From Bdellovibrio sp. SKB1291214 (GTDB lineage Bacteria; Bdellovibrionota; Bdellovibrionia; Bdellovibrionales; Bdellovibrionaceae): a DNA stretch of 64,000 nt. A model generated the notes under the pieces. The model worked only from the letters and a program-made list of their open reading frames with translations. It ran no database searches and was not told the origin of the DNA. The stretch is from NCBI RefSeq assembly GCF_002209355.2, contig NZ_CP106855.1, positions 620,001 through 684,000 of the forward strand, read 5' to 3'. The first letter of the stretch is position 1; each line of letters opens with the position of its first letter. The position numbers were made by a program, and so were the translations under genes. Below, piece by piece: positions 1 to 64,000 of this stretch.

Positions 1-164
1 TCGAAATTTCCGTCGAAAAGTTAGAGTCCTAATTCGACATCAAATTCAGAAAATAATGCAACGCAGGATTCCGATGTTATCCTTATGGAAAGGACCCATG
101 AACTCGGATGTCCTTCGCGGGCGCAGGGATGCGCAAAGCCCACTGAATAATGTTTTCCCACCGC
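1..164. other. Left-edge region without a confident gene
   Basis: No convincing complete gene lies here. On the plus strand one frame stays open from base 2 to a TAA at 173-175, and another ends at a TAA at 30-32, so the 3' end of a gene entering from the left is possible, but the frame cannot be decided. The minus-strand reading frames across this stretch are shadows of the gene at 184-510. Confidence 0.3.
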
Positions 165-221
165 AAAGCCGATAAGGGATATTGTGAAATATCGACGTCT
201 CTTATCGGCTTTCTTTTTTTT
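165..221 (+). promoter_or_regulatory. Hairpin with U-run enclosing the start of the next gene
   Basis: Bases 165-176 (AAAGCCGATAAG) are perfectly complementary to 201-212. An inner stem pairs 178-183 (GATATT) with 188-193, leaving the GTG start codon (184-186) in the apical loop. A T-rich run follows at 211-221. This has the shape of an intrinsic terminator, yet it spans the Shine-Dalgarno-like AAGGGA and the first codons of the gene at 184. It may end an upstream transcript, act as a translational switch, or do both. Bases 148-175 also read TAATGTTT-N12-GCCGATAA, close to a FliA promoter, which is an alternative explanation for the left arm. Confidence 0.6.
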
Positions 222-510
222 CTTAGTGCCCGTACTCGCACAGGCGGAGTACCGCGTTTTCGTATTGAAAATTTCAAAGAGAGCACCGGCAGGCACTGCG
301 ACCCGGGCTCCAGCTGATGGCGGCCAAGGCTTTCGTCTAGTAGAGAGCACCCTGGACCCCGAACAGTACCGATCCTTCTATCCCGTCGCACCTGATGAAG
401 ACATTACCTATATCGATACGTGGCGCTGCTATGGTCGAACCGGCGACTTTGCTCCGCACTGCCCCAACCCTAAAGGCCAGAATCCCTCCGAACAAACTCC
501 GGCATCTTAA
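184..510 (+). CDS. Small secreted protein of unknown function
   Basis: The product has 108 residues. Residues 1-21 look like a signal peptide: KYRR, then a run of phenylalanine and leucine, ending in AQA, so the mature protein would begin at about EYRVF. The mature part has two cysteines and a Tyr/Pro-rich centre (STLDPEQYRSFYP). No catalytic motif is visible and I do not recognise a family. GTG is the only credible start: AAGGGA sits just upstream and an in-frame stop lies 36 bases before it. The T-run of the overlapping hairpin encodes the FFFF core of the signal peptide. The next gene starts 32 bases downstream on the same strand. Confidence 0.65.
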   Translation: MKYRRLLSAFFFFLVPVLAQAEYRVFVLKISKRAPAGTATRAPADGGQGFRLVESTLDPEQYRSFYPVAPDEDITYIDTWRCYGRTGDFAPHCPNPKGQNPSEQTPAS

Positions 511-542
511 TCGAATTGCCTCTTTTTGATACACTAGTGGAT

Positions 543-1826
543 ATGTCATCTATCGACAATTCCACACGTAAAGCGCAGCAAGCCGAACTGAATGATCTTC
601 AGACGGAATTCAATCGCAAGAAAAAGCAGATCTCCAAAGAAAATGAAACTCAACTGGCCGATCTACGCGATTACTATGCTGATAAAAGAGAAAACGTGCG
701 TGAGACGAACGAGGCCGCGATCAATCACATTCGTGATCGTCAAAAAGAATTGGTCGATACCTCGGCGGAACAACGTCGTCAGCTAGCTGATAACTACAAT
801 GCTAAAACGGCTTCCCTGCAAAAGGGATATGACGAAAAACTTAACGAAACTCGTGATAAACGCCAACAGCAATTAGCGACAGTGCAAGCGGACTCCGCAA
901 ACAAAATTAAGGAAACTCAAGACTATACTCAAGGGCAAGTAAACTCCATTCGCGAAAAATCTGCCCAAGATGTTCAAGTCGCTAAGGAGCGCTACAATAA
1001 AGAGATGAAGGATATCAATTCCTTCGCGCAGAAACGCGTGGACAACCAACGTGCCCAAAACGAAATGACATTGAATAACGAGATTGAACGAGGCAAAGCC
1101 TCTCAAGAACGTTTGCGTAATACACAAGAAAAGCAATACACAGAAGTTCGTGAGCGAGGAGAATCAAAAATCGCCATCGCTCAAGAGCAAAATGAAAAGA
1201 AATTAGTTCGCTCCAATGCTGACGCTGAAAATCGTTATGAAAAACAACAAAAGCAGTGGGATAGCAAAGAAAAGAACCTAAATGCTCAGTACAGCCAGCG
1301 TGTGATGCAAAATAAAAAAGCGTACGAAAAAGAGCTTAAAACTCAGAACGAACATTTCAAGAGCACCTATCAGAAAAACGACGCTGCGAACCGTGAGTCT
1401 TTGAATATTCAAGAAGACATGTACGCGAAAGAACTGGCAACTACACGCCAGGAATTCGTAAAACAAGCAGCCAAGTACTCTTCGAAAGAAAACGATCCAT
1501 TTTACAAAATCGAAAATCGTGGCAGCGTGATGCACGAAACTCCGAATTTCTATGTTCTACGTGCCTTCGTCCCTGAGCACGAAAAAGACAGCGTCAGAGT
1601 CTCGATCCAAAACGACAAAGCGATGGTTTCTGGGCAGCGCTCCTTTAAAGACAACATCGCAGACGACACTAAGAAAGTAACTTCCAGCAGCTATCAAACC
1701 TTCCGGGAAGAGTTCGCTTTCGATAAGCCCATCATCTCTGAAGGTATGACCCGCGAACGGGACGGCGACTTCGTGGTTTACACGATCCCTAAAGGCAACA
1801 TCTCGGGCTACAGCCGCAAAGCTTAA
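543..1826 (+). CDS. Long coiled-coil protein with C-terminal alpha-crystallin (Hsp20-like) domain
   Basis: The product has 427 residues from ATG 543; an in-frame TTG at 516 would add nine. Roughly the first 320 residues are charged and rich in Lys, Glu, Gln and Asn, with no proline-rich breaks, as in a continuous coiled coil. There is no signal peptide or membrane segment, so it is probably cytoplasmic. The last 90 or so residues read like a small heat-shock protein core: NFYVLRAFVPEHEKDSVRVS, then a MVSGQRSFKD strand, then YQTFREEFAFDKPI, ending in VVYTIPKG. That matches the Hsp20 pattern of an ERxFGxFxRxFxLP-like segment followed by a terminal V-x-IPK. A scaffold or chaperone role is inference. 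Confidence 0.75.
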   Translation: MSSIDNSTRKAQQAELNDLQTEFNRKKKQISKENETQLADLRDYYADKRENVRETNEAAINHIRDRQKELVDTSAEQRRQLADNYNAKTASLQKGYDEKLNETRDKRQQQLATVQADSANKIKETQDYTQGQVNSIREKSAQDVQVAKERYNKEMKDINSFAQKRVDNQRAQNEMTLNNEIERGKASQERLRNTQEKQYTEVRERGESKIAIAQEQNEKKLVRSNADAENRYEKQQKQWDSKEKNLNAQYSQRVMQNKKAYEKELKTQNEHFKSTYQKNDAANRESLNIQEDMYAKELATTRQEFVKQAAKYSSKENDPFYKIENRGSVMHETPNFYVLRAFVPEHEKDSVRVSIQNDKAMVSGQRSFKDNIADDTKKVTSSSYQTFREEFAFDKPIISEGMTRERDGDFVVYTIPKGNISGYSRKA

Positions 1827-1858
1827 CACTGGTATTCAGCGCTGACCGTACAACTCCG

Positions 1859-2407
1859 TTAGCTTCGGCGAAATGCCCCACTTAGTACCGGGACCAGATA
1901 AAACATTGGCAGCTGAATTTCCGCAGATTTTGATTCCATAAACTGTGCTGAAAACTTTAAATTGCACACTAGAACATCGTCGTTCAAACCCGGAATATGC
2001 TCCAGATTATTCTTTAGTAAATAGAGAGGTTCGTACTTTCTTTTGATCAAGTGAGCAAAGACATCCTTCAATATAGTATCTAAAAAAGCGCCATCTCCGC
2101 GGCCCATAAATTCTATACCTACATCTTCCCTTTGCTCAGCCACAACTTCCACTTGAAAAATGATGGCCGAGCCTTTAGAAAAAGCACGCACATTGCGCAC
2201 CAAAATTTTGCCTTCTTCAGAGTGTAAATAATCATGCAACTCTCCCCGATCCGTATACTCCACCAAGTGAGACGCCAGATTCTGTCGTCCAAAGATGTGA
2301 TGAGATTCGTCATAGAGATACTGATTCATGGAAGTGTTTTGTTGTTGGCCTTTGAACAGAGCAAGAACTGGATACTGGTATACCGGAGAGCCACTAAATT
2401 TAATCAT
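1859..2407 (-). CDS. Conserved-looking protein of unknown function
   Basis: The product has 182 residues from ATG 2407 (MIKFSGSP). A GTG at 2482 would add 25 mostly aromatic residues, and an ATG at 2329 (MNQYLYDE) would shorten it. None of these starts has a good Shine-Dalgarno, so the start is uncertain. It appears soluble. The C-terminal stretch from DDVLVCNLKFSAQ to MFYLVPVL resembles the strand-then-proline ending of FliM/CheC-type domains, but the match is too weak to name. It is convergent with the coiled-coil gene. Confidence 0.5.
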   Translation of the reverse strand: MIKFSGSPVYQYPVLALFKGQQQNTSMNQYLYDESHHIFGRQNLASHLVEYTDRGELHDYLHSEEGKILVRNVRAFSKGSAIIFQVEVVAEQREDVGIEFMGRGDGAFLDTILKDVFAHLIKRKYEPLYLLKNNLEHIPGLNDDVLVCNLKFSAQFMESKSAEIQLPMFYLVPVLSGAFRRS

Positions 2408-2521
2408 AAAAACAAATTTATATTTATAAATAACAAATGAGAAGAAAAAAAGGGAACACACTATTCGGAGTCGAGGATACACTTGTTCAGTGCGCTGATT
2501 TTAGCCAAACGAAAGAATAAA

Positions 2522-2545
2522 AAAGGGACCGGATGGTCCCTTATG
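2522..2545 (-). terminator. Intrinsic terminator of the LuxR-type gene
   Basis: Read on the minus strand, AAGGGACC pairs with GGTCCCTT around a four-base loop and is followed by a run of T. The stem overlaps the stop codon of the LuxR-type gene. Confidence 0.8.
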
Positions 2546-2849
2546 ACAGTTCGAACTTTGGAACTTTGCAAGGATTCAGAAGATCTTCAAGGAAGAATGC
2601 CGCTAACTGATGACGTCCCTCTACGGCTGCTTTCTTGTACAGAATCAAAGCTTGTTGTCGAACGGTGGTTTCTGATGTCCCGCGAGTTTGAGCAATAGCT
2701 CGCAAGCTCAGTCCTTTTAATAGTAACAAACCGATGTCACCTTCGGTTTTGGTAAGACCCCATTTTTGAAACTGGCGTTGAACGATAGGATGAATTCCGC
2801 CAGTCGGGATACATACGTGTGCACATGTTGATTTAATCATATCCTGCAT
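2541..2849 (-). CDS. Stand-alone LuxR/GerE-type helix-turn-helix protein
   Basis: The product has 102 residues. From about residue 28 it shows the LuxR DNA-binding domain: WGLTKTEGDIGLLLLKGLS, then RAIAQTRGTSETTVRQQ as the helix-turn-helix, then a third helix ending AFFLEDLL. There is no receiver or ligand-binding domain. The N-terminal 27 residues include two cysteines. GAGGAG lies seven bases before the ATG. The DNA target and signal are not visible. It may work as a small DNA-binding partner whose sensor is encoded elsewhere. Confidence 0.85.
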   Translation of the reverse strand: MQDMIKSTCAHVCIPTGGIHPIVQRQFQKWGLTKTEGDIGLLLLKGLSLRAIAQTRGTSETTVRQQALILYKKAAVEGRHQLAAFFLEDLLNPCKVPKFELS

Positions 2850-2962
2850 GGTGTTCTCCTCTAGAGAACATAAAATGCGATAATTTCTTATATGTCATCT
2901 AACATGTGTGAGAAAAATTGCAAATTTGAGAAAGTTTAGTCTCAATCTCAATTAAATGAGGT

Positions 2963-3205
2963 TTAGGCCTTTAAAAGATAACGCACTTCGCGCATAACAA
3001 AACTTAATCTTGTTTGCATATCATAAAGCATTTCCAGATTAGAGTGCAATTGAGCGATAGCGTCTGACGACTGAACAGGTTTGTCTGAAAGTTCGTGGTA
3101 ACTTACGTGGGCAGATGGTTCCGATGAAACAAAAGAGTCCATAAAGGATTCAACAACTGCTGTTTCTTGAACTTGCACTGTCTCATTCTTGTTTACTACT
3201 CTCAT
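2963..3205 (-). CDS. Small protein of unknown function
   Basis: The product has 80 residues from ATG 3205, chosen because AGGAG lies six bases upstream; the frame also runs 24 codons further upstream without an RBS. It begins MRVVNKNETVQVQ and ends with a likely amphipathic helix rich in Leu, Met and Arg (LHSNLEMLYDMQTRLSFVM). No signal peptide or known motif is visible. It is encoded alone between two minus-strand genes. Function unknown. Confidence 0.6.
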   Translation of the reverse strand: MRVVNKNETVQVQETAVVESFMDSFVSSEPSAHVSYHELSDKPVQSSDAIAQLHSNLEMLYDMQTRLSFVMREVRYLLKA

Positions 3206-3316
3206 CGTGAACTCCTGATTCTGTGCGCCTTTGGAGGCGCCGACATAAAAGTCTATTTCTAAAAAACTACATCTCAACTTAAATAAACTTACATAAAACT
3301 TTTACAAGCCGAGTCA

Positions 3317-3934
3317 CTAGTACTCGCACTTCAAATCCGTCGTATCTGTGGCAGATGGCTCAGTGCGGTCGTCACCGCTGCGCAGATAAGTTTGCATCAC
3401 CGAAGAAGCTGCCTTGTCGTCGTTATGTTTTAGACCCAAAACATGTCCCATTTCGTGAAGGATCAGCGCTTCGATATTAACTGAAGATCCTGATTTGCTT
3501 TGATTCCAATAAAACGTGAAATCCTTGGTATTTACGCGAATGTCAGTTTCATTAATTTGGTCACCTCTCCACAAAACCGATGTACGAGCTTGTTCAGATC
3601 CTCTTTCAGTTTCCCAAGTATCCATGAAATAGATGACGTTCTTCCCGTCTTGACGAGGAGAGTTCGGACCAGAAACACGTGGAGTTGTTACGATATTAAA
3701 GAGTTTGCGACCCGCAGACTTTTCCCACGTTTGAGCAGCGCTTACGATAGCTCCAACGTATTCTTCTGGAACAGACGTATGCAGATACATAGTCACAGGC
3801 ACTTCGGCCTTCCAAGAGACACGCTCACCGTAACTGTTTTGCACGAAACCACAGCTGTCTTGCGATTTGGGCGCACAGGCTCCAAGAGCCAAAGCCATAA
3901 CCACGAGCGATGTGACGCCAATCCACTTCAACAT
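3317..3934 (-). CDS. Matrixin-like zinc metalloprotease lipoprotein
   Basis: The product has 205 residues from ATG 3934, with AGGAGG eight bases upstream. The N-terminus is a lipoprotein signal ending LALGAC, with Cys20 the likely lipidated residue. The zinc signature HEMGHVLGLKH has His160, His164 and His170 as ligands and Glu161 as the general base. SSVM supplies the methionine of the metzincin Met-turn at about residue 180. Length and order fit a bare M10-type catalytic domain without a pro-domain. It would act at the cell envelope or on the outside, perhaps on prey or host protein, which is inference. Confidence 0.85.
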   Translation of the reverse strand: MLKWIGVTSLVVMALALGACAPKSQDSCGFVQNSYGERVSWKAEVPVTMYLHTSVPEEYVGAIVSAAQTWEKSAGRKLFNIVTTPRVSGPNSPRQDGKNVIYFMDTWETERGSEQARTSVLWRGDQINETDIRVNTKDFTFYWNQSKSGSSVNIEALILHEMGHVLGLKHNDDKAASSVMQTYLRSGDDRTEPSATDTTDLKCEY

Positions 3935-4242
3935 GAGCAAGTCCTCCTGATGATTCCTATTACAAAGAAAGGACCACTCTGTTCCACCCGCGGGACGTAC
4001 CTAACCCACTGATATTCCATAATTTTTAAATATTTACGTTTTTTGGCAATCGGCGGATGAGACAGACACCTCATGTTGATTCCAGCGACAGCCATCTGAT
4101 TAACTCATAAGTCATTGATTTATAAGGATATTTACGTGTTTATCTTTTAGACACCCCTTCGCCGCAAATGGGGAGTTTTAAACCAATTTATTGAGGTTTG
4201 AGCTCAAACTTGGTAAATCTGTTCCATTCCGAAAGGCAAACT
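3935..4242. other. Divergent intergenic region before the isocitrate dehydrogenase gene
   Basis: About 300 bases without a gene separate two divergent genes. They hold the protease RBS at the left edge and AT-rich stretches likely to contain both promoters. Two copies of ATATTTACGT/ATATTTACGTG-like sequence occur near 4030 and 4130. A 14-base palindrome lies at 4196-4209. I see no convincing sigma-70 hexamer pair. Confidence 0.5.
4196..4209. promoter_or_regulatory. Perfect palindrome upstream of icd, possible operator
   Basis: GTTTGAGCTCAAAC is a perfect 14-base palindrome, 33 bases before the start of the isocitrate dehydrogenase gene. It has no T-run, so it is more likely a dimeric repressor site than a terminator. 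The binding protein is unknown. Confidence 0.4.
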
Positions 4243-5238
4243 ATGATGAAACTGACTGTGATCCCTGGTGACGGTATTGGCCCTGAAATTATGACCCAAG
4301 TAATTCGCGTTCTTAAGCACGTGCATGCTCCGTTTGAATACGAGGAGCACCAAGCCGGCGAGATCGCATTAGCTAAAATGGGTGATCTTCTTCCGCAAAC
4401 GACGGTTGATTCAATCAATAAAAACAAACTTGCGATCAAAGGTCCTACGACAACACCCGTTGGTGGCGGCCATAAATCCATCAACGTAACGATGAGACAA
4501 AAATTTGATCTTTACGCCAATGTCAGACCGGTGCGTTCTCTTCCCGGCGTACAGTGTGTGGCTTCCGATGTGAATCTGACAATCGTGCGTGAAAATACGG
4601 AAGATCTTTATGCTGGTATTGAGCGCATGGTGGATGAAAATACGGCAGAGTCTATTAAACGCATCACGCGCAAAGGCTCTGAAAGAATCGCACGCTATGC
4701 CTATGACCTGGCTCAAAAAACAGGCCGCAAACAAGTGGCCATCGTCCACAAAGCAAACATCATGAAAATGTCGGATGGCTTGTTCTTGAAAGTCGCTCAA
4801 GAAGTCGGCTGGCAGTATCCAAATATCCAAACTAAGGACGTTATCGTCGACAACGCCTGCATGCAGCTGGTGACGCGCCCACAGCAGTTTGATGTGATCG
4901 TCACTGAAAACTTGTACGGCGATATCCTGTCGGATCTTTGCGCTGGCTTAGTTGGCGGTTTGGGAGTTGTTCCAGGCGCTAATATCGGCGAAAAAGCCGC
5001 GATCTTTGAAGCGGTTCACGGTTCTGCACCAGATATTGCTGGTCAAAACAAAGCCAACCCAACAGCATTGCTGCAATCTGCAGTGATGATGCTTCAACAC
5101 GTGGGCGAGCAAGCCAAAGCTGATTCGATTATGAAAGCTTTGATCGCAGCATTGTCTGATGTAAATGCTCGTACTGGTGATCTGGGCGGCAAAGGAACAA
5201 CTGTGTCGTTCACCGACGCCATCATCCAAAAACTTTAA
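4243..5238 (+). CDS. icd: Isocitrate dehydrogenase, NAD-type
   Basis: The product has 331 residues and belongs to the isocitrate/isopropylmalate dehydrogenase family. It oxidatively decarboxylates isocitrate to 2-oxoglutarate in the TCA cycle. The substrate-loop sequence SINVTMRQKFDLYANVRP fits isocitrate rather than isopropylmalate dehydrogenases. VRENTEDLYAG, the catalytic lysine segment VHKANIMKMSDG and the metal-binding stretch ENLYGDILSDL are all present. The cofactor motif HGSAPDIAG has Asp-Ile where NADP enzymes carry Lys-Tyr, which points to NAD. ATG 4243 follows GAAAGG by six bases. It has its own terminator and appears monocistronic. Confidence 0.92.
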   Translation: MMKLTVIPGDGIGPEIMTQVIRVLKHVHAPFEYEEHQAGEIALAKMGDLLPQTTVDSINKNKLAIKGPTTTPVGGGHKSINVTMRQKFDLYANVRPVRSLPGVQCVASDVNLTIVRENTEDLYAGIERMVDENTAESIKRITRKGSERIARYAYDLAQKTGRKQVAIVHKANIMKMSDGLFLKVAQEVGWQYPNIQTKDVIVDNACMQLVTRPQQFDVIVTENLYGDILSDLCAGLVGGLGVVPGANIGEKAAIFEAVHGSAPDIAGQNKANPTALLQSAVMMLQHVGEQAKADSIMKALIAALSDVNARTGDLGGKGTTVSFTDAIIQKL

Positions 5239-5246
5239 AACGGAAC

Positions 5247-5304
5247 GGTGCCAGGTCCTATTTCTTCGCACAGCGTGGCAAGGAATAGGACCTGGCACCT
5301 TTTT
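5247..5304 (+). terminator. Strong terminator with 16-base perfect arms
   Basis: GGTGCCAGGTCCTATT at 5247-5262 is perfectly complementary to 5284-5299, separated by a 21-base loop and followed by TTTTT. It ends the icd transcript. The arms are longer than most terminators here and could be a dispersed repeat. Confidence 0.85.
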
Positions 5305-5341
5305 CTTCCCTCTCGCACTAAACATCCTTAGCATTAAGGAT

Positions 5342-5806
5342 ATGAAAAAACTGATTTCTCTTCTGTGCGTTTGCTTCCTTTTTTCTGCCTGCGCAACCAA
5401 TCAAAAAAGCCGTTTAGCGGCAACTTTAGCCGGTGTCGGCGTTGGTGCCGTGGTGGGGGCCTCGACAGCTCCTTCCGATGAAAAACCAGAATTGCATGCC
5501 ATGTACTGGGGCGGAATCATCGGTGTTATCACGGCCATCGCTGCAAATTTTTATTTCAACGATAAAACAGATATCGACATGGTTCGTCTTGAAAACGAGA
5601 AAATGAAAGCTCAATTGGATTTCTTTCAAAGCGGTACCGCCACTCTTTTGAAAGAGACCAAAGGCTCTGCAGATCGCAAATATTTCCAAAGCGGTAAAGC
5701 AAAAATCAAACTTTATAAAATCGATCAGTGGGTGGACGAGGGTCCTAACAAAAAATACCACCGCGACCAAATGATTGAAATCTTGCCTCTTGAAAAGGGC
5801 GAGTGA
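5342..5806 (+). CDS. Glycine-zipper lipoprotein
   Basis: The product has 154 residues. The lipoprotein signal ends LFSAC, with lipidated Cys at about residue 18. A glycine-rich segment follows (ATLAGVGVGAVVGAS), then a hydrophobic stretch (YWGGIIGVITAIAANFYF), then a charged C-terminal region. Its stop overlaps the ATG of the next gene in TGATG, so the two are translationally coupled. The neighbour looks TraE/TraK-like, so this could be the matching envelope lipoprotein, but that is inference. Confidence 0.7.
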   Translation: MKKLISLLCVCFLFSACATNQKSRLAATLAGVGVGAVVGASTAPSDEKPELHAMYWGGIIGVITAIAANFYFNDKTDIDMVRLENEKMKAQLDFFQSGTATLLKETKGSADRKYFQSGKAKIKLYKIDQWVDEGPNKKYHRDQMIEILPLEKGE

Positions 5807-6717
5807 TGAAAAAGTATTTGTGGCCCACGCTTTTCGCAGCCTCTACAATTTGGGCCTCGGTTGTCAGTGTTCTTTACTGGCAGCTGCGTTCTAATCCTCG
5901 TGTGATAGCAGTCACCACGGACATGTCAGCGACTGAAAAAGGTCGTCCCCAAAGTTTTCAGGTGGCCGAGATGGAAAAGGTCACGTTCCTGCGCCAATAT
6001 TTGGATCGCTATTTTACTTATGATTCGAACAACTTTTGGCAATCTCAGACGTCATTGACGTTCTTGATGTCACAAAGCTTGCGTGAAAAACGGATTCAAG
6101 AAGTGCAACGTCTGCGCGATAAGATTCAAAGCAAGTCCTTAAACCAAAAAAGTTTGCTTTTATCGTTAGCTCAAACTGCAGAAAACCGCTATCACGCCCT
6201 GCTATCCCTGCAAATCAGTGAAGAGCGAGGCAAGGTCAACCAGCTTTATGTGGGTGTTGATTTGGCCATTGAAAGCACCGACAGAACCTTAGAAAATCCG
6301 TGGGGATTTTTGATCACGCAGATGAACTTTCCGCAAACTTCGCCGGATGCTGTGACATTGTCTTCAACTTTGGGCATTCGCGAAAAAGCTCCCCTGGTGA
6401 TTACATTCCCTTGTGCGATTGAAAATATTGAGGTGAATCCTGAATCCGTGATTGAAACTAAAATTACGACTCTGAACGTTTCAGAGATTCAACTCACAGC
6501 CGCCAAAAAATTCGCGACGGCTGTAACGATGATCGCATTTTGTAAAGATAAGGAATATCATTTCTCGGTAAGTTCCGCAGAAAAAAACTCTGACATGTTC
6601 CGAGCGTTTACTGCGGATCTGGCTCAGATGCGCAAGATCCCCGCAGGACAAAAAAAGGGTAAAGATATTTACGATAAGACGATCGAAAATGTTTTAGGAA
6701 TTCAAATTGAAAATTAA
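5806..6717 (+). CDS. TraE/TraK-like inner-membrane protein
   Basis: The product has 303 residues from ATG 5806. There is one N-terminal membrane segment (about residues 7-27), then WQLRSNPRVIAVTTDMSA and a helical segment (YLDRYFTYDSNNFWQSQTSL). This is the layout of conjugative TraE/VirB8-type proteins. The second half (about 195-275) resembles a TraK/secretin-like strand domain: TLSSTLGIREKAPLVITFPC, then IENIEVNPES. No other conjugation gene lies nearby. It could be a remnant or re-used part of a type IV secretion envelope bridge. Its stop overlaps that of the kinase gene by four bases, convergently. Confidence 0.5.
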   Translation: MKKYLWPTLFAASTIWASVVSVLYWQLRSNPRVIAVTTDMSATEKGRPQSFQVAEMEKVTFLRQYLDRYFTYDSNNFWQSQTSLTFLMSQSLREKRIQEVQRLRDKIQSKSLNQKSLLLSLAQTAENRYHALLSLQISEERGKVNQLYVGVDLAIESTDRTLENPWGFLITQMNFPQTSPDAVTLSSTLGIREKAPLVITFPCAIENIEVNPESVIETKITTLNVSEIQLTAAKKFATAVTMIAFCKDKEYHFSVSSAEKNSDMFRAFTADLAQMRKIPAGQKKGKDIYDKTIENVLGIQIEN

Positions 6718-7910
6718 GAAATCTTTTCTGTCGTCATGGCAAAATGTTTTGGAATAATCATAATCACCTGAGTTCCCACACCGACGCGAGAACGCAACTG
6801 CAAATCACCACCAACAGCCTGCAATGTTTTGCGAGCATCATACAGACCTAACCCGTTGCCGTTTTCTTTGCCAAAGCTTTTTCCCTCTTCCATCAATTGC
6901 GGAAGAACGTCTTCAGGAATTCCGCTGCCGTTATCCATAATCTGCAACAACCAGTTCTGATCGCGATCCAATAAAGACACACTGATGCTGGCTTCGGATT
7001 CTGGAGCTGCCTCCACGGAGTTATTTAAAATATTTCCCAGGACCCGCATCATTTTCATTTCATCAAGAGGCATGATGAGTTTTTCCGCTTTGACATGTTG
7101 ATGCCAGGTGAATTCAATATTCGGGTAAGAAAATCTATATTCTTTCAGTAAGCTATTAGCTGCTTGGATAATATCGACACCATGGATTTTAGCAGCGGGT
7201 TTAGCCACTTCTTGGATCGCAGAATCCGGCAGTTTTTGTGTTCTGCTACGAAGTAGCAGATCGTCAGCAATGCCACGAATGCGTCCTACGGCCAGTCCCA
7301 AAAGCTCTTTTTTCTCGTGGCTCATTTCATGGGACAAAGTTGTAAGTGTTGTTAGTGCCATCAACGGACCACGAATGTCGTGCGCCACTTGACGGGAGAT
7401 CTCAGAGATTTCTCTGTTGCGTTCAAGTTCAGAATGAAGTTTTTGTTCCTTCAAGCGATTCAAAAGGTCTCTTCTTGAACCAAAAGATACGAAAACCAAT
7501 CCTAAGAAAATACCAATCAAAAAAATGGGCGAAGAAACTGTTTTGAAAGCCAGATCGGCGCTGCTATAGCACACTTGCACTTGGCCCGCAGGTAAAGAAA
7601 ACAGCGTAATGGGAATATCATTTTCAAAAGCACAGTGTTCGCTTTTAGCTTTAACTGAAACCTGCTCGACCGAGCTGTGTACTTCTTTAAGCTGTCCCAG
7701 AATTTTATCAAGCAATGTCGAATCTTGTTTTACTAACAAAGATTTGGCGATGTCTTCTTCCCAAATTGCAAAGTACTGGGCTACGGCCCCTTGTGCTCTG
7801 CGAACCTCCACCACGAAGCTTAATACAGAGATAGCCACCAACGCTGCCATAAAAGCGGACATCCAAGGCCATGAAGTTCGTTTAATAAGGTTGAGGGAGG
7901 TTTTTTCCAT
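6714..7910 (-). CDS. Membrane sensor histidine kinase
   Basis: The product has 398 residues from ATG 7910. Two membrane segments (about 17-35 and 127-143) flank a roughly 90-residue periplasmic sensor domain. The phosphoacceptor is His177 in QVAHDIRGPLMAL. The ATPase boxes are NILNNSVEA (N), DNGSGIP (G1) and GNGLGLYDARK (G2). No HAMP domain or response-regulator gene is nearby, so the partner is unknown. AAGGG lies directly before the start with short spacing; a longer frame extends 20 codons upstream without support. Confidence 0.88.
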   Translation of the reverse strand: MEKTSLNLIKRTSWPWMSAFMAALVAISVLSFVVEVRRAQGAVAQYFAIWEEDIAKSLLVKQDSTLLDKILGQLKEVHSSVEQVSVKAKSEHCAFENDIPITLFSLPAGQVQVCYSSADLAFKTVSSPIFLIGIFLGLVFVSFGSRRDLLNRLKEQKLHSELERNREISEISRQVAHDIRGPLMALTTLTTLSHEMSHEKKELLGLAVGRIRGIADDLLLRSRTQKLPDSAIQEVAKPAAKIHGVDIIQAANSLLKEYRFSYPNIEFTWHQHVKAEKLIMPLDEMKMMRVLGNILNNSVEAAPESEASISVSLLDRDQNWLLQIMDNGSGIPEDVLPQLMEEGKSFGKENGNGLGLYDARKTLQAVGGDLQLRSRVGVGTQVIMIIPKHFAMTTEKIS

Positions 7911-8037
7911 ACCCTTAACAAAGCAAGGAGCGATCCACGCCACGGAACACCACCGCGAGCTTGGGCGCAAAAACTATCAACAAGTGCCATTTCTTGAATG
8001 ACGCCTCAAAACGATGTGTCTCAGATTGATACACAAA

Positions 8038-8065
8038 AAAAAGGGAGCTTGCGCTCCCTTTTTTA
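8038..8065 (-). terminator. Terminator of hslO, symmetrical
   Basis: AAGGGAGC and GCTCCCTT (8041-8060) pair around TTGC, with A-rich and T-rich flanks, so it can work in both directions. It lies at the 3' end of the Hsp33 gene. Confidence 0.85.
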
Positions 8066-8839
8066 GTTCATCGATTCTCTATGAATGTGATTTTTTAATT
8101 CCTGTACTTCGTCAACAGACACGCTGTAGGGTTTGCCGCAAACTTGGCAAGTCACGTGGACTTCTTCTTTTTTATTTATCATGTCTTGAAGCTCGTCCTC
8201 ACCCATTGCTTCTAAGGCGCGCATCACTCGTGCCTTTGTACATGGGCTTTCGTAGTTTGCGATGATTTTTTCAACCATGCTTTCTTCCACGCCTGGCATC
8301 ACTTCGATCAAAACACCACCTGCGGATTGTACTTTTCCGTTTTTATCTAGATAAACACCCAAAGAAACCAAAGAACGAATTTGATGAGATTGGTGCAAAT
8401 AGTGAGCGATATCATCACCGATCTCAGAACTCACCATTTCAACAGTTCCTTGAAACGGTTGCTTTTGGAAAGGTTGGTGGCGAGCCACCGTCAAAAGGCC
8501 GATTCCCAAAGCTTTTCTTAACGACAAACCGTCGTCATAATTTTCGGGCTGGTATTGAGGATTTGGTGTGTATCCACGAACGTGTCCTTCATAACTTGCC
8601 TCTGCATATATGCTGCTCAAGGGACCATTACCACGGAACAAAAGTCCCACTTGCTGACCATCCTTAAGATGTGAAGCCAACAAAAGTGCGCCGACCATAC
8701 CACGGCCCACGCCGACAGTTGCCAAAGGAAAAGTATTTTGCAGATCCTGCATGTGTTGAACAACTTCCGTCGCATTTACAGCTGCGATACGCACTGTCAG
8801 ATCTTTAGAGACAAAGCGGTGAACGCGTTCTTTACCCAT
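8063..8839 (-). CDS. hslO: Hsp33 redox-regulated chaperone with three zinc cysteines
   Basis: The product has 258 residues, close to the usual Hsp33 length. Hsp33 is a cytoplasmic holdase activated by oxidative unfolding, which releases a zinc bound by four cysteines in CxC and CxxC motifs. The CxxC is present (Cys231, Cys234, in TCQVCGKPY). Where the CxC should be, the sequence reads ESPCTKARV, so only Cys200 remains and the first cysteine is replaced by Ser198. The 31-residue distance from Cys200 to Cys231 matches that from Cys234 to Cys265 in E. coli. GGGAG sits seven bases before ATG 8839. Fold and family are clear; zinc binding and switching may differ. Confidence 0.9.
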   Translation of the reverse strand: MGKERVHRFVSKDLTVRIAAVNATEVVQHMQDLQNTFPLATVGVGRGMVGALLLASHLKDGQQVGLLFRGNGPLSSIYAEASYEGHVRGYTPNPQYQPENYDDGLSLRKALGIGLLTVARHQPFQKQPFQGTVEMVSSEIGDDIAHYLHQSHQIRSLVSLGVYLDKNGKVQSAGGVLIEVMPGVEESMVEKIIANYESPCTKARVMRALEAMGEDELQDMINKKEEVHVTCQVCGKPYSVSVDEVQELKNHIHRESMN

Positions 8840-8913
8840 GACAAACTCCCGAAATAGATAGAAAATAACAGCCGAAACTAGCAAAGCGCTTCTATAATTT
8901 CAAGGGTCGATTT

Positions 8914-9405
8914 ATGAAGATTTACATCTTTCGCCACGCCCAAAAAGCCATGGATTTCTCTGGAGACCCCGATCTAACAACGGAGGGGCACAACCAGGCC
9001 TCCACACTTCTGGATTTGGTTTTGAAAAAAGAAATGCCACAACCGACTCAGCTTTGGGTTTCGCCCCGCAAACGCACTCACAGCACGTTTCGTCCGTTGT
9101 CAGAGCAATTTAAACTGCCTTTGACTAATCAAGAGGACTTACTTGAGCAGCATGGCGACGAAACTTTGACGGTTTTTCGCCGTCGTATCTCGAAAATTCT
9201 AGAAAAAGCGTCTGATGCTAAGGACGACGTTGTTTTTATATGTTCGCACTACGACTGGGTCATTGAAGCGATGTCATTAATTCCAAGCCAAACTGATTTA
9301 ACGGATGACCGCTTTCAACATTGGACTCCATGCCAATGCGTGGGATTTGAAGTCATGAGCGACGGAATGTACAAGTTTATCGAGCTAAAAAGGATTTCCA
9401 CATGA
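8914..9405 (+). CDS. SixA-like histidine phosphatase
   Basis: The product has 163 residues of the histidine phosphatase superfamily. The RHA catalytic motif is at residues 7-9 (MKIYIFRHAQKA), and the second histidine lies in ICSHYDWVIEA. Size and motifs fit the short SixA-type branch, which removes phosphate from phosphohistidine proteins, but the substrate cannot be read from the sequence. Its end overlaps the next start by four bases (ATGA), so the two are co-translated. A TATAAT at 8893-8898 may be its -10 box. Confidence 0.82.
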   Translation: MKIYIFRHAQKAMDFSGDPDLTTEGHNQASTLLDLVLKKEMPQPTQLWVSPRKRTHSTFRPLSEQFKLPLTNQEDLLEQHGDETLTVFRRRISKILEKASDAKDDVVFICSHYDWVIEAMSLIPSQTDLTDDRFQHWTPCQCVGFEVMSDGMYKFIELKRIST

Positions 9406-9989
9406 TTCAAAATATCTGGGCCATCGGTCGAAACTATGTTGAACACGCCAAAGAATTGGGAAACGAAGTACCAACAGAGCCTTTGGTATTTTTGAAAGCG
9501 GGAAGTTGCGCCACACTCGCTGCTTCGGAAATTCATTTGCCGAAATGGGCAACGGATGTTCATCATGAAGTGGAAATCGCGTTGCAATTTGATGAAAACT
9601 TGCAAATCTCAGCGGCCTGCGTGGCCTTAGATCTGACCGAGCGCACCCTTCAGTCAAAATTGAAATCCAAGGGCCAACCTTGGACATTGGCAAAAAGTTT
9701 CACCGAAGCTTGCCCGATTTCTAAGTTCTTCCCCGTCAAAAACTTGGATGAGCTCCGCAACATCGACATCAAATTGATGGTCAACGGCGAACTTCGCCAA
9801 AATGGCAACACATCGCTGATGATTTTCTCGTATGAAGAGCAGTTGGACTATGTGCGTCAGCACTTCCCCGTCTCTCCGGGCGACCTTCTTTTGACGGGAA
9901 CTCCCGCGGGAGTCGGTCCGGTGAAACCTGGCGACGTTTTGGTCGCAGAAATTGTGGGTAAAATCACTCACAAATGGACTGTTAAATAG
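9402..9989 (+). CDS. Fumarylacetoacetate hydrolase family protein
   Basis: The product has 195 residues with the FAH-fold core: WAIGRNYVEHAKELG near the N-terminus, the metal-binding HHEVEIAL, the FTEACPISKF segment and the LLTGTPAGVGPVKPGDV turn. Members are acylpyruvases, oxaloacetate decarboxylases/tautomerases or hydratases needing a divalent metal. The short form fits the FAHD1-like acylpyruvase group best, but the exact reaction is uncertain. It is translationally coupled to the upstream phosphatase. Confidence 0.85.
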   Translation: MIQNIWAIGRNYVEHAKELGNEVPTEPLVFLKAGSCATLAASEIHLPKWATDVHHEVEIALQFDENLQISAACVALDLTERTLQSKLKSKGQPWTLAKSFTEACPISKFFPVKNLDELRNIDIKLMVNGELRQNGNTSLMIFSYEEQLDYVRQHFPVSPGDLLLTGTPAGVGPVKPGDVLVAEIVGKITHKWTVK

Positions 9990-10101
9990 AGCGCCGCCGC
10001 CCCTCAAATAGCTTGAAATTCTAAGCCCGCAGAGTAAATATTCCAGCACTCACGTAATGAAATGGTGCTGGCATATTTCGCTCGCACAAGAAGGCTTAGT
10101 T

Positions 10102-13053
10102 ATGAACGATATCCAATCAAAGATCGTCGCTCGCGGCGAAGAGATTATGAAACGTATGGAAAGCCAATCCAAGGCTTCCATCTTCTCCAAAGATTTCTGG
10201 TACGGCTCCATCATGGAATGGAGTATGAAAAATGAAAAATTCAAAACCAACATGTTCCGTTTCGTGGACGTGCTTCCTTCCATCAACTCTGGCGACGAAG
10301 TGGCTCGCCACTTAAAAGAATACTTTGCTGAAGACGGTGGAAAACTTCCTCCGGTCTTCAATGTGGGTTTGGGTCTTGGTTCTTTGGCTCCCGGCTTGAT
10401 GGCGGGCGCGATTAAAAAAAACGTCGTGGGTATGGCTCAAATGTTCATCACGGGGGAAAGCCCGGATGACGCTCTTCCGGTTTTGAAAAAAGCACGCAAA
10501 AACAAAATGACGTTCACAGTCGATATTTTGGGTGAAGCCATCCTGTCTGAAAAAGAAGCCCAGGAATATTCCAACAAGTGCATTGAGCTTATCGAATGGT
10601 TGGCTAAAGATGCAGAAAAATGGGATGAAGTACCTCAGATCGATCGCGATCACGAAGGCGCCATTCCAAAAGTAAACGTGTCTGTGAAAATGACGGCACT
10701 TTACTCACAAATCAAAGACTCTGCTTGGGATGAATCTAAAAAAATCCTTAAAGATCGCATGCGCCCTATCTTCCGCTTAGGTATGCAAAAAGGTGTATTC
10801 ATCAATTTGGACATGGAGCAGTACTCCGTTAAGCATCTGACATTGGAAGCCTATACAGAGCTTATCAATGAAGACGAATTCAAAAACTACAAGTTCTTCG
10901 GTATTGTGATCCAAGCGTACCTGCGCGATTCTTTCGAAGACGTGAAGATGCTAACGGACTTCGCCAAAAAACGTGGCACGCCATTCTGGGTACGTCTGGT
11001 TAAAGGCGCTTACTGGGATTACGAAACAATCGAAGCAGAACAACGTGGCTGGCCAGTTCCTGTTTACACGAACAAAGCTGAATCTGATGCGAACTACGAA
11101 GTGTGCGCAAAGTACTTCCTTGAAAACATCAAATACATCCGCCCTGCTTTTGCGTCTCACAACGTAAGAACCATCGCAGCATGTATGCTTTACGCCGAAC
11201 AACTGAATATTCCTAAAGACGCTTTGGAATTCCAAATGCTTTACGGAATGGCCGAGCCGATCAAAAAGACCATCGTTGAGATGGGCTACCGCATGCGTGA
11301 ATACGCTCCAGTCGGTGAATTGATCCCGGGTATGGCCTACCTTGTTCGCCGTTTGCTTGAGAACTCTTCGAATGAGTCATGGCTTCGCGGAAAATTCGCA
11401 GATAACAAAACCACAGCGGAACTTTTGAAAGATCCAGCATCTGGTTTGATTCCAACATCAGCGATCATTCCACAAAAGCCAGGTAAGTTCTATAACGAGC
11501 CACTTTTGGATTTCGCAGTGAAAGCAGACCGTGAAAAAATGGAAAAGGCGATCGCATCTTTGCGTGCGACTCTTCCTGTGAATGTTCCTGTGATGATCAA
11601 TAACAAAGAACAAACATCTGCTAAGATCTTTGAGCGCGTGAACCCATCTGAAAGTTCACAAGTTGTTGCTAAAGTTCACATGGCAACAATCGAACAAGCG
11701 GAACAAGCAATGCAAGCAGCACAAACCGCTTACAAAACTTGGAAAAACGTTCCAGCAGAGCAACGTGCTGCCTTGGTTGATAAACTTGCAGACCTTATGC
11801 AACGTGACCGCTTCCAATTGATCGCGACTCAAGTTCTTGAAGTTGGTAAACCATGGGCGGAAGCTGATGGCGACGTGGGTGAAGCAATCGACTTCTGTCG
11901 TTACTATGCTCGTGACATGCGCCATCTTCAAAAACCTCTTCGCGTGGGCGGATTGCCTGGCGAGCTTTCTCACTACATCTACAAATCTCGTGGTGTGACG
12001 GCGGTTATCGCTCCTTGGAACTTCCCACTAGCGATCCTAGCCGGCATGGTGACAGCAGCAGCTGTTACCGGAAATACAGTCGTGATGAAGCCTGCAGAGC
12101 AATCTTCATTGGTTTCTTGGGGCTTGATGAAAATGATCCAAGAGGCTGGCTTCCCAACTGGCGTTGTGAACTTCTTGCCAGGTCTAGGTGAAGAAGTTGG
12201 CGAATACATCGTGAATCATAAATTCACGACAACAATCGCTTTTACAGGTTCAAAAGCTGTGGGTCTTCACATCTTAAACAGAGCTTCTATGGTTCAACCA
12301 GGGCAACAGCACGTTAAGAGATGCATTATCGAGATGGGTGGTAAAAACGCCGTGATCATCGATAACGATGCGGACCTTGATGAAGCGGTTGATGGCGTTC
12401 TATACTCTGCCTTCGGTTTCTCTGGTCAAAAATGTTCAGCGGCAAGCCGCGTGATTGTTCTTGATGAAGTTTATGATCGTTTCACGGACCGTCTGGTTGA
12501 AGCTGCGAAATCTATCGAAGTGAAATCAGCGGAAAATCCAAAAGCTTACATGGGCCCTGTTGTGGACCAAGAAGCCTATCAGCGCATTATGAACACGATT
12601 GCTGAAACTGAAAAAACCAATAAGTTGTTGTTCAAAGGAACAGCGCCTGCCAATGGTTTCTATGTTCCTCCGACAATCTTCGGTGATGTCCCAGGTGATG
12701 CAAAAATTGCCCAGCAAGAGGTTTTCGGACCCGTGGTCGCAGTGATTCGCGCCAAAGACCTGGATCAAGCGATCGAAATCGCAAACAGCACAGAGTACGC
12801 TTTGACGGGTGGCATGTTCTCAAGATCCCCTGCCAACATCGCTCGCGTCAAAGAAGAATTCGAAGTGGGTAACCTGTACATCAATCGCGGTATCACAGGC
12901 GCCATGGTGGACCGTCACCCATTCGGTGGTTTCAAAATGTCAGGTATCGGCTCCAAAACAGGTGGCCCAGACTATATCAAACAATACATGGAACCAGCCG
13001 CAGTCACCGAAAACACCCTTCGCCGTGGCTTCGCTCCCGCTGAAGGCGAATAG
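10102..13053 (+). CDS. putA: Bifunctional proline dehydrogenase / pyrroline-5-carboxylate dehydrogenase
   Basis: The product has 983 residues and oxidises proline to glutamate in two steps. The first 450 or so residues are the FAD-dependent proline dehydrogenase barrel, with the FWVRLVKGAYWDYE strand typical of the family. From about residue 480 onward is an aldehyde dehydrogenase: VIAPWNFPLAI, FTGSKAVG, the glutamate in CIIEMGGKNAV, and the catalytic cysteine in GFSGQKCSAASR. There is no N-terminal ribbon-helix-helix domain, so it should not repress its own gene as E. coli PutA does. ATG 10102 follows AAGAAGG. Proline from digested protein is a plausible carbon source for a predator. Confidence 0.93.
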   Translation: MNDIQSKIVARGEEIMKRMESQSKASIFSKDFWYGSIMEWSMKNEKFKTNMFRFVDVLPSINSGDEVARHLKEYFAEDGGKLPPVFNVGLGLGSLAPGLMAGAIKKNVVGMAQMFITGESPDDALPVLKKARKNKMTFTVDILGEAILSEKEAQEYSNKCIELIEWLAKDAEKWDEVPQIDRDHEGAIPKVNVSVKMTALYSQIKDSAWDESKKILKDRMRPIFRLGMQKGVFINLDMEQYSVKHLTLEAYTELINEDEFKNYKFFGIVIQAYLRDSFEDVKMLTDFAKKRGTPFWVRLVKGAYWDYETIEAEQRGWPVPVYTNKAESDANYEVCAKYFLENIKYIRPAFASHNVRTIAACMLYAEQLNIPKDALEFQMLYGMAEPIKKTIVEMGYRMREYAPVGELIPGMAYLVRRLLENSSNESWLRGKFADNKTTAELLKDPASGLIPTSAIIPQKPGKFYNEPLLDFAVKADREKMEKAIASLRATLPVNVPVMINNKEQTSAKIFERVNPSESSQVVAKVHMATIEQAEQAMQAAQTAYKTWKNVPAEQRAALVDKLADLMQRDRFQLIATQVLEVGKPWAEADGDVGEAIDFCRYYARDMRHLQKPLRVGGLPGELSHYIYKSRGVTAVIAPWNFPLAILAGMVTAAAVTGNTVVMKPAEQSSLVSWGLMKMIQEAGFPTGVVNFLPGLGEEVGEYIVNHKFTTTIAFTGSKAVGLHILNRASMVQPGQQHVKRCIIEMGGKNAVIIDNDADLDEAVDGVLYSAFGFSGQKCSAASRVIVLDEVYDRFTDRLVEAAKSIEVKSAENPKAYMGPVVDQEAYQRIMNTIAETEKTNKLLFKGTAPANGFYVPPTIFGDVPGDAKIAQQEVFGPVVAVIRAKDLDQAIEIANSTEYALTGGMFSRSPANIARVKEEFEVGNLYINRGITGAMVDRHPFGGFKMSGIGSKTGGPDYIKQYMEPAAVTENTLRRGFAPAEGE

Positions 13054-13118
13054 GTAACAGTTCCCTTTTTTCGACCCGCGCGGCGTTCCTTAAGGTTTGC
13101 GCCGCAGGTAAAACAATT

Positions 13119-13147
13119 AAAAAGCCGATCTTCGAGATCGGCTTTTT
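13119..13147. terminator. Bidirectional terminator between putA and the FKBP gene
   Basis: AAAGCCGATC and GATCGGCTTT pair around a short TTCGA loop, with A- and T-runs on both sides. It serves the convergent putA and FKBP-type genes. Confidence 0.88.
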
Positions 13148-13151
13148 TATT

Positions 13152-13623
13152 TCAGTGAAGCAATTGGGTTGAAACAACGTTTGCGGATTCACCAATCTCT
13201 GCAGGAGTCGCATCCCTCACCTCGAGCGCTTCGATTTCAAATACCAAATCCTGTCCGGCCAGAGGATGATTTCCATCCAAACTGACCATCCCGTCATGAT
13301 ATGCCAAAACCTTATAGACACGGATCGTTCCGCTTTTCCCGACAATGGACACGGTTTGTCCCAATCGCAAGTTCTTGCCTAACTTTAGCTTGGGATAAAG
13401 GATCACCTTTTTGGGATCATAGAATCCGTAAGCTTCAGCAGCGGTGACGACGATGGTTCGTTTTTCACCGCGCTTTACATCTTGAAGACCTTTCGAAAGA
13501 CCCCACAAGCATAGCGTCTGTATTTGCCGCTGAAGTTAAAACTTCACGATTAAACGTAGAGCTGATCAACTGACCCGTCTTGTTTTTTAAAAGACAGTTA
13601 AAAGAAATAACCTGTGCACTCAT
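13152..13623 (-). pseudogene. FKBP-type peptidyl-prolyl isomerase (SlyD-like), frameshifted
   Basis: The long open frame (13152-13508) begins inside the domain: GLSKGLQDVKRGEKRTIVV, then AAEAYG and an insert-in-flap region. The missing start is upstream in another frame: ATG 13623 after AGGGGGG gives MSAQVISFNCLLKNKTGQ up to TDAMLVG. The two frames join exactly if one base is dropped from the run of four C (13501-13504 plus strand, GGGG in the gene), giving LVG-LSKGLQD. The repaired protein would have about 156 residues, normal for a SlyD-like isomerase. This is a one-base insertion or a sequencing error in a homopolymer. Confidence 0.75.
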
Positions 13624-13646
13624 CGAATCACCCCCCTCGAAAAAGA

Positions 13647-13673
13647 AAAAACCGACCTTAAAGGGTCGGTTTT
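13647..13673 (-). terminator. Terminator of the RRM protein gene
   Basis: Read on the minus strand, ACCGACC and GGTCGGT pair with T-rich sequence on the downstream side. It lies 26 bases after the RRM gene stop. Confidence 0.85.
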
Positions 13674-13698
13674 AAAATCAAATCAAATTTGAGCTGTC

Positions 13699-14001
13699 TT
13701 AATAAGAACGACGGTTGTTATAACCGCCACGAGACCCACCACCAGAGCGTGGTTCTTGCGGTTTCGCTTCATTCACAGTCACAGCGCGACCGTCAAGTTG
13801 TGCACCGTTGAAGCGTTTGATGGCCTCAGCAGCTTCCTCAGCAGTCGACATTTCGACAAAGGCGAAACCTTTGCTGCGACCCGTTTCCCGATCCATGATT
13901 ACTTTTGCGGACTCAACATCTCCACATTCAGCGAAAGCATCAGCCAAAGACTGATCAGTTGCAGAATAAGGCAGATTACCGACGTATAGTTTTTTACTCA
14001 T
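13699..14001 (-). CDS. RRM-domain RNA-binding protein
   Basis: The product has 100 residues. It is a single RNA recognition motif: RNP2 is KLYVGNLPYS (about residues 4-13) and RNP1 is RSKGFAFVEM (about 43-52). A short Arg/Gly tail with SGGGSRGGYNNRR follows, as in cyanobacterial and other bacterial glycine-rich RNA-binding proteins. It probably binds single-stranded RNA and may help in cold or stress adaptation. A perfect AGGAGGT lies before the ATG. It is monocistronic with a long upstream region that could be a structured leader. Confidence 0.93.
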   Translation of the reverse strand: MSKKLYVGNLPYSATDQSLADAFAECGDVESAKVIMDRETGRSKGFAFVEMSTAEEAAEAIKRFNGAQLDGRAVTVNEAKPQEPRSGGGSRGGYNNRRSY

Positions 14002-14324
14002 TTATTACCTCCTAAAGGCACGAGCACTATTTAGAGGAATGAACAGAATTGAACATGGACTCGAAATTAGCAGTAACTAAGGGAACCCTACCACGCATAA
14101 GACCTATCACCTAATTTTAATATTCCCCAAATCGACGGTGCCAATTCTGACTGAGATCGTTGGAGGCAGCTTTGAAAATGCCCGGGAGCCCGCTGGCAAA
14201 ATAAAACTAACTTTTACATATTTGTAAAATTAACTTTATCTTATTAGTAACAATTGTCCTATCCCCAAAACTGCCTCTTGGGTAAAAACCTTGCTGAACA
14301 ACGGTACTTAATCCAGGAGCAACT
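14002..14324. other. Divergent intergenic region, RRM gene to secreted-protein operon
   Basis: It is 323 bases long and contains no gene. It must hold the promoter and leader of the RRM gene (minus) and the promoter of the gene at 14325 (plus). The one clear element is the palindromic operator at 14212-14229. The sequence CCCGGGAGCCCGCTGG near 14181 is GC-rich but forms no stable terminator. Confidence 0.55.
14212..14229. promoter_or_regulatory. Operator candidate TTTTAC-N6-GTAAAA
   Basis: The inverted repeat TTTTAC-ATATTT-GTAAAA lies about 95 bases upstream of the start of the secreted-protein/metalloprotease operon. The same core and spacing (TTTAC-N6-GTAAA) recurs at 17328-17343 and 17387-17402, on either side of the TIGR02147 regulator promoter. 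Confidence 0.6.
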
Positions 14325-14753
14325 ATGAAATCTTTGGTTTTTTTATTGATGATAATCTCAATACCATTGGTGTCCCACGCACAGGCCATTCAAACAGCGG
14401 ATATCAAATTTATGCATGTCGATGAAGACGGAGCTCGAGCGATGACCTCTGGTCATCTTGCAAAAATTCTCTATTCAGAACTCAAAGCTGAACCCCAAAC
14501 AATCACAGACGATGGCGTGGAGAAATTGATGAAAAACGGCAAGAGCTATTACTGTATAAAAAATCCGCAATCCATCACTTCTGAAACAATCTGCAATCTG
14601 TTCTTCCGCAGAATCACATCGCTTCCTGCAGAAAGCTTTGTGCTCACAGTTCGCTTCGATGTCGATTACGGAGTTTTGAAAGGTTACGCCCTCGATCCCA
14701 ATATCAATCAGATGCTCCTTTGGAATCTCACCTCCGGAAGCATCGTTCTTTAA
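14325..14753 (+). CDS. Small secreted protein, first gene of the metalloprotease operon
   Basis: The product has 142 residues. Residues 1-20 are a signal peptide ending SHAQA. The mature part contains two cysteines (YYCIKNPQ and SETICNLFF), which could form a disulphide. No known motif is visible. A perfect AGGAG precedes the ATG. It sits 28 bases upstream of the metalloprotease gene and is very likely co-transcribed with it, so it might be an inhibitor, partner or co-secreted factor (inference). Confidence 0.75.
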   Translation: MKSLVFLLMIISIPLVSHAQAIQTADIKFMHVDEDGARAMTSGHLAKILYSELKAEPQTITDDGVEKLMKNGKSYYCIKNPQSITSETICNLFFRRITSLPAESFVLTVRFDVDYGVLKGYALDPNINQMLLWNLTSGSIVL

Positions 14754-14781
14754 AAAAACAATATAACAAGAAGGAAAATCC

Positions 14782-16473
14782 ATGAAATACCTTTTAGTAT
14801 TCTTTGTGACACTGACCCTATTCTCATATGCGAAAGCCGCCGAATGGACATATCGTTTAAAAGTAATCGATGAAACTCAATATAATTCTTTGTTAGGAAA
14901 AAAGCTGACAGAAAAAGATCTGGAATCCGTGACCACCGTTCGTGAGATCAAAGTTCAAGGGCCAGATACTTTACCATCACCCGCTTTACAAAACGACACA
15001 TTCGTCGTCTGCCAAGTAGCTTGCCCTGGTGAAAAAAATGCGATGGCAACGGCAAAGCCCACAAAGCAAAGTGGCGGTGTTGTAGAATTCTTTTACCCCG
15101 TTGAATCTGCACAGTTTCGTCAGGTGAATCTATTCTATCATTTGAATTACGCCTGGAATAAATTTGCAGAACTTGGCTATAAACCAGCATTCCAAAAACA
15201 AATCAAAATCCGCTCGGACCGTAAGATCACTCAGCTTTTGGAAAAAGGCGATATGAGCAACAACGCGTTCTTCGATGACACTGACAATTCCCTTAATTTC
15301 GTGCCAAGCAAAACAGTGCTTATCCTCATGGGACTTTTGGGTAAGAAGAACTTTATCGACACGGCCTATGACCCCATCGTTATGGCTCACGAGTTAGGTC
15401 ATTTAGTGATCCATGACAGCATCGGTCGCGTTCCAACATCTGATTTTGGCGGCATTCACGAGGGACTTGCTGATTTCTTTGCCCTCAATTTTTATCGCAC
15501 GACAAACCAAGGTATTATCTTTGGAGCAGGCACGCCAATTCGTTCAGCTACGGGTAAGGAGCAATACAAAATCGGCATGGAAGTCCATGATCGAGGCTTG
15601 GTGTTGGTTCAAAGCCTCTTTGAAATGGAATCCGTGTTAGCAAAATCAGCCAGCATTCAAGAAATCACGAAAAGCACTTTCGATTCTTTGGAATGCTTAA
15701 AGCAGGAATATCACCGCGTACTTCCAGCAATGGTAGCTTGTTTCTTAGATCAACCAGTTGCTCGCAATCAGCAAGACACCCTAGTTCGTTATGCAGAGAA
15801 TCACCAAATCCCAGTGAAATCATACATGGATGCGACTCGCCAACTTCCTTCGAACTTAAAGCTGACAAGCTATATCATCACTTTGGATTCATTGGACGGA
15901 GCAGATGCTTACTATGCTAAAATTGAAGCAGGTCGTGCACATGGAAACTTAGGCCTCTTCCGCGTGCAAACTAAATCCACCAAATCAGCCGAATACTCGC
16001 ACCCCACTTTCGTTCTTGCGAATCTAACTACTGGTCAAGTGTTCTCAAGCTGGGATGCTCAAGGTCATCGTATCACTTACAGTAATAGCGCCGCATACAA
16101 AGGCATCGCTGAAAACAGTAAAACTATCGAAGATCGCATTGAACTTGAAAAAGGAGATTCGACAGGTGCTCTTGGCCAATCTGATGAAAAAGCAAGAGCT
16201 GTCCAATATAAAGTTGGCGATACTTCCATCGCGGCCAAGCAACTAAAAATGGGCAAAATGAGCATATTCACTATGAACATGTTCCTAAAAGCAATTGGTA
16301 TGAACATGAAATTCCATGCGTACGAAGAAGTGAAAGCAGATAATCCAACATTGGATATTCTAAAAACTTTCCCAACACTGTATTCAAATATTGATATCGA
16401 ACTAAAACTTGGAAAAGACTCTCTTCGCGCGCCAGTAAAACATCAAGTTCTTGAAGCCGGAAAAATTCAATAA
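14782..16473 (+). CDS. Secreted gluzincin-type zinc metalloprotease
   Basis: The product has 563 residues. A signal peptide (about 1-19) ends AKA. The zinc site is VMAHELGHLVIHD, with His203 and His207 as ligands and Glu204 as the base. The third ligand is probably Glu227 in GGIHEGLADFFA, 20 residues downstream, followed by Asp231. That is the HExxH...ExxxD layout of thermolysin-type peptidases. The surrounding sequence does not look like a classical M4 enzyme, and there is a large C-terminal region (about 330-563) of unknown fold. It would be exported. The regulator gene ends four bases downstream on the other strand. Confidence 0.78.
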   Translation: MKYLLVFFVTLTLFSYAKAAEWTYRLKVIDETQYNSLLGKKLTEKDLESVTTVREIKVQGPDTLPSPALQNDTFVVCQVACPGEKNAMATAKPTKQSGGVVEFFYPVESAQFRQVNLFYHLNYAWNKFAELGYKPAFQKQIKIRSDRKITQLLEKGDMSNNAFFDDTDNSLNFVPSKTVLILMGLLGKKNFIDTAYDPIVMAHELGHLVIHDSIGRVPTSDFGGIHEGLADFFALNFYRTTNQGIIFGAGTPIRSATGKEQYKIGMEVHDRGLVLVQSLFEMESVLAKSASIQEITKSTFDSLECLKQEYHRVLPAMVACFLDQPVARNQQDTLVRYAENHQIPVKSYMDATRQLPSNLKLTSYIITLDSLDGADAYYAKIEAGRAHGNLGLFRVQTKSTKSAEYSHPTFVLANLTTGQVFSSWDAQGHRITYSNSAAYKGIAENSKTIEDRIELEKGDSTGALGQSDEKARAVQYKVGDTSIAAKQLKMGKMSIFTMNMFLKAIGMNMKFHAYEEVKADNPTLDILKTFPTLYSNIDIELKLGKDSLRAPVKHQVLEAGKIQ

Positions 16474-16476
16474 CCC

Positions 16477-17295
16477 CTAGATCATATCAAAGAGATCCAT
16501 GCACAAGACGTGGGTCTCTTCCCCATCGCTATTTCCCACGATTTTTGAAGCCTGTTCAATAGCCTGTAAAAATATCTCTCGAATTTTCTTATAGTCCTCT
16601 TTAGTACAACTGAAAGGCACCGTAAAACAGATTTCATGGTCGGCAATGACTTCTAAGCGAGTCAGATTACGAGTCCGCCAATTAGTATGATGACGAGTTG
16701 CCCATTGCGACTTTGCATCGACATGGGTTTTCGCATGACCCATTTTTACTCGACCTTTTTCTTCGACCAAAAGACCTTTCTCAAGCATGAAATCAACCAT
16801 CTCCGTCAATCGCTGACGAGTCAGTCCCAACATCTGGGCCATTTCATTCAGATCCGGAACTTTGTCTAACGATGCAAGCATACGGATCGCGCTGTATTTC
16901 CAACTGGAATAAAAAACAGACTGTTCATAACTCGTAAGCTTTTTGCTAACAGAACCGATGCGTTTACGGACTTCACTGAATGAAGCTTTCTGTTCTTCGA
17001 TTTGATGTCTTAATTTTTTGCGCAAGCTTTCATTACCTGCGCGGCTTAAAGAAACCATATTCAGAAAAAGATCGCTCTCTGCTTCGCTCATACTGTCGTA
17101 ATCGCAAAATAAAGACGCCTGTTCCAGGGTCAAATCACGATGACCGTTAAGAATCTGACTGAATAAAGTCGTATGAATCCCCAACGAGTTAGAAATTTTG
17201 CTGGCCTGTCCGCGCCCCCCGTTTGGTTGATATTGTACGAAAGCCTTTAAGTAATCGCGGTAGTCATTAAATTGCCAAATTTGCAGCTTGTTCAT
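16477..17295 (-). CDS. TIGR02147/DUF4423 family transcriptional regulator
   Basis: The product has 272 residues. The N-terminus has the family opening IWQFNDYRDYLKAFV, then a helix-turn-helix-like segment (SKISNSLGIHTTLFSQILNG) and LTLEQASLF. The middle is helical. A second winged-helix-like part (LNEMAQMLGLTRQRLTEMV) leads to a C-terminal regulatory domain. The family is common in Bdellovibrio and Fibrobacter, and its ligands are largely unknown. It is divergent from the secreted-protein pair at 17481 and convergent with the metalloprotease. The palindrome at 17327-17344 is about 30 bases before its start, fitting autoregulation. Confidence 0.85.
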   Translation of the reverse strand: MNKLQIWQFNDYRDYLKAFVQYQPNGGRGQASKISNSLGIHTTLFSQILNGHRDLTLEQASLFCDYDSMSEAESDLFLNMVSLSRAGNESLRKKLRHQIEEQKASFSEVRKRIGSVSKKLTSYEQSVFYSSWKYSAIRMLASLDKVPDLNEMAQMLGLTRQRLTEMVDFMLEKGLLVEEKGRVKMGHAKTHVDAKSQWATRHHTNWRTRNLTRLEVIADHEICFTVPFSCTKEDYKKIREIFLQAIEQASKIVGNSDGEETHVLCMDLFDMI

Positions 17296-17326
17296 CGTAA
17301 AACCTCACCAAATAAAGGTTTCACGA

Positions 17327-17344
17327 ATTTACATTTTGGTAAAT
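17327..17344. promoter_or_regulatory. Operator candidate ATTTAC-N6-GTAAAT before the regulator gene
   Basis: The perfect inverted repeat ATTTAC-ATTTTG-GTAAAT lies just upstream of the TIGR02147 gene, between it and the divergent secreted-protein operon. It shares core and spacing with the sites at 14212 and 17387. Its centre is 59 bases from that of the next site, not far from a whole number of helical turns. Confidence 0.65.
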
Positions 17345-17386
17345 ATCTAATTAATATATCCGTAAAGCACCGTCCCAACTGTACTC

Positions 17387-17402
17387 TTTACACAATCGTA
17401 AA
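17387..17402. promoter_or_regulatory. Operator candidate TTTAC-N6-GTAAA before the secreted-protein pair
   Basis: The inverted repeat TTTAC-ACAATC-GTAAA lies 79 bases upstream of ATG 17481. It is the third instance of the motif and the one nearest the plus-strand operon. Confidence 0.6.
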
Positions 17403-17480
17403 TAATCGCCTAAATTTTTACAGAACTTTCCTTGGATTTTCGCTCTCACATTGTTATTCAAAGGCCCCAAGGGATTCTCA

Positions 17481-18320
17481 ATGAAAGTATCAATTCAAAT
17501 TCTAGTTTTCTTTTTATTGTCAGTCGCCGTTAAGTCATATGCCACAGATATTATCACTCGTGGCACAGCTGCCGAGTACATCGACGAATTCACTGACATT
17601 GGCAAATCAGCCGCCAAACTAGCTGGTATTGTTCCGGGATTTCCCGTCAACGAGGGCCAATTTTTAGAAGTCGTAAAAACAACCAGGATTGAATTTACTG
17701 AAGACAAATTGATCTCTCCCCAAGGGATTGAAGTTGATGCCCTCAATTATCCTGCAAAAAAATTAATTCGTGTGAACTGGAACCGATGGTTCCGTTATCG
17801 CTGGACGACGGACAATCGCACACAGCTGGCGATCCACGAATATTTGGGAATTCTTAAAGTAGATGATTCAAAGTACTATTGGTCACAGTTCCTTATTAAG
17901 GGTGGCCAATTAGCTTCCGTTATCACTTGCGACTTTGAAATTGAAGGACAGCCTTACTACCTGAACTTCAATAGTTACGGAAACACGAGCTCCATTAAGA
18001 GCACAGGCTTCGATATGACAGCCGGCAAGGGAACCGCGAGTGCTCCACAAACTTCCGAGCCGTTGGTCGCTAGCTCCGTCAACTTCAGATGGTCCGACAT
18101 CCTAAAAGGTAACTTCGAAGGCATTGAAAAATGGGGGATCGGGGTATCTTGGAAATACAAAAACTACCCTCTTCACGCAAAAATTAACTTAAAGCAGTCC
18201 ACGGACGAAGGAAATTTTGATCTCGAAGTTTTTGAACTTAATAGCTTCGATGCCAATGGGATTTTAAAACCTCGCCACTTCATGACCATTCCTTGTATCT
18301 CTAAGAAAATTAAGGATTAA
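17481..18320 (+). CDS. Secreted protein, paralogue of the next gene
   Basis: The product has 279 residues from ATG 17481, with AAGGGA seven bases upstream. Residues 1-22 are a signal peptide ending SYA. It shares a block with the next protein: a helix with SAAKLAGIVPGFPVNEGQFL, then VVKTTRIEFTEDKL, then HEYLGILKVDDSKYYWSQF and KGG. The C-terminal part is strand-rich and ends in a short Cys-containing tail. I do not recognise a known enzyme family. It lies two bases from the next gene, under the putative TIGR02147 operators. Confidence 0.78.
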   Translation: MKVSIQILVFFLLSVAVKSYATDIITRGTAAEYIDEFTDIGKSAAKLAGIVPGFPVNEGQFLEVVKTTRIEFTEDKLISPQGIEVDALNYPAKKLIRVNWNRWFRYRWTTDNRTQLAIHEYLGILKVDDSKYYWSQFLIKGGQLASVITCDFEIEGQPYYLNFNSYGNTSSIKSTGFDMTAGKGTASAPQTSEPLVASSVNFRWSDILKGNFEGIEKWGIGVSWKYKNYPLHAKINLKQSTDEGNFDLEVFELNSFDANGILKPRHFMTIPCISKKIKD

Positions 18321-18322
18321 GT

Positions 18323-19093
18323 ATGAAGACTATCTATTTATTATTTTCACTTATTCTTCTATCTAGCATCTCTGAAGGACGCATCACAGAAGGTGGCTGG
18401 GACAGCGGTGGTGGATCTGGTTTTGCTGCCGAATTCACTTCTCTGGGACGTGATTTGGCCGCTAAAGTGGAGTCCTTAAAGGGTTTCCCTGCAACTGGCA
18501 CTCAGTTCTTGGATATTGTGCAAAAAACCAAAGTGGAATTCACGGACACGAACCTTGGCAAAGAAGGCGTTAAACGATTCCCTGAAAAACAACTTCTGCA
18601 AATATCTCGTAAACTTTGGAAGGGTTCAGAAAATACTCTGGTCTCAAAGCAGCTCATCGTACTTCACCAATATTTGCTGCTGTTGGGACTTGATGATTCT
18701 GATAGCTACTTGAGCTATTTTGTATTGGATGGTGGAGCCGCTGTTAGCACTTATGAATGCTCGACGCGTTTGCTTGGTGGCGACACTGTGTCCATCCGCT
18801 GGATTGACGTAGATAATGATGGCAAAGGCGATCAGTATACGGGAACTGTCATAATTAAAACGGCGTTTATTTGGTCAAATGTCGCCCTGATAAATACTTT
18901 CCAAACGGAACTGGGAGTAGCTATTAACTGGATCGAAATCGGCGGTGGCGCCTACGTCCTACTGCCCACAAAAGACTTGGCTTCGCAAAAGTCCTTCAAG
19001 GCCAAAATTAACACAATTGACGACTACCGTGACGACGGAACCCCACTCATAAAAGCGACAGGGATGCTGTCTTGTAAGCCAATTAAACGCTAA
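18323..19093 (+). CDS. Secreted protein, paralogue of the preceding gene
   Basis: The product has 256 residues with a signal peptide of about 19 residues. The mature N-terminus is glycine-rich (EGGWDSGGGSGF), a feature of a secreted family also seen in other predatory bacteria as I recall it, so treat that as inference. It aligns with its neighbour through the GFPATGTQFLDIVQKTKVEF block and HQYLLLLGLDDSDSYLSYF. VDNDGKGDQ is an Asp-rich turn that might bind calcium. AGGA precedes the start. The pair probably arose by tandem duplication. Confidence 0.78.
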   Translation: MKTIYLLFSLILLSSISEGRITEGGWDSGGGSGFAAEFTSLGRDLAAKVESLKGFPATGTQFLDIVQKTKVEFTDTNLGKEGVKRFPEKQLLQISRKLWKGSENTLVSKQLIVLHQYLLLLGLDDSDSYLSYFVLDGGAAVSTYECSTRLLGGDTVSIRWIDVDNDGKGDQYTGTVIIKTAFIWSNVALINTFQTELGVAINWIEIGGGAYVLLPTKDLASQKSFKAKINTIDDYRDDGTPLIKATGMLSCKPIKR

Positions 19094-19112
19094 AGGGCCA
19101 CAAAAGGCCCTT
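19093..19112 (+). terminator. Weak hairpin after the secreted pair
   Basis: AAGGGCC and GGCCCTT pair around a short loop directly after the stop codon, but no T-run follows. It may be a 3' end stabiliser or a weak terminator. Confidence 0.4.
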
Positions 19113-19231
19113 GGGACCCTGCCAATTTTTAGTACACTCTGGCAAAACCTTCAGACTCTCAGGGGCCCTCTTTACGAACACATATAGATGCCTTAAAACG
19201 GTGTATTCCATTGGAAAGAGGACCTCTTTTT

Positions 19232-19663
19232 ATGAAGCACCTTTTACTTATAGTTTTTGCCACGATCATGGGAGCTCAAGCCCAGGCATCCGTTTCGGCA
19301 GACGAGTTCGTGGATAAATTCGTGGCGGCCGTGAACCGTCGTTTGGTTATTACAAACCAGGACCGCATCATGGAAAACAAAACGATTTATTGCACTGGCA
19401 TGCGCCCGGCTCAAATTGAAGCCATCTCGAAGATCGTTCGAGAGAATACAGAAATAACTGTTCAAGAATTTTCGGCGAAAGCCTATGAAGCAATCAACTG
19501 CTACCCCACTTTGCTGCCGCAACTAAAGCGCAAAGGCTGGGGTGTGCTGACAAAATCTCTATGGAAAGATGTTGAATTAGTAAATGCCACCCTTGCTGAT
19601 TTGGGTGTATACCGCCACCGTTCGCAACTTGAAAACAAGTTGTTGGACAGCCTCAATCCGTAA
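19232..19663 (+). CDS. Small secreted protein, first of a tandem duplicate pair
   Basis: The product has 143 residues from ATG 19232, with AGAGGA about nine bases upstream. The signal peptide ends AQAQA. The mature part begins SVSADEFVDKFVAAVNRRL and is mostly helical. It shares two cysteines with the next protein (YCTGMRPAQIEAI / INCYPTLL), probably forming a disulphide. It lies 18 bases before its paralogue. Function unknown. Confidence 0.78.
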   Translation: MKHLLLIVFATIMGAQAQASVSADEFVDKFVAAVNRRLVITNQDRIMENKTIYCTGMRPAQIEAISKIVRENTEITVQEFSAKAYEAINCYPTLLPQLKRKGWGVLTKSLWKDVELVNATLADLGVYRHRSQLENKLLDSLNP

Positions 19664-19681
19664 GAAAGAAGGATAAATAGT

Positions 19682-20149
19682 ATGAAAAAGCTTATCGTAA
19701 TTGCTGCGACAATGATGATGGGTCTTCAAGCCCAAGCTTCCGTAACTGCAAGCGAGTTCGTTTCCGATTTTGTTAATCAAGCGAATCACCGTCTGGAGTA
19801 CATCAACAAGCAAAGAACCGCCGCTAAAAAACGCACGAACTATTGCTCTGCTTTAGATGCTAAGCAAGTTAAGACGATCCAGGAAATCGTGGCAAAAAAC
19901 CCAGAGATTACTGTAGGTGACTTTACCGCGCAGCTTTCTGACTCTTTAAAATGCTTCCCTGAATTCTGGTCCCCATGGAGCCGTACAAAAACAACTCGCG
20001 GCATGTTAGTGAACACTAAAGCCTATATTATGGATATCAGTCTTATCCAAGACGTATTGGCGGACCTAAACGACGGTAAATTGCCAAGCGAACACACGAA
20101 GCTCCTTGATTCCTATAACAACTGGGAATGGCTAAAAGGCGCTCAATAA
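19682..20149 (+). CDS. Small secreted protein, second of the tandem pair
   Basis: The product has 155 residues with a signal peptide ending LQAQA. The mature start is SVTASEFVSDFVNQANHRL, clearly parallel to the preceding protein. The cysteine positions are shared (NYCSALDAKQVKTI and LKCFPEFW), as is the pattern EITVGDF / EITVQEF. GAAAGGA precedes the start. The two genes form an operon closed by a strong terminator. No family name can be given. Confidence 0.78.
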   Translation: MKKLIVIAATMMMGLQAQASVTASEFVSDFVNQANHRLEYINKQRTAAKKRTNYCSALDAKQVKTIQEIVAKNPEITVGDFTAQLSDSLKCFPEFWSPWSRTKTTRGMLVNTKAYIMDISLIQDVLADLNDGKLPSEHTKLLDSYNNWEWLKGAQ

Positions 20150-20152
20150 ATA

Positions 20153-20182
20153 AAAAACCCGCTGTCAAAAGCGGGTTTTTTC
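20153..20182 (+). terminator. Terminator of the tandem secreted-protein operon
   Basis: AAAACCCGCT and AGCGGGTTTT pair around six bases, followed by a T-run. It lies four bases after the stop codon. Confidence 0.9.
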
Positions 20183-20211
20183 GTTTTAAGGCGTATCGCT
20201 TTTTTAGAGGC

Positions 20212-20574
20212 TTATTCGCCGTCAGAACGATGAGTTTTCAACAGCCTGCACTTCCCTGCCTTCGTATTTAAAATCTCAACCTGCACTGTGCGAACGAACG
20301 GCAGTTCGATATCCTCGCTGGCCCGCCCCTTATAGACATTAATTGCCACAAGATAGATCTCTTTAACGTCACCGTTGCTTAAATCGATCACATCTTCAGT
20401 TACGGGGCGCTGAACATTGAATTTATATTCGGAGATGTTCCTACCAGCCCCGATGACCTCCTCGACCATTTGCTCAAGAGCATGCGCGGCTGCCTCGTTT
20501 TTACAATTCAATCCCGCAGCCCCCGCACCGGAAGCCATACCGAAAAACATCAAACCGATTGCCAAGATTTTCAT
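20212..20574 (-). CDS. Small secreted protein of unknown function
   Basis: The product has 120 residues from ATG 20574, with GGGAGGA eight bases upstream. The signal peptide (about 1-20) is alanine/glycine-rich and ends AGA. Two cysteines are present (LNCKNEAAAH and GKCRLL). The centre is strand-rich (EYKFNVQRPVTEDVIDL, EIYLVAINVYKG). No known motif. Confidence 0.7.
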   Translation of the reverse strand: MKILAIGLMFFGMASGAGAAGLNCKNEAAAHALEQMVEEVIGAGRNISEYKFNVQRPVTEDVIDLSNGDVKEIYLVAINVYKGRASEDIELPFVRTVQVEILNTKAGKCRLLKTHRSDGE

Positions 20575-20726
20575 GGGGTCGTTCCTCCCTGGGTTAAAGA
20601 AAACGAACCTACCCAGCACCCGAGGTGAGGTCACCTTGCAATCCCATTAGAAACCAATAATGCGTTCCCTGAAAGTTGCCATGAGAATATGTGCGAATTA
20701 TTTAAGCAGAGTATTTAGAAAAGAAA

Positions 20727-20751
20727 AAGGCCGGAACGAGTTCCGGCCTTT
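20727..20751 (-). terminator. Terminator of a short minus-strand transcript
   Basis: AAAGGCCGGAAC and GTTCCGGCCTTT form a perfect 12-base stem with a GA loop. The better T-run (TTTTTCTTTTC) is on the minus strand, so a transcript comes from the right. The only candidate gene there is the 34-residue frame at 20758-20862. Confidence 0.8.
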
Positions 20752-20757
20752 GTAATC

Positions 20758-20862
20758 TTATTTAAAAATAGAGGTGAGCACATCATGCACCCGAGTACCT
20801 TCCTTGGTAGCACCCCTCCCGTAGAAATAATTAGACAGTGTTGTCGTACACATTGCAAGCAT
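20758..20862 (-). CDS. Possible 34-residue protein (or small RNA)
   Basis: A short open frame (MLAMCTTTLSNYFYGRGATK to the end of 34 residues) stops six bases before a strong minus-strand terminator. Upstream is a weak GGAAC Shine-Dalgarno and an AT-rich stretch suited to a promoter. The fit between stop and terminator is the main support. It could equally be a non-coding small RNA of about 120 bases. No further gene is visible between here and 21056. Confidence 0.3.
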   Translation of the reverse strand: MLAMCTTTLSNYFYGRGATKEGTRVHDVLTSIFK

Positions 20863-21055
20863 GATGTTCCATTTTTTTTAAGAATTTTTAAGAAACGCCC
20901 TTTTTGCCGGATTTTCTGATCCCACATTTGATGGAATATTTCAATCAGGACAGTTGAAGTGACGCTTTACTTGCGGCCTCCTTAAATCAAAACATTCAAC
21001 AATCTTTACAACAACTTAGTTGCCAACCTTGAAGCCCTTTAATATACCATCGTTC

Positions 21056-21583
21056 ATGCAAAACTCGCTGTTCGCGGACCCACGATTGCAATCGACTCAA
21101 GCACACGGCGGCACGCTGTTTAAAAAAGCGCGTTATCGCTGTCGTAAACCATTGAGTACGACAAAACCCATTCACGTGGTGTTGCGATCAAGCCTCGCTA
21201 AAGGCTCACTGAGTTTTAGAAATGATAAAAATTGGAAGCAGGTCGAAACCCTGTGCCGCCAGTTCGCCCAGAAATATAAAATCAAAATCGAGGCCTTCGC
21301 TAACGGCGGAAGCCATCTTCACTTGACCCTGAGGTTAAAGACAAAAGGCAGCTATGCGCCGTTCATTCGATCACTAACTGGAGCCATCGCCCTGAAATTA
21401 ACAGGTGCGACCCGCCACCAAAAGAACTCGAAAAAGTTCTGGGACCACCGCCCCTTCACCGCACTTCTTGAAAGAGCCAAACACTCTTTGAAAAATTATG
21501 TATCGTTGGATTTACTAAAAGATCTGATGATCATCCCAAGAATCGGAATCCTCACCCACCAAGAATGGCCACCACCCAACTAG
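21056..21583 (+). CDS. REP-associated-type tyrosine transposase (Y1_Tnp, IS200-like fold)
   Basis: The product has 175 residues from ATG 21056; a TTG at 21020 would add 12. The HUH metal motif is HLH in NGGSHLHLTLRLK, and the preceding strand region HVVLRSSLAKGSL fits the Y1 transposase fold. The candidate nucleophile is the tyrosine in LKNYVSLD. Such single-copy chromosomal proteins (RAYTs) process palindromic repeat elements rather than move themselves. A structured repeat lies directly downstream, in line with that role. The Tyr-helix is divergent, so activity is uncertain. Confidence 0.75.
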   Translation: MQNSLFADPRLQSTQAHGGTLFKKARYRCRKPLSTTKPIHVVLRSSLAKGSLSFRNDKNWKQVETLCRQFAQKYKIKIEAFANGGSHLHLTLRLKTKGSYAPFIRSLTGAIALKLTGATRHQKNSKKFWDHRPFTALLERAKHSLKNYVSLDLLKDLMIIPRIGILTHQEWPPPN

Positions 21584-21624
21584 GCGAGCTGCAAGCAAAG
21601 CGCGCAGCAAAAAGACTCATAACA

Positions 21625-21746
21625 GGATTGTTCAAAAGGGTTCGGATGCGAGGCGGAGGGTCTTCCCGCGGCGGAGGCGTGCCCCAGGCAGTTTGAAGCG
21701 AGGACAAGGCCCGACGAGGAAGCAGGCGGGCCTTTTTCAACAATCC
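21625..21746. repeat. 122-base structured element bounded by imperfect inverted repeats
   Basis: GGATTGTTCAAAAGGG at 21625-21640 pairs with CCTTTTTCAACAATCC at 21731-21746, with 14 of 16 positions complementary. The inside is GC- and purine-rich (for example GCGGCGGAGGCGTG) and contains a GGCCCG/CGGGCC stem. This composition differs from neighbouring genes. It lies 42 bases after the transposase gene and 4 bases before the end of the nuclease gene. It could be a REP- or MITE-like element served by the transposase. The copy number elsewhere is unknown. Confidence 0.5.
21708..21737 (+). terminator. Terminator-like stem inside the repeat element
   Basis: GGCCCG and CGGGCC pair around a 13-base loop and are followed by TTTTT on the plus strand. 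It would end the transposase transcript. Confidence 0.6.
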
Positions 21747-21749
21747 CGA

Positions 21750-22631
21750 CTAGAAGTCGCCGATTGAATCTACCATATTTGGGTAGTCTACGAACGGGTT
21801 TCTGTTGTGCTGAGCTTGGAAGATCTTGTTGTTTCTATCAAGTTCTTCGGCGTCTGGTGGGTTTTCGCGATTCCATTTACGAAGAACTGCTTCTTCGTCA
21901 GGTGGAATCTGAAGATCGTAGCGGAGAGAGAAATAGAACAAAGCACGAGCCACACGACCTTTATGAGCTTGAGGTGGTTCGAAGATCTCATCAGAGTCCC
22001 CTTCGCCAACACCAAAACGAGAGCCGCCGCAATTCAAAGTTTGCGTGTCTTTTTCAACTTCACCAAACCATTGATTTCCACGGATCGAATTCAAACGAGA
22101 ATCCGTCGGGAACAAGTGGTGAAGATCTGATTTCTGAGTGTCTTTATCAAAACGACGGTTGAACTTACTTTGAGGCCATGTGTGCTCAATGTTGATCACC
22201 GTGTTGTCAGGGATAATGCCAGGCCCCGGTTGGCTGTGACCACGGAAGTCTGCATTCGTTTTATAGTTATCGCAGTACATGTCTTTCACGCCCCAAGTGT
22301 GGGAGCCTTCGTCGAAAGACAAATAGAATTTACCCATCAACCAAACGCGAGCACTGTTGTACCCGATTTTTTGGTGAGAGTAACAGCCCTTAGCCGCTTG
22401 ACAGTCAGAGACGATCAAATCGTAGTTTCCTTGTTGAGGAACGTGAAAGCTGCGAAGAACGGATTTTATACGGAAGATAAGATCGGCGTTAGTTTTTCCA
22501 GCCGCAAGATCTTGATAGAACTCTTGCCCGTAGTACGGAATTGCTTGGGATTGTTCAGCTGCATTTGCAGCGAAAACAAAAAATAACGATGTAAATACAA
22601 TCACTGACTTAATGAGCTTGGCTAGCTTCAT
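21750..22631 (-). CDS. Secreted endonuclease I (EndA/NucM family)
   Basis: The product has 293 residues. A signal peptide (about 1-24) ends ANA. The family signature NIEHTWPQSKF is near residue 145, followed by DLHHLFPTDSRLNSIRGN, the metal- and DNA-binding half of the His-Me finger nuclease. Length and order are normal for endonuclease I, a non-specific periplasmic or extracellular DNase. Degradation of prey DNA is a reasonable role in a predator but is inference. GGTGG precedes the ATG. Confidence 0.9.
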   Translation of the reverse strand: MKLAKLIKSVIVFTSLFFVFAANAAEQSQAIPYYGQEFYQDLAAGKTNADLIFRIKSVLRSFHVPQQGNYDLIVSDCQAAKGCYSHQKIGYNSARVWLMGKFYLSFDEGSHTWGVKDMYCDNYKTNADFRGHSQPGPGIIPDNTVINIEHTWPQSKFNRRFDKDTQKSDLHHLFPTDSRLNSIRGNQWFGEVEKDTQTLNCGGSRFGVGEGDSDEIFEPPQAHKGRVARALFYFSLRYDLQIPPDEEAVLRKWNRENPPDAEELDRNNKIFQAQHNRNPFVDYPNMVDSIGDF

Positions 22632-22733
22632 TCGGGTCCACCATTCGGTAAAGGGGGTGATTTTCAGCCTCTGTCGAAGACACTTTTGCTGGATACCTTT
22701 ACATATGTCAATGGGGCTATAAGAAATACTCTG

Positions 22734-23681
22734 TCAGTATTCAGTTAAGACAGGAGGCTTTGAAAACATCCCACGGCGATAGGCAATAGCACCTAACATA
22801 CCGAAAAGACTGCCACCCAAGTGAGCGGCATAGGCGACCCCCGTTCCTAACCCTTCGGGAGCTGCCAAAAGATTAGCCAGGTCGGCCACTAAAAAGAGAG
22901 GAATAATCATGAGGGTCGGTAAATAAATAGAACCGTAGTGCTCTGGCATCGGCGAAATAAAATACAAATAACGAATCCGAGCCTTGACCTGAGCCACGCA
23001 ATAAAAAGCCAGCAAAGCACTGACAGACGCGCTTGCGCCGACCATCGGGACGACCCCCGATCCCTGTGACATCAGAAAGCCCAAGCCGCCTGTGATTCCG
23101 CCCAAAACATAAATTGCCAGTAAGGCCGTACTACCCACTAAAGCTTCAACGGCAGCCCCGATCACCACCAAAAACATCAAGTTTGAAAACAGATGCATCC
23201 AATTGGAGTGCGAAAACTGATAGGTGATCCAAGACAAGGGCCCCTTTTCAATCGAGCTCAAACCAAAGCGAAACATCAGCTGGTCTTTATAATCGGTTCT
23301 GAATTTTTTAAAATCTTCTCTCCAAGTCGCAATTTGCACTTGGTCGCCATGGTACTTTCCAGCATCTCCATTCAGCAAAAAGTGCGAATCACGAAGAGCG
23401 TAAGCCCCTAAGATTGCCAGCTGATCCGAGTTGGACGTGGAAATCTGCTGCACCCACTTTGGCGTTTCCGCTAAAGTTTCCGCCGGTAGTTCCTGTAAAT
23501 ATTGATAATAAAGACGCCCCGTCAAAGTCATACCTTCCAATTCGAACAATCGATTGTTGGAAAGGTCATTACTAGAGCCACTGAAGATCAGAACAAAAAT
23601 AAAAATATTTAGAGCCGTCAGCGTGATTGTCAGCGGGAATCGACGAAATTCTCTGAGATTTTCAGGGCAAGGGATGATCAT
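22734..23681 (-). CDS. Rhomboid-family intramembrane serine protease
   Basis: The product has 315 residues. The first membrane segment is at about 17-34. A soluble insert of about 100 residues comes next, then the rhomboid core with HSNWMHLFSNLMF. The catalytic serine is Ser217 in MVGASASVSALL, and the catalytic histidine is His287 in AAHLGGSLFG. Rhomboids cleave membrane-anchored substrates within the bilayer. The large loop after the first segment is longer than in minimal bacterial rhomboids. The start overlaps the RDD gene stop by four bases, so they are coupled. Confidence 0.88.
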   Translation of the reverse strand: MIIPCPENLREFRRFPLTITLTALNIFIFVLIFSGSSNDLSNNRLFELEGMTLTGRLYYQYLQELPAETLAETPKWVQQISTSNSDQLAILGAYALRDSHFLLNGDAGKYHGDQVQIATWREDFKKFRTDYKDQLMFRFGLSSIEKGPLSWITYQFSHSNWMHLFSNLMFLVVIGAAVEALVGSTALLAIYVLGGITGGLGFLMSQGSGVVPMVGASASVSALLAFYCVAQVKARIRYLYFISPMPEHYGSIYLPTLMIIPLFLVADLANLLAAPEGLGTGVAYAAHLGGSLFGMLGAIAYRRGMFSKPPVLTEY

Positions 23682-24886
23682 TGAACACCGTACTTTTCCT
23701 TGAAGTCCTCAAGCCACGGCTTGCTTTCCTTCACGCTAGCAGGAATACGGTCGCCTTTTTTAACTCCCAGACTTTGCTGCAAACCCCAGATAGAGCGCAC
23801 ATATTTTTTATCCATCGCCTGACGAAGTGTTGAAATGGATTGCAACTCTTCGATAACCTCAAGGCTACCCGCATAGTCATGTTGACTATAGCGCTGATCA
23901 GCTTCCAGAACTTGTGTGACCCACAGTTTTTGCGAAGCATCTGCTAGGCGTACGTCTTCAGGGTTCTCTAAATACTGAGCCAAAACACAACCACTGGAAG
24001 TACGATCTTCGCAAACCTTATTCATATAGGATAAACGATCCGAACCTTCGCTTAATAAGAATTTCGCAAAGTAAGCCATTGATTGAGAATTTACAGGATC
24101 ACTCCACAATGAAAGCTCCGCTTCCTTATGAAGACAGTCCGCCGAAATCTCTTTAAGCAAGAACAAGGACAAAGCTGCATCCAAACGTTGGGGACCGCTT
24201 AGATCTTTGTCTTTGATTTCCTTACAAGTCGCATTTTGATCAACTGCCACTTGGTAGTCCCCGACTGTCAATGCATGGTAGCTCTTCATCAAACCCAAGA
24301 AACCCACAAAGGCAAAAACCGCAAAGCTCAATTGCATCCATGAAGTAATCAAACGCTGTTCTTGCGAAGCGGGGCCTTTATCAAAATTTTTCTTTAAGGT
24401 GATCACCATTGTGTCAGAGGCTTTCTCATGAAAAGCACGACGCAGCGGATGCCCCAGCACTCCCAAGAACGGGAGGGCGAACATGAAAAACGAAAAACAC
24501 CACACGACCGAACGAACCATGCATTGAGAAAACGTCAGGCGTGCTTGCTGCTCGGGATAGCTGATCACTCGCAACTGTAAAAAGAATTGCCCCGGAGTTG
24601 CTTGTAGGAAATATAAAAAAGAAGCTTGTAGCAACACCACGGCTATGACAGCAACAGCCATGATCATCATCACAGCAACAACGCCTTCATCGGAACGGGC
24701 ATTTAGTAAAAAGAATGTTTTTGCCTGACGAGTAAGACCCGCCACCAACAGACTGACAACCGGTGAAATGATCAAGAAATCCAAAACAAGCGCAAGGAAA
24801 CGGTCCGCAACAAACGCGATCGCAGGCTTTTGCTTGAACATCGTGGAATTATTGATTTCTGGTGCCGATAGATCTGGAAATAACAT
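23678..24886 (-). CDS. RDD-family membrane protein with soluble C-terminal domain
   Basis: The product has 402 residues. The N-terminal 170 or so have three to four membrane segments and the RDD pattern: VADRFLALVLDFLIISP, then ATPGQFFLQLRV, then the paired-helix end HPLRRAFHEKASDTMV. A further hydrophobic segment lies near 195-210. The C-terminal 190 residues are soluble, with several cysteines and a repeat-like helical character. The start at 24886 lacks a good RBS, and ATG 24841 is an alternative. Coupled translation with the rhomboid suggests a joint membrane function. Confidence 0.8.
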   Translation of the reverse strand: MLFPDLSAPEINNSTMFKQKPAIAFVADRFLALVLDFLIISPVVSLLVAGLTRQAKTFFLLNARSDEGVVAVMMIMAVAVIAVVLLQASFLYFLQATPGQFFLQLRVISYPEQQARLTFSQCMVRSVVWCFSFFMFALPFLGVLGHPLRRAFHEKASDTMVITLKKNFDKGPASQEQRLITSWMQLSFAVFAFVGFLGLMKSYHALTVGDYQVAVDQNATCKEIKDKDLSGPQRLDAALSLFLLKEISADCLHKEAELSLWSDPVNSQSMAYFAKFLLSEGSDRLSYMNKVCEDRTSSGCVLAQYLENPEDVRLADASQKLWVTQVLEADQRYSQHDYAGSLEVIEELQSISTLRQAMDKKYVRSIWGLQQSLGVKKGDRIPASVKESKPWLEDFKEKYGVQ

Positions 24887-24925
24887 ACAGATCGTATCGG
24901 CCTGAAACAGATGGGACTAAAGATA

Positions 24926-25546
24926 TTATTGAGTAAATCTCAGGGAGTGAACGCGTCCTTCGGAGTCGACTGCGAAGTGCGCTTGACCTACGATAGTCTT
25001 GGAATCATCGATCAGGCTAAAGACCTGCTCAGAAGAATCCTGGGACTGCACCGGACTGACTTCGACAAAGTTTAAACCAAATGCATCCGCATACTTTTTA
25101 AGAAAACTAGCTTTATTGGAGATGGCCATGGCCTTCTCACCTGCTTGAGCATCGATAAATTCCAAACGCTCAATTTTACCTTGAGCGACCTTCATTCCGT
25201 ATTTGCCTTCTAGATAACCAAAAATTAAATCATCACGCAATGTTGGTTTTTCAGCCAAAGCTGCAACCAAGGATGTCTTTTCAGCGGAAAGTTTTTTAGC
25301 GATTTCGTGTTCCCACTTCACATCGCGGGCGAATACACCCGGTTCGAAGCTAGCAATCTGACGATTACCGCGAGCCCCGATAGCAGTTTCCGAATTATCA
25401 ACTAACCATTGATTTACAAACACTGTCATTAAGGCAACTGAAGCGATTGAAAGCACTAACATGGCTTTTTGTTCCTGGACTTTGTCCCGGAATCTTTTTC
25501 GGAAAGATCTCTCTTTAGGAAACTCAATCACTTTCGCATTCCCCAT
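24926..25546 (-). CDS. Single-pass membrane protein of unknown function
   Basis: The product has 206 residues. A basic N-terminus (RSFRKRFRDKVQEQK) precedes one membrane segment (about 29-46), so most of the protein would be periplasmic. The rest is charged and mixed helical/strand and ends HFAVDSEGRVHSLRF. No motif is recognised. AGGAG lies about nine bases before the ATG. It lies 39 bases upstream of the RDD-rhomboid pair and is probably in the same operon. Confidence 0.75.
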   Translation of the reverse strand: MGNAKVIEFPKERSFRKRFRDKVQEQKAMLVLSIASVALMTVFVNQWLVDNSETAIGARGNRQIASFEPGVFARDVKWEHEIAKKLSAEKTSLVAALAEKPTLRDDLIFGYLEGKYGMKVAQGKIERLEFIDAQAGEKAMAISNKASFLKKYADAFGLNFVEVSPVQSQDSSEQVFSLIDDSKTIVGQAHFAVDSEGRVHSLRFTQ

Positions 25547-25695
25547 GTTCTAAATCTCCTCGCTGGTTCGTTCAATTCTCTATCTAACTACCATGTTGCG
25601 AAGGGCGTGCCGTACTCTGTGGCTCGTAAATTCAGTATGACCGATCACCCTTTAAACAGTCGCGCAAAACTTTGTTGACGTCTCATATTGGGACT

Positions 25696-26901
25696 CTAGT
25701 CCTGGAAAGATTTTACCCAGGAATCAATGCCAGCCTGCATTTGCGGCAGGTTGTAATAGAGTACTTTATCCAGTTGAACACCGTGGCCCTCGATACGATG
25801 TCCCTTCCCGCTGATATAAAGGGCTTCGGGAATGGAGATCTGTACACCTTGTCCTACTTCATCCATCGGATACCAAACTCCCACTAGCAACTGACCGCGA
25901 GACGGCGCCCCCCGAAGTGGTGCGCCACGGTATTCCTTTAAGGCCTGTGACACCATTTCTGCCACCGACGAAGTTCTGCCGTCGACTAAGACCTTTACAT
26001 TTCCCGCAAAGCAGCTCGGAGAACGGAAAGTTCTTAAATTCACTTCACGACTTTTCTCTAAAATCTCAAGTTGTTTTTCATCATTCAATATGTCGGGCAT
26101 TTCGGCTTTACCCAAATTGGATTTAGGTTTTTCGAGCTTGCCCACCAGAGTGGGTTCACAAATAAACAAAGACAAAAATCGCAATCCCGCAACAAAATTT
26201 CCGCCGGCATTATTGCGAAGATCAACAACCACTGACTGATATTTTTTTAACTCTTGCGATACCTTTTTTACTTTTTCATCTGTGAAAAACTCTGCACGGA
26301 AAGATGGAACTTCCAGCAAAGCTGATCTTTCCGACAGTTTTGAAATTTGCATATTTTCATTGCGCTTCACCACACCAGGATGAAGTTTGATCGTGAATAC
26401 TTCCTGACCCCTATGGATTTGATAATCCCCTGCTTCGGATTCCACGGCCCACGAACTGGGCTGCTCACCATTGATAGTAACGATGATATCACCTTTTTTA
26501 AAACCCAATCGTTCCGCCGGTGACTGTGGCAGGACTTTGAAGATCACAAGTTCGCTATCCACGAACTCTCCACTTAAGCCGGTCTCTTTCACTTCACCTC
26601 TCCAGATGCCCCGCACCTCGGGTGCATCATAGATTTCCAAGTGTGAAACTTGCAGCAAACTTAATGTGTTATTGATATCGCGAAGTATAAGATTCTTTTT
26701 GGTATAAGGAGTAACTAACTCTGCACGCTCCATACACTTGCGATGCCAGCCAGAGATTTCCTTATTTGGCAGATAAATTTTATCTAAGACCAAATCGCAC
26801 ACGACAGGATACGGATTCACGAACGATTGATTCATCGTTAGGTGAAAGGCTCCATATGCGCAAGCCATTGTAAAAATGATGGCGGCGATTCGTTTTAACA
26901 T
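25696..26901 (-). CDS. S41-family (C-terminal processing) peptidase with PDZ domain
   Basis: The product has 401 residues with an N-terminal signal or anchor. The PDZ domain lies at about 120-200 (VLPQSPAERLGFKKGDIIVT). The S41 core follows: VVVDLRNNAGGNFVAGL, then VLVDGRTSSVAEMVSQALKE, with the nucleophile serine in TSSVAEM and the lysine in ALKEY. The substrate is unknown. Members act in the periplasm on protein tails or are secreted. A short AAAGGA is present before the ATG. Confidence 0.88.
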   Translation of the reverse strand: MLKRIAAIIFTMACAYGAFHLTMNQSFVNPYPVVCDLVLDKIYLPNKEISGWHRKCMERAELVTPYTKKNLILRDINNTLSLLQVSHLEIYDAPEVRGIWRGEVKETGLSGEFVDSELVIFKVLPQSPAERLGFKKGDIIVTINGEQPSSWAVESEAGDYQIHRGQEVFTIKLHPGVVKRNENMQISKLSERSALLEVPSFRAEFFTDEKVKKVSQELKKYQSVVVDLRNNAGGNFVAGLRFLSLFICEPTLVGKLEKPKSNLGKAEMPDILNDEKQLEILEKSREVNLRTFRSPSCFAGNVKVLVDGRTSSVAEMVSQALKEYRGAPLRGAPSRGQLLVGVWYPMDEVGQGVQISIPEALYISGKGHRIEGHGVQLDKVLYYNLPQMQAGIDSWVKSFQD

Positions 26902-26915
26902 TCAATCCTTTGACG

Positions 26916-26946
26916 AAAAAATGGACCCCTTGCGGAATCCATTTTT
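26916..26946 (-). terminator. Terminator of the Fis-type gene
   Basis: On the minus strand ATGGA and TCCAT, extended by A/T pairs to about nine bases, enclose a 12-base loop and are followed by TTTTTT. Confidence 0.7.
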
Positions 26947-26989
26947 CCTTGTCCAGCAATACATTGCTTAGACTGCTTGTCCTTGCAAA

Positions 26990-27436
26990 TTAAGCTGCAA
27001 CCACTGTCTTCTTCTTGCGAGCCGCAGAAGGATCGATATGGTATTGCTTAACTTTACGATACAAAGTTGCGCGACCAATACCTAAAGCTTTTGCAGCTTC
27101 AGTCAAGTTGCCTTTGTATTGTGCGATCGCGTTCTCAATCGCGTGTGCTTCCATCTCTTCCATTTTTTGAACGTTAGTAGATGTTGCAGTTGGCGTTGGG
27201 AACTGGATCAAATTATTGCTGTGACCACCATTATCAGTTGTCACTGGGCTGTTGCCAGAGATCAACGCCGGAACACCAGCTGATAGTTGTTGTCTGAAAA
27301 ATGCATTATCAAGACCTTCTCTCCATTGAGCTGAAGAATAAGCCTGAACTGTCACATCGTGCTGCTCCCAGTACTTCTTTGCGTTTTCTACGGTTTCCTG
27401 GTTATCGCTCACCACGATCATTACTGTGCGTGACAT
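26990..27436 (-). CDS. Fis-type helix-turn-helix regulator with N-terminal receiver-like part
   Basis: The product has 148 residues from ATG 27436, with GGGGAGG six bases upstream. The first 60 residues start MSRTVMIVVSDNQETVENAK, like the opening strand and helix of a response-regulator or flavodoxin fold, but they lack a complete acidic pocket. A linker rich in Ser, Thr and Asn follows. The C-terminus is a Fis/HTH_8 domain: IENAIAQYKGNLTEAAKAL, then GIGRATLYRKVKQY, as at the end of NtrC-type activators. A FliA-like promoter precedes it. Confidence 0.82.
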   Translation of the reverse strand: MSRTVMIVVSDNQETVENAKKYWEQHDVTVQAYSSAQWREGLDNAFFRQQLSAGVPALISGNSPVTTDNGGHSNNLIQFPTPTATSTNVQKMEEMEAHAIENAIAQYKGNLTEAAKALGIGRATLYRKVKQYHIDPSAARKKKTVVAA

Positions 27437-27489
27437 TCTTGTCCTCCCCTTTTGAAACAATTTGCAATCATATTTGACTCACTTTGTAC

Positions 27490-27516
27490 CTATCGGTGTT
27501 TCACCGTGAGAATTTA
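27490..27516 (-). promoter_or_regulatory. FliA (sigma-28)-like promoter of the Fis-type gene
   Basis: On the minus strand the sequence reads TAAATTCT-N11-ACCGATAG, close to the enterobacterial FliA consensus TAAAGTTT-N11-GCCGATAA with exact spacing. It ends 54 bases before the start codon. FliA-like control is associated with attack-phase genes in Bdellovibrio, as I recall it. Confidence 0.55.
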
Positions 27517-27631
27517 GGGCTAGTTGCAATTATTTTTTGAGACACTTTAACAAGGCCAAATCACTGGACTTTTGGTGGGTATGAAAATACCTATTGCATT
27601 CAAATTTGTGAATTTTGAAGAAAAATGGCAA

Positions 27632-28516
27632 TTACTGGACGGCTAATTGTGTACGCGGAGGACGCTTCTGGAGGGTTTCTGGAAGGATAAATTCGGGCGC
27701 TTCAGCCCCCAATGTATCGGCAGAGCTTTTAATAAATTCGATGTATTTAGATAGACTCGTGTAATCGCTCATGTGATGGCAATCGACGAAGCCCGGGCGA
27801 GCCGCGTGAGTCGCACCGACCACTAACCAACCACTCGCTGTCTTTAAGTAGGCAGGTCCACCGGAATCCCCGAAGCATGCACCCTTCTTATTTGATTGGT
27901 CGATGACTAAGAACTCCCCCACAAGCGAATGAAGTTCTACTTCGATCTGATTCATACTTGTCGCAGCAGTGCTCGCTTCGTCATCGGTGATGCCAAACCC
28001 TGCTAGCAACAATTTACTTTTAAGTGGAATTTTATCTGTGTTTGCGTGAACCCCGACAGGGTTAAAACCCTCGGGAGCCAAGGCATCCAGATTCATAAGG
28101 GCAATATCATGCTCTGTCGTCCAATAAAGCCCGCCATCATCCCCGGGCTTCTGAACCACACGATAATTCGGATGAGAAATCGAACCATCAACACGAATTA
28201 AGCCCACTGTGGAAGTGGGAATTTTTTCGCCAAACGAAACATAGATAACAGTATAAACAGATTGTAAACAGTGAGCGGCCGTCACAACGAGATCACGGGA
28301 AATCAGAGTTCCCGTACAAAGAAATTCTAAAGGCCCACGGCGACCGACTGTATAGATAGAGACCGTTGCCGCGCGAGCAAAATCATCCGATTTAACAGCT
28401 TCGCCACCGATAATGGTTCCTTTTGAATGAAGATCAGGGGCAGAATAGGTCTGCGGAGCCTGTTTGGAACAAGCTGCTGCCAAGATCAAAACTAAAATAA
28501 AACCAATCGCTCTCAA
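27632..28516 (-). CDS. Trypsin-like (S1) serine protease lipoprotein, third in operon
   Basis: The product has 294 residues starting with TTG 28516, supported by GAGG six bases upstream. The lipoprotein signal ends ILAAAC. The zymogen-like cleavage region is IIGGEAV. The triad is His in VTAAHC, Asp in EHDIALMNL and Ser in CFGDSGGPAY. It closely parallels the two genes upstream, which lie 19 and 23 bases apart. The C-terminal tail is longer and proline-rich. It probably acts at the cell surface. Confidence 0.88.
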   Translation of the reverse strand: MRAIGFILVLILAAACSKQAPQTYSAPDLHSKGTIIGGEAVKSDDFARAATVSIYTVGRRGPLEFLCTGTLISRDLVVTAAHCLQSVYTVIYVSFGEKIPTSTVGLIRVDGSISHPNYRVVQKPGDDGGLYWTTEHDIALMNLDALAPEGFNPVGVHANTDKIPLKSKLLLAGFGITDDEASTAATSMNQIEVELHSLVGEFLVIDQSNKKGACFGDSGGPAYLKTASGWLVVGATHAARPGFVDCHHMSDYTSLSKYIEFIKSSADTLGAEAPEFILPETLQKRPPRTQLAVQ

Positions 28517-28535
28517 ATCAAGCCTCGGTACAAAC

Positions 28536-29351
28536 CTATGGAGTTACGAATTGTGGGTACTCACCTTGCATCGCTTGTGCTGCATATTTCAAGAAATCTT
28601 TGTAGTTAACAAGGAGTGTATAATTGCCGTAGTGATGGCAATCAACATAACCAGTCTCAGGGCCTCGCGTCGCACCCGCCAAAACCAGGCCTTTTGAGGT
28701 TTCGATGTATGCGGGACCACCAGAATCGCCGTTACATGCACCAGTGCCTTTTGTTTGATCAGTGACAATCTCTTCATCACGAACTTGAGCGACCTCAACC
28801 ACTGTTTTTTGGAGATTCGTTGTTTTCACTTTTTCAGTTTCAGACATCCGCCCCCAACCGATCAATGAAAGGGCATCACCCGCTTTAATCGCTGACACAC
28901 TTTCCAGAACTGGCACTGGCTTGTAGCCTTCAGGTGCACCGCCCACCAGTTTGATCACGGCAACGTCACCTTTAGTAAGACCTGTTTTAGAGTCCACGCC
29001 AAAATCTTTATTAGAAATCGACTCTTCGATTTCTACCAGACGAGCATCTTTAGAATCCGTGGGTATCGTCGTACCGAATAATACTTTGGCTTGCATACGT
29101 TCGAAAACTGCCGTGCAATGTGCTGCTGTCACCACCAAATTATTCGAGATAAGTGTGCCGGTGCAAAAGGTAGAAATCTGCCCTTCTCGTTCCGCAACTA
29201 AAGCCACCGTCGACAAAGCATAATCCTCAACATCCGTCACATTTTGACCGTTGATGATAGCGGCATTATTTTGCGCTTTAATACTTCTGTTGCCCGAATC
29301 GTATGAACAGGCGGACAATGCCAGAAGTGGAATCAACATTAGTTTTTTCAT
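28536..29351 (-). CDS. Trypsin-like (S1) serine protease lipoprotein, second in operon
   Basis: The product has 271 residues. The lipoprotein signal ends ALSAC, and activation-type sequence IINGQNV follows. The triad is His in VTAAHC, Asp in KGDVAVIKL and Ser in CNGDSGGPAY. All cysteines expected for the S1 core pairs are visible, including FCTGTL and VDCHHY. AAAGGA precedes the ATG. Part of a three-gene array of paralogues. Confidence 0.9.
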   Translation of the reverse strand: MKKLMLIPLLALSACSYDSGNRSIKAQNNAAIINGQNVTDVEDYALSTVALVAEREGQISTFCTGTLISNNLVVTAAHCTAVFERMQAKVLFGTTIPTDSKDARLVEIEESISNKDFGVDSKTGLTKGDVAVIKLVGGAPEGYKPVPVLESVSAIKAGDALSLIGWGRMSETEKVKTTNLQKTVVEVAQVRDEEIVTDQTKGTGACNGDSGGPAYIETSKGLVLAGATRGPETGYVDCHHYGNYTLLVNYKDFLKYAAQAMQGEYPQFVTP

Positions 29352-29374
29352 CGCATATCCTTTTTTTTTAAGTT

Positions 29375-30205
29375 CTATTCAGTAAATGAGGGTGCTTCGC
29401 CACCCATCACAGAAACGACTTTTTGGATAAAGTCCTTATAACCAGCCAGCGAAGTGTAAACTGTGCCCGAGTGACAGTTCTGATTTCCATAAGTCGCGCC
29501 ACTGAGTACGCCAATAACTATCAGTTCTTGTTCAGTCCGGATCAGTGCAGGCCCGCCGGAATCACCCCAGCAAGCACCTGTGCCTTGAGTTTGATCAAGT
29601 TCAATCCTTTTAGATTCGATGTTTTGAATTTTCAATTGAGTCTGTTGCAGTTCTGTCGCCATTGCTGCCTGGTCCTCTTTCATGCGACCGAATCCTGCAA
29701 CGGTGACTTCTTGTCCGACAGCTAAAGAAGCTTCAGAACCCAGGATTGTAGCTGGAATTGCCCATTTGGGTGCTGTCGTCAAAAGCTTAATAACCGCAAT
29801 GTCTTTCAGGTCATTGATTGTACGAACAGCCTCGGGATGACCCGCAGATGGATATACCATTTCATAAGTATAAAACCGATCGATCTCACGAAGTTCACCT
29901 TCGTTTTTAGAGGTGAATGTTTCCCCTCCAAAAGACACCTGCATTTGATAACCAGACATAATCGGCTCTACACAATGAGCCGCAGTGATAATGATGTCTT
30001 TAGATACCAACGTTCCCGTACAAAAAGATCTGGTACGGTCTGCATCGACCATCACTAACGCCACGGTGGCTTTAACAATATCGCTGTCTTTATCGGCCGT
30101 CTTACCATTGATAATGGATTCACCTTGCGCCACAGGCGATGGACCCGTGTTCTTGTTTGAACAAGCTGCAAGAAGCATAAGCGGCAGCAGAACCCAAATC
30201 TTCAT
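29375..30205 (-). CDS. Trypsin-like (S1) serine protease lipoprotein, first in operon
   Basis: The product has 276 residues from ATG 30205, chosen for the GGAGA upstream and because the lipoprotein signal (ending LLAAC) starts there; the frame continues 47 codons further upstream without support. IINGKTAD, then His in ITAAHC, Asp in LKDIAVIKL and Ser in CWGDSGGPAL make up a complete active site. It heads the operon of three. Confidence 0.9.
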   Translation of the reverse strand: MKIWVLLPLMLLAACSNKNTGPSPVAQGESIINGKTADKDSDIVKATVALVMVDADRTRSFCTGTLVSKDIIITAAHCVEPIMSGYQMQVSFGGETFTSKNEGELREIDRFYTYEMVYPSAGHPEAVRTINDLKDIAVIKLLTTAPKWAIPATILGSEASLAVGQEVTVAGFGRMKEDQAAMATELQQTQLKIQNIESKRIELDQTQGTGACWGDSGGPALIRTEQELIVIGVLSGATYGNQNCHSGTVYTSLAGYKDFIQKVVSVMGGEAPSFTE

Positions 30206-30363
30206 CCCAGTCTCCAAGTTAAAAATGATAAAAGTGACTAAGCTAAAAGCGGGCCAAGCAAAACGCCGGGGGAGAGGCTTAGGTGCGATCTGAGAGACCA
30301 GGCACCAATTAACAGGGAAGGTTTTACCGACCTCATCGACAAACAATTAGACAGTTTTTGAGC

Positions 30364-30394
30364 ATAAAAAAAGACCGCTTTTCAGGGCGGTCTT
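30364..30394 (-). terminator. Terminator of the acidic-protein gene
   Basis: AAGACCGC and GCGGTCTT pair around eight bases, with seven T following on the minus strand. It lies 36 bases after the stop at 30430. Confidence 0.88.
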
Positions 30395-30429
30395 CTTTTG
30401 TTTTTAATGATCGATTTTGACGTCGATAA

Positions 30430-30945
30430 TTATCTGCGGCCGGATTTGATTTTCACTTGAAGTTTAGAGATCAAGTGAACAGCCATTTTCTCTTGCACGC
30501 GGCACATTTTAAGTTCGTCGCGGCGGTAAGATCTTTGAGAAGGAGTCAAAGTTCCAGTCTCAAGTTCCATTTCGTAATCCAATTTAGAAGAACGGATGCC
30601 TTCTAGTTCTTTAGTTTGTGTCTTGAAAAGCTTCGTTACGCCAGACAATGGAGCAACTTCGATCCACTCTTCTTTACCACGGTACCAGCTCACCATACGC
30701 AAGAAGCGAGCTTTATTTTTCGCCAAAGTAAATTTTGGGAAATTCGTGTCTTGAAGCTCAAGGATGTTTTCAACATCATCAAGGTTCAAATCGTCTTCTT
30801 CACCTTCACCAAGAAGGTTGTCGGAAAGTCCTGCTAAAACTGCAGCTTCAGATTCCTCATCTACGTCAATATCGAATGCTGACGTTTTTTTGGTATTCTT
30901 CTCATCAAGGTCAGAATCCAAATCAGAATCAATTTCTTCGGCCAT
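30430..30945 (-). CDS. Acidic protein of unknown function
   Basis: The product has 171 residues from ATG 30945 (MAEEIDSDLD). The first 65 residues are strongly acidic and look disordered, with repeated Asp-Leu-Asp. The rest is basic and mixed: a strand region (KARFLRMVSWYRGKEEWIEV), then helices rich in Arg and Lys to the end (KLQVKIKSGRR). No family is recognised. The upstream region carries two overlapping hairpins. The charge split suggests a nucleic-acid or protein-binding tail, which is inference. Confidence 0.65.
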   Translation of the reverse strand: MAEEIDSDLDSDLDEKNTKKTSAFDIDVDEESEAAVLAGLSDNLLGEGEEDDLNLDDVENILELQDTNFPKFTLAKNKARFLRMVSWYRGKEEWIEVAPLSGVTKLFKTQTKELEGIRSSKLDYEMELETGTLTPSQRSYRRDELKMCRVQEKMAVHLISKLQVKIKSGRR

Positions 30946-31109
30946 ATTGTTGCCTGGATTGATCAAAGCGAGCCTCCCCAAGTACCAAGTTCAGTACATA
31001 TCTTTTTAAAACACTGATTGAAAGTGGGATGAGTTATATCGCAACTTTCACGATGACACAATATGTTAATTGCGTGAAAAAAGGTGAAAATCACAAGATC
31101 GTCCCTACA

Positions 31110-31150
31110 AAGCCGAAAAACTATTCGGCTTATATCGGTTTTTATAAGCC
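31110..31150 (-). promoter_or_regulatory. Two mutually exclusive hairpins
   Basis: AAGCCGAA (31110-31117) can pair with TTCGGCTT (31124-31131). GGCTTATA (31127-31134) can pair instead with TATAAGCC (31143-31150). The two stems share bases, so only one can form at a time. The site is 30 bases after the stop of the gene at 31181 and 165 bases before the acidic-protein start, so it could be a terminator for the first or a leader switch for the second. The T-run is poor. Confidence 0.4.
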
Positions 31151-31180
31151 CATTTCGTGTGCTTATTTAACGAGCAGAAA

Positions 31181-31702
31181 TTATTTATAGGCTGTCACAT
31201 CCACTCGGAATCCACCGGGCTTTTTCCAAAAGTATTTGTTGGTCGCAGTGATGCGAATCGCGGTGATAGGTCGTCCGTCCAAGTAAGCTTGACGGGTCAT
31301 TCCGGAGCCCAACTCACCCACCAAATTGTACTCAAATCGTGTGTCCGGATAATCTGCGTACATGATATCGACAGATTTAATTTTCACGTTGTTGCGTGTT
31401 CCAGTAAGTCCAATGCGAGTAATACGTCGCCAAGTGCTGTTTGGATAGAACGTGAACGTACGTTCTTTGAAGCGTCCCGTATCCCCCGCTCCTAAAGAGT
31501 AATCGCGGGGCGCACCAGATGGTGGTTGCTGCTCTGGAGGTTGTTGTGGCGGCTGTCCCGGGTCTTCAGGATAGGGATAAGGCGGAGGTTGTGGCGTTGG
31601 AGCCTCGTGGCCCGGTTCATCAGGCAACGGCTGCGGCAAATCCTCTTCCGCATGGGAAAAGGATAAAGAAAAAACTGTCAAAACAAGTGCAATCCACTTC
31701 AT
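31181..31702 (-). CDS. Secreted protein with proline-rich linker and strand-rich domain
   Basis: The product has 173 residues with a signal peptide ending SHA. Residues about 20-65 are a Pro/Gln/Glu-rich spacer (PPPYPYPEDPGQPPQQPPEQ). The C-terminal 105 residues form a strand-rich domain (ITRIGLTGTRNNVKIKSVDI, ITAIRITATNKYFW). No catalytic motif. It resembles exported proteins that tether a small beta-sandwich away from the surface. GGAGA precedes the start. Confidence 0.72.
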   Translation of the reverse strand: MKWIALVLTVFSLSFSHAEEDLPQPLPDEPGHEAPTPQPPPYPYPEDPGQPPQQPPEQQPPSGAPRDYSLGAGDTGRFKERTFTFYPNSTWRRITRIGLTGTRNNVKIKSVDIMYADYPDTRFEYNLVGELGSGMTRQAYLDGRPITAIRITATNKYFWKKPGGFRVDVTAYK

Positions 31703-31837
31703 GGCGCTGGTCTCCTATTCTCCTCAGAAAATAAAAAACCAGCCTTCCTTTCAATCATTGAGCAATTGAAGTGTTAGAAAACACGCTTACTCCGCCAAAA
31801 TGGGAGAGTAAGCCGCCTAGCCAGAATGTAAGCAAAC

Positions 31838-32611
31838 TTAATCGAAGCGAAGATGTTTTACAGATTCACCCGAGTCACGTAACTCCCGAAGAGCGTCGAT
31901 ACCAATGTTCAAGTGTTTATCAACGAAGTTCGTTGTGACTTTCTTATCGCTTTCCTCTGTTTTTACGCCGTCCGGAATCATAGGATTATCAGAGACCAAC
32001 AACAAAGCTCCACGAGGAATTTCGTTAACAAAGCCGGTTACGAAAATTGTCGCTGTTTCCATATCCACAGCCATCGCACGTGTTTTAGTCAGATAATCTT
32101 TGAAATGTTCGTCATGTTCCCATACGCGACGGTTCGTCGTGTAAACGGTGCCGGTCCAATAATCGCAGTTATGTTTCGCAATCATCGAGGAAACGGCACG
32201 TTGCATACGGAACGATGGCAAGGCGGGAATCTCAGCTGGAAGATATTCATTACTTGTCCCCTCACCGCGAATCGCAGCGATCGGTAAAATAAAGTCACCC
32301 AGTTGGTTTTTCTTTTTAAGGCCGCCGCATTTACCCAAGAACAAAACGGCCTTGGGATTAATCGCGGAAAGAAGGTCCATACACGTTGCTGCCAACGCAG
32401 AACCCATACCAAAATTGATAATTGTGATGTTTTCAGCCGTCGCCGTTTGCATGGGGCGATCTAAGCCGCGGACTGGAACGTTGAATTTTTCTGCAAACAT
32501 TTTTACGTAATTGCCAAAGTTCGTAAGCAAAATATAGTGGCCGAACTCTTCAAGAGGAACACCTGTATAGCGAGGCAGCCAGTTGTCTACAATTTCCTTT
32601 TTTGTTTTCAT
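31838..32611 (-). CDS. amn: AMP nucleosidase (short form)
   Basis: The product has 257 residues of the nucleoside phosphorylase superfamily. It hydrolyses AMP to adenine and ribose 5-phosphate. NFGMGSALAATCMDLL, FLGKCGGLK, RAMAVDMETATIFVTG and LLLVSDNPMIPDGVKT are the expected conserved blocks. It lacks the extra N-terminal domain of the E. coli enzyme, as do short forms in Bacteroidetes. AAGGAT precedes the ATG. It is divergent from the pirin gene. Confidence 0.88.
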   Translation of the reverse strand: MKTKKEIVDNWLPRYTGVPLEEFGHYILLTNFGNYVKMFAEKFNVPVRGLDRPMQTATAENITIINFGMGSALAATCMDLLSAINPKAVLFLGKCGGLKKKNQLGDFILPIAAIRGEGTSNEYLPAEIPALPSFRMQRAVSSMIAKHNCDYWTGTVYTTNRRVWEHDEHFKDYLTKTRAMAVDMETATIFVTGFVNEIPRGALLLVSDNPMIPDGVKTEESDKKVTTNFVDKHLNIGIDALRELRDSGESVKHLRFD

Positions 32612-32690
32612 TCTTATCCTTAACTTTTCTATCGTCAGATGAATTGATCAAGGATAGCATGCTTTTATTGGGCAGAAAAGGGGCATTAAT

Positions 32691-33575
32691 ATGAGCGTCA
32701 CTGAAAACAGCATTCTAATGGAGATCCCTCCGCGTTTACTTTCATTGGGTGGCGGCTCTGAAGTGCATCGTATGATTCCTTACGCTAAGAAGCGCATGGT
32801 CGGACCCTTTATCTTTTTCGATTATTTTCCAGCAACAGACTTCGGTCCGCAACAGGGTATTCACGTGCGTCCTCATCCGCACATTGGACTATCCACTTTG
32901 AGTTATTTATTAGAGGGCCAAGTACTTCATCATGATAGCCTCGGGAACAAACAACTCTTAAATCCGGGCGACGTGAATTGGATGACGGCGGGAGATGGGA
33001 TTTCTCACTCGGAAACGACGCCGGCAGATCTTAAGGATATTCCTCATCGCTTGCACTTGTTGCAATTTTGGGTGGCACTGCCTTTGGACCAAGAGGACCG
33101 CAAACCAAGCTTCACTCATCATGCGAAATCAGACATCCCGCGCTTTAAAGTGAAAGATGCTGATGTGATTTTGATTGCTGGATCGGCTTTAGGTCACGCC
33201 TCCCCTGTCGAAGTGTTTTCGAAGTTATTCTTTATGGATGTTCATTTGAAATCCGGTAAGGAATTTTATTTTGATCCCCAAGGCGATGAACTGGCGTTTT
33301 ACATCTTAAAAGGCAGCTTGAAGGTCGGCGAGAAAGTAATCCCTCCCGATGATTTTGTAGTTCTGAATCAAGGGTCGGCCCTGCATGTATTCGCTGAGGA
33401 GGATTGCCAATTTATCGTTTTGGGAGGCACCCCTTTCCCAGAGCCTCGTCATATTTATTGGAACTTCGTTTCGTCCTCTAAAGAAAAGATCGAGGTCGCG
33501 AAATCCCGCTGGGCAAGCCTTTCATTCCCTCAGGTTCCCGGCGAACCAGATATCATTCCTTTACCCGAAACTTAG
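32691..33575 (+). CDS. Pirin-family cupin protein
   Basis: The product has 294 residues, a typical pirin length. The N-terminal cupin carries the metal-binding signature VRPHPHIGLSTLSYLLEGQV, with His-x-His, then HDSLG, and GDGISHSE for the remaining ligands. The C-terminal cupin lies at about 170-270. Pirins are iron-binding, and some have quercetinase activity or act as redox-sensing cofactors; the exact role cannot be told. GGGGCATT lies just upstream of the ATG. Confidence 0.9.
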   Translation: MSVTENSILMEIPPRLLSLGGGSEVHRMIPYAKKRMVGPFIFFDYFPATDFGPQQGIHVRPHPHIGLSTLSYLLEGQVLHHDSLGNKQLLNPGDVNWMTAGDGISHSETTPADLKDIPHRLHLLQFWVALPLDQEDRKPSFTHHAKSDIPRFKVKDADVILIAGSALGHASPVEVFSKLFFMDVHLKSGKEFYFDPQGDELAFYILKGSLKVGEKVIPPDDFVVLNQGSALHVFAEEDCQFIVLGGTPFPEPRHIYWNFVSSSKEKIEVAKSRWASLSFPQVPGEPDIIPLPET

Positions 33576-33581
33576 TGAGAA

Positions 33582-33597
33582 TGTCAGGATCCTGACA
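33582..33597. promoter_or_regulatory. Perfect 16-base palindrome after the pirin gene
   Basis: TGTCAGGATCCTGACA is a perfect palindrome seven bases after the pirin stop and 108 bases before the next start. There is no loop or T-run, so an operator for the next gene is more likely than a terminator. Confidence 0.45.
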
Positions 33598-33705
33598 CTA
33601 GTAAATAGTTTTCCAATTAGTTCTCCTTGAGATTTAGTAATGAAAACATTCTGCAGGGGCTATGTTAAAACAAGCCCTCATTTACTATTTTCAAACGGAG
33701 AATCT

Positions 33706-34476
33706 ATGAAATATGCATTCATTGCTTTGTTGCTGTTAACAAGCTCATTCGCGCACGCTGCCGTTCGTTCCGTAAGAACAAAGAATGGCTGTCAGTTTTT
33801 TGATGAAACTAAGAATGGAATTCCAAGAACTGATATCTTATGGTCGGGCTCTTGTCCGAATGGTAAAGCTGACGGTACAGGCTACATTGAGTATTTTGAC
33901 GCTGAAGATCCTGGACAAGCTATTACCTTTCGCCAATATTTCGAATTCAAAAATGGGATTCTATCCAATCCTTATTTTGGTTTTGCTTCATTCGGTACGG
34001 TTGAACAAGACTTGATCATCACTCAGCTCTGGAAAGCGCCGAACACTTTGTTGACAGACAAAGAGTGTTCCAAGATCCCACAGTGCAGGAAGATTCTGAA
34101 CGCAGTTAAATCAGATAAGGGTTTAAAACCTGACTCCTCTACTTTAAAAACGAATAAATCAAATGGCGGAGGCGCGATCACGAAGCCCGCCTATAATTTC
34201 ATGAAAAGCTCTGAAGGCTACAGCACGACGTGTGATGAAGCGACTCTAGTTGCAGCGCTGAATAATAAAATGGCAGAATTAAACCCGGAACTTCACAGCG
34301 AGGGCATGTGTCTACCCGCCAAGGCAGGTGCAAAAGTATTCTATTTTGGAATTACACTGATCGAGAAGAGCTGTCCTCCAGACATGTACTCTCAAGTTGC
34401 GGACATGGAAGATCTTCGCGCAAGACTGAAAGAAGCTTTGGACATCATTAACTTCTCTTGCAATGACACCAACTAA
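33706..34476 (+). CDS. Secreted protein with MORN-like N-terminal part
   Basis: The product has 256 residues from ATG 33706, with GGAGA seven bases upstream; the frame runs 22 codons further without an RBS. The signal peptide ends AHA. The N-terminal half has ILWSGSCPNGKADGTGYIEYF, which resembles a MORN-type repeat. Several cysteines are present (SKIPQCRKIL, STTCDEAT, GMCLPAK, KSCPPDM, NFSCND), in line with an oxidised, exported protein. Function unknown. Confidence 0.75.
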   Translation: MKYAFIALLLLTSSFAHAAVRSVRTKNGCQFFDETKNGIPRTDILWSGSCPNGKADGTGYIEYFDAEDPGQAITFRQYFEFKNGILSNPYFGFASFGTVEQDLIITQLWKAPNTLLTDKECSKIPQCRKILNAVKSDKGLKPDSSTLKTNKSNGGGAITKPAYNFMKSSEGYSTTCDEATLVAALNNKMAELNPELHSEGMCLPAKAGAKVFYFGITLIEKSCPPDMYSQVADMEDLRARLKEALDIINFSCNDTN

Positions 34477-34485
34477 GATTAAACC

Positions 34486-34517
34486 AAAGCCCCTGCGAAA
34501 GCGGGGGCTTTTTTTGG
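34486..34517 (+). terminator. Terminator after the MORN-like gene
   Basis: AAAGCCCCTGC and GCGGGGGCTTT pair with one wobble around GAAA, followed by a long T-run. Confidence 0.9.
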
Positions 34518-34590
34518 CGTAAGACGCGGCGGCGCATTACGGTATCATTTGATTTATATTGGGCATCATGGGTAGTCTTGCGGTGGATGT

Positions 34591-34667
34591 GCGGCTGTAG
34601 TTCAGCTGGATAGAGCACCTGGCTTCGAACCAGGGGGTCGGGAGTTCGAATCTCTCCAGCCGCACCA
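34591..34667 (+). tRNA. tRNA-Arg (anticodon UCG)
   Basis: It is 77 bases including an encoded CCA. The acceptor GCGGCTG pairs with CAGCCGC. The anticodon arm is CCTGG-CTTCGAA-CCAGG, so the anticodon is TCG (34625-34627), reading CGA and probably CGG. The T-loop TTCGAAT is standard. It is alone, 115 bases after the upstream gene. No integrase or att-like duplication is visible next to it. Confidence 0.96.
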
Positions 34668-34753
34668 CTTTCTATCTATAGCGTCAAAGTTCCAAAACAA
34701 ATCACAGGCCCCATACCGGCGATGCCGGAGAGTGAAAAGCGAAGGAGTCTAAG

Positions 34754-35236
34754 ATGAAAACATTTTTGTCCGTTCTTGTTTTATCTGCCGTCTGTGTTAG
34801 CGCACATGCCGATGAGGGCAAAATTCCTCCTTCACCTTTCAAAAGTGATTATGGCCAGTACTCTATTACGAGCTGTGCAGGTCAAACGTTTCAACTCGAT
34901 TGCAAATTGAAATCTGTGACAATCGGTGCGGCGAATCCCTCAGCAAATTCGAAAGCTAAAGGCTCTTCTGTAGGTTTTGTGTTTAAAGCCGAAGACGACT
35001 CTATCGTAACAAATGATATTTGGCTTTCGTCAGCCGACAAATATGAAGTTGAAGACGATAAAGAAACATTGACGACTAGCAAAACTAAAAACACTTCGAA
35101 CTGGAGTGAGGAATCCCAAGAAATTACTCTGGATAAGTCAGATAAGAACGAATGGGTGCTGACGTTCACAGTGAATCGCGACAACTTGGGTAAATCGATC
35201 AAACGTCAGATCGAGTTTAAAATTAAGAAGAAGTAA
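34754..35236 (+). CDS. Small secreted protein of unknown function
   Basis: The product has 160 residues with a signal peptide ending AHA. The mature protein is strand-rich and charged, with two cysteines near the N-terminus (SITSCAGQTFQLDCKL) that may form a disulphide, and ends in a Lys-rich tail. AAGGAG precedes the ATG. It lies 52 bases before the DUF4097 gene and may be co-transcribed. Confidence 0.72.
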   Translation: MKTFLSVLVLSAVCVSAHADEGKIPPSPFKSDYGQYSITSCAGQTFQLDCKLKSVTIGAANPSANSKAKGSSVGFVFKAEDDSIVTNDIWLSSADKYEVEDDKETLTTSKTKNTSNWSEESQEITLDKSDKNEWVLTFTVNRDNLGKSIKRQIEFKIKKK

Positions 35237-35288
35237 GTCACGAATATGTCATCCTTGTGACAGATTGAAGTCTTCACAAGGAGGCCTC

Positions 35289-35996
35289 ATGTATAAAACG
35301 ATACTTATCGCAACACTCTTAACATCCTCTGCCGCAATGGCAGCAGACACTCAAGAATTTGACACCAACGGCATCAAAAAACTGTCTGTAGAAAACTACA
35401 ACGGAGAAGTGACCATCACAGCTGTGGAGGGAGCCAAGGCTTCCGTCACCGTTACTAAAAACTCCATGCCTGACAAATGCCAAGTCGAATCAGAGAGATC
35501 GCGATCCTCTATCGAGGTCGAAGTGAATCGCAAAGGTAAAGCGGACTGTGTCGTTAATCTAGATATCAAAGTTCCTAAACTGGTAGCCCTAGATCTTGAA
35601 GTGGGAACCGGTAAAATCACGACCAAAGGTACACAGGGCGAGCTTGATTTCAAAATGGGCGCAGGCTCGATAATGGCTGACGGAAACTTTACCGAAGTTA
35701 AAGGTAAAACCGGCGCCGGAAACATTGAAGTCAAAGGTATTACGGGAAGTTCGAAAGTAAAAACTGGCAGCGGCAACATCAGCCTTATGTATTCTTCCCT
35801 TCCAGAAAAAGGCGAAGCGAAGTTTAAGAATGCGAGCGGCCACTCGACGTTGCTTTTGCCTAAAGGCAGCCAAATTAATGCGAAAATCATGGCTGCCACC
35901 GGAAAAATGGAAAATGAGTTTGGCAGCAACAAAGATGCAAAGTTCTCTGTTGAAGCCAAAGCCGGCTCAGGGGATTTGAAAGTAAAATCTTACTAA
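35289..35996 (+). CDS. Secreted DUF4097-type beta-helix protein
   Basis: The product has 235 residues from ATG 35289, with AAGGAGG upstream. The signal peptide ends AMA. The body is a ladder of short strands with Gly-rich turns: NGEVTITAVEG, LDLEVGTGKITTKG, GNIEVKGITGSS, KVKTGSGNISLMYS and KAGSGDLKVKS. This is the repeating pattern of DUF4097 putative adhesin domains. It probably sits in the periplasm or on the surface. Its stop overlaps that of the convergent fusion gene by four bases. Confidence 0.82.
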   Translation: MYKTILIATLLTSSAAMAADTQEFDTNGIKKLSVENYNGEVTITAVEGAKASVTVTKNSMPDKCQVESERSRSSIEVEVNRKGKADCVVNLDIKVPKLVALDLEVGTGKITTKGTQGELDFKMGAGSIMADGNFTEVKGKTGAGNIEVKGITGSSKVKTGSGNISLMYSSLPEKGEAKFKNASGHSTLLLPKGSQINAKIMAATGKMENEFGSNKDAKFSVEAKAGSGDLKVKSY

Positions 35997-37945
35997 CGAA
36001 TTTTTGGAGCGTCTGAGAAGAAGTTAAAGAAATTAAACCACTGTTCAGGGTATTGATTGATCACTTCTTCCAGGCGTGCCACGTACTGAGTTAATAGGTT
36101 CCCGACTTGCTCTTCGCGTGGCAAATGGCTGACAGAATCCGCTTTAAACGTGAAAACCTTGTACTTCATATCTTTGGTTTTAAACGCAAATACGAAATAA
36201 ATCTCGGCCTGACTTGCTAAAGCCACACGCATGGGCGTGGTATCAAAGGCTGCAAGCTTTCCAAAAAACAAACGCAAATCCAAACTACGACTGACCGGGC
36301 GGTCCCCCATCATTCCGACGAAATGACCTTCATTCAGATGATCTTTAATTTTCAAGATCGTGTTTTCAGAAAGGTTAAAAAAGACCACTTCCGCTTTGCT
36401 GCTTTGTGAGGACTGGTGCGCGTATTGCCCAGGAATTCCGTGCATCACAGCCAGCATCTTTTTCTCGGAAGGAAGTCCTGCAAAGAACGTCATCGCTAGT
36501 TCCCAACCGCCGACGTGACTTGCGACGGCAACCAGGCCCTTTGGGCTTTTTTCCACATTCTGAACAAAAGACTGAACACTGTCGTCCAACTCGTAACCAA
36601 AGACCAATTCCTTGCTTTCCCGTTGGACGGCCCGGTCCACTAAAGTTTGGGCGAAAACCATCAGCTGAGCATAGATTTTTCTTTGACGTTGGAACCAATT
36701 AAAATCAGGACGAACGACCTTCCAGTATTCGTTAAAATAAAGACGCGTTTTACGTGCGAACAAGTAATAATAAAAAACAACAAAATTCAGAAAGAAATAA
36801 GCAAATCGAAGCCCCAAGGCCTTCAACATCAAACGCATGATCATGATGCCAGTGGCATTTTTATTTTTACCACTCCAACCTTTGGCATCGGCCTTTTTCC
36901 TTCCAACGGTCTTAAGCATATACATCGCGATAAATGCGATAATACCTAAACCAAGTCCTAGCACCACCGAACCCAATCCCCACTCAGTGAAAAAACCAAG
37001 AGCTGTGTTTTCGTGATGACCCAGGATCGACTCCCCGATTTTTTTAGAGCCAAGAACTAAAAATGGAATAAATGGTGGGATGGAAATATTAGTTCCGATC
37101 CACATGTACACAAAGTTCAATCTAAAAATAAAACTGAACAACCCCGCGATAGGAGTGTGCAAACCATAAAGAGGCGTCACCCCCACAAACACCCCGACTG
37201 CAAAGGCCAATGAGCTTTTAAATGGCGAAGTTTGTTCGCGCATCATTGCAGCAATGGTTAATACCGTATTTAAGATGCCAATGCGGATATTGTCTTTGAT
37301 TTTATGAAAGTGGCTGACCCGCTTTTCAGGGGGAAAGTACTTTACTGAAATTCTGACGTTCTTTATCTCCACGTTTCGCCAAATCAAACGAGTCAGAACT
37401 TCTATTTCAAAATCGTATTTAGTGCAGAAAAATTTCATGTTCTGCAAAAAAAACAACGGGTAAATGCGATAGCCACTTTGGGAATCAGCGACGCCCACAT
37501 CTGTTTGATAACGAACCCAGAAATTCGAAAACTTTTTACCGAAGGTGCTAGAACCCGGGACGTGTTCGACCTGCATATCACGGTCGCCGACAATCAAAGC
37601 CCAAGGACTTTGCAAAGCTGCTTGGACCATTGCGGGCATGTCTTTGGGATCGTGCTGATCGTCGGCATCAATTGCAATAAAATGGGAAAAGCCTCTGCGC
37701 AGAGATTCTTTGAATCCTGTCTGCAAAGCGACGCCCTTACCTTCATTTCTTTCGTGTCGTACGAAACTGACACGTGGATGACTGTCAGGATGTTTATCTT
37801 TGAACAAACGCTCGACAGCGATATCCGACCCATCGTCAATCACCAAAATCGGATAAGTCGACTCCGCCAAGCAACGCTCTATAACGCCGACAACTGTGTT
37901 GGGGTTATTATAAACTGGAATACCAATAACAAAACGACAAACCAT
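35993..37945 (-). CDS. Three-domain fusion: GT2 glycosyltransferase, DUF2062, LpxL-like acyltransferase (ApeJ-like)
   Basis: The product has 650 residues. Residues 1-225 or so are a GT-A glycosyltransferase (VIDDGSD, then FIAIDADDQHDP with the metal-binding acidic motif). About 240-350 is a DUF2062 membrane segment (FAVGVFVGVTPLYGLHTP). From about 370 on is an LpxL/HtrB-type acyltransferase with the HX4E box HVGGWE, where lipid A enzymes usually have HFGNWE. This is the architecture of the ApeJ component of aryl-polyene clusters, thought to attach the polyene to a lipid or glycan carrier at the inner membrane. It ends the minus-strand operon begun by the LolA-like gene, one base after the plsC-like gene. 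Confidence 0.88.
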   Translation of the reverse strand: MVCRFVIGIPVYNNPNTVVGVIERCLAESTYPILVIDDGSDIAVERLFKDKHPDSHPRVSFVRHERNEGKGVALQTGFKESLRRGFSHFIAIDADDQHDPKDMPAMVQAALQSPWALIVGDRDMQVEHVPGSSTFGKKFSNFWVRYQTDVGVADSQSGYRIYPLFFLQNMKFFCTKYDFEIEVLTRLIWRNVEIKNVRISVKYFPPEKRVSHFHKIKDNIRIGILNTVLTIAAMMREQTSPFKSSLAFAVGVFVGVTPLYGLHTPIAGLFSFIFRLNFVYMWIGTNISIPPFIPFLVLGSKKIGESILGHHENTALGFFTEWGLGSVVLGLGLGIIAFIAMYMLKTVGRKKADAKGWSGKNKNATGIMIMRLMLKALGLRFAYFFLNFVVFYYYLFARKTRLYFNEYWKVVRPDFNWFQRQRKIYAQLMVFAQTLVDRAVQRESKELVFGYELDDSVQSFVQNVEKSPKGLVAVASHVGGWELAMTFFAGLPSEKKMLAVMHGIPGQYAHQSSQSSKAEVVFFNLSENTILKIKDHLNEGHFVGMMGDRPVSRSLDLRLFFGKLAAFDTTPMRVALASQAEIYFVFAFKTKDMKYKVFTFKADSVSHLPREEQVGNLLTQYVARLEEVINQYPEQWFNFFNFFSDAPKIR

Positions 37946-37946
37946 A

Positions 37947-38732
37947 TTACAAAGCCGCCTTTACCTGGCCCCAGACACTGTCACGTAAATGAACAGCATC
38001 TTGGTACTGAGAGGCATCCACAGCCGGCAAAAGTTTAATTTTGACGGGCTGGAAGGGATGAATAAAGAGATCTCCGCGGCCCATCACTTGGTCTGTGCCG
38101 TGAATTGAAAGTGGGACAACCAGAGCTTTGCTTTCGATCGCCAACGAGAAAAAAGCAGATCCGAATTTATTCACAGAGGGAAAGCCTTTTTCACAACGAG
38201 TCGTTTCAGGAAAAATTAAAACCGAGCGATTGCGTAGTAAAATACGATCTCGCATCATTTTCAATCCCTCCATCAAAGAATTCGGACTGCCCTTTTCGAC
38301 CGGGATAAATCCCGCCACCATCATGAAAGGTGCAAACAAGATATTATAAAACAACGAGCGCTTCGCAAGTCCACGCAGGCCCGGAATGTAGGAGATCAAC
38401 AAAAAAGTATCTAAGTTTGAACGGTGATTCGCGACGAAAACAATTTTTCGAGTTTTATAGCGGTCATAAAATCCGATGATGTCATGGAGATTGGTATCGC
38501 AACGAAGCCACGGTTGAATTTTTAATAGAAAGCGAATCGCCAAACATTGCACGTATTCGCCCAAGTACCGAACACGATCCGAAGCCCACTGCCATGGCGT
38601 TAATAGGAATGCCGTCAAGTACAATGCAAAGGTTAAGATATAACCAAACACAACGCCAATCACGCCAATCGTCAGGGCAAAATAAATTGACCAGAATATT
38701 CGGTGAAATCTATAACTGACATTGTTCGGCAT
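37947..38732 (-). CDS. PlsC-type lysophospholipid acyltransferase (ApeD-like)
   Basis: The product has 261 residues from ATG 38732, with AGGGTGA six bases upstream. A membrane segment at about 17-40 precedes the acyltransferase box VANHRSNLDTFLL (HX4D), then GFIPVEKGSPNSL and FPETTRCEKGFP, the second and third conserved blocks. Such enzymes are regular members of aryl-polyene loci. It is encoded on the minus strand, divergent from the ketoreductase gene with only 30 bases between. Confidence 0.88.
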   Translation of the reverse strand: MPNNVSYRFHRIFWSIYFALTIGVIGVVFGYILTFALYLTAFLLTPWQWASDRVRYLGEYVQCLAIRFLLKIQPWLRCDTNLHDIIGFYDRYKTRKIVFVANHRSNLDTFLLISYIPGLRGLAKRSLFYNILFAPFMMVAGFIPVEKGSPNSLMEGLKMMRDRILLRNRSVLIFPETTRCEKGFPSVNKFGSAFFSLAIESKALVVPLSIHGTDQVMGRGDLFIHPFQPVKIKLLPAVDASQYQDAVHLRDSVWGQVKAAL

Positions 38733-38762
38733 AAAAATCACCCTAGCATAGGATTTCTTGAG

Positions 38763-39479
38763 ATGTCAAAAATTGCACTTGTCACCGGAGCTTCTTCAGG
38801 AATTGGTCGCGCCATCGCAATTCGTTTGGCTCAGGACGGATTTAATCTTCGTGTCCACTACAATTCCAACTTGAAAGGCGCCGAGGAGACTTTGGCAGAA
38901 GTACAAAAGCATTCTCCAGAAAGCAGCTTGTTACAATTCGATATGGCAGATCCTCAGCAGGTGGAAAGCGCCTTGAAAGATGTCGACGTTCATACTTTGG
39001 TGAACAACGCGGGGATGCACATTGACGGAATGGCTGCGTTGATGTCGAACGACGCCTTTGAAAAAGTCGTAAAGACAAATCTCTTTGGCCCTTTTTACGT
39101 CTCAAAAATCTGCGCTAAGAAGTTGCTGCTGAAGCGCGCAGGTTGCATCGTTAATATTTCTTCATTGGCAGGACAAACTGGCAATGCCGGACAAGTGAAC
39201 TATTCGGCCAGTAAGGCAGGATTGATCGCGATGACAAAAACCATGGCAGCAGAGTTGGGCCCGCGAGGAATTCGCGTGAACGGTGTCGCTCCCGGTCTTA
39301 TCGAAACGGAGATGATCAGCACTATTCCTCATTTAGAAATGATTAAGAAGCAAATTCCATTGGGACGTTTTGGCAATCCCGAGGAAGTGGCGGGAGTGGT
39401 TTCGTTTTTGTGCTCGAAAGATGCCACATACGTAAACGGCCACACAATCAGCGTTAACGGCGGTCTTTTTCCGTCATAA
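38763..39479 (+). CDS. 3-oxoacyl-ACP reductase, FabG-like (ApeQ-like)
   Basis: The product has 238 residues of the short-chain dehydrogenase type. The cofactor site is VTGASSGIGRAIA. NNAG is at about residue 82, and the catalytic YxxxK is in QVNYSASKAGLI. The ending YVNGHTISVNGG is typical of FabG. Its place inside the polyene cluster points to reduction of the growing polyketide rather than ordinary fatty acid synthesis. It is the only plus-strand gene in this half of the cluster. Its end overlaps the DUF3261 gene by 26 bases, convergently. Confidence 0.88.
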   Translation: MSKIALVTGASSGIGRAIAIRLAQDGFNLRVHYNSNLKGAEETLAEVQKHSPESSLLQFDMADPQQVESALKDVDVHTLVNNAGMHIDGMAALMSNDAFEKVVKTNLFGPFYVSKICAKKLLLKRAGCIVNISSLAGQTGNAGQVNYSASKAGLIAMTKTMAAELGPRGIRVNGVAPGLIETEMISTIPHLEMIKKQIPLGRFGNPEEVAGVVSFLCSKDATYVNGHTISVNGGLFPS

Positions 39480-40011
39480 ATTTATAAGACGTCGTTTTAA
39501 TCTGAACTTGGTATTGTCCCTTGGTCTGCACTGTCATATTCAAAGGGACCCCCAGGTCGTCATATCCTGAAAAAGTCACGTGAGCAGAAATCCCGTCTTG
39601 TTCCAACAGAATTTCGTCGCCTTTTCTGCGCGGATCGTCTTTGCGCAGATTAACGATGGTTTTGACCAATCTGAAAATCTTAATAAAGAAATCTTTATGC
39701 TGTTTTATCTGCTCAATCGAGCTTTCTGATTCTATGGGCTGGCCTTGAACTTCTTTGATTTTGAAAAGAGAAATGCCGAAAGAGTTGTATCCATAGAACA
39801 GCATCTCTTTCGGTCGTTTCTGCACAATACAGCTAAAATCAAAATTCTGAACGGGCTTAGTCGCTGTCACTTCAACTTCAACATCTTGAGAATAACGACC
39901 ATCTGGAAACAACAAGTTTCCCTGCTCTTCGGGAACCACTTGTTTACCGGCGCAAGCAGACAACAACATCACAACCAGAATGCATGTCCCGTGCAGACAG
40001 ATCTTTTTCAT
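39454..40011 (-). CDS. DUF3261-type outer-membrane lipoprotein (ApeN-like)
   Basis: The product has 185 residues. The lipoprotein signal ends LLSAC, with lipidated Cys at about residue 20. The strand-rich body (VEVEVTATKPVQNFDFSCIV, ILLEQDGISAHVTFSGYDD) fits the LolB-like DUF3261 family of aryl-polyene loci, which probably receives the pigment at the outer membrane. The start overlaps the exporter stop in ATGA. Confidence 0.8.
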   Translation of the reverse strand: MKKICLHGTCILVVMLLSACAGKQVVPEEQGNLLFPDGRYSQDVEVEVTATKPVQNFDFSCIVQKRPKEMLFYGYNSFGISLFKIKEVQGQPIESESSIEQIKQHKDFFIKIFRLVKTIVNLRKDDPRRKGDEILLEQDGISAHVTFSGYDDLGVPLNMTVQTKGQYQVQIKTTSYKFMTEKDRR

Positions 40012-42203
40012 GACTTGGAACCTTTCATAAGTTTCTTTTCAAGCCGTAAGAATTTTACCAGTCCCCAGCGAGTTCCTAGATAAGTTCCCACGGTTCCAAA
40101 AAACAGCGCAAATCCTAACTGATGCAAAATTGGATGCTTTGCAAAGACCATGGGGAAAAAGCCGATCACGTTCGTCAAAGCAGCCAATCCCAGTACTGAT
40201 TGGATGATATCGAATTCTTCCTCGGGCTGTTTAAAAGCGTAAAAATCCGTAACGAAAACTCCGTAATCAATACTGAATCCAAAAACCATCAACAGTCCCA
40301 AGACAGATATTAAATCCAAACTGCCGCCTTTAAAAAAATTGGCGATGTAGAATAAGCCCAGTCCGCTCATAAAGGGGATATACGCTGCGATCACCCAATA
40401 AAAATTGCGATAATAAATCAACAAAACTATTGTCGACAATATCAGTGCTGCAGGAATCATCCATTTCAGATCACCCTCTAAAGAGTCGGAAAATCCTTTA
40501 ATCGACTCCACCAACGAGTGCGCTTCCGGAAATTTTTCTTTGATCAATTGTTTTTGCGCGGGTGTTTCGCCAAAAAATACAGATATAAACTGTCCCTGAC
40601 CAACCAAATGATTGAGATAATCTTTGCTAGCTAGATCCTGGAACTGCAAGGGCTTGTGATTCGCACAGGTATTTGCCACAAATGGCGCAAAAACTTTGGC
40701 TTCGTTGCCAGATAAGTTCTTTCGCAGATATTCGCAGCCTGAACTGTTCCAAGACTGAATATTCGCGTGCTGAGTTTCAAGACTTGGCAAATACTCACCA
40801 AGACCAACATACGAAATTTTATTTGCCTGGCTCCAGAGCTGCTCCTCGATTGTTTTCGTATTAAGATCTTTTTGGTCATGCAGCAACAAATACGTTTCGC
40901 GCTGAGCCCCTTGCGAGAAAAACCAGTTCGTCGCTTCCTGATCTCCTGCTAATTGATAGTTGAACCTACGAAGATCAAAACTTAAATCAACATTGAAAGA
41001 ACCCACCACGCCAAGAGCGATCATTAAAAAAATGACCACTCCGCTATATTTAAATTCTGGGAAATACCAAGAAATCGGCTTGAGCGTGAAATATCTCGGC
41101 AGATATTTGCATAACAAAAAGAAAATAACGAAACCAAAGAAAATACCCAGTGTTCCAAAGACCATCATCTGACGGATCAGCGGAATGCCACTAAATGCAA
41201 GAATTCCCAATCCAACCAAGGTCGTAAGAAATCCCACAAGGTTTGACTTCCATGTTTGTTTTGATTCCTGATTGAAAGCCCCATGCAAACCATAATCAAC
41301 GGCCAAGCCTACGATACCCGAACCAAAAGCCAAGGTTAGTCCGTGGATGCTACCATAAAATAATTCCGTCACCCATCCCGCCAAAAACATGGCGATGGCA
41401 ACGGGTGGGAACAACAGTAAAGCGCCGATCCGTCCCTTCACTACCAGGAAAGCAATAAAGCCCACTAACACTGCAATGCCCACCCAGGAAACGATTTCCA
41501 TGTCTTCGTGAACTTGCTTTTCATTGGAATAAGATGCTCCGTGAGCACCGACCAAATGAACATCCTCATATTTTTTAAGTTCATCCATCAGGTCTTGAAC
41601 ATTCGACATCTTCGGTTGAACGGCGAACTGCAGCGGAATAACTAAGCGCTGAGACTGCGGCTCTAGAAGAAATCCTTGCTCTCTAAGAAAGGCTGCAGGA
41701 GTCATTGCTTGGCTTTTCTGTAAATAGACTTGCCACTGATCGGTCGGATCGACGCGCTTTAAATTAAAAAATTCTTTTTTATCTGAACTGATAAAGCTTA
41801 ACTCCGAAAGGGCTCCTTGCAATGAGTCCATATATTGCGCTGGTGAATTGACGGAGGCGTTAAAATTTTCGCGCAAGACCAGATCCTTGGCCCAATCTTC
41901 GAGGGTGCCAATAAAACCACCAAGGTCATCACCACAGATCAATCTTTTAACGCTTTTACCTTGGTACTCTTTCAGATCGGAACAAAGCAGATTCGCTTTC
42001 TCGAAATCAGCTTTTCCGTTAACCGGGTTGATAACAATGAAGTTCCACCAAAAAACCGGAAACTCTGTTTGCGAATACTGCAGATATTTAAGACTTTCGG
42101 GAAAAAAGATATCGACCGAATCGTCAATCTTTGCAGAGGCCGAAGATACAAACAATGCCGTCATCATTGCGATTGCGGCTGAAAACAATTTTATCGATCG
42201 CAT
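40008..42203 (-). CDS. MMPL/RND-type exporter (ApeM-like)
   Basis: The product has 731 residues. There is an N-terminal membrane segment or signal, a large periplasmic loop, then clusters of membrane segments in two halves: AFGSGIVGLAVDYGLHGAF and the matching LMVFGFSIDYGVFVTDFYA. The repeated GLxxDYG motif in the fourth segment of each half is the proton-relay region of MMPL-type transporters. In aryl-polyene loci this protein is thought to move the lipid-linked pigment. It sits between the LolA-like and DUF3261 genes, with overlaps at both ends. Confidence 0.88.
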   Translation of the reverse strand: MRSIKLFSAAIAMMTALFVSSASAKIDDSVDIFFPESLKYLQYSQTEFPVFWWNFIVINPVNGKADFEKANLLCSDLKEYQGKSVKRLICGDDLGGFIGTLEDWAKDLVLRENFNASVNSPAQYMDSLQGALSELSFISSDKKEFFNLKRVDPTDQWQVYLQKSQAMTPAAFLREQGFLLEPQSQRLVIPLQFAVQPKMSNVQDLMDELKKYEDVHLVGAHGASYSNEKQVHEDMEIVSWVGIAVLVGFIAFLVVKGRIGALLLFPPVAIAMFLAGWVTELFYGSIHGLTLAFGSGIVGLAVDYGLHGAFNQESKQTWKSNLVGFLTTLVGLGILAFSGIPLIRQMMVFGTLGIFFGFVIFFLLCKYLPRYFTLKPISWYFPEFKYSGVVIFLMIALGVVGSFNVDLSFDLRRFNYQLAGDQEATNWFFSQGAQRETYLLLHDQKDLNTKTIEEQLWSQANKISYVGLGEYLPSLETQHANIQSWNSSGCEYLRKNLSGNEAKVFAPFVANTCANHKPLQFQDLASKDYLNHLVGQGQFISVFFGETPAQKQLIKEKFPEAHSLVESIKGFSDSLEGDLKWMIPAALILSTIVLLIYYRNFYWVIAAYIPFMSGLGLFYIANFFKGGSLDLISVLGLLMVFGFSIDYGVFVTDFYAFKQPEEEFDIIQSVLGLAALTNVIGFFPMVFAKHPILHQLGFALFFGTVGTYLGTRWGLVKFLRLEKKLMKGSKS

Positions 42204-42817
42204 TTTTCATCTTTCAAAACAGCAGCGACCTGAGTCTTCATATCCAAGAACTCGATGCGAATTTCATCTTTTGATTTTTCTTTGATCAGGACATTTTTTA
42301 CTAACCCGTCTTTGTTAATATCCAATGTCGCTGTTTCAAAAAAGGCCTTTTCCAGATTTTTCGGTGTCAGCAAATACTGCGCACCTTGCTTTTGAACGAC
42401 GAACTCTTCTGTGATGCGATTCTGATTCATTGTGATGATTTTCAAAAGGCTTGCGATCTGATCGCCTGCCTCCTTACCGACTTCGGAAAACTTCAAGTTC
42501 TTACGTTGAGGAGGCATGCCCGAATCAACAACGATCCCGACCCCGTCGATGCAGATATTTGATGGTTTAGGCTTTGTAATATTCCAATGAAACACGGACT
42601 TTTCTGGCGTCGGACGCAAAACTTGGAAGCGCCCCTCCGTCTTAATTTCCACATCCAGCTCTTTCAAAATTTTAGATTGTTTAAACTGACCGGTGAGCTT
42701 CTTAAACTCCGCAAGCTTCATGTCCTTCGACGGAGCCTCGCCTTGCAATGCGGCAAGCGCAGACTGAGCTACGACAAAGAAAACTAAAAAAATCAGAAAT
42801 TGACGGTGGACTCTCAT
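42191..42817 (-). CDS. LolA-like periplasmic lipoprotein carrier (ApeL-like)
   Basis: The product has 208 residues from ATG 42817, with GGAGT upstream; the frame extends 56 codons further into the region divergent to the ACP gene, without support. A signal peptide ends ALA. The body reads like the LolA half-barrel: KLTGQFKQSKIL, then FQVLRPTPEKSVFHWNIT and QYLLTPKNLEKAF. It would carry the hydrophobic product across the periplasm. First gene of the minus-strand export operon. Confidence 0.85.
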   Translation of the reverse strand: MRVHRQFLIFLVFFVVAQSALAALQGEAPSKDMKLAEFKKLTGQFKQSKILKELDVEIKTEGRFQVLRPTPEKSVFHWNITKPKPSNICIDGVGIVVDSGMPPQRKNLKFSEVGKEAGDQIASLLKIITMNQNRITEEFVVQKQGAQYLLTPKNLEKAFFETATLDINKDGLVKNVLIKEKSKDEIRIEFLDMKTQVAAVLKDEKCDR

Positions 42818-42869
42818 AAAACACTCCAAACGAGTTGAAATGGAAGTAATTTGATATATCATCTCGCTC

Positions 42870-43145
42870 ATGGAAAAAGAACAAGTTCGAAATGAATTAA
42901 CTTCCAAGGTCATCGATATCATCTTTACAACGCTTAATTTGAAGCACATCGACAGATCGGGCGTGAATGAATCAACGGCAATCACTCAAGGTGGTTTGAA
43001 TCTTGATTCCATTGATATTTTGGAACTGATCGTAAACTTTGAAACAAGCTTCGGCATTAAGTTGAACGAATCAGAATCTTATGCACAACACTTCCGCAAC
43101 ATTGGATCCATCGTCGAGTTTATTGAAAGCAAAAAAAGCAACTAA
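42870..43145 (+). CDS. Acyl carrier protein (ApeE/F-like)
   Basis: The product has 91 residues. The phosphopantetheine site is Ser47 in GLNLDSIDILELI, with the usual helical frame. It is the first gene of the plus-strand biosynthetic operon and lies two bases before a ketosynthase. There is no recognisable Shine-Dalgarno before the ATG, which is unusual here. Confidence 0.9.
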   Translation: MEKEQVRNELTSKVIDIIFTTLNLKHIDRSGVNESTAITQGGLNLDSIDILELIVNFETSFGIKLNESESYAQHFRNIGSIVEFIESKKSN

Positions 43146-43147
43146 TC

Positions 43148-44314
43148 ATGAAATCCATCAAGGTTGTCGGATTAGGAGCAGCTTGTGCGAATGGAGTTAC
43201 CAAAGAGGAAATCTTTGCCTCGATTCGTCAGGGCTCATCGGCAATTCTTGAATCTGGTTTGGCAGTGCTCTCAGAAAATCAATGGCAACAAATTTCCACA
43301 GACTGCCCCGAAGAGTTCCGTGACAGCCGCTGCTCTCTCTTAAACGTTCATAGCTTAAAGGCAGCTTTGAAAGAAGCTGGCTGGAGCCCAACAGAGCTTC
43401 ACGAAACCGGTTTTATCTTTGCCTCCACCACCTCTCAAATAGACCAGTGGGAAAAGCATCTTCCTTTTTATAAAACATCGGGCTATGACCTTGAAAAAAT
43501 TAAATCGAGTGTTGCGAACCAATCTCTTGGCACACCCGCTTTGAAATTGGCAAAGTTTTTTGGCATTAACGGGCCGGTTTCACTCATCACCTCATCGTGC
43601 ACGGCTTCTTTACAGGCCATTACAATGGCCACGTTGTGGATTCGCACCGGGAAGGTCAAACGTTGCATTGTAGGCGCCACCGAAATTCAAAGCGACCTGA
43701 CTCGTATAGGTTTTGGTTCTTTGCGACTGCTCTCTAAAGACAGTGCGAGACCTTTCGACAAAGCTCGTACCGGAATTAATCTGGGTGAAGGCAGCGCTTT
43801 CATGTGCCTTGAGGAGTCGACGCTCCGCCTGGAAAATCCCTGGGGCTTCATAACAGGAATTGGTCTTAGCACGGATGCTTACCACGCGACCTCTCCTCAT
43901 CCTGAGGGATTGGGTTCCCAGCGAGCCATCGAAATGGCGTTAGATAACTCAAAGGTTTCTGCCGATGAAATTAAGTGGATTTACTCTCACGGGACGGGTT
44001 CGCCCGCCAATGACTTAGCAGAAGCAAAAGCAATTCATAAAATTTTCCCGCATCGCCCTTTTGTTACTTCCACAAAATCCAGTCACGGACACACTCTAGG
44101 CGCATCGGGCGCCTTGGAATCTGTTTTGGGTTTAATGGCAATGAAAGAACAAGTTATTCTTCCCACTGCGCATTGCGAGAATGTCGACGAAAATATTAAT
44201 TTGGAAGTTCTGAAGGAAACCCTTTCACAAACTTACCGTCACTTTTTGAAAAACAGCTTGGGCTTTGGGGGCATCAATGCTTCTGTCGTATTTTCGGCGG
44301 AGGCTCAGTCATGA
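43148..44314 (+). CDS. Beta-ketoacyl-ACP synthase I (ApeO-like)
   Basis: The product has 388 residues of the thiolase-fold KAS family. Nucleophile Cys151 lies in ITSSCTASLQ, with histidines in YSHGTGSP and SSHGHTLGASG, and the ending NSLGFGGINAS is standard. A complete triad means it should condense malonyl units. It overlaps the next gene by four bases. The neighbour is a reduced ketosynthase, so the two may pair as a ketosynthase and chain-length factor, as ApeO and ApeC do. Confidence 0.9.
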   Translation: MKSIKVVGLGAACANGVTKEEIFASIRQGSSAILESGLAVLSENQWQQISTDCPEEFRDSRCSLLNVHSLKAALKEAGWSPTELHETGFIFASTTSQIDQWEKHLPFYKTSGYDLEKIKSSVANQSLGTPALKLAKFFGINGPVSLITSSCTASLQAITMATLWIRTGKVKRCIVGATEIQSDLTRIGFGSLRLLSKDSARPFDKARTGINLGEGSAFMCLEESTLRLENPWGFITGIGLSTDAYHATSPHPEGLGSQRAIEMALDNSKVSADEIKWIYSHGTGSPANDLAEAKAIHKIFPHRPFVTSTKSSHGHTLGASGALESVLGLMAMKEQVILPTAHCENVDENINLEVLKETLSQTYRHFLKNSLGFGGINASVVFSAEAQS

Positions 44315-44829
44315 AGTTGATTGCGGAAAGCAGTTTACGTACACGTGACATTAGCATGGACTCACTGGATCCATCGTATCGTCGAGCGACCTTAAACATG
44401 GCTTTGACGACTTTAACTGCGGAAAAGGTGTTACAACAGCTGCCAGCGGGGATTTCCAAAGACCAAGTATCCTTTGTCGTGGCAACTCATTTTGGTGAAG
44501 TCAGTTCCACACTTGAGTTTTTAAATACTTACTATGAAACTCAGACACCACGTCCGATCCTTTTCCAAAACAGTCTGCATAATTCAACATTAGGTTTTGC
44601 TAGCATCCAGCTGGGAATGACCGGCCCCGGTATGACTATTAGCTGCGACAGCGAAACGGTCAAATCCGCGCACGAAGCAGGAAGACATCTTCTTACTCTG
44701 ACACCCTACGTCCTTATTTCGATTGTCGATTGCGTTCCCGAAGAGCTCACAGGACACTATCTGGAAAAGTTCCCTTTTTTAGGAGAACACTTAAATCAAG
44801 CGACTAGTTATTTGTTTGCAAGGACGTAG
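44311..44829 (+). CDS. Small ketosynthase-like partner protein (ApeC-like)
   Basis: The product has 172 residues. It resembles only the N-terminal half of a ketosynthase (Ketoacyl-synt_2 type): VVATHFGEVSSTLEFL, then LFQNSLHNSTLGFASIQLG and MTGPGMTISCDS. The catalytic cysteine position is not conserved (a serine aligns there) and both histidine motifs are absent. It is therefore not a complete enzyme. As a non-catalytic partner it could set chain length. It is coupled to the genes on both sides. Confidence 0.75.
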   Translation: MKLIAESSLRTRDISMDSLDPSYRRATLNMALTTLTAEKVLQQLPAGISKDQVSFVVATHFGEVSSTLEFLNTYYETQTPRPILFQNSLHNSTLGFASIQLGMTGPGMTISCDSETVKSAHEAGRHLLTLTPYVLISIVDCVPEELTGHYLEKFPFLGEHLNQATSYLFART

Positions 44830-45507
44830 ATGTTTTTTTTCCGAAAAAGTCCTGTCATCGTCAGAAAAATTCATTCTGCCAAGAATGAGATCTACCTGAC
44901 CTTTGATGATGGGCCTACCGAAGATCTCACGCCACAAGTTTTAGACCTTCTGAAGGAAATGAATGCGAAAGCCAATTTCTTTGTCATCGGTGACGAAGCC
45001 CGCAAGCATCCCGACATTTTAAAAAGGATAGTCCAAGAGGGACACGGCTTATTTAGTCATTCCTTGGATCATGCCTACCGAAACTATTTTAAGGGAACAG
45101 CTCAGGTAAAAAACTGGATCGAAAACTCTTTAGCGGATTTAAATCATCAATCCAAGCAACCTCAAAAAGCCTTTCGCCCGCCTGCTGGTATTTTGACACC
45201 TCCGCTGATAACTGCGGCTGAACAATTGCAATGTCCCCTTGTACTTTGGAGCCATCGCTTTTTTGACACAACCCATGCCTTCACGGAGGAAAAAGCACTC
45301 GCAAGTCTTAAGACGCTTCGAAGTGGTGACATCATTTTGCTACATGACCGACAAAAAACCGAACACCAAGAATTATTTTTGAAAACCCTGCGCAAGTATT
45401 TGCAAGAAACCCAAACCCAGGGATATCGTTGTGCTTGTTTGTCCGACTCGGTTTTGCAAGAAGAGGTTTTGTATGCAAGTCACTCCAGCAACGACGCCCG
45501 CAGCTAA
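44830..45507 (+). CDS. NodB-type polysaccharide deacetylase
   Basis: The product has 225 residues of carbohydrate esterase family 4. The metal and catalytic motifs are complete: LTFDDGPTEDLTP (Asp-Asp), FSHSLDHAY (His-x3-His), AFRPPAGILTPP (Arg-Pro-Pro) and DIILLHDR near the C-terminus. There is no signal peptide, only a basic N-terminus, so it may work in the cytoplasm on a lipid-linked or nucleotide-linked N-acetyl sugar. It sits inside the pigment operon, starting at the base after the previous stop and overlapping the methyltransferase gene by 35 bases. Confidence 0.88.
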   Translation: MFFFRKSPVIVRKIHSAKNEIYLTFDDGPTEDLTPQVLDLLKEMNAKANFFVIGDEARKHPDILKRIVQEGHGLFSHSLDHAYRNYFKGTAQVKNWIENSLADLNHQSKQPQKAFRPPAGILTPPLITAAEQLQCPLVLWSHRFFDTTHAFTEEKALASLKTLRSGDIILLHDRQKTEHQELFLKTLRKYLQETQTQGYRCACLSDSVLQEEVLYASHSSNDARS

Positions 45508-46552
45508 GGAATTACTGCCTCAAGATGCCAAATTTATGGCGCAATTTATCGCCATGGCACCGTTCGTTTTTCAAACCGCTTTGTGCTTGCGAGACCTTGG
45601 CGTTCTAAATCTGCTGTGCGAAAACCTGCAAGGCATGACTTCCGAAGACATGTTGAAAAAAATGAATTTAAGCCGTTACAGCTTGAATGTTCTTTTAGAT
45701 GCCGGTGAAAGCTGCGGTATCTTGAATGAAAATAATAAAACTTGGACGATCACTCAAACTGGTATTTTTTTGGAAAACGACGCCATCACACGGGTGAACA
45801 TGAATTTTTCCCAGGACGTGTGCTATCAAGGTCTCTTTAATTTGAAAGAATCTCTTGAAACCAACACACCCGCTGGTTTGAAAGTTTTTGGGAACTGGGC
45901 CACTGTTTATGAGGGGCTTTCAAGCTTGCCACGGAAAGTTCAACAGAGCTGGTTTGAGTTTGACCACTTCTTTAGCAGCGATAGTTTTCCGCGCGCACTC
46001 CCGATCGTATTTAAAGATAAGCCCAAGAAGATTTTAGATGTGGGCGGTAATACCGGCAAATTCGCTGTGGCTTGCACGCAATATGATAGTGCTGTCAACG
46101 TGACGATCGCGGATCATCCTGGGCAAATTGAAATGGCTAAGGTGAATGCATCCAACAATAACGTTGCTGATCGCGTGCATTATCACGTCACCAATTTGTT
46201 AAAGCACGATCAAGAACTTCCACAGGGCCATGACACAATCTGGATGAGCCAGCTTTTAAGCTGCTTTTCTGATGAGGAGGTTGTGATGCTTCTAAGCAAA
46301 GCTCGAAAGGCTTTAGGCCCTAACGGCAGCCTGTACATCATGGAAACCTTCACCGATAATCAGAAATTCAACACGGCTCGCTTTTGCCTAGATATGACTT
46401 CCTTGTACTTTACAGCAATGGCCAACGGAAACAGCCGTATGTATCGCAGTGAAGAATTTTATAAATTGATCGCAAAGGCAGAGCTGAAAATCGTAGAGGA
46501 ACATCCTTTCATTCGCCTCAATCACACGATCCTCAAATGCGTACCAGCGTAA
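45473..46552 (+). CDS. SAM-dependent methyltransferase (ApeB-like)
   Basis: The product has 359 residues from ATG 45473, with AAGAGG upstream. The N-terminal 150 or so are a helical dimerisation and winged-helix part. The SAM-binding domain has ILDVGGNTGKFAVA (motif I), VTIADHPGQIEMAK and TIWMSQLLSCFSDEE. This is the O-methyltransferase (PF00891) plan. In the cluster it would methylate the aromatic ring or its hydroxyl group. It overlaps the deacetylase gene end. Confidence 0.88.
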   Translation: MQVTPATTPAAKELLPQDAKFMAQFIAMAPFVFQTALCLRDLGVLNLLCENLQGMTSEDMLKKMNLSRYSLNVLLDAGESCGILNENNKTWTITQTGIFLENDAITRVNMNFSQDVCYQGLFNLKESLETNTPAGLKVFGNWATVYEGLSSLPRKVQQSWFEFDHFFSSDSFPRALPIVFKDKPKKILDVGGNTGKFAVACTQYDSAVNVTIADHPGQIEMAKVNASNNNVADRVHYHVTNLLKHDQELPQGHDTIWMSQLLSCFSDEEVVMLLSKARKALGPNGSLYIMETFTDNQKFNTARFCLDMTSLYFTAMANGNSRMYRSEEFYKLIAKAELKIVEEHPFIRLNHTILKCVPA

Positions 46553-46561
46553 CGCGCGAAG

Positions 46562-46590
46562 TTATGTTGTTTATCTAAAGTCGTTATAAT
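46562..46590 (+). promoter_or_regulatory. Promoter candidate before the second ketosynthase
   Basis: A perfect TATAAT lies at 46585-46590, 34 bases before the TTG start. The -35 region 17 bases upstream (TTATGT) is weak. The 72-base gap in an otherwise tight operon supports a separate promoter. Confidence 0.45.
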
Positions 46591-46624
46591 ACGATTATTT
46601 TTCATTCGATTTTTGGAGTTTTGA

Positions 46625-47842
46625 TTGAAGGTCTACGTTACCGGCACAGGAGTTATTTCCTCTCTGGGCAACAGTACAAAAGAAATGTTCAGTTCCTTAC
46701 TTGAAGGAAAAAGTGCCGTACGTCCGATTCCTGCGTGGGATAACTTAAATGGGTTGAACTGCAGACTTGCAGCTCCCGCACTTCCCTATGACAACCGCAC
46801 TCTTCCCCGCACCGTACGCAGAACCATGTCACCGATGTCCGAGATGACGGCGCTCGCAACTCAACAAGCTTTGACTGAAGCTGGCTTGAACGTTCAAGAA
46901 ATGGATTTTTCAAAATCGCTTCTGTCTGTGGGATCTACAACTGGCAGCCCCATCGGCCTAGAAGAATACTTTCAAAAAATCTCTGAAAACAAGGGCGTGC
47001 AAGGTCAATCTGGCACGGCTTTCTTTAAAGTCATGAATCACTCTGTAGCTTCGAATGTTGCTGTGGCTTTAGGATTTAATGGTGCTGTGATTTCACCAAG
47101 CAGTGCCTGTGCCACTTCAGCCCAAGCGGTGATCTTGGGTTGGGAGCTCATCAAAGCCGGACTTTATGATATCGCTATCTGTGGCGGAGCGGATGAACTG
47201 CACTATTTGAGTGTGGCCGTTTTTGATTCTGTCTATGCAGCTTCGCGCGGTTATCACGATTCACCCTCTGCCACACCCCGGCCTTTTGATAAAAAACGGG
47301 ACGGGCTGATTGTTTCTGAAGGCGCTTCGATTGTGATCCTTGAAAGCGAGAGAAGTGTTGCAAGGCGCGGTGCCAAGCCTTTGGCAGAATTTTTAGGCGG
47401 AGCTTATCGCTGTGAAAGTTCCCATATGAGCCAAAGCAATGAAGTTCAAATGCACCACGTAATGACAGCTGCCTTAGAACGATCTGGAATTACAAAAGAC
47501 GACGTCGAGTATGTCAGCGCCCATGCGACAGGCACCATGCAAGGTGACGCCGCGGAGGCCATCGCTATAGGAAATCTTTTTGGCACACAAGTTCCGGTCA
47601 GCTCATTGAAAGGCCACTTTGGTCACTCAATGGCCGCTTGCGGTGTTGGCGAGTTGATAGCCAGCATGCAGATGATGAGAGAAGGAATTTTGATTGGAAC
47701 TCGCAACTTGGAAGAGGTTGCTCCTGAATGCGCCACGGTCCTACACTTGCAGGAAAACCGCAAAGTGAATGCTGATATCGCTTTAAGCAATAACTTTGCT
47801 TTCGGTGGCATCAATACAAGTTTTGTTATTAAGAAAATTTAA
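46625..47842 (+). CDS. Beta-ketoacyl-ACP synthase II (ApeR-like)
   Basis: The product has 405 residues, starting with TTG supported by GGAG seven bases upstream. The nucleophile is Cys162 in SPSSACATSAQ, the first histidine is in SAHATGTMQGD and the second in LKGHFGHSMAACG. It reads as a full FabF-type enzyme that could work as a homodimer, like ApeR. An ACP gene follows 17 bases downstream. Confidence 0.9.
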   Translation: MKVYVTGTGVISSLGNSTKEMFSSLLEGKSAVRPIPAWDNLNGLNCRLAAPALPYDNRTLPRTVRRTMSPMSEMTALATQQALTEAGLNVQEMDFSKSLLSVGSTTGSPIGLEEYFQKISENKGVQGQSGTAFFKVMNHSVASNVAVALGFNGAVISPSSACATSAQAVILGWELIKAGLYDIAICGGADELHYLSVAVFDSVYAASRGYHDSPSATPRPFDKKRDGLIVSEGASIVILESERSVARRGAKPLAEFLGGAYRCESSHMSQSNEVQMHHVMTAALERSGITKDDVEYVSAHATGTMQGDAAEAIAIGNLFGTQVPVSSLKGHFGHSMAACGVGELIASMQMMREGILIGTRNLEEVAPECATVLHLQENRKVNADIALSNNFAFGGINTSFVIKKI

Positions 47843-47859
47843 ACAGCACGGAGTGAGCA

Positions 47860-48123
47860 GTGAGCCATTACAACACTGAAGTCGTAAACATCGTAAATAA
47901 TATCCTTCACGAAAAATTCGAAGTACCGAAAGACGCCTTAATTCCGACAGCACATCTTAAAGATGACTTACAGTTGGACAGCTTAGATTTCGTAGATATG
48001 TTCATCTTGCTTGAGCAAGAAACGGGAAAGAACCCACAGAATGTGGACTTTATGAAAATCAAAAATTTAGGTGATATCTATCAACTGGTCAGTGAACTTA
48101 CAGTGGCTGAAACTGTAAATTAA
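47860..48123 (+). CDS. Acyl carrier protein, second copy
   Basis: The product has 87 residues starting with GTG, with GGAG six bases upstream. The phosphopantetheine serine is Ser41 in LQLDSLDFVDM. It differs from the first ACP in sequence and charge, so the two probably carry different intermediates. It overlaps the convergent dehydratase gene by 26 bases. Confidence 0.9.
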   Translation: MSHYNTEVVNIVNNILHEKFEVPKDALIPTAHLKDDLQLDSLDFVDMFILLEQETGKNPQNVDFMKIKNLGDIYQLVSELTVAETVN

Positions 48124-48481
48124 TCTCCGCCAAAGCTTTGTCACCCTCGCCGATCCAATTTACATTGAAGGTCGCGGCAAGGGTGCCGGCCTGATCTTTG
48201 ATTTCTTTTTGAATTTTCAATAAGACTTTATCACCTGGCGCCACAGGATTTTTGATTCTAAAATTTGAGATGTTACTTAGCAGATTTTTTGACTGCTCCA
48301 GATCCTGAATAAAGTACTGACTGATATCGATCATCGCAACGGCTGGTAAAATAGGGAGTTGTGGGAAATGTCCCGCGAAATAGGACCAAGAAGGCGAAGG
48401 CTGAATTTCCACTTCCATCGCATCAGTGCTTTTTGAGCGAATCTTGTAAGTTCCTGAAAGTTCCTTGGCCAAATCAATCAT
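48098..48481 (-). CDS. FabZ-like hotdog dehydratase (ApeI-like)
   Basis: The product has 127 residues from ATG 48481. The hotdog signature is YFAGHFPQLPILPAVAMIDI, with the catalytic histidine in GHFP as in FabZ. It would remove water from a 3-hydroxyacyl-ACP. No clear Shine-Dalgarno is seen; the frame reaches 34 codons further, across the start of the divergent ketosynthase, which is unlikely. It is a single minus-strand gene among plus-strand ones. Confidence 0.85.
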   Translation of the reverse strand: MIDLAKELSGTYKIRSKSTDAMEVEIQPSPSWSYFAGHFPQLPILPAVAMIDISQYFIQDLEQSKNLLSNISNFRIKNPVAPGDKVLLKIQKEIKDQAGTLAATFNVNWIGEGDKALAEINLQFQPL

Positions 48482-48511
48482 AGGTGAGAAAATACACCCG
48501 GAGGAATCCCT

Positions 48512-49669
48512 GTGTACATCCAAAATTATTCTTGCACCACCGCAGCGGGATTTGGGACACGCGTCCTGATGTCTGCCCTGCATTCTGGAAAAGACTGCTC
48601 CCTTCCTGTGGAGTCCGGGGGCCGTGTTTGTTATCTAGAACAAAAACCTGAAAAAAATCAGACCTATAAAAATATCTTTGTAAATTCCTTTAAACAATTA
48701 GGACTGCCGTTGTTAGAGGGTCTTTCTAAAGAGGCCTATAGTGATCTTTCTAAAAGTCGCGTCGCTTTGATTTTTGCGTCGACCAAAGGATTTATCGAAG
48801 ATTTCATCTGGAGCGCAACGAGCGAAAACATTCGTACTCATGCAGATCCGTTTACGGAGATATGCCAGGACTTCACTGAATCTGTGGGTGAAATCGAATG
48901 GACGTTTCACTGCAACGTAAGCAACGCCTGTGCCTCAAGCCATGTTGCATTGGAGTACGCCCAAGACCTGTTCGCAGCACAGCGAGCGGAATATGCTTTA
49001 ATTATTGCCGGGGATTTGATCGGCCCTTTTATTTACAAAGGCTTTCAATCATTGAAAGTCATCTCACCATCTGGCAATCGGCCCTTTTCGGGCGATCGCG
49101 AGGGCCTGCAATTAGGCGAAGCTATGGCCCTGCTGCTGGTGTCTCGGGATCGCAAGTCGCCTCAGGACTTACAAATCACTGGAGTCGCAAGCGACACGGA
49201 AGGTTCCTCGATCACTCGTCCCTCATTGAATGGAGTGGGACTTTTGAGAGCGATCGAAAAAGTAAATTCACAATCGCCTCTTCATCCTGACCTAGTCATC
49301 GCTCACGGCACTGGAACAAAATTTAACGACTCGGCGGAAGAGCAAGCGCTTAGCAGATTTCTGACACCTCTCAATCAACTGAACACTCCCATCACCAATA
49401 CCAAGTGGTGCATTGGACATACCTTGGGTGCCAGCGGTCTGATTGATGTCATTGCCGCCTGTGAAATTTTAAAGACTCAGAAAGCTTTTCGTATTCAAAA
49501 CACGCAAAACAAGGAAAATGGATTTCAAGGAAATTATCTAACGGCGAGTAGCGATGTCGAACAGTATCGCAAATTCCGACAGATCCTAGTCACGTCCCTT
49601 GGCTTTGGTGGAATACACGCCGCATGTTCTATTAGCTCAGAGGAGATGATCAATGAAGCTCGCCGTTGA
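48512..49669 (+). CDS. Beta-ketoacyl-ACP synthase III-in-cluster, KAS I/II type
   Basis: The product has 385 residues, starting with GTG after GGAGGAA. Cys140 lies in VSNACASSHV, with histidines in IAHGTGTKFND and CIGHTLGASG, so it is catalytically complete. It is more divergent than the other two ketosynthases, especially near the N-terminus. It overlaps the next small gene by 17 bases. Its role may be starter-unit extension, which is inference. Confidence 0.88.
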   Translation: MYIQNYSCTTAAGFGTRVLMSALHSGKDCSLPVESGGRVCYLEQKPEKNQTYKNIFVNSFKQLGLPLLEGLSKEAYSDLSKSRVALIFASTKGFIEDFIWSATSENIRTHADPFTEICQDFTESVGEIEWTFHCNVSNACASSHVALEYAQDLFAAQRAEYALIIAGDLIGPFIYKGFQSLKVISPSGNRPFSGDREGLQLGEAMALLLVSRDRKSPQDLQITGVASDTEGSSITRPSLNGVGLLRAIEKVNSQSPLHPDLVIAHGTGTKFNDSAEEQALSRFLTPLNQLNTPITNTKWCIGHTLGASGLIDVIAACEILKTQKAFRIQNTQNKENGFQGNYLTASSDVEQYRKFRQILVTSLGFGGIHAACSISSEEMINEARR

Positions 49670-50096
49670 TTTACAAAGAACCACTGAACCGGCCTGGAGC
49701 TCGAAGGTCGATCGCTGGTACCAGCTTGATGAAGTCGGATATGCTTTGTGCGAAGCCCTCTTTCAATGGGAACTTTTAAAAGATGAACCCCGGCCTGACG
49801 TCATTTTTCTGGCGTTGCCTGAGGCGTCGAATCTGGCCGACTTCGATTTCGTTTCGACCGGAGCTTCAAGTCCTGCAAAGTTCGTGTTCACTTTACCAAA
49901 TATTTGCGCCTCCGTTATTTTTCAGATGCTGGGATTCAATGGTAAAGTTTATTGTCTGAACAAAGGGGATAGAACTATTGAGTTCGCTAAACAAGAAGCT
50001 CAAGAAATGAAAAAGGCTGGAAAAACCGCGTGGGTTTTTGCCAGCCCTGCTCAACTTTCTGACGGCCGTCGCGAAGTTGAATTCGCAGCGTATTAG
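49653..50096 (+). CDS. Small ketosynthase-like protein, no active site
   Basis: The product has 147 residues. It matches the pattern of the 172-residue partner protein: FTLPNICASVIFQMLGFNG, then VYCLNKGDRTIEFAK, as in the first half of a ketosynthase. No catalytic cysteine or histidine motif is present. Coupling to a complete ketosynthase suggests a second non-catalytic partner. The resemblance is weak, so the family assignment is tentative. Confidence 0.55.
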   Translation: MKLAVDLQRTTEPAWSSKVDRWYQLDEVGYALCEALFQWELLKDEPRPDVIFLALPEASNLADFDFVSTGASSPAKFVFTLPNICASVIFQMLGFNGKVYCLNKGDRTIEFAKQEAQEMKKAGKTAWVFASPAQLSDGRREVEFAAY

Positions 50097-50557
50097 AAGC
50101 TATATGCCAAGCCCAGACCTGGAGCCTTTGGATTGGGAATGAAGAAGGCTTTTACGTCGCTATCGACGGGAGTTGCACCCGTCCACGCGTCCACGATTTC
50201 CCAAACGTGGAAACCAATCCAAACACCGAAGCCGGCAAGAATCAAACCGTCGTTGTCACACTTCCACTTTTTTGAACCATTGGCTTGAACTTCATCATCA
50301 CAACTCGCAGCGCCCGCGACAACCATGGCCAAACCAGCTGTCTCGGTTGCAGTGAAAATCCAACCCTTTTCAGCGTAACGCCCCTGAATACCGTGACCAA
50401 TACCAAATCCCACAGCAGATGTCAAAACGCCGCCTGTGATGTATTTCCCCGTCTCCACGGGAACGCGCGTGGATGTTTTCGGAAATTCATCATCTGCATG
50501 AGCCCAAGAAAAAGACAGAGTCACACATATTGCAATCAAAATTTTAATGAGATTCAA
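50093..50557 (-). CDS. Secreted P13-like membrane protein
   Basis: The product has 154 residues with a signal peptide ending AHA. The body has small hydrophobic stretches rich in glycine (VLTSAVGFGIGHGIQGRYAE, ETAGLAMVVAGAA, LILAGFGVWIGFHVWEIVD). This is like the P13-type outer membrane family, but I hold that loosely. Two cysteines flank a hydrophilic loop. It separates the biosynthetic part from the ligase and lyase genes and may be unrelated to the pigment. Confidence 0.6.
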   Translation of the reverse strand: MNLIKILIAICVTLSFSWAHADDEFPKTSTRVPVETGKYITGGVLTSAVGFGIGHGIQGRYAEKGWIFTATETAGLAMVVAGAASCDDEVQANGSKKWKCDNDGLILAGFGVWIGFHVWEIVDAWTGATPVDSDVKAFFIPNPKAPGLGLAYSF

Positions 50558-50572
50558 GTAACACCTCGCTGT

Positions 50573-52267
50573 TTACTGACCACAATATAATTTGAGGCCA
50601 ACCTGAGCAAGAAGCTTTTTGCCATTAAACACTTTCCCTTGGACCACTTTCAAAGGACCAAAATCATGAGTGCATGTAGTCTCAATACGAAGACTTTCCC
50701 CCAGGTTATGATCAGAATCAGCGAAATCAAATTGAGCATTTTTGACTTCTGCGATGAAAGTGACTTTGCCCCTATAGGCGGGTTCGATTCCTAAAATATC
50801 ATTGGCAAGAACGCTAAAGCCGTAGGTCTGCGCGATCCATTCAATACAGGAACTTTCACGTACCTTACCGCCAGATAAATAACGTCCATGGGATTTCAAA
50901 GTCACCGTGCCCACGCCCTGACCTTTTTTAAAATCCGAAACGTGATCAATCCAAACAGCGCCCCCTTTGTGAGGCAAAAGATATTTCATATATTCAACGG
51001 GCATCGTTGCGCCCCATTTGCGATGACGAAGGACTTCTTTAATACCTTCCACACGATCGAACTTAAAATTGCTGTTCAATGGAATATCTGCAAATACGAT
51101 GTTTTGTGATGAGGGCTTAATTCCCACCGCCTTAAACACCAGCTCAGAAATTTCTGCTTTCACCTTTTCAGAATCCACTGGCGACATTTGTACAATGAAA
51201 CCTATATCTTCTCCTAAGCGTTCATCATACAAATTCACGGCCATGCATTTACAGGAAAAATGAGAGGAGATTTTTCCCTCTAAAACTTCCATGGCAAGTT
51301 TCAGGCCCCCACGATTGACGACTAGATCCGTACGTCCCGTAAATGTAAAGCGCACCTTTCCATGGGCCACCTCTTGTTTTAAAGAATCTTTTAGAAGAAT
51401 TTTCTCGGAGTGTTTAAGTTCACCGTTTTCAAAAATCCCCGCGCAGGCATTGGAACCTTCAAAGTAAACGCCGTCCTCTTGCACTTTCACTTTGACACCT
51501 GAAAGTGCGTAACCGATGTCACCATCCTCTTGAGGTGGAATTCCCGGCGGTAAATGAGTTACGCCCGGTGAAGCCTCCGTTGCTCCGTAACCCACACTCG
51601 GCTGTTCTATCTTTAAAATCGAACGCATCTGTTCCCATAGTTCCTTAGTCGCCATCGCTCCACCGACAATGGAAGTGTAAGATGCTTTCGGGGTCAGGCT
51701 TTGCTTTTTTATGAATTGGATCAGATCAATGAAATGAGTCGGCGTACCTAAGGTTAAAGTGTTTGCATCGACGCACTCCATCCACGACTCGTGAGTGGCG
51801 CGCGAGTAACCACCTTCTGCAAAGATAATTTCCACATTATGCAAAACTGCCTGCATATAGCCTAAAACCAGTCCAAACGTGTGCGTGGGTTGTGGATAGG
51901 AAAAGATCTTTTGGATGCGGTTAACGTTATACAGTTCGCGAATGGCATTAAGGGAAGAAACCACATTTTCTTGAGAGTAAAACACAAGGCGATTCACCCC
52001 GGATGTCGTGCCAGAGGTGAACACTCCCAAAACAGCTTTCTCAAGAATACTTTTTTCGGAGGACTTAAGCTCCCGTGGATTTTGCTGAGCCGCTTTTTTT
52101 AGATCCTCCGGCCAATCTCCGTGCAACTCGTATTCGGAAAAGATTTGCAAGAACTGAAAGTCCCGATGGTAAGGAGGCACCAGAATAAGCAATTCACCGG
52201 CCTCCCAATACTTTTTTAGAAGCTTCGGTAATTCTTTATGATGGGTTCCGCGCCACAAATGAACCAT
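50573..52267 (-). CDS. AMP-ligase fused to a hotdog dehydratase (ApeH plus ApeP)
   Basis: The product has 564 residues. The first 420 or so are an ANL adenylating enzyme: VFTSGTTSGVN (phosphate loop), VGYGATEASPGVT, FTGRTDLVVNRGG and the late lysine region NSNFKFDRVEG. It would activate an aromatic acid and load it on an ACP. Its N-terminus is short for the family. From about MPVEYMKYLLPHKGG on, the last 145 residues are a hotdog domain of the ApeP type (SCIEWIAQTYGFSV). These are separate genes in E. coli-type loci. The start overlaps the lyase stop by one base. Confidence 0.85.
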   Translation of the reverse strand: MVHLWRGTHHKELPKLLKKYWEAGELLILVPPYHRDFQFLQIFSEYELHGDWPEDLKKAAQQNPRELKSSEKSILEKAVLGVFTSGTTSGVNRLVFYSQENVVSSLNAIRELYNVNRIQKIFSYPQPTHTFGLVLGYMQAVLHNVEIIFAEGGYSRATHESWMECVDANTLTLGTPTHFIDLIQFIKKQSLTPKASYTSIVGGAMATKELWEQMRSILKIEQPSVGYGATEASPGVTHLPPGIPPQEDGDIGYALSGVKVKVQEDGVYFEGSNACAGIFENGELKHSEKILLKDSLKQEVAHGKVRFTFTGRTDLVVNRGGLKLAMEVLEGKISSHFSCKCMAVNLYDERLGEDIGFIVQMSPVDSEKVKAEISELVFKAVGIKPSSQNIVFADIPLNSNFKFDRVEGIKEVLRHRKWGATMPVEYMKYLLPHKGGAVWIDHVSDFKKGQGVGTVTLKSHGRYLSGGKVRESSCIEWIAQTYGFSVLANDILGIEPAYRGKVTFIAEVKNAQFDFADSDHNLGESLRIETTCTHDFGPLKVVQGKVFNGKKLLAQVGLKLYCGQ

Positions 52268-53826
52268 TAATTCCTCAAGGCCTGTCGTTGCATCTCTTGC
52301 GTGAGATTAAATATTTCTTGTCCAAGGCTGCGATCGTAATTCACGAAAGCCACTTGGGAGCGAACCATGTGATAAACTTTCTGAGATTGTTCACCCTGCA
52401 GTTGAACGTCTTTCAAATCTAAAGCCTGAGCTAAGCACACCAACTGCATTGCTAAAATCTTATAAACACCTTCCAGCATATCCAAGCAGGTCATCGAAGC
52501 GCTCATACCTAAGGAAACCTTGTCCTGGTTATGAGACTCCGAGGAGCGCGAGAAAATACCACTAGGAATTGAGCGCTGAATCACTTCGCTGGTGATCGCA
52601 CCAACGGTCTGATGGAGCCCCTTCAATCCGTGATGCATATGTTGCTCTCCTTGCGGAATTGATTTGATATCAATCAAATTCGCTGGCAAACCGCGGTTGA
52701 ATTTCTCACTGACCAGCATCAACAACTGGCGATCCGCCAAATCCGCGATATGCGCCAAATTGATTTTTACAAAATCCATAGCCTGGCACAAATAACCGCC
52801 ATAAAAGTTACCTCCCATTTCCAGGCCACCCTCGAAATTTACCACAGGGTTGTCTGTGACGGAGTTGATTTCATGTTCAAGACTTGACCAGGAATGTTTT
52901 AGATTTTCCCTTATAGGCCCCAGAATTTGCGGGACACAGCGCATGGAGTATGGATCTTGAACGAACTCGGAGGTTTTATTTTTTACAACAGAGACCTCTT
53001 GGCCTCGAGCGGGATTGTAATTTTCCGCATCTAATAGCACGCGGATATTTTTTGCACTTTCGCCTTGGCCTGGATTGGTCTTGGCCACTTCGTTAATAAA
53101 TGCCCCAAATGCTTCCTTGCGCCCGCCCAGCAGCAAGCACTGCCAAGCAGCCGCGACTTCACACAGCTCAACAACAAAGTCCGTCAGCTTTAAGTTATAA
53201 AGCACCATGCCTGCCATCGTGGAAGTTCCATTTACGATCGCAAGGCCTTCTTTAGGTTTTAATTTGTAAGGAGTGATATTGAGTTTTTTTAAAACATCTG
53301 CAGCCGATTTTTTTTCGCCTTTATAAAAGACCTCGCCAAGGCCTTGAACTGTTTGTCCAAGGTACGCCAGAGGCACCAGATCCCCGCTCGCTCCTAAAGA
53401 ACCTTCGCAAGGAACCACGGGCAAGATATCATTTTCTAAAAGCAGGCACATTCTTGCAATCAGCTCAGGACTGACAGCGGAGACCCCTTGAGCCAAAGAA
53501 TTCAAACGAACCAAAAACATCGCCCGCGAAGCTTCAGTGGGAATCGTGCGACCTTGTCCGCAGCTCAGATAGTTGATTAGATTTTTTTGCAATTGATCGG
53601 CATGATCTGGCTCAACATAACTAGTAGCATTGTCGCCAAAGCCCGTGGTCACGCCGTAAATGGGAGTGCCTTTGTCGATCCAAGACTTCAAAGACTTAAA
53701 CGAATATTCAATTTTCTTTTGCAAATTTTCGTCGACTGAAACTTCATTGAAAAGTTCGCGTTGAAAAACGAAATCGGATAAGTCTTTAACTGTAAGATGC
53801 CCTTGCAGCACCAAATTCTTTGCCAT
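52267..53826 (-). CDS. Aromatic amino acid ammonia-lyase (HAL/PAL/TAL family)
   Basis: The product has 519 residues from ATG 53826; a TTG two codons upstream is possible. The MIO prosthetic group forms from Ala-Ser-Gly at 146-148 in GSLGASGDLVPLA. The catalytic tyrosine is Tyr57 in IYGVTTGFG. The substrate-selectivity pair in LQKNLINYLSCG is Tyr86-Leu87, where tyrosine lyases have His-Leu, phenylalanine lyases Phe-Leu and histidine lyases Ser-His. It would release coumarate or cinnamate as the pigment starter for the ligase. No histidine-degradation genes are near, which argues against HutH. Confidence 0.9.
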   Translation of the reverse strand: MAKNLVLQGHLTVKDLSDFVFQRELFNEVSVDENLQKKIEYSFKSLKSWIDKGTPIYGVTTGFGDNATSYVEPDHADQLQKNLINYLSCGQGRTIPTEASRAMFLVRLNSLAQGVSAVSPELIARMCLLLENDILPVVPCEGSLGASGDLVPLAYLGQTVQGLGEVFYKGEKKSAADVLKKLNITPYKLKPKEGLAIVNGTSTMAGMVLYNLKLTDFVVELCEVAAAWQCLLLGGRKEAFGAFINEVAKTNPGQGESAKNIRVLLDAENYNPARGQEVSVVKNKTSEFVQDPYSMRCVPQILGPIRENLKHSWSSLEHEINSVTDNPVVNFEGGLEMGGNFYGGYLCQAMDFVKINLAHIADLADRQLLMLVSEKFNRGLPANLIDIKSIPQGEQHMHHGLKGLHQTVGAITSEVIQRSIPSGIFSRSSESHNQDKVSLGMSASMTCLDMLEGVYKILAMQLVCLAQALDLKDVQLQGEQSQKVYHMVRSQVAFVNYDRSLGQEIFNLTQEMQRQALRN

Positions 53827-53910
53827 TCCCAAAAACCCCGCAAACGAAAACTATAGCTCGGGGTTCTGAGGGGTTGCACCGTTTTTTACTGACACGGCTG
53901 ATCAGTTTTT

Positions 53911-54552
53911 TTAACGAATCACCAGGTGATTTTTTAGCTGATTGTGTCCACCGTCGGTATGCGGGAAATGCTCCCCCAAATGCTTACCACAGGACTTGAT
54001 CGCCTCTGTGAGCCCCGCAGCCCATTGACCCTTATTCAAATGCTCACCCAGCTGACTTAAGACTTTATTCCACGTTTCCGGTGGAAGCTTACCATTGATG
54101 CCTTCGTCTGCTAAAATAACGGCTTTGCGCTCCATCACCGAAACGAATATCAAAATCCCAGTGCCATGATTCGTGCGATGGATTTTATTCAGGAAAAACT
54201 CCAGTTGGGCCCGTTGGTGAACCTGATCAACCTCGTCGCGCTCTGGAACAAAAATCTTTTGAATAAAAGGCAGTTTTGCCAAGCCAAATGACGCATAGTA
54301 AATTCCCAGTACTAGGAAGGGCCAAATATAAACCCAGGGTGTGACCCATAGCAAATCCGCAAATGGCAGCTCTGCAATAACCAAAATCAAAAGCAGGAGC
54401 AATGTCAATGTCATCGGAACGTGACCAACGGACGAAGAACTTTTTACGATCACGGGAACGATTTCACCGTCAGTATGCTCTTCAACGTCCTGCACGACCG
54501 TTGAGATCTCAGTGATTTCTTTTTCAGAAAGATATTTATTAATCCATGCCAT
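53911..54552 (-). CDS. TPM-domain membrane protein
   Basis: The product has 213 residues from ATG 54552, with GGAGA nine bases upstream. It begins with helix INKYLSEKEITEISTVVQDV and TDGEIVPVIV, the TPM opening. Two membrane segments follow at about 45-60 and 70-92. The second half has the TPM core (GTGILIFVSVMERKAVILAD, KSCGKHLGEHFPH). TPM domains occur next to LemA in many bacteria, and some are reported to act as phosphatases. Last of three co-directional genes with lemA. Confidence 0.82.
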   Translation of the reverse strand: MAWINKYLSEKEITEISTVVQDVEEHTDGEIVPVIVKSSSSVGHVPMTLTLLLLLILVIAELPFADLLWVTPWVYIWPFLVLGIYYASFGLAKLPFIQKIFVPERDEVDQVHQRAQLEFFLNKIHRTNHGTGILIFVSVMERKAVILADEGINGKLPPETWNKVLSQLGEHLNKGQWAAGLTEAIKSCGKHLGEHFPHTDGGHNQLKNHLVIR

Positions 54553-54591
54553 TCGGAAAATTCTCCACACATCTGCGCGCTAGCATGCGCA

Positions 54592-55326
54592 CTACCAAGA
54601 ACCGGATGAGCCACCACCGCTGAAACCACCGCCACCGCCGGACCAACCGCCGCCGCCGCCTCCCCAGCCACCACCACCGAAGGTGCCACCACCAAAGCCG
54701 CCACCTCGTAAGTAACGGCCGCGACCGCCACCAAAACGACCTAGGATGGAAATGATGATCAGGAGAAGGATGATAACGCCAATGGGAATACCACCACCCT
54801 TATCGTCGGAACGATCGGCCGTAGATATTCCCTGTTCGTCGGCGAACTCTTTGTCTGCCAAGGTCATGATCTGACCAACACCCGCATAGATTCCGTCAGC
54901 AAAACGCTGCTTACGGAAGTACGGAGTTACAACGTCAGCGATGATCCGCTTCGCATAGACATCGGGAATTGCTCCCTCAAGGCCTTGCCCGACTTCAATA
55001 CGCATACGACGGTCTTGGATCGCTATCAAAAACAACACTCCATTGTCTTTTTTAGCGTCGCCCAACTTCCACTGATCTGTGATCTTGATGGATGCTTGCT
55101 CGATCGGCTCGCCTTCCAAAGAATTGACGATAAGAATTTGGATCTGTGCTTTGCCGCGTTTGTTAAAATCAAACAACAGCTGCGTCAAATCCTGTCGCAT
55201 GGAGCGCGGGATAACTCCGACTTGATCCATCACCGGTCCCTCTAAGGCAGGAACCTTAAACTCTGCGCGGGCCTGAAGACCCGCGACAAGTAGTATGGGA
55301 AGCAAGAGCAAAGAAATAAATCGCAT
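54592..55326 (-). CDS. Secreted TPM-domain protein with glycine-rich tail (YgcG-like)
   Basis: The product has 244 residues. The signal peptide ends ARA. The TPM domain lies at about 35-160: VMDQVGVIPRSMRQDL, then KDNGVLFLIAIQDRRMRIEV, and GLEGAIPDVYAKRII. One membrane segment follows at about 180-197. The tail is almost only glycine, with Phe, Trp and Ser (GGGFGGGTFGGGGW). This is the usual plan of TPM proteins downstream of lemA. Its stop is 39 bases from the next start, and its start abuts the lemA stop. Confidence 0.88.
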   Translation of the reverse strand: MRFISLLLLPILLVAGLQARAEFKVPALEGPVMDQVGVIPRSMRQDLTQLLFDFNKRGKAQIQILIVNSLEGEPIEQASIKITDQWKLGDAKKDNGVLFLIAIQDRRMRIEVGQGLEGAIPDVYAKRIIADVVTPYFRKQRFADGIYAGVGQIMTLADKEFADEQGISTADRSDDKGGGIPIGVIILLLIIISILGRFGGGRGRYLRGGGFGGGTFGGGGWGGGGGGWSGGGGGFSGGGSSGSW

Positions 55327-55919
55327 TAGAATTTAACTTCTGGCGCTTTCTCTGCCGTTGCTTTCTCTTCAGCGCCCATATCCCATTGAGGCATTTTTTC
55401 GAAATGGTACATGACCGAGTTTGTCCAGCTTGTTGGCGGAACAGTCACCAAGTTGTTAAATTGGTTGATCGATTCGATATAACGTTGACGAGCAATCGTA
55501 ATACGATTTTCAGTACCTTCAAGTTGTGCTTGAAGATCGCGGAAATTTTGGTCCGCTTTAAGATTCGGATAATTTTCAGTTACTACCATCAATCGACCCA
55601 AAGCTTGTGAAAGACCGCTTTGCGCTTTCTGGTACTCAGCCAATTGTTGGGGTGTGACTTTCGATGGATCGATTTGCATTGAAGTCGCTTTAGCACGCGC
55701 CTCCACCACTTGAGTCAAAGTTGTTTCCTCGTGTTTTGCATAACCTTTCACAACGTTCACAAGATTGGGAATCAAGTCAGCTCGACGTTTGTATTGATTT
55801 GATACTTCTGCAAGCGACGCTTCAGTCGCATTTTTTGATTGAGGAATGCTTTGAATTCCGCAACCGGCTAAAAAAGGCAATACAAGGGCCATCAGAACTA
55901 CTTTAGACATACGTTTCAT
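55326..55919 (-). CDS. lemA: LemA-family protein
   Basis: The product has 197 residues from ATG 55919, with GGAGG eight bases upstream. The N-terminus looks like a lipoprotein signal (LPFLAGCGIQ), where many LemA proteins have a plain membrane anchor. The helical body has QYKRRADLIPNLVNVVKGYA, the family hallmark, then RLMVVTENYPNLKA and ENRITIARQRYIESI. Its role is unclear; it goes with TPM-domain genes here as elsewhere. Confidence 0.92.
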   Translation of the reverse strand: MKRMSKVVLMALVLPFLAGCGIQSIPQSKNATEASLAEVSNQYKRRADLIPNLVNVVKGYAKHEETTLTQVVEARAKATSMQIDPSKVTPQQLAEYQKAQSGLSQALGRLMVVTENYPNLKADQNFRDLQAQLEGTENRITIARQRYIESINQFNNLVTVPPTSWTNSVMYHFEKMPQWDMGAEEKATAEKAPEVKF

Positions 55920-55992
55920 TGGAAAAACCTCCATGACCATTTCTATCGAATCTCCGAGTGACGCTCAATGAAAACCGGTCTATATTAGTCGA

Positions 55993-57561
55993 ATGACACG
56001 CACGATTAAGCTTCGATACACCGAGACAGCCGGGTGCATCTTTATTGACAAGATTGCCGGCCTCAACACGCACACTCCTGAACACGGGCAACGGGGCTGC
56101 GTGGAGATCTACGAAGAAGTGCTTGATCGCAAGTTATTCGTTGTTCACCGCCTGGACAAAGCAACCTCAGGTGCTCTTTGTTTTGCCACGAGTTCTGAAA
56201 TTGCCGCAGAAGTCTCGCGTCTTTTTGAGCAACATTTGGTAAAGAAAAGATATCTTTTTTTAACTGACAAACCCGCGGGGGCTCTGGAGTTCACTTACCA
56301 GTCGCACATTGAAAAAGAAAAAAACAAATTCGTTAGCACTAAAGACAAAGATCCGAACTCTAAAACGACCTTTAAATGGATCAAAGCATTGGGGCGCTTT
56401 CAGCTTTGGGAAGCGATTCCCCATACAGGTAAGCCTCATCAAATCCGCCTGCATGCCGAAGCGAAAGGCATCCCGATCCTGGGAGATAGCGAACATGGCG
56501 GCAGTCACTTTTATCGCCTGTGCTTGCATTCGCATTCCTTAGAGTTCACTTTACGCGGCGAACATGTTCACTTCGAAACCGATCTTCCCGTGTGGGCTAA
56601 GGATGGCGAATTGAATGAGCACGAAGAAGACCTCGTCCTTGGCGAAGCTTTGCAGCGCCGTGAACGTCTATTTAAATTTTCAGAACTTAAAGACGAATCT
56701 TTGCGCCTCGCTCACCGCGAGTTGGATACTTATCGAATCGATCAGTATGGCGAATACCTTTGGGTTTATTGGTACAAAGAGGAAGATCCTTCTGTTCCGG
56801 ATCTGCTACGTTTTGAAAAATTATCTAAGAAATTGAAAAAGAAAGTCCTGGTTCGCAAAATGCTGAACCGTGGGGATGATCCGAATGCGGAATTGTTGTG
56901 GACCATTGGACAAACGCAGACCAGCTGGATCGCTAAGGAAAATGGCGTCAAGTATGAACTGCGCAGTGATACCGGACTTTCCCCAGGACTGTTTTTGGAT
57001 CAACGCGAGAATCGCCTGTGGGTCAGCGAACATGCCCAAGATCGTCGCGTCTTAAATTTATTTTCTTATACCAGTGGTTTTAGCGTGGTTTCTGCCATGG
57101 CCGGTGCACAAGAAGTTTGCACCGTCGACGTGTCGTCGAATTTTCTTGATTGGAGTAAACGTAACTTCACTTTAAACGGTCTTGATCCGGAGCATGAAAA
57201 GTATGAATTCTGGAACAGCGACTGTATTTTGTTTTTAAAAGGGACCGTCCGTCGCAAGCGTAAGTTTGGACTGATTGTTTGCGATCCGCCTTCTTTTGGT
57301 CGCTCCAAGAATGGTGTTTTCTCGATCAGCAAGAATTTTGATGAACTGTTAATCAACGCCATGTATTGCTTAGAAAAAAACGGCCTGCTGTTGTTCTGTA
57401 CAAACTACGAAAAATGGAACAGCGGAGATTTGCATTTGCGCTTAGAAAAACTGAAACGCGAATTCTCGTTTAAAATTCTGCCCGCACCTTCGCAAGGCAT
57501 GGATTTCGAGCTCCCCGATCAGGAGCCCTTGATGAAATCCATCATCTTGCGTAAGAACTAA
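55993..57561 (+). CDS. Fused RluA-family pseudouridine synthase and SAM-dependent methyltransferase
   Basis: The product has 522 residues. The first half (to about 205) is an RluA-type pseudouridine synthase: VHRLDKATSGALCF with catalytic Asp55, then HTGKPHQIRLHAEAKGIPI. The second half (about 250-522) is a class I methyltransferase of the RlmI/RlmK type: LDQRENRLWV, VLNLFSYTSGFSVVSAMAGA, VDVSSNFLDWSKRN and LIVCDPPSFGRSKNG. It probably modifies ribosomal RNA at two sites or in one region. RlmI-type enzymes normally carry a PUA domain, which I do not see. Convergent with treY by four bases. Confidence 0.88.
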   Translation: MTRTIKLRYTETAGCIFIDKIAGLNTHTPEHGQRGCVEIYEEVLDRKLFVVHRLDKATSGALCFATSSEIAAEVSRLFEQHLVKKRYLFLTDKPAGALEFTYQSHIEKEKNKFVSTKDKDPNSKTTFKWIKALGRFQLWEAIPHTGKPHQIRLHAEAKGIPILGDSEHGGSHFYRLCLHSHSLEFTLRGEHVHFETDLPVWAKDGELNEHEEDLVLGEALQRRERLFKFSELKDESLRLAHRELDTYRIDQYGEYLWVYWYKEEDPSVPDLLRFEKLSKKLKKKVLVRKMLNRGDDPNAELLWTIGQTQTSWIAKENGVKYELRSDTGLSPGLFLDQRENRLWVSEHAQDRRVLNLFSYTSGFSVVSAMAGAQEVCTVDVSSNFLDWSKRNFTLNGLDPEHEKYEFWNSDCILFLKGTVRRKRKFGLIVCDPPSFGRSKNGVFSISKNFDELLINAMYCLEKNGLLLFCTNYEKWNSGDLHLRLEKLKREFSFKILPAPSQGMDFELPDQEPLMKSIILRKN

Positions 57562-60194
57562 TCAGCCACTCCCTGCAGAACCACGACCGGAAAACTTCCA
57601 AAAAGGTTCTGCGCGGTGAATGAATTTCCAAACATTTTCTCGCCCGTGAGCACATTCATCCAAGTCTTGGGAGCGTCCTCGGGCAGATCAAATTTAACAC
57701 TTAAAAGCTCTTGATCATGAAGCTTCAAATCACCCAGTTCCATTTTCGACTGGCCTAAAAACCTTGGAATGACAGTTAATACCCACTGCTTATCCAGACG
57801 TCGTAAGTACGACATGAAATGAATTTTCTTATCTCCTTCTGGAGACACTGGCAGATACTCACCTTTCAGAAAAATGTCAGGCCAATGATTTCTAAGTTGT
57901 AGCAGCCTCCAGGTCAGATACATTTTCACTTCGCCCGATTTCCAATTCTTGGAAATCTCCTGCAGATAGGATGAAGCATCTATTTTGGCCTGAGCCTGCA
58001 TACGAGCTAAAAATTGTTTTCTTTCGGCATAATCAACGGGTCTGCGATTGTCAGGGTCCACCAAGCTTAAATCCCAGCTGTCACATCCCTGATAGAAATC
58101 GGCAATTCCGGGGCTTGTACCTTTCATCGTAAGTAACGAGAGCGAATTAAAGGCACCATAAAAGCTGCACTTTTCCGCAAACGCAGAAAGTTTTTTCAAC
58201 AAGCGTTTGTCCCCTTTACCTGTGGGGTGAAGAAGATCATGCACGAACTGCTTTAATTTTTCTTCGAAATCAGGGTTTACTTCGGACCAACTGGTTTCGG
58301 TTTTTGATTCACGGGTGGCTTTGATAAAGTATTCCTGCATGCGCTTGATAAATTCATCTGACATAACTCCATCCATGGGCCACGCACCCAGCAATGTCTC
58401 TAGGATAAAATAAAGAACTCTTGGAGTCGGAAAATCCTGCTGACCAAAATCCTGCAGAATCTCTTCAAAAAGTGTCGTCCACTCCTGAGGAACTTCCGAA
58501 AGATAATGAATCCGCGAGCGCACATCTTCGCTACGCTTCGTATCGTGGGTAGAAGTCGCATTAAAACTCAAAGGGAATGTGCGTAATTTCTCTTGCTGAA
58601 AGGCGTGGTACTCTAATGAACCATCCCCGATCCAATCCGGTTCACCACCGACACCGTTCAATGACAGCAATGGACAGTAACGATATAAAGCTGTGTCTTC
58701 AAGCCCCTTCGCCATAACGGGTCCAGTCAGCTGTTCCCATCGTTTGATGGTCAGAAATAAATCGTCACTCCACGTTCCTTCCTCATGAAGAACATCTCTA
58801 AACCATTCGTAAGCTTGAAGATTTGATATCTTGCCCCGTCCCTGAGCTTCCTTCAAAGCATCGGACAACCAAGGCGAACGAATCGCTTCTGATTTTTTGG
58901 CGTAGGTTCTGTAAATTCTAAGAGAGGAAGTGACTTCGATCAGAACCTCGCGAATTTCCTCTTTGGTGAATTTATTACGGTACTTCTTATAATCTTGAGC
59001 ACACTCGTAAAATTGCTCCATAAGATAATTAAGCTCGGAGACATAGTAAAGCTCGAGCATTTCTTTCTTACTTTCGTATACGCAGTCATGGAACCGCTCC
59101 CAACGGTCGTCGATTTTTTCTAAATAATGTGAATGCAGATTCAACAGTCCTTTGACATCCACAAACAGTCGGGCGCTGACAACGGAAAATTCATATCCCG
59201 TGGAGCCCTTGATCGGCCAGTCCTCTGGTAACAGTTCGCCGTTACCCAGAATTTTTTCAACCCAGATATTAGGACATTTTTTTGAGAGATTTTTCAGATA
59301 TTCTTCGGGAAAGGTAAGGCCATCGATGTGGTCAATTCGCAATCCTTGGATAGCAGGATAGGTGCTTAATAAAGAAAATATTTTGTCATGAGACCAATTA
59401 AAGACGGATTTATTTTCCATCTTTAAACCCACTAAGCCGTTAATGTCAAAAAAGCGACGGTAATTGATCTCGCGGCTGCCGCTGCGCCAATCTTTTAACT
59501 TATAATGCTGTTTCTCCAAAATTTCATTCAAGGCTTTGACTGGTACCTGGGAAAGACTGTGCAACAGAACATTCAGATTCGACACACTTTCTTGGGCCCA
59601 TTTGGAGAGAGCGGAAATGCTTTTTAAATGCTTTTTCTCAATACGCTTTTCCAGCTCTTGAAAAACCAAGTCATAGGAGGACTCGCTAACCGGATAGTGA
59701 GCATCGTAGTATTTAAAAGTAATTTGTTCTTGATAAAAGGATAACACCAACTCTCGAGAAAGAATTGTGGCTTCACGGCTTTTGCCCAACACGGGCAGAA
59801 TAATTTTAATCTTCGAGTCATCCTCGTCACCCTTAATATCAAATGCCTTCCAGAAAGATGATTTGTGTCCTTTTTTCAGAACATCCCACCACTTAGGATT
59901 CTTCCAACTAGAGGACAAGTGATTCGGTACAATATCCAAAATCAAGCCCTCTATCCGTGTCTTGGGAAGGTTCTCAATTAAGAGCGCAAATCCCTCTTCT
60001 CCACCCCGCTCGCGGCTAATAACTTCTGGATTTGTGCCGTCATAGCCGTGAGTACTTCCCTCCTCTGACTCTAAGATGGGAGACAAATAAAGATGGGATA
60101 TCCCCAGATCGCTCCAATACCTCAGATGTTCAATCGCATCTTGGAACTTAAAATCTTTATGTAATTGCAGGCGGTAGGTGGAAAGAAACGGCAT
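57558..60194 (-). CDS. treY: Malto-oligosyltrehalose synthase
   Basis: The product has 878 residues, normal for TreY. It isomerises the reducing-end linkage of malto-oligosaccharides to a trehalose linkage. The GH13 barrel starts with MPFLSTYRLQLHKDFKFQDA and LGISHLYLSPILES. The catalytic centre includes GLRIDHIDGLTFP, the glutamate in WVEKILGNGELL and SATSTHDTKRSEDVR-like NATSTHDTKR. It follows treZ with a one-base overlap and is the last gene of the operon. Confidence 0.92.
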   Translation of the reverse strand: MPFLSTYRLQLHKDFKFQDAIEHLRYWSDLGISHLYLSPILESEEGSTHGYDGTNPEVISRERGGEEGFALLIENLPKTRIEGLILDIVPNHLSSSWKNPKWWDVLKKGHKSSFWKAFDIKGDEDDSKIKIILPVLGKSREATILSRELVLSFYQEQITFKYYDAHYPVSESSYDLVFQELEKRIEKKHLKSISALSKWAQESVSNLNVLLHSLSQVPVKALNEILEKQHYKLKDWRSGSREINYRRFFDINGLVGLKMENKSVFNWSHDKIFSLLSTYPAIQGLRIDHIDGLTFPEEYLKNLSKKCPNIWVEKILGNGELLPEDWPIKGSTGYEFSVVSARLFVDVKGLLNLHSHYLEKIDDRWERFHDCVYESKKEMLELYYVSELNYLMEQFYECAQDYKKYRNKFTKEEIREVLIEVTSSLRIYRTYAKKSEAIRSPWLSDALKEAQGRGKISNLQAYEWFRDVLHEEGTWSDDLFLTIKRWEQLTGPVMAKGLEDTALYRYCPLLSLNGVGGEPDWIGDGSLEYHAFQQEKLRTFPLSFNATSTHDTKRSEDVRSRIHYLSEVPQEWTTLFEEILQDFGQQDFPTPRVLYFILETLLGAWPMDGVMSDEFIKRMQEYFIKATRESKTETSWSEVNPDFEEKLKQFVHDLLHPTGKGDKRLLKKLSAFAEKCSFYGAFNSLSLLTMKGTSPGIADFYQGCDSWDLSLVDPDNRRPVDYAERKQFLARMQAQAKIDASSYLQEISKNWKSGEVKMYLTWRLLQLRNHWPDIFLKGEYLPVSPEGDKKIHFMSYLRRLDKQWVLTVIPRFLGQSKMELGDLKLHDQELLSVKFDLPEDAPKTWMNVLTGEKMFGNSFTAQNLFGSFPVVVLQGVAD

Positions 60195-62008
60195 TATCTC
60201 GGTCCTTTCAATAAAATCACAGACTGAGGCTCCATCTTTAGCGTCCCTTGGGAGACAGAGCGAGATCGGTCCGGAGAAGAAGAATCAAAAACCAATTCAT
60301 AACGACTGTGGCAGGTGACCTCTTCTGTTTTTTTATTCATGGATATAATTAACTCGATGGATTCATTATCTTTAGAAGCAGTAATGCGAAAAACACCCTC
60401 GCGAACAAGCTCGGCTTTCACTTCTTCATCAAAAAAACCTTCTTGTCGAATCCATTTCGAAAGAGCTATCAGTTTTTTATACAGTTTCGTGAAATCTGCA
60501 GTTTGTGCAGATTGTGCAGCTTTGACCCAATCAACGCGCGAGCGGATGAAAGTTTCCTCGGCGCCAGGGTCCGGTGGTTCTTCCTTCCAACCGAAACTTG
60601 CGAATTCTTTCTTCCTGCCCTCGCGCACCGCTTGTAGCAGATTCTTATCGGTATGATCGACGAAGTATAAAAAGGGAGCGGTTTCACCGATCTCTTCTCC
60701 CATGAAAATCAACGGCAAGCCCCCTGACAGAAATAACAAGGAGGCCGCCAGTTTCTGGGCGTCAGCTCCGCTTAAGGAAATCAGCCTTTCGCCGTCTTTG
60801 CGGTTTCCGATTTGGTCATGATTTTGAATACAATAGACTAGACGACTCCGAGAAGTGCCGTAATAGCTGCGACCGCGGGTAAAATTATGAAACTCAGAAT
60901 ATTTTCCATCATAGACTAAACCCCGGGTCAACACATCCATCAACTGATTCTCTTTACCGAAATCTGAATAGTAACCTGATGTTTCACCCGTCAATGCCGA
61001 ATGAACCACATGGTGAAAATCATCGGCCCAATGGGCGCTCAACCCGATCCCTCCCTCCGCAGTGGGAGTGATCAATCGACTGTCATTCGTGTCATTTTCA
61101 GCAATCAAATGAATCACCCGTCCTGTGCGTTGTGATACGTCCTCGGCAAGATCGGAGAGCTGCTCTAAAAATGTTTTTGCGGAGCCATCAAATATGGAAT
61201 GAACGGCGTCCAGGCGCAGTCCATCAAAATGAAATTCCTCGATCCATTGCTTTGCGTTCGTTAAAAAATAGTTTCTGACATCATCACTGTGAGCACCATC
61301 AAAGTTCAGCGCGTCTCCCCAGGGATTCTTATACTTGTCATGAAAATACGGGCCGAAGTGGGAGAGGTAATTACCCTCAGGGCCCATATGATTATAAACG
61401 ACATCCAAAATCACAGCCATACCCCGGGAATGGCAGTAATCAATCAGACCTTTTAACTCTAGCGGAGAGATTTGCTGTTTCCCATAGGAGTTCTGCGCGG
61501 CAAATAATCCAACCCCGTCATATCCCCAATTACGTTTTCCCGCGAATTGAGCGATGGGCATTATTTCGAGTGCATTAACCCCTAAGTCTAATAATCGATC
61601 CACATGGGACTGAACTGCCGCGAAGGTTCCAGACTCGGTAAAGGTTCCGACATGAAGTTCATAGATAACCAAGTCATGAAGGGGCAAGCCCTTCCACTGT
61701 TGATCGCTCCAGGGGAATTCACTGCCAATGAGTTGCGAGGCCCCGTGGGGACCTTGTGGCTGATAGCGAGAAGCGGGATCTGGTAAAAGTTGGTTTTTAT
61801 TTAGCCTAAATTTATATAAATCAGAAAGCGGCTTTTTGGATTTAACAAAAAAGTATCCGCGACGATCCTGCGCCATCGGGAGTGAGCCCAATTCCTGCTC
61901 ATCTTGGTCCAAAAAGACCAAATCTACGCTTTCACAAAGTGGCGCCCATACGCGGTAGCCGCATTCTCCCTGTTCCTCTTTCCAAGCACCGATTTTGATT
62001 AAATTCAC
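60194..62008 (-). CDS. treZ: Malto-oligosyltrehalose trehalohydrolase
   Basis: The product has 604 residues from GTG 62008, which has GAGGA eight bases upstream and overlaps the glgB stop by four bases; the frame runs further into glgB but is not needed. It cuts free trehalose from the TreY product. An N-terminal beta-sandwich (CGYRVWAPLCESVDLVFL) precedes the GH13 barrel: YELHVGTFTESG, GLRLDAVHSIFD (nucleophile Asp), HLIAENDTND (acid/base Glu) and IQNHDQIGNR. Confidence 0.92.
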   Translation of the reverse strand: MNLIKIGAWKEEQGECGYRVWAPLCESVDLVFLDQDEQELGSLPMAQDRRGYFFVKSKKPLSDLYKFRLNKNQLLPDPASRYQPQGPHGASQLIGSEFPWSDQQWKGLPLHDLVIYELHVGTFTESGTFAAVQSHVDRLLDLGVNALEIMPIAQFAGKRNWGYDGVGLFAAQNSYGKQQISPLELKGLIDYCHSRGMAVILDVVYNHMGPEGNYLSHFGPYFHDKYKNPWGDALNFDGAHSDDVRNYFLTNAKQWIEEFHFDGLRLDAVHSIFDGSAKTFLEQLSDLAEDVSQRTGRVIHLIAENDTNDSRLITPTAEGGIGLSAHWADDFHHVVHSALTGETSGYYSDFGKENQLMDVLTRGLVYDGKYSEFHNFTRGRSYYGTSRSRLVYCIQNHDQIGNRKDGERLISLSGADAQKLAASLLFLSGGLPLIFMGEEIGETAPFLYFVDHTDKNLLQAVREGRKKEFASFGWKEEPPDPGAEETFIRSRVDWVKAAQSAQTADFTKLYKKLIALSKWIRQEGFFDEEVKAELVREGVFRITASKDNESIELIISMNKKTEEVTCHSRYELVFDSSSPDRSRSVSQGTLKMEPQSVILLKGPR

Positions 62009-63903
62009 TGCACTGTCCTCGCATACTTGAAATACACACCCGAAAGCGGCGGCAATGTCAGCATCAGGCTGTGCTGCCTTCCATGTGCAGGTTGAGGATT
62101 TGATGTAACTTCTCCGAAATTTCCGTGACCGCTGCCACCAAAGATTTCCGCGTCTGAATTTAAAATTTCTTTCCAAATTCCGGGTTGATCAACCCCCACT
62201 TCATAATTGTAGCGCGGGATAGGTGTCAGATTGAAAATACAAAGGACCGTGTTTTTATCGCCATCGCGGCGGAAAAAACTAAAAACACTGTTGTTGGCAT
62301 CACTCGCATCTAACCATTCAAAACCTGCTGCTGAAAAATCCAGTTCGTGCAGCGCAGATTCTTGGCGATAAACATGGTTCAAATCCTTAATTAAGGATTG
62401 GATTTGAGCATGGGGCTTTTCTTGAGTCAGATGCCAATCCAAACTGCCATCGTGATTCCATTCAGTTTTTTGCGCAAATTCACAGCCCATAAAAAGAAGT
62501 TTTTTACCTGGCATTGCATACATATAAGAATAAAGAGCCCGCAGATTTGCGAACTTTTGCCATTCATCCCCACTCATCTTTTCATAGACAGAGCCTTTAC
62601 CGTAAACGACCTCATCGTGAGAGATGGAAAGAATAAAGTTTTCATTAAAAGCGTACATCATTCTAAAAGTCAGTTGATTCTGATGATGACGACGATGGAT
62701 TGAATTTTTACGGAAGTATTCAAAGGTGTCATGCATCCACCCCATATCCCATTTCATTCCAAACCCTAACCCCCCTGCATATGTTGGCGCAGAAACTTTG
62801 GGCCATGCTGTAGATTCTTCAGCGATTGTGTGCACATCTGGAAACTGTGAATAGACGGCTTCATTAAGGTCTTTTAAAAATTCGATGGCTTCAATGTTTT
62901 CTCTTCCACCGAATCGGTTGGGGATCCATTCTCCTGTTTTTCGAGAGTAGTCCAGATATAACATCGAAGCCACGGCATCAACCCGCAGTCCGTCTACATG
63001 ATATTTCTCCAGCCAGAAAATCGCACTGGAAATCAGAAAACTACGAACCTCATGTCGTCCATAATTGAAAATCAAACTGTTCCAATCTGGGTGAAATCCC
63101 AAGCGAGGATCTTCGTGCTCGAAAAGATGAGTGCCATTGAAACGAGACAGAGCAAAGGAGTCCTCTGGAAAATGTGACGGAACCCAATCCATTATCACGC
63201 CAATATTTTCTTGGTGAAGGCGATCAATCAGATACATCAAATCCTGAGGAGTGCCGTAACGGCACGTCGGTGCAAAGTAGCCCGTGGTTTGATATCCCCA
63301 AGATCCATAAAATGGATGCTCCATAATCGGCATAAACTCCACATGGGAAAACCCCATGTCTTTCACGTAGCGCGGTAGTTCCTCAGCCAGCTCTCGATAG
63401 GTTAAGCTGCGCCCCCCTTGCTCTGGATTTCGTCTCCACGATCCTAAATGGATTTCGTAAATAGACATGCCTTGATTCGTGTTCTGCAGATGCTTCCGAT
63501 TTTCCATCCATTCTTGATCTTGCCATTGGTAATCAAGATTCCAGATTTTGCTGGCTGTTTTTGGCGCTTCCTCACTGTAGAAAGCGTAGGGATCCGCCTT
63601 TTCAATTTTATGCCCCTGAGGAGACGTAATAATAAATTTATAATTATGCCCGTGCACAGCTTGTGGAACAAAACCACTCCACACACCCGAAGTCCCTTCG
63701 GTGCGCAATGCATACTGCTCGCGATTCCAATAATTGAAATCGCCCGTGACATGAACTTCTTTTGCTCCAGGAGCCCAAACCGAGAACCACGTCCCTTCGG
63801 CTCCGTCTTTAACGTCTAAATGTGCACCCATACGTAAATAAGACCTATAGTTTGTTCCTTCATTGAACAGATAAATGTCGTCTGAGGTCAGAAGCGTGTC
63901 CAT
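62005..63903 (-). CDS. glgB: 1,4-alpha-glucan branching enzyme
   Basis: The product has 632 residues, a normal GlgB without the extra N-terminal CBM48. It makes alpha-1,6 branches in glycogen. The order is LFNEGTNYRSYLRMGAHL, FSVWAPGAKEVHVTGDFNYW (CBM48), YEIHLGSWRR, GLRVDAVASMLYLD (Asp), HTIAEESTAWP (Glu) and SISHDEVVYGKGS (Asp). GGAAAG lies before the ATG. It shares the operon with treZ and treY, so stored glucan can be turned to trehalose. Confidence 0.94.
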   Translation of the reverse strand: MDTLLTSDDIYLFNEGTNYRSYLRMGAHLDVKDGAEGTWFSVWAPGAKEVHVTGDFNYWNREQYALRTEGTSGVWSGFVPQAVHGHNYKFIITSPQGHKIEKADPYAFYSEEAPKTASKIWNLDYQWQDQEWMENRKHLQNTNQGMSIYEIHLGSWRRNPEQGGRSLTYRELAEELPRYVKDMGFSHVEFMPIMEHPFYGSWGYQTTGYFAPTCRYGTPQDLMYLIDRLHQENIGVIMDWVPSHFPEDSFALSRFNGTHLFEHEDPRLGFHPDWNSLIFNYGRHEVRSFLISSAIFWLEKYHVDGLRVDAVASMLYLDYSRKTGEWIPNRFGGRENIEAIEFLKDLNEAVYSQFPDVHTIAEESTAWPKVSAPTYAGGLGFGMKWDMGWMHDTFEYFRKNSIHRRHHQNQLTFRMMYAFNENFILSISHDEVVYGKGSVYEKMSGDEWQKFANLRALYSYMYAMPGKKLLFMGCEFAQKTEWNHDGSLDWHLTQEKPHAQIQSLIKDLNHVYRQESALHELDFSAAGFEWLDASDANNSVFSFFRRDGDKNTVLCIFNLTPIPRYNYEVGVDQPGIWKEILNSDAEIFGGSGHGNFGEVTSNPQPAHGRQHSLMLTLPPLSGVYFKYARTVQ

Positions 63904-64000
63904 GCTCTTTCCATTTCTTGCGCATATGCGCGAGTCGATTAATAAAATTATTCACTTCAGAACTTTGGCTCCACTCTTCGACGGAGAATTTAAGTTTCCG
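63860..64000 (-). CDS. 3' end of an unidentified gene upstream of glgB (partial)
   Basis: A frame is open from the right edge to a TGA at 63860-63862, giving the last 46 residues. It is basic and helical (VNNFINRLAHMRKKWKEHG) and overlaps the glgB start by 44 bases. The segment is a little like the end of a GH13 domain, so another glucan enzyme is possible, but too little is visible to say. The long overlap leaves room for doubt. Confidence 0.45.
   Translation of the reverse strand, partial: RKLKFSVEEWSQSSEVNNFINRLAHMRKKWKEHGHASDLRRHLSVQ

Follow-up and report, generated by a model that had tools for sequence, protein, structure and literature searches.

Which pigment would a bacterium make if its gene cluster combined the parts of two pigment families and lacked the genes that are diagnostic of either? 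Aryl polyenes (APEs) and flexirubins, both widespread membrane pigments, are as a rule distinguished by lineage and gene content. The question of how far such a distinction holds is raised by Bdellovibrio sp. SKB1291214, in whose single-contig genome of 3.68 Mb a window of 64,000 nucleotides (the whole stretch of DNA analysed here, positions 620,001 to 684,000 of contig NZ_CP106855.1) contains a complete-looking pigment gene set of about 18 kb (35993-53832; Table 1). The reading put forward here, to which a probability of roughly three in four is attached, is that the product of this cluster is an aryl-polyene lipid of the outer membrane, started from a cinnamic acid that derives from an amino acid. 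The cluster is a variant within known pigment pathways and not a new kind of system. A search by title and abstract for Bdellovibrio together with aryl polyene, arylpolyene or flexirubin returned no pigment paper, which, being confined to open-licence literature, is weak evidence.

Gene content and layout

What does the cluster contain? A sequence-only reading had described an aryl-polyene-type cluster with its own starter supply, and each of its gene classes was found where that reading had placed it, through open reading frames, Pfam and NCBIfam: two acyl carrier proteins (ACPs), ketosynthase (KS) pairs, a ketoreductase (KR), dehydratases (DHs), an AMP-ligase, a methyltransferase, export proteins, acyltransferases and an ammonia-lyase. 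The polysaccharide deacetylase, the fusion of the AMP-ligase with a DH and the two half-size KS partners are additions to its list. The set encodes a type II polyketide synthase (PKS) of the aryl-polyene type, accompanied by genes for export and lipid attachment. The overall description is borne out by the gene content, by synteny in three species and by homology to both Ape and Flx proteins. The APE reference for these comparisons comprised all 18 Ape proteins of Escherichia coli CFT073, taken from the annotated genome, and the flexirubin references were the flx-type cluster of Cytophaga aurantiaca and others fetched by a methyltransferase profile search.

The same reading saw neither ApeG nor ApeK, and this is confirmed: a query with ApeG (COG4648) finds nothing anywhere in the genome, though it does recover ApeG from the loci of Photobacterium and G126 discussed below, and no ApeK-like thioesterase lies within the cluster. 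In E. coli a partial pigment survives the loss of apeK (PMC8253772).

Table 1. Features of the pigment cluster, in coordinates of the window
Feature	Position	Strand	Family, motif or match
ApeJ-type fused GT2-DUF2062-LpxL-like acyltransferase, 650 aa	35993-37945	-	PF00535, PF09835, PF03279
ApeD-type PlsC acyltransferase	37947-38732	-	PF01553; HX4D motif HRSNLD; BLAST to ApeD E 7e-8
Ketoreductase, ApeQ/FlxB-type, FabG-like	38763-39479	+	
Lipoprotein, probable DUF3261/ApeN (LolB-like)	39454-40011	-	weak PF11659
MMPL/RND transporter, ApeM-type	40008-42203	-	PF03176; phmmer to ApeM 6e-12
LolA-like carrier, ApeL-type	42191-42817	-	PF03548; start 42817
Divergent intergenic region, 52 bp	42818-42869		LolA start ATG 42817, ACP1 start ATG 42870
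Promoter-like site inside the divergent region	42835-42862	+	TTGAAA-N16-TATCAT
ACP1, ApeE-like	42870-43145	+	DSI motif
KS-A, elongating-type ketosynthase	43148-44314	+	PF00109/PF02801; C-H-H intact
Half-size KS partner of KS-A, probable ApeC-like chain-length factor	44311-44829	+	PF13723
Polysaccharide deacetylase, flexirubin-branch accessory	44830-45507	+	PF01522, 95.7 bits
Ring methyltransferase, FlxJ/ApeB family	45473-46552	+	
KS-B, ApeR-type ketosynthase	46625-47842	+	39% to ApeR; C-H-H intact
ACP2, ApeF-like	47860-48123	+	PF00550; DSL motif
ApeI-like dehydratase between ACP2 and KS-C	48098-48481	- (inverted)	PF22818, 36.3 bits, over cut-off
KS-C, third ketosynthase, divergent	48512-49669	+	PF02801; C-H-H intact
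Probable half-size KS partner of KS-C, second ApeC-like	49653-50096	+	no family match
Small secreted/outer-membrane-like protein	50093-50557	-	weak P13 similarity, matches below cut-off
AMP-ligase fused to ApeP-like hot-dog dehydratase	50573-52267	-	PF00501
Aromatic amino acid ammonia-lyase	52267-53826	-	PF00221, 469 bits; ASGD MIO motif

The cluster had further been divided into two operons, for export and synthesis, diverging at about 42.84 kb. The point of divergence stands, the intergenic region there being near-identical in the congeners G016 and G018, from which the genes measured are separated by near-saturated synonymous sites. The count of two does not: the KR is embedded on the plus strand in the minus-strand export block, the ApeI-type DH on the minus strand in the plus-strand synthesis block, and the ligase and lyase form a third unit on the minus strand, such that the transcription layout is more fragmented than two divergent operons. 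A scan for promoters and terminators was at chance level overall, and the divergent site alone stands out, through its conservation. The small secreted or outer-membrane-like protein is retained in the clusters of G016, G018 and a more distant relative, G062, at 51-66%.

Chain assembly and ring methylation

The three ketosynthases differ in their affinities. KS-A groups weakly with the flexirubin-cluster KS clade (support 90/65) and scores best against the flexirubin references (190 bits, APE 158), KS-B groups with ApeR (support 99/97; APE 292 bits, flexirubin 221), and KS-C forms a long clade of its own, with its best score again to the flexirubin references (123 bits, APE 102). Two small proteins follow KS-A and KS-C, and each is probably a half-size partner to its KS, of the kind represented by ApeC, which has one thiolase fold and is roughly half as large as the KS it pairs with (PMC8358021). 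For the first, the resemblance is found by hhalign to ApeC (90%, E 1e-6) and by a model of modest quality (pLDDT 67), whose Foldseek matches are FabH-type KSs, the half-KS 7f28 and ApeC itself (6qsp_B). For the second, hhalign to ApeC is not significant, and a partner role is proposed because of the top Foldseek match of its AlphaFold model (pLDDT 73) to the half-KS 7f28 (E 1e-3) and because BLAST links it weakly (36% over 80 aa) to an ORF in the flx cluster of Pinibacter; there is no APE match. Both models were built on shallow alignments.

The KR reaches 256 bits with the NCBIfam FlxB model, below the cut-off of 340, with 44% identity to ApeQ and 45% to the Cytophaga protein, and favours the flexirubin references (213 bits, APE 182). 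The ApeI-like DH keeps its inverted position in G016, G018 and G108. What the sequence-only reading had taken for a second dehydratase is the C-terminal domain of the AMP-ligase, whose last 155 aa match ApeP at 95.7% (E 1e-8); an assignment of this fused DH to ApeI was set aside in favour of ApeP on comparing the matches. In G108 the ligase and the ApeP-like DH are separate, adjoining genes.

The methyltransferase gives 473 bits with the NCBIfam FlxJ model, below the cut-off of 560, and is 45% identical to ApeB and 49% to the Cytophaga enzyme (flexirubin 377 bits, APE 339); a quick tree, with the weaker support of SH-aLRT only, places it on the FlxJ side. In known pathways methyltransferases of the FlxJ/ApeB type act beside a phenolic hydroxyl, and the presence of an orthologue implies a hydroxylated ring. 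The deacetylase is 31-34% identical to those in flx-type clusters of Bacteroidota and is without a counterpart in the APE references.

Supply of the starter

Where would such a ring come from? The gene for the ammonia-lyase overlaps that of the ligase by one base. The enzyme had been likened to the lyase of flexirubin producers, a comparison that is not borne out, for in a quick tree it falls with the lyases of APE clusters from Photobacterium aquae and a second Bdellovibrionales genome (G126), together with one Spirochaete lyase (SH-aLRT 98), and FlxA lies outside this clade. Likewise, its best scores are 317 bits to the APE and 244 bits to the flexirubin set, the NCBIfam FlxA model yields 342 of the 700 bits required, and its second motif reads NQDK, where FlxA-type enzymes have NQDI and HutH proteins KEDH. 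On the tree and motifs, FlxA was rejected as its identity. A duplicated HutH was also rejected, given that the genome holds a separate, typical HutH and that the motifs differ.

The lyase has the GASGD of the MIO group, but the position aligned with His89 of RsTAL is a tyrosine (NLINYLSCG), neither the His of tyrosine ammonia-lyases (TALs) nor the Phe of phenylalanine ammonia-lyases (PALs), and for this reason its substrate is uncertain; even for FlxA, specificity is reported to have defied prediction from such motifs (PMC3992019). The clade found in APE clusters is one of enzymes whose substrate the known specificity residues do not reveal. Tyrosine is the likely substrate on the logic of the pathway rather than on that residue. 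Chorismate lyase UbiC is absent from the host genome and five related genomes, with a positive E. coli control, so that the E. coli starter route is missing, which fits tyrosine as the source of the ring. Could the enzyme instead be a PAL or an aminomutase, giving a cinnamate start and a ring without a hydroxyl? The Tyr-Leu at the specificity position is intermediate between the His-Leu of TAL and the Phe-Leu of PAL, and in a PDB search characterised PALs and aminomutases score about like the TAL. However, the cluster has conserved a FlxJ/ApeB-type methyltransferase, known examples of which methylate next to a phenolic hydroxyl, and relatives of known chemistry have hydroxylated starters, which makes this alternative unlikely and leaves tyrosine as the preferred substrate.

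The adenylation domain of the ligase has no BLAST match to ApeH, the 4-hydroxybenzoate-ACP ligase of the E. coli type, or to the ligase of the Cytophaga flx cluster, and its hhalign match to ApeH may be just at superfamily level. The only flx matches of the ligase fall in its C-terminal DH domain, and with no BLAST match its identification as the PaaK-type ligase of the Cytophaga cluster was dropped. In G062 (L033:1504-2307) a cluster of the same type has no lyase, and its ligase is reduced to the C-terminal end with the DH, the adenylation domain being largely gone.

Lipid anchor and export

The GT2 part of the ApeJ-type protein is 35% identical to E. coli ApeJ, and the GT2-DUF2062 part scores best against the flexirubin references (237 bits, APE 130); in C. 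aurantiaca the GT2-DUF2062 and acyltransferase parts are separate proteins. Among the export components, the LolA-like carrier gives 33.5 bits with the NCBIfam LolA2_flexi model, below the cut-off. For the lipoprotein, DUF3261 is the sole Pfam match in three independent orthologues, with hits that fall short of the cut-off (E 0.011-0.077), and recurs in orthologues from two other families; hhalign to ApeN is not significant.

These genes bear on whether the product could be a true flexirubin, that is a polyene acid in ester linkage with a dialkylresorcinol whose genes lie outside the cluster. The methyltransferase, deacetylase, GT2-DUF2062 part, KS-A and the second KS pair are all nearest to flexirubin-cluster genes. 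Against this, the genome lacks the dialkylresorcinol synthase DarB: its query reaches FabH alone (27 bits), whereas NCBIfam identifies DarB in two Bacteroidota genomes bearing flx-type clusters that served as positive controls. The one KAS III-like protein besides FabH looks like a type III PKS, though its 86 bits with the DpgA model fall far short of the cut-off, and anchor acyltransferases of the APE type are present instead. Because DarB is absent, flexirubin sensu stricto was rejected as a candidate and is very unlikely as the product, barring an unrelated resorcinol route. The type III PKS-like protein (C1 near 1355176; L122:679-1788) lies beside a membrane protein and has no link to the cluster.

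A proposed pathway for the aryl-polyene lipid

How might these parts work together? The lyase would deaminate tyrosine, its most likely substrate, to 4-coumarate, which the AMP-ligase would activate and load onto an ACP. Malonyl extension would be carried out by KS-A with its half-size partner, aided by the ApeR-type KS-B and by KS-C with the second partner, and each unit would be reduced and dehydrated by the KR, the ApeI-like DH and the ApeP-like DH domain such that all new double bonds stay. The methyltransferase would add a ring methyl beside the hydroxyl. The PlsC-type and GT2-DUF2062-LpxL-type enzymes would then transfer the polyenoyl chain to a lipid anchor. This may be a glycolipid from whose sugar the deacetylase removes an N-acetyl group, and the MMPL protein, LolA and the DUF3261-like lipoprotein would bring the product to the outer membrane.

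We infer every reaction and substrate, the anchor and the colour from the chemistry of related pigments (PMC3992019, PMC8253772, PMC8358021) and from what is observed, namely genes, homologies, motifs, synteny and missing genes; the roles of the deacetylase, the lipid anchor and the third KS are deduced from gene content. The pathway is supported by the homology of nearly all genes to Ape or Flx proteins, by the intact KS triads and ACP serines, by the conservation of the cluster and its divergent promoter region in relatives, by a lyase that differs from HutH and whose gene overlaps that of the ligase, by the absence of UbiC and by the ring-methyltransferase orthologue, and is weakened by the Tyr at the specificity position, by an adenylation domain that BLAST does not connect to ApeH and by the missing ApeG and ApeK. 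The yellow colour and oxidative protection suggested by the sequence-only reading would follow by analogy, from the chemistry of relatives. If made, the pigment would change the outer-membrane make-up of a bacterium that is likely to live as a predator inside others, a niche in which a shield against oxidative stress could be of use.

Distribution and history of the cluster

Among 130 genomes of the class, the methyltransferase is found at 400 bits or more in the host genome, G016, G018, G062, G108 and G126 only. The congeners G016 and G018 have the whole cluster at the same site, with 65-96% protein identity and active sites intact, and G062 and G108, from two further families of the order, carry the same cluster type; such comparison loci as stem from metagenome bins are possibly incomplete. 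The G108 cluster (L038/L034) also has an FAD monooxygenase/halogenase-like gene, a CrtI-like gene and a homologue of a gene from Dyadobacter flx-type clusters (L038:9209-10408, L034:533-2113, L034:6200-7861).

The cluster sits between a tRNA-Arg gene (34591-34667) and a TPM-domain gene (53911-54570). This interval is a variable site across the genus, the tRNA orientation also depending on the species. In the sister species G023 the genes on either side (pirin, TPM, LemA and RluA-like) share 80-94% identity with those of the host, and at the site itself (L134:4704-6297, C4) just KS-C and its partner are left, with frames intact. In this pair the catalytic Cys has become Ser and one His Asn, and its dN is 0.37 as against 0.05-0.14 for LemA, TPM1 and RluA; the small neighbouring gene at 34754 has diverged equally (dN 0.38). 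The pair still has pN below pS, as a relic or a repurposed pair might. In three of the four other cluster-free congeners fetched, the tRNA-Arg and TPM genes are at most 0.7 kb apart. Read most simply, the cluster was present in the ancestor shared by these species and was lost in G023.

Might the host cluster itself be a decaying remnant without a product? That the sister species retains one KS pair alone, and that most genomes of the genus are without the cluster, would suit such a view. Nevertheless, frames are intact in three species at the protein identities given above, with synonymous sites near saturation in the genes measured, and the catalytic residues of the cluster are intact, leaving decay with a very small chance beside a working aryl-polyene pathway.

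Comparison with known systems

Judged by best scores against both reference sets, the cluster is a mosaic of APE and flexirubin parts, neither plain APE nor flexirubin, in which KS-B and the lyase lean towards APE and the methyltransferase, deacetylase, GT2-DUF2062 part and two KS/half-KS pairs towards flexirubin. The cluster and its relatives thus mix both types without the diagnostic parts of either (ApeG and a UbiC-derived starter; DarB), and genome-mining rules would therefore misname the product. A more tentative proposal, which is possible though doubtful, is that the aryl-polyene lipid belongs to a third class, encountered so far in Bdellovibrionales, that is lyase-primed, has three KSs with two half-size partners and is held by a deacetylated glycolipid anchor; if true, both starter and anchor would be unlike those of any described APE or flexirubin.

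With the APE systems of E. coli CFT073, Xenorhabdus doucetiae and Acinetobacter baumannii the cluster shares an ApeO-type KS with half-size partner, the ApeR-type KS, two ACPs, the KR, DHs of the ApeI and ApeP types, the ring methyltransferase, acyltransferases of the ApeD and ApeJ types and LolA/MMPL/DUF3261-like export, with ApeN represented by the weak DUF3261 matches. It differs from these systems in having a lyase and ligase in place of UbiC-derived 4-hydroxybenzoate, the ligase fused to an ApeP-like DH, an extra KS/half-KS pair, a polysaccharide deacetylase, DUF2062 in ApeJ and an FlxJ-side methyltransferase, and in the lack of ApeG (genome) and ApeK (cluster).

With the flexirubin clusters of Chitinophaga pinensis, C. 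aurantiaca and Pinibacter soli it has in common an ammonia-lyase, an FlxB-like KR, an FlxJ-like methyltransferase, the deacetylase, GT2-DUF2062, LolA and two KS/partner pairs, and with Pinibacter a third KS too. Unlike these, its lyase belongs to another clade and has NQDK and a Tyr specificity site where FlxA-type enzymes have SH and NQDI, its adenylation enzyme is unrelated, and it is without the thioesterase, in a genome without DarB.

Also close are the lyase-bearing APE clusters of P. aquae (L097) and G126 (L139), in which a lyase of the same clade adjoins ApeJ. In G126 (L139:1-15001, L007) the lyase gene follows ApeJ in a classical APE cluster and an FlxJ-family methyltransferase lies on another contig. 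Both clusters retain the genes of a classical APE system, among them ApeG, ApeH and a longer partner of the ApeC type, whereas the layout of the cluster in the window is flexirubin-like.
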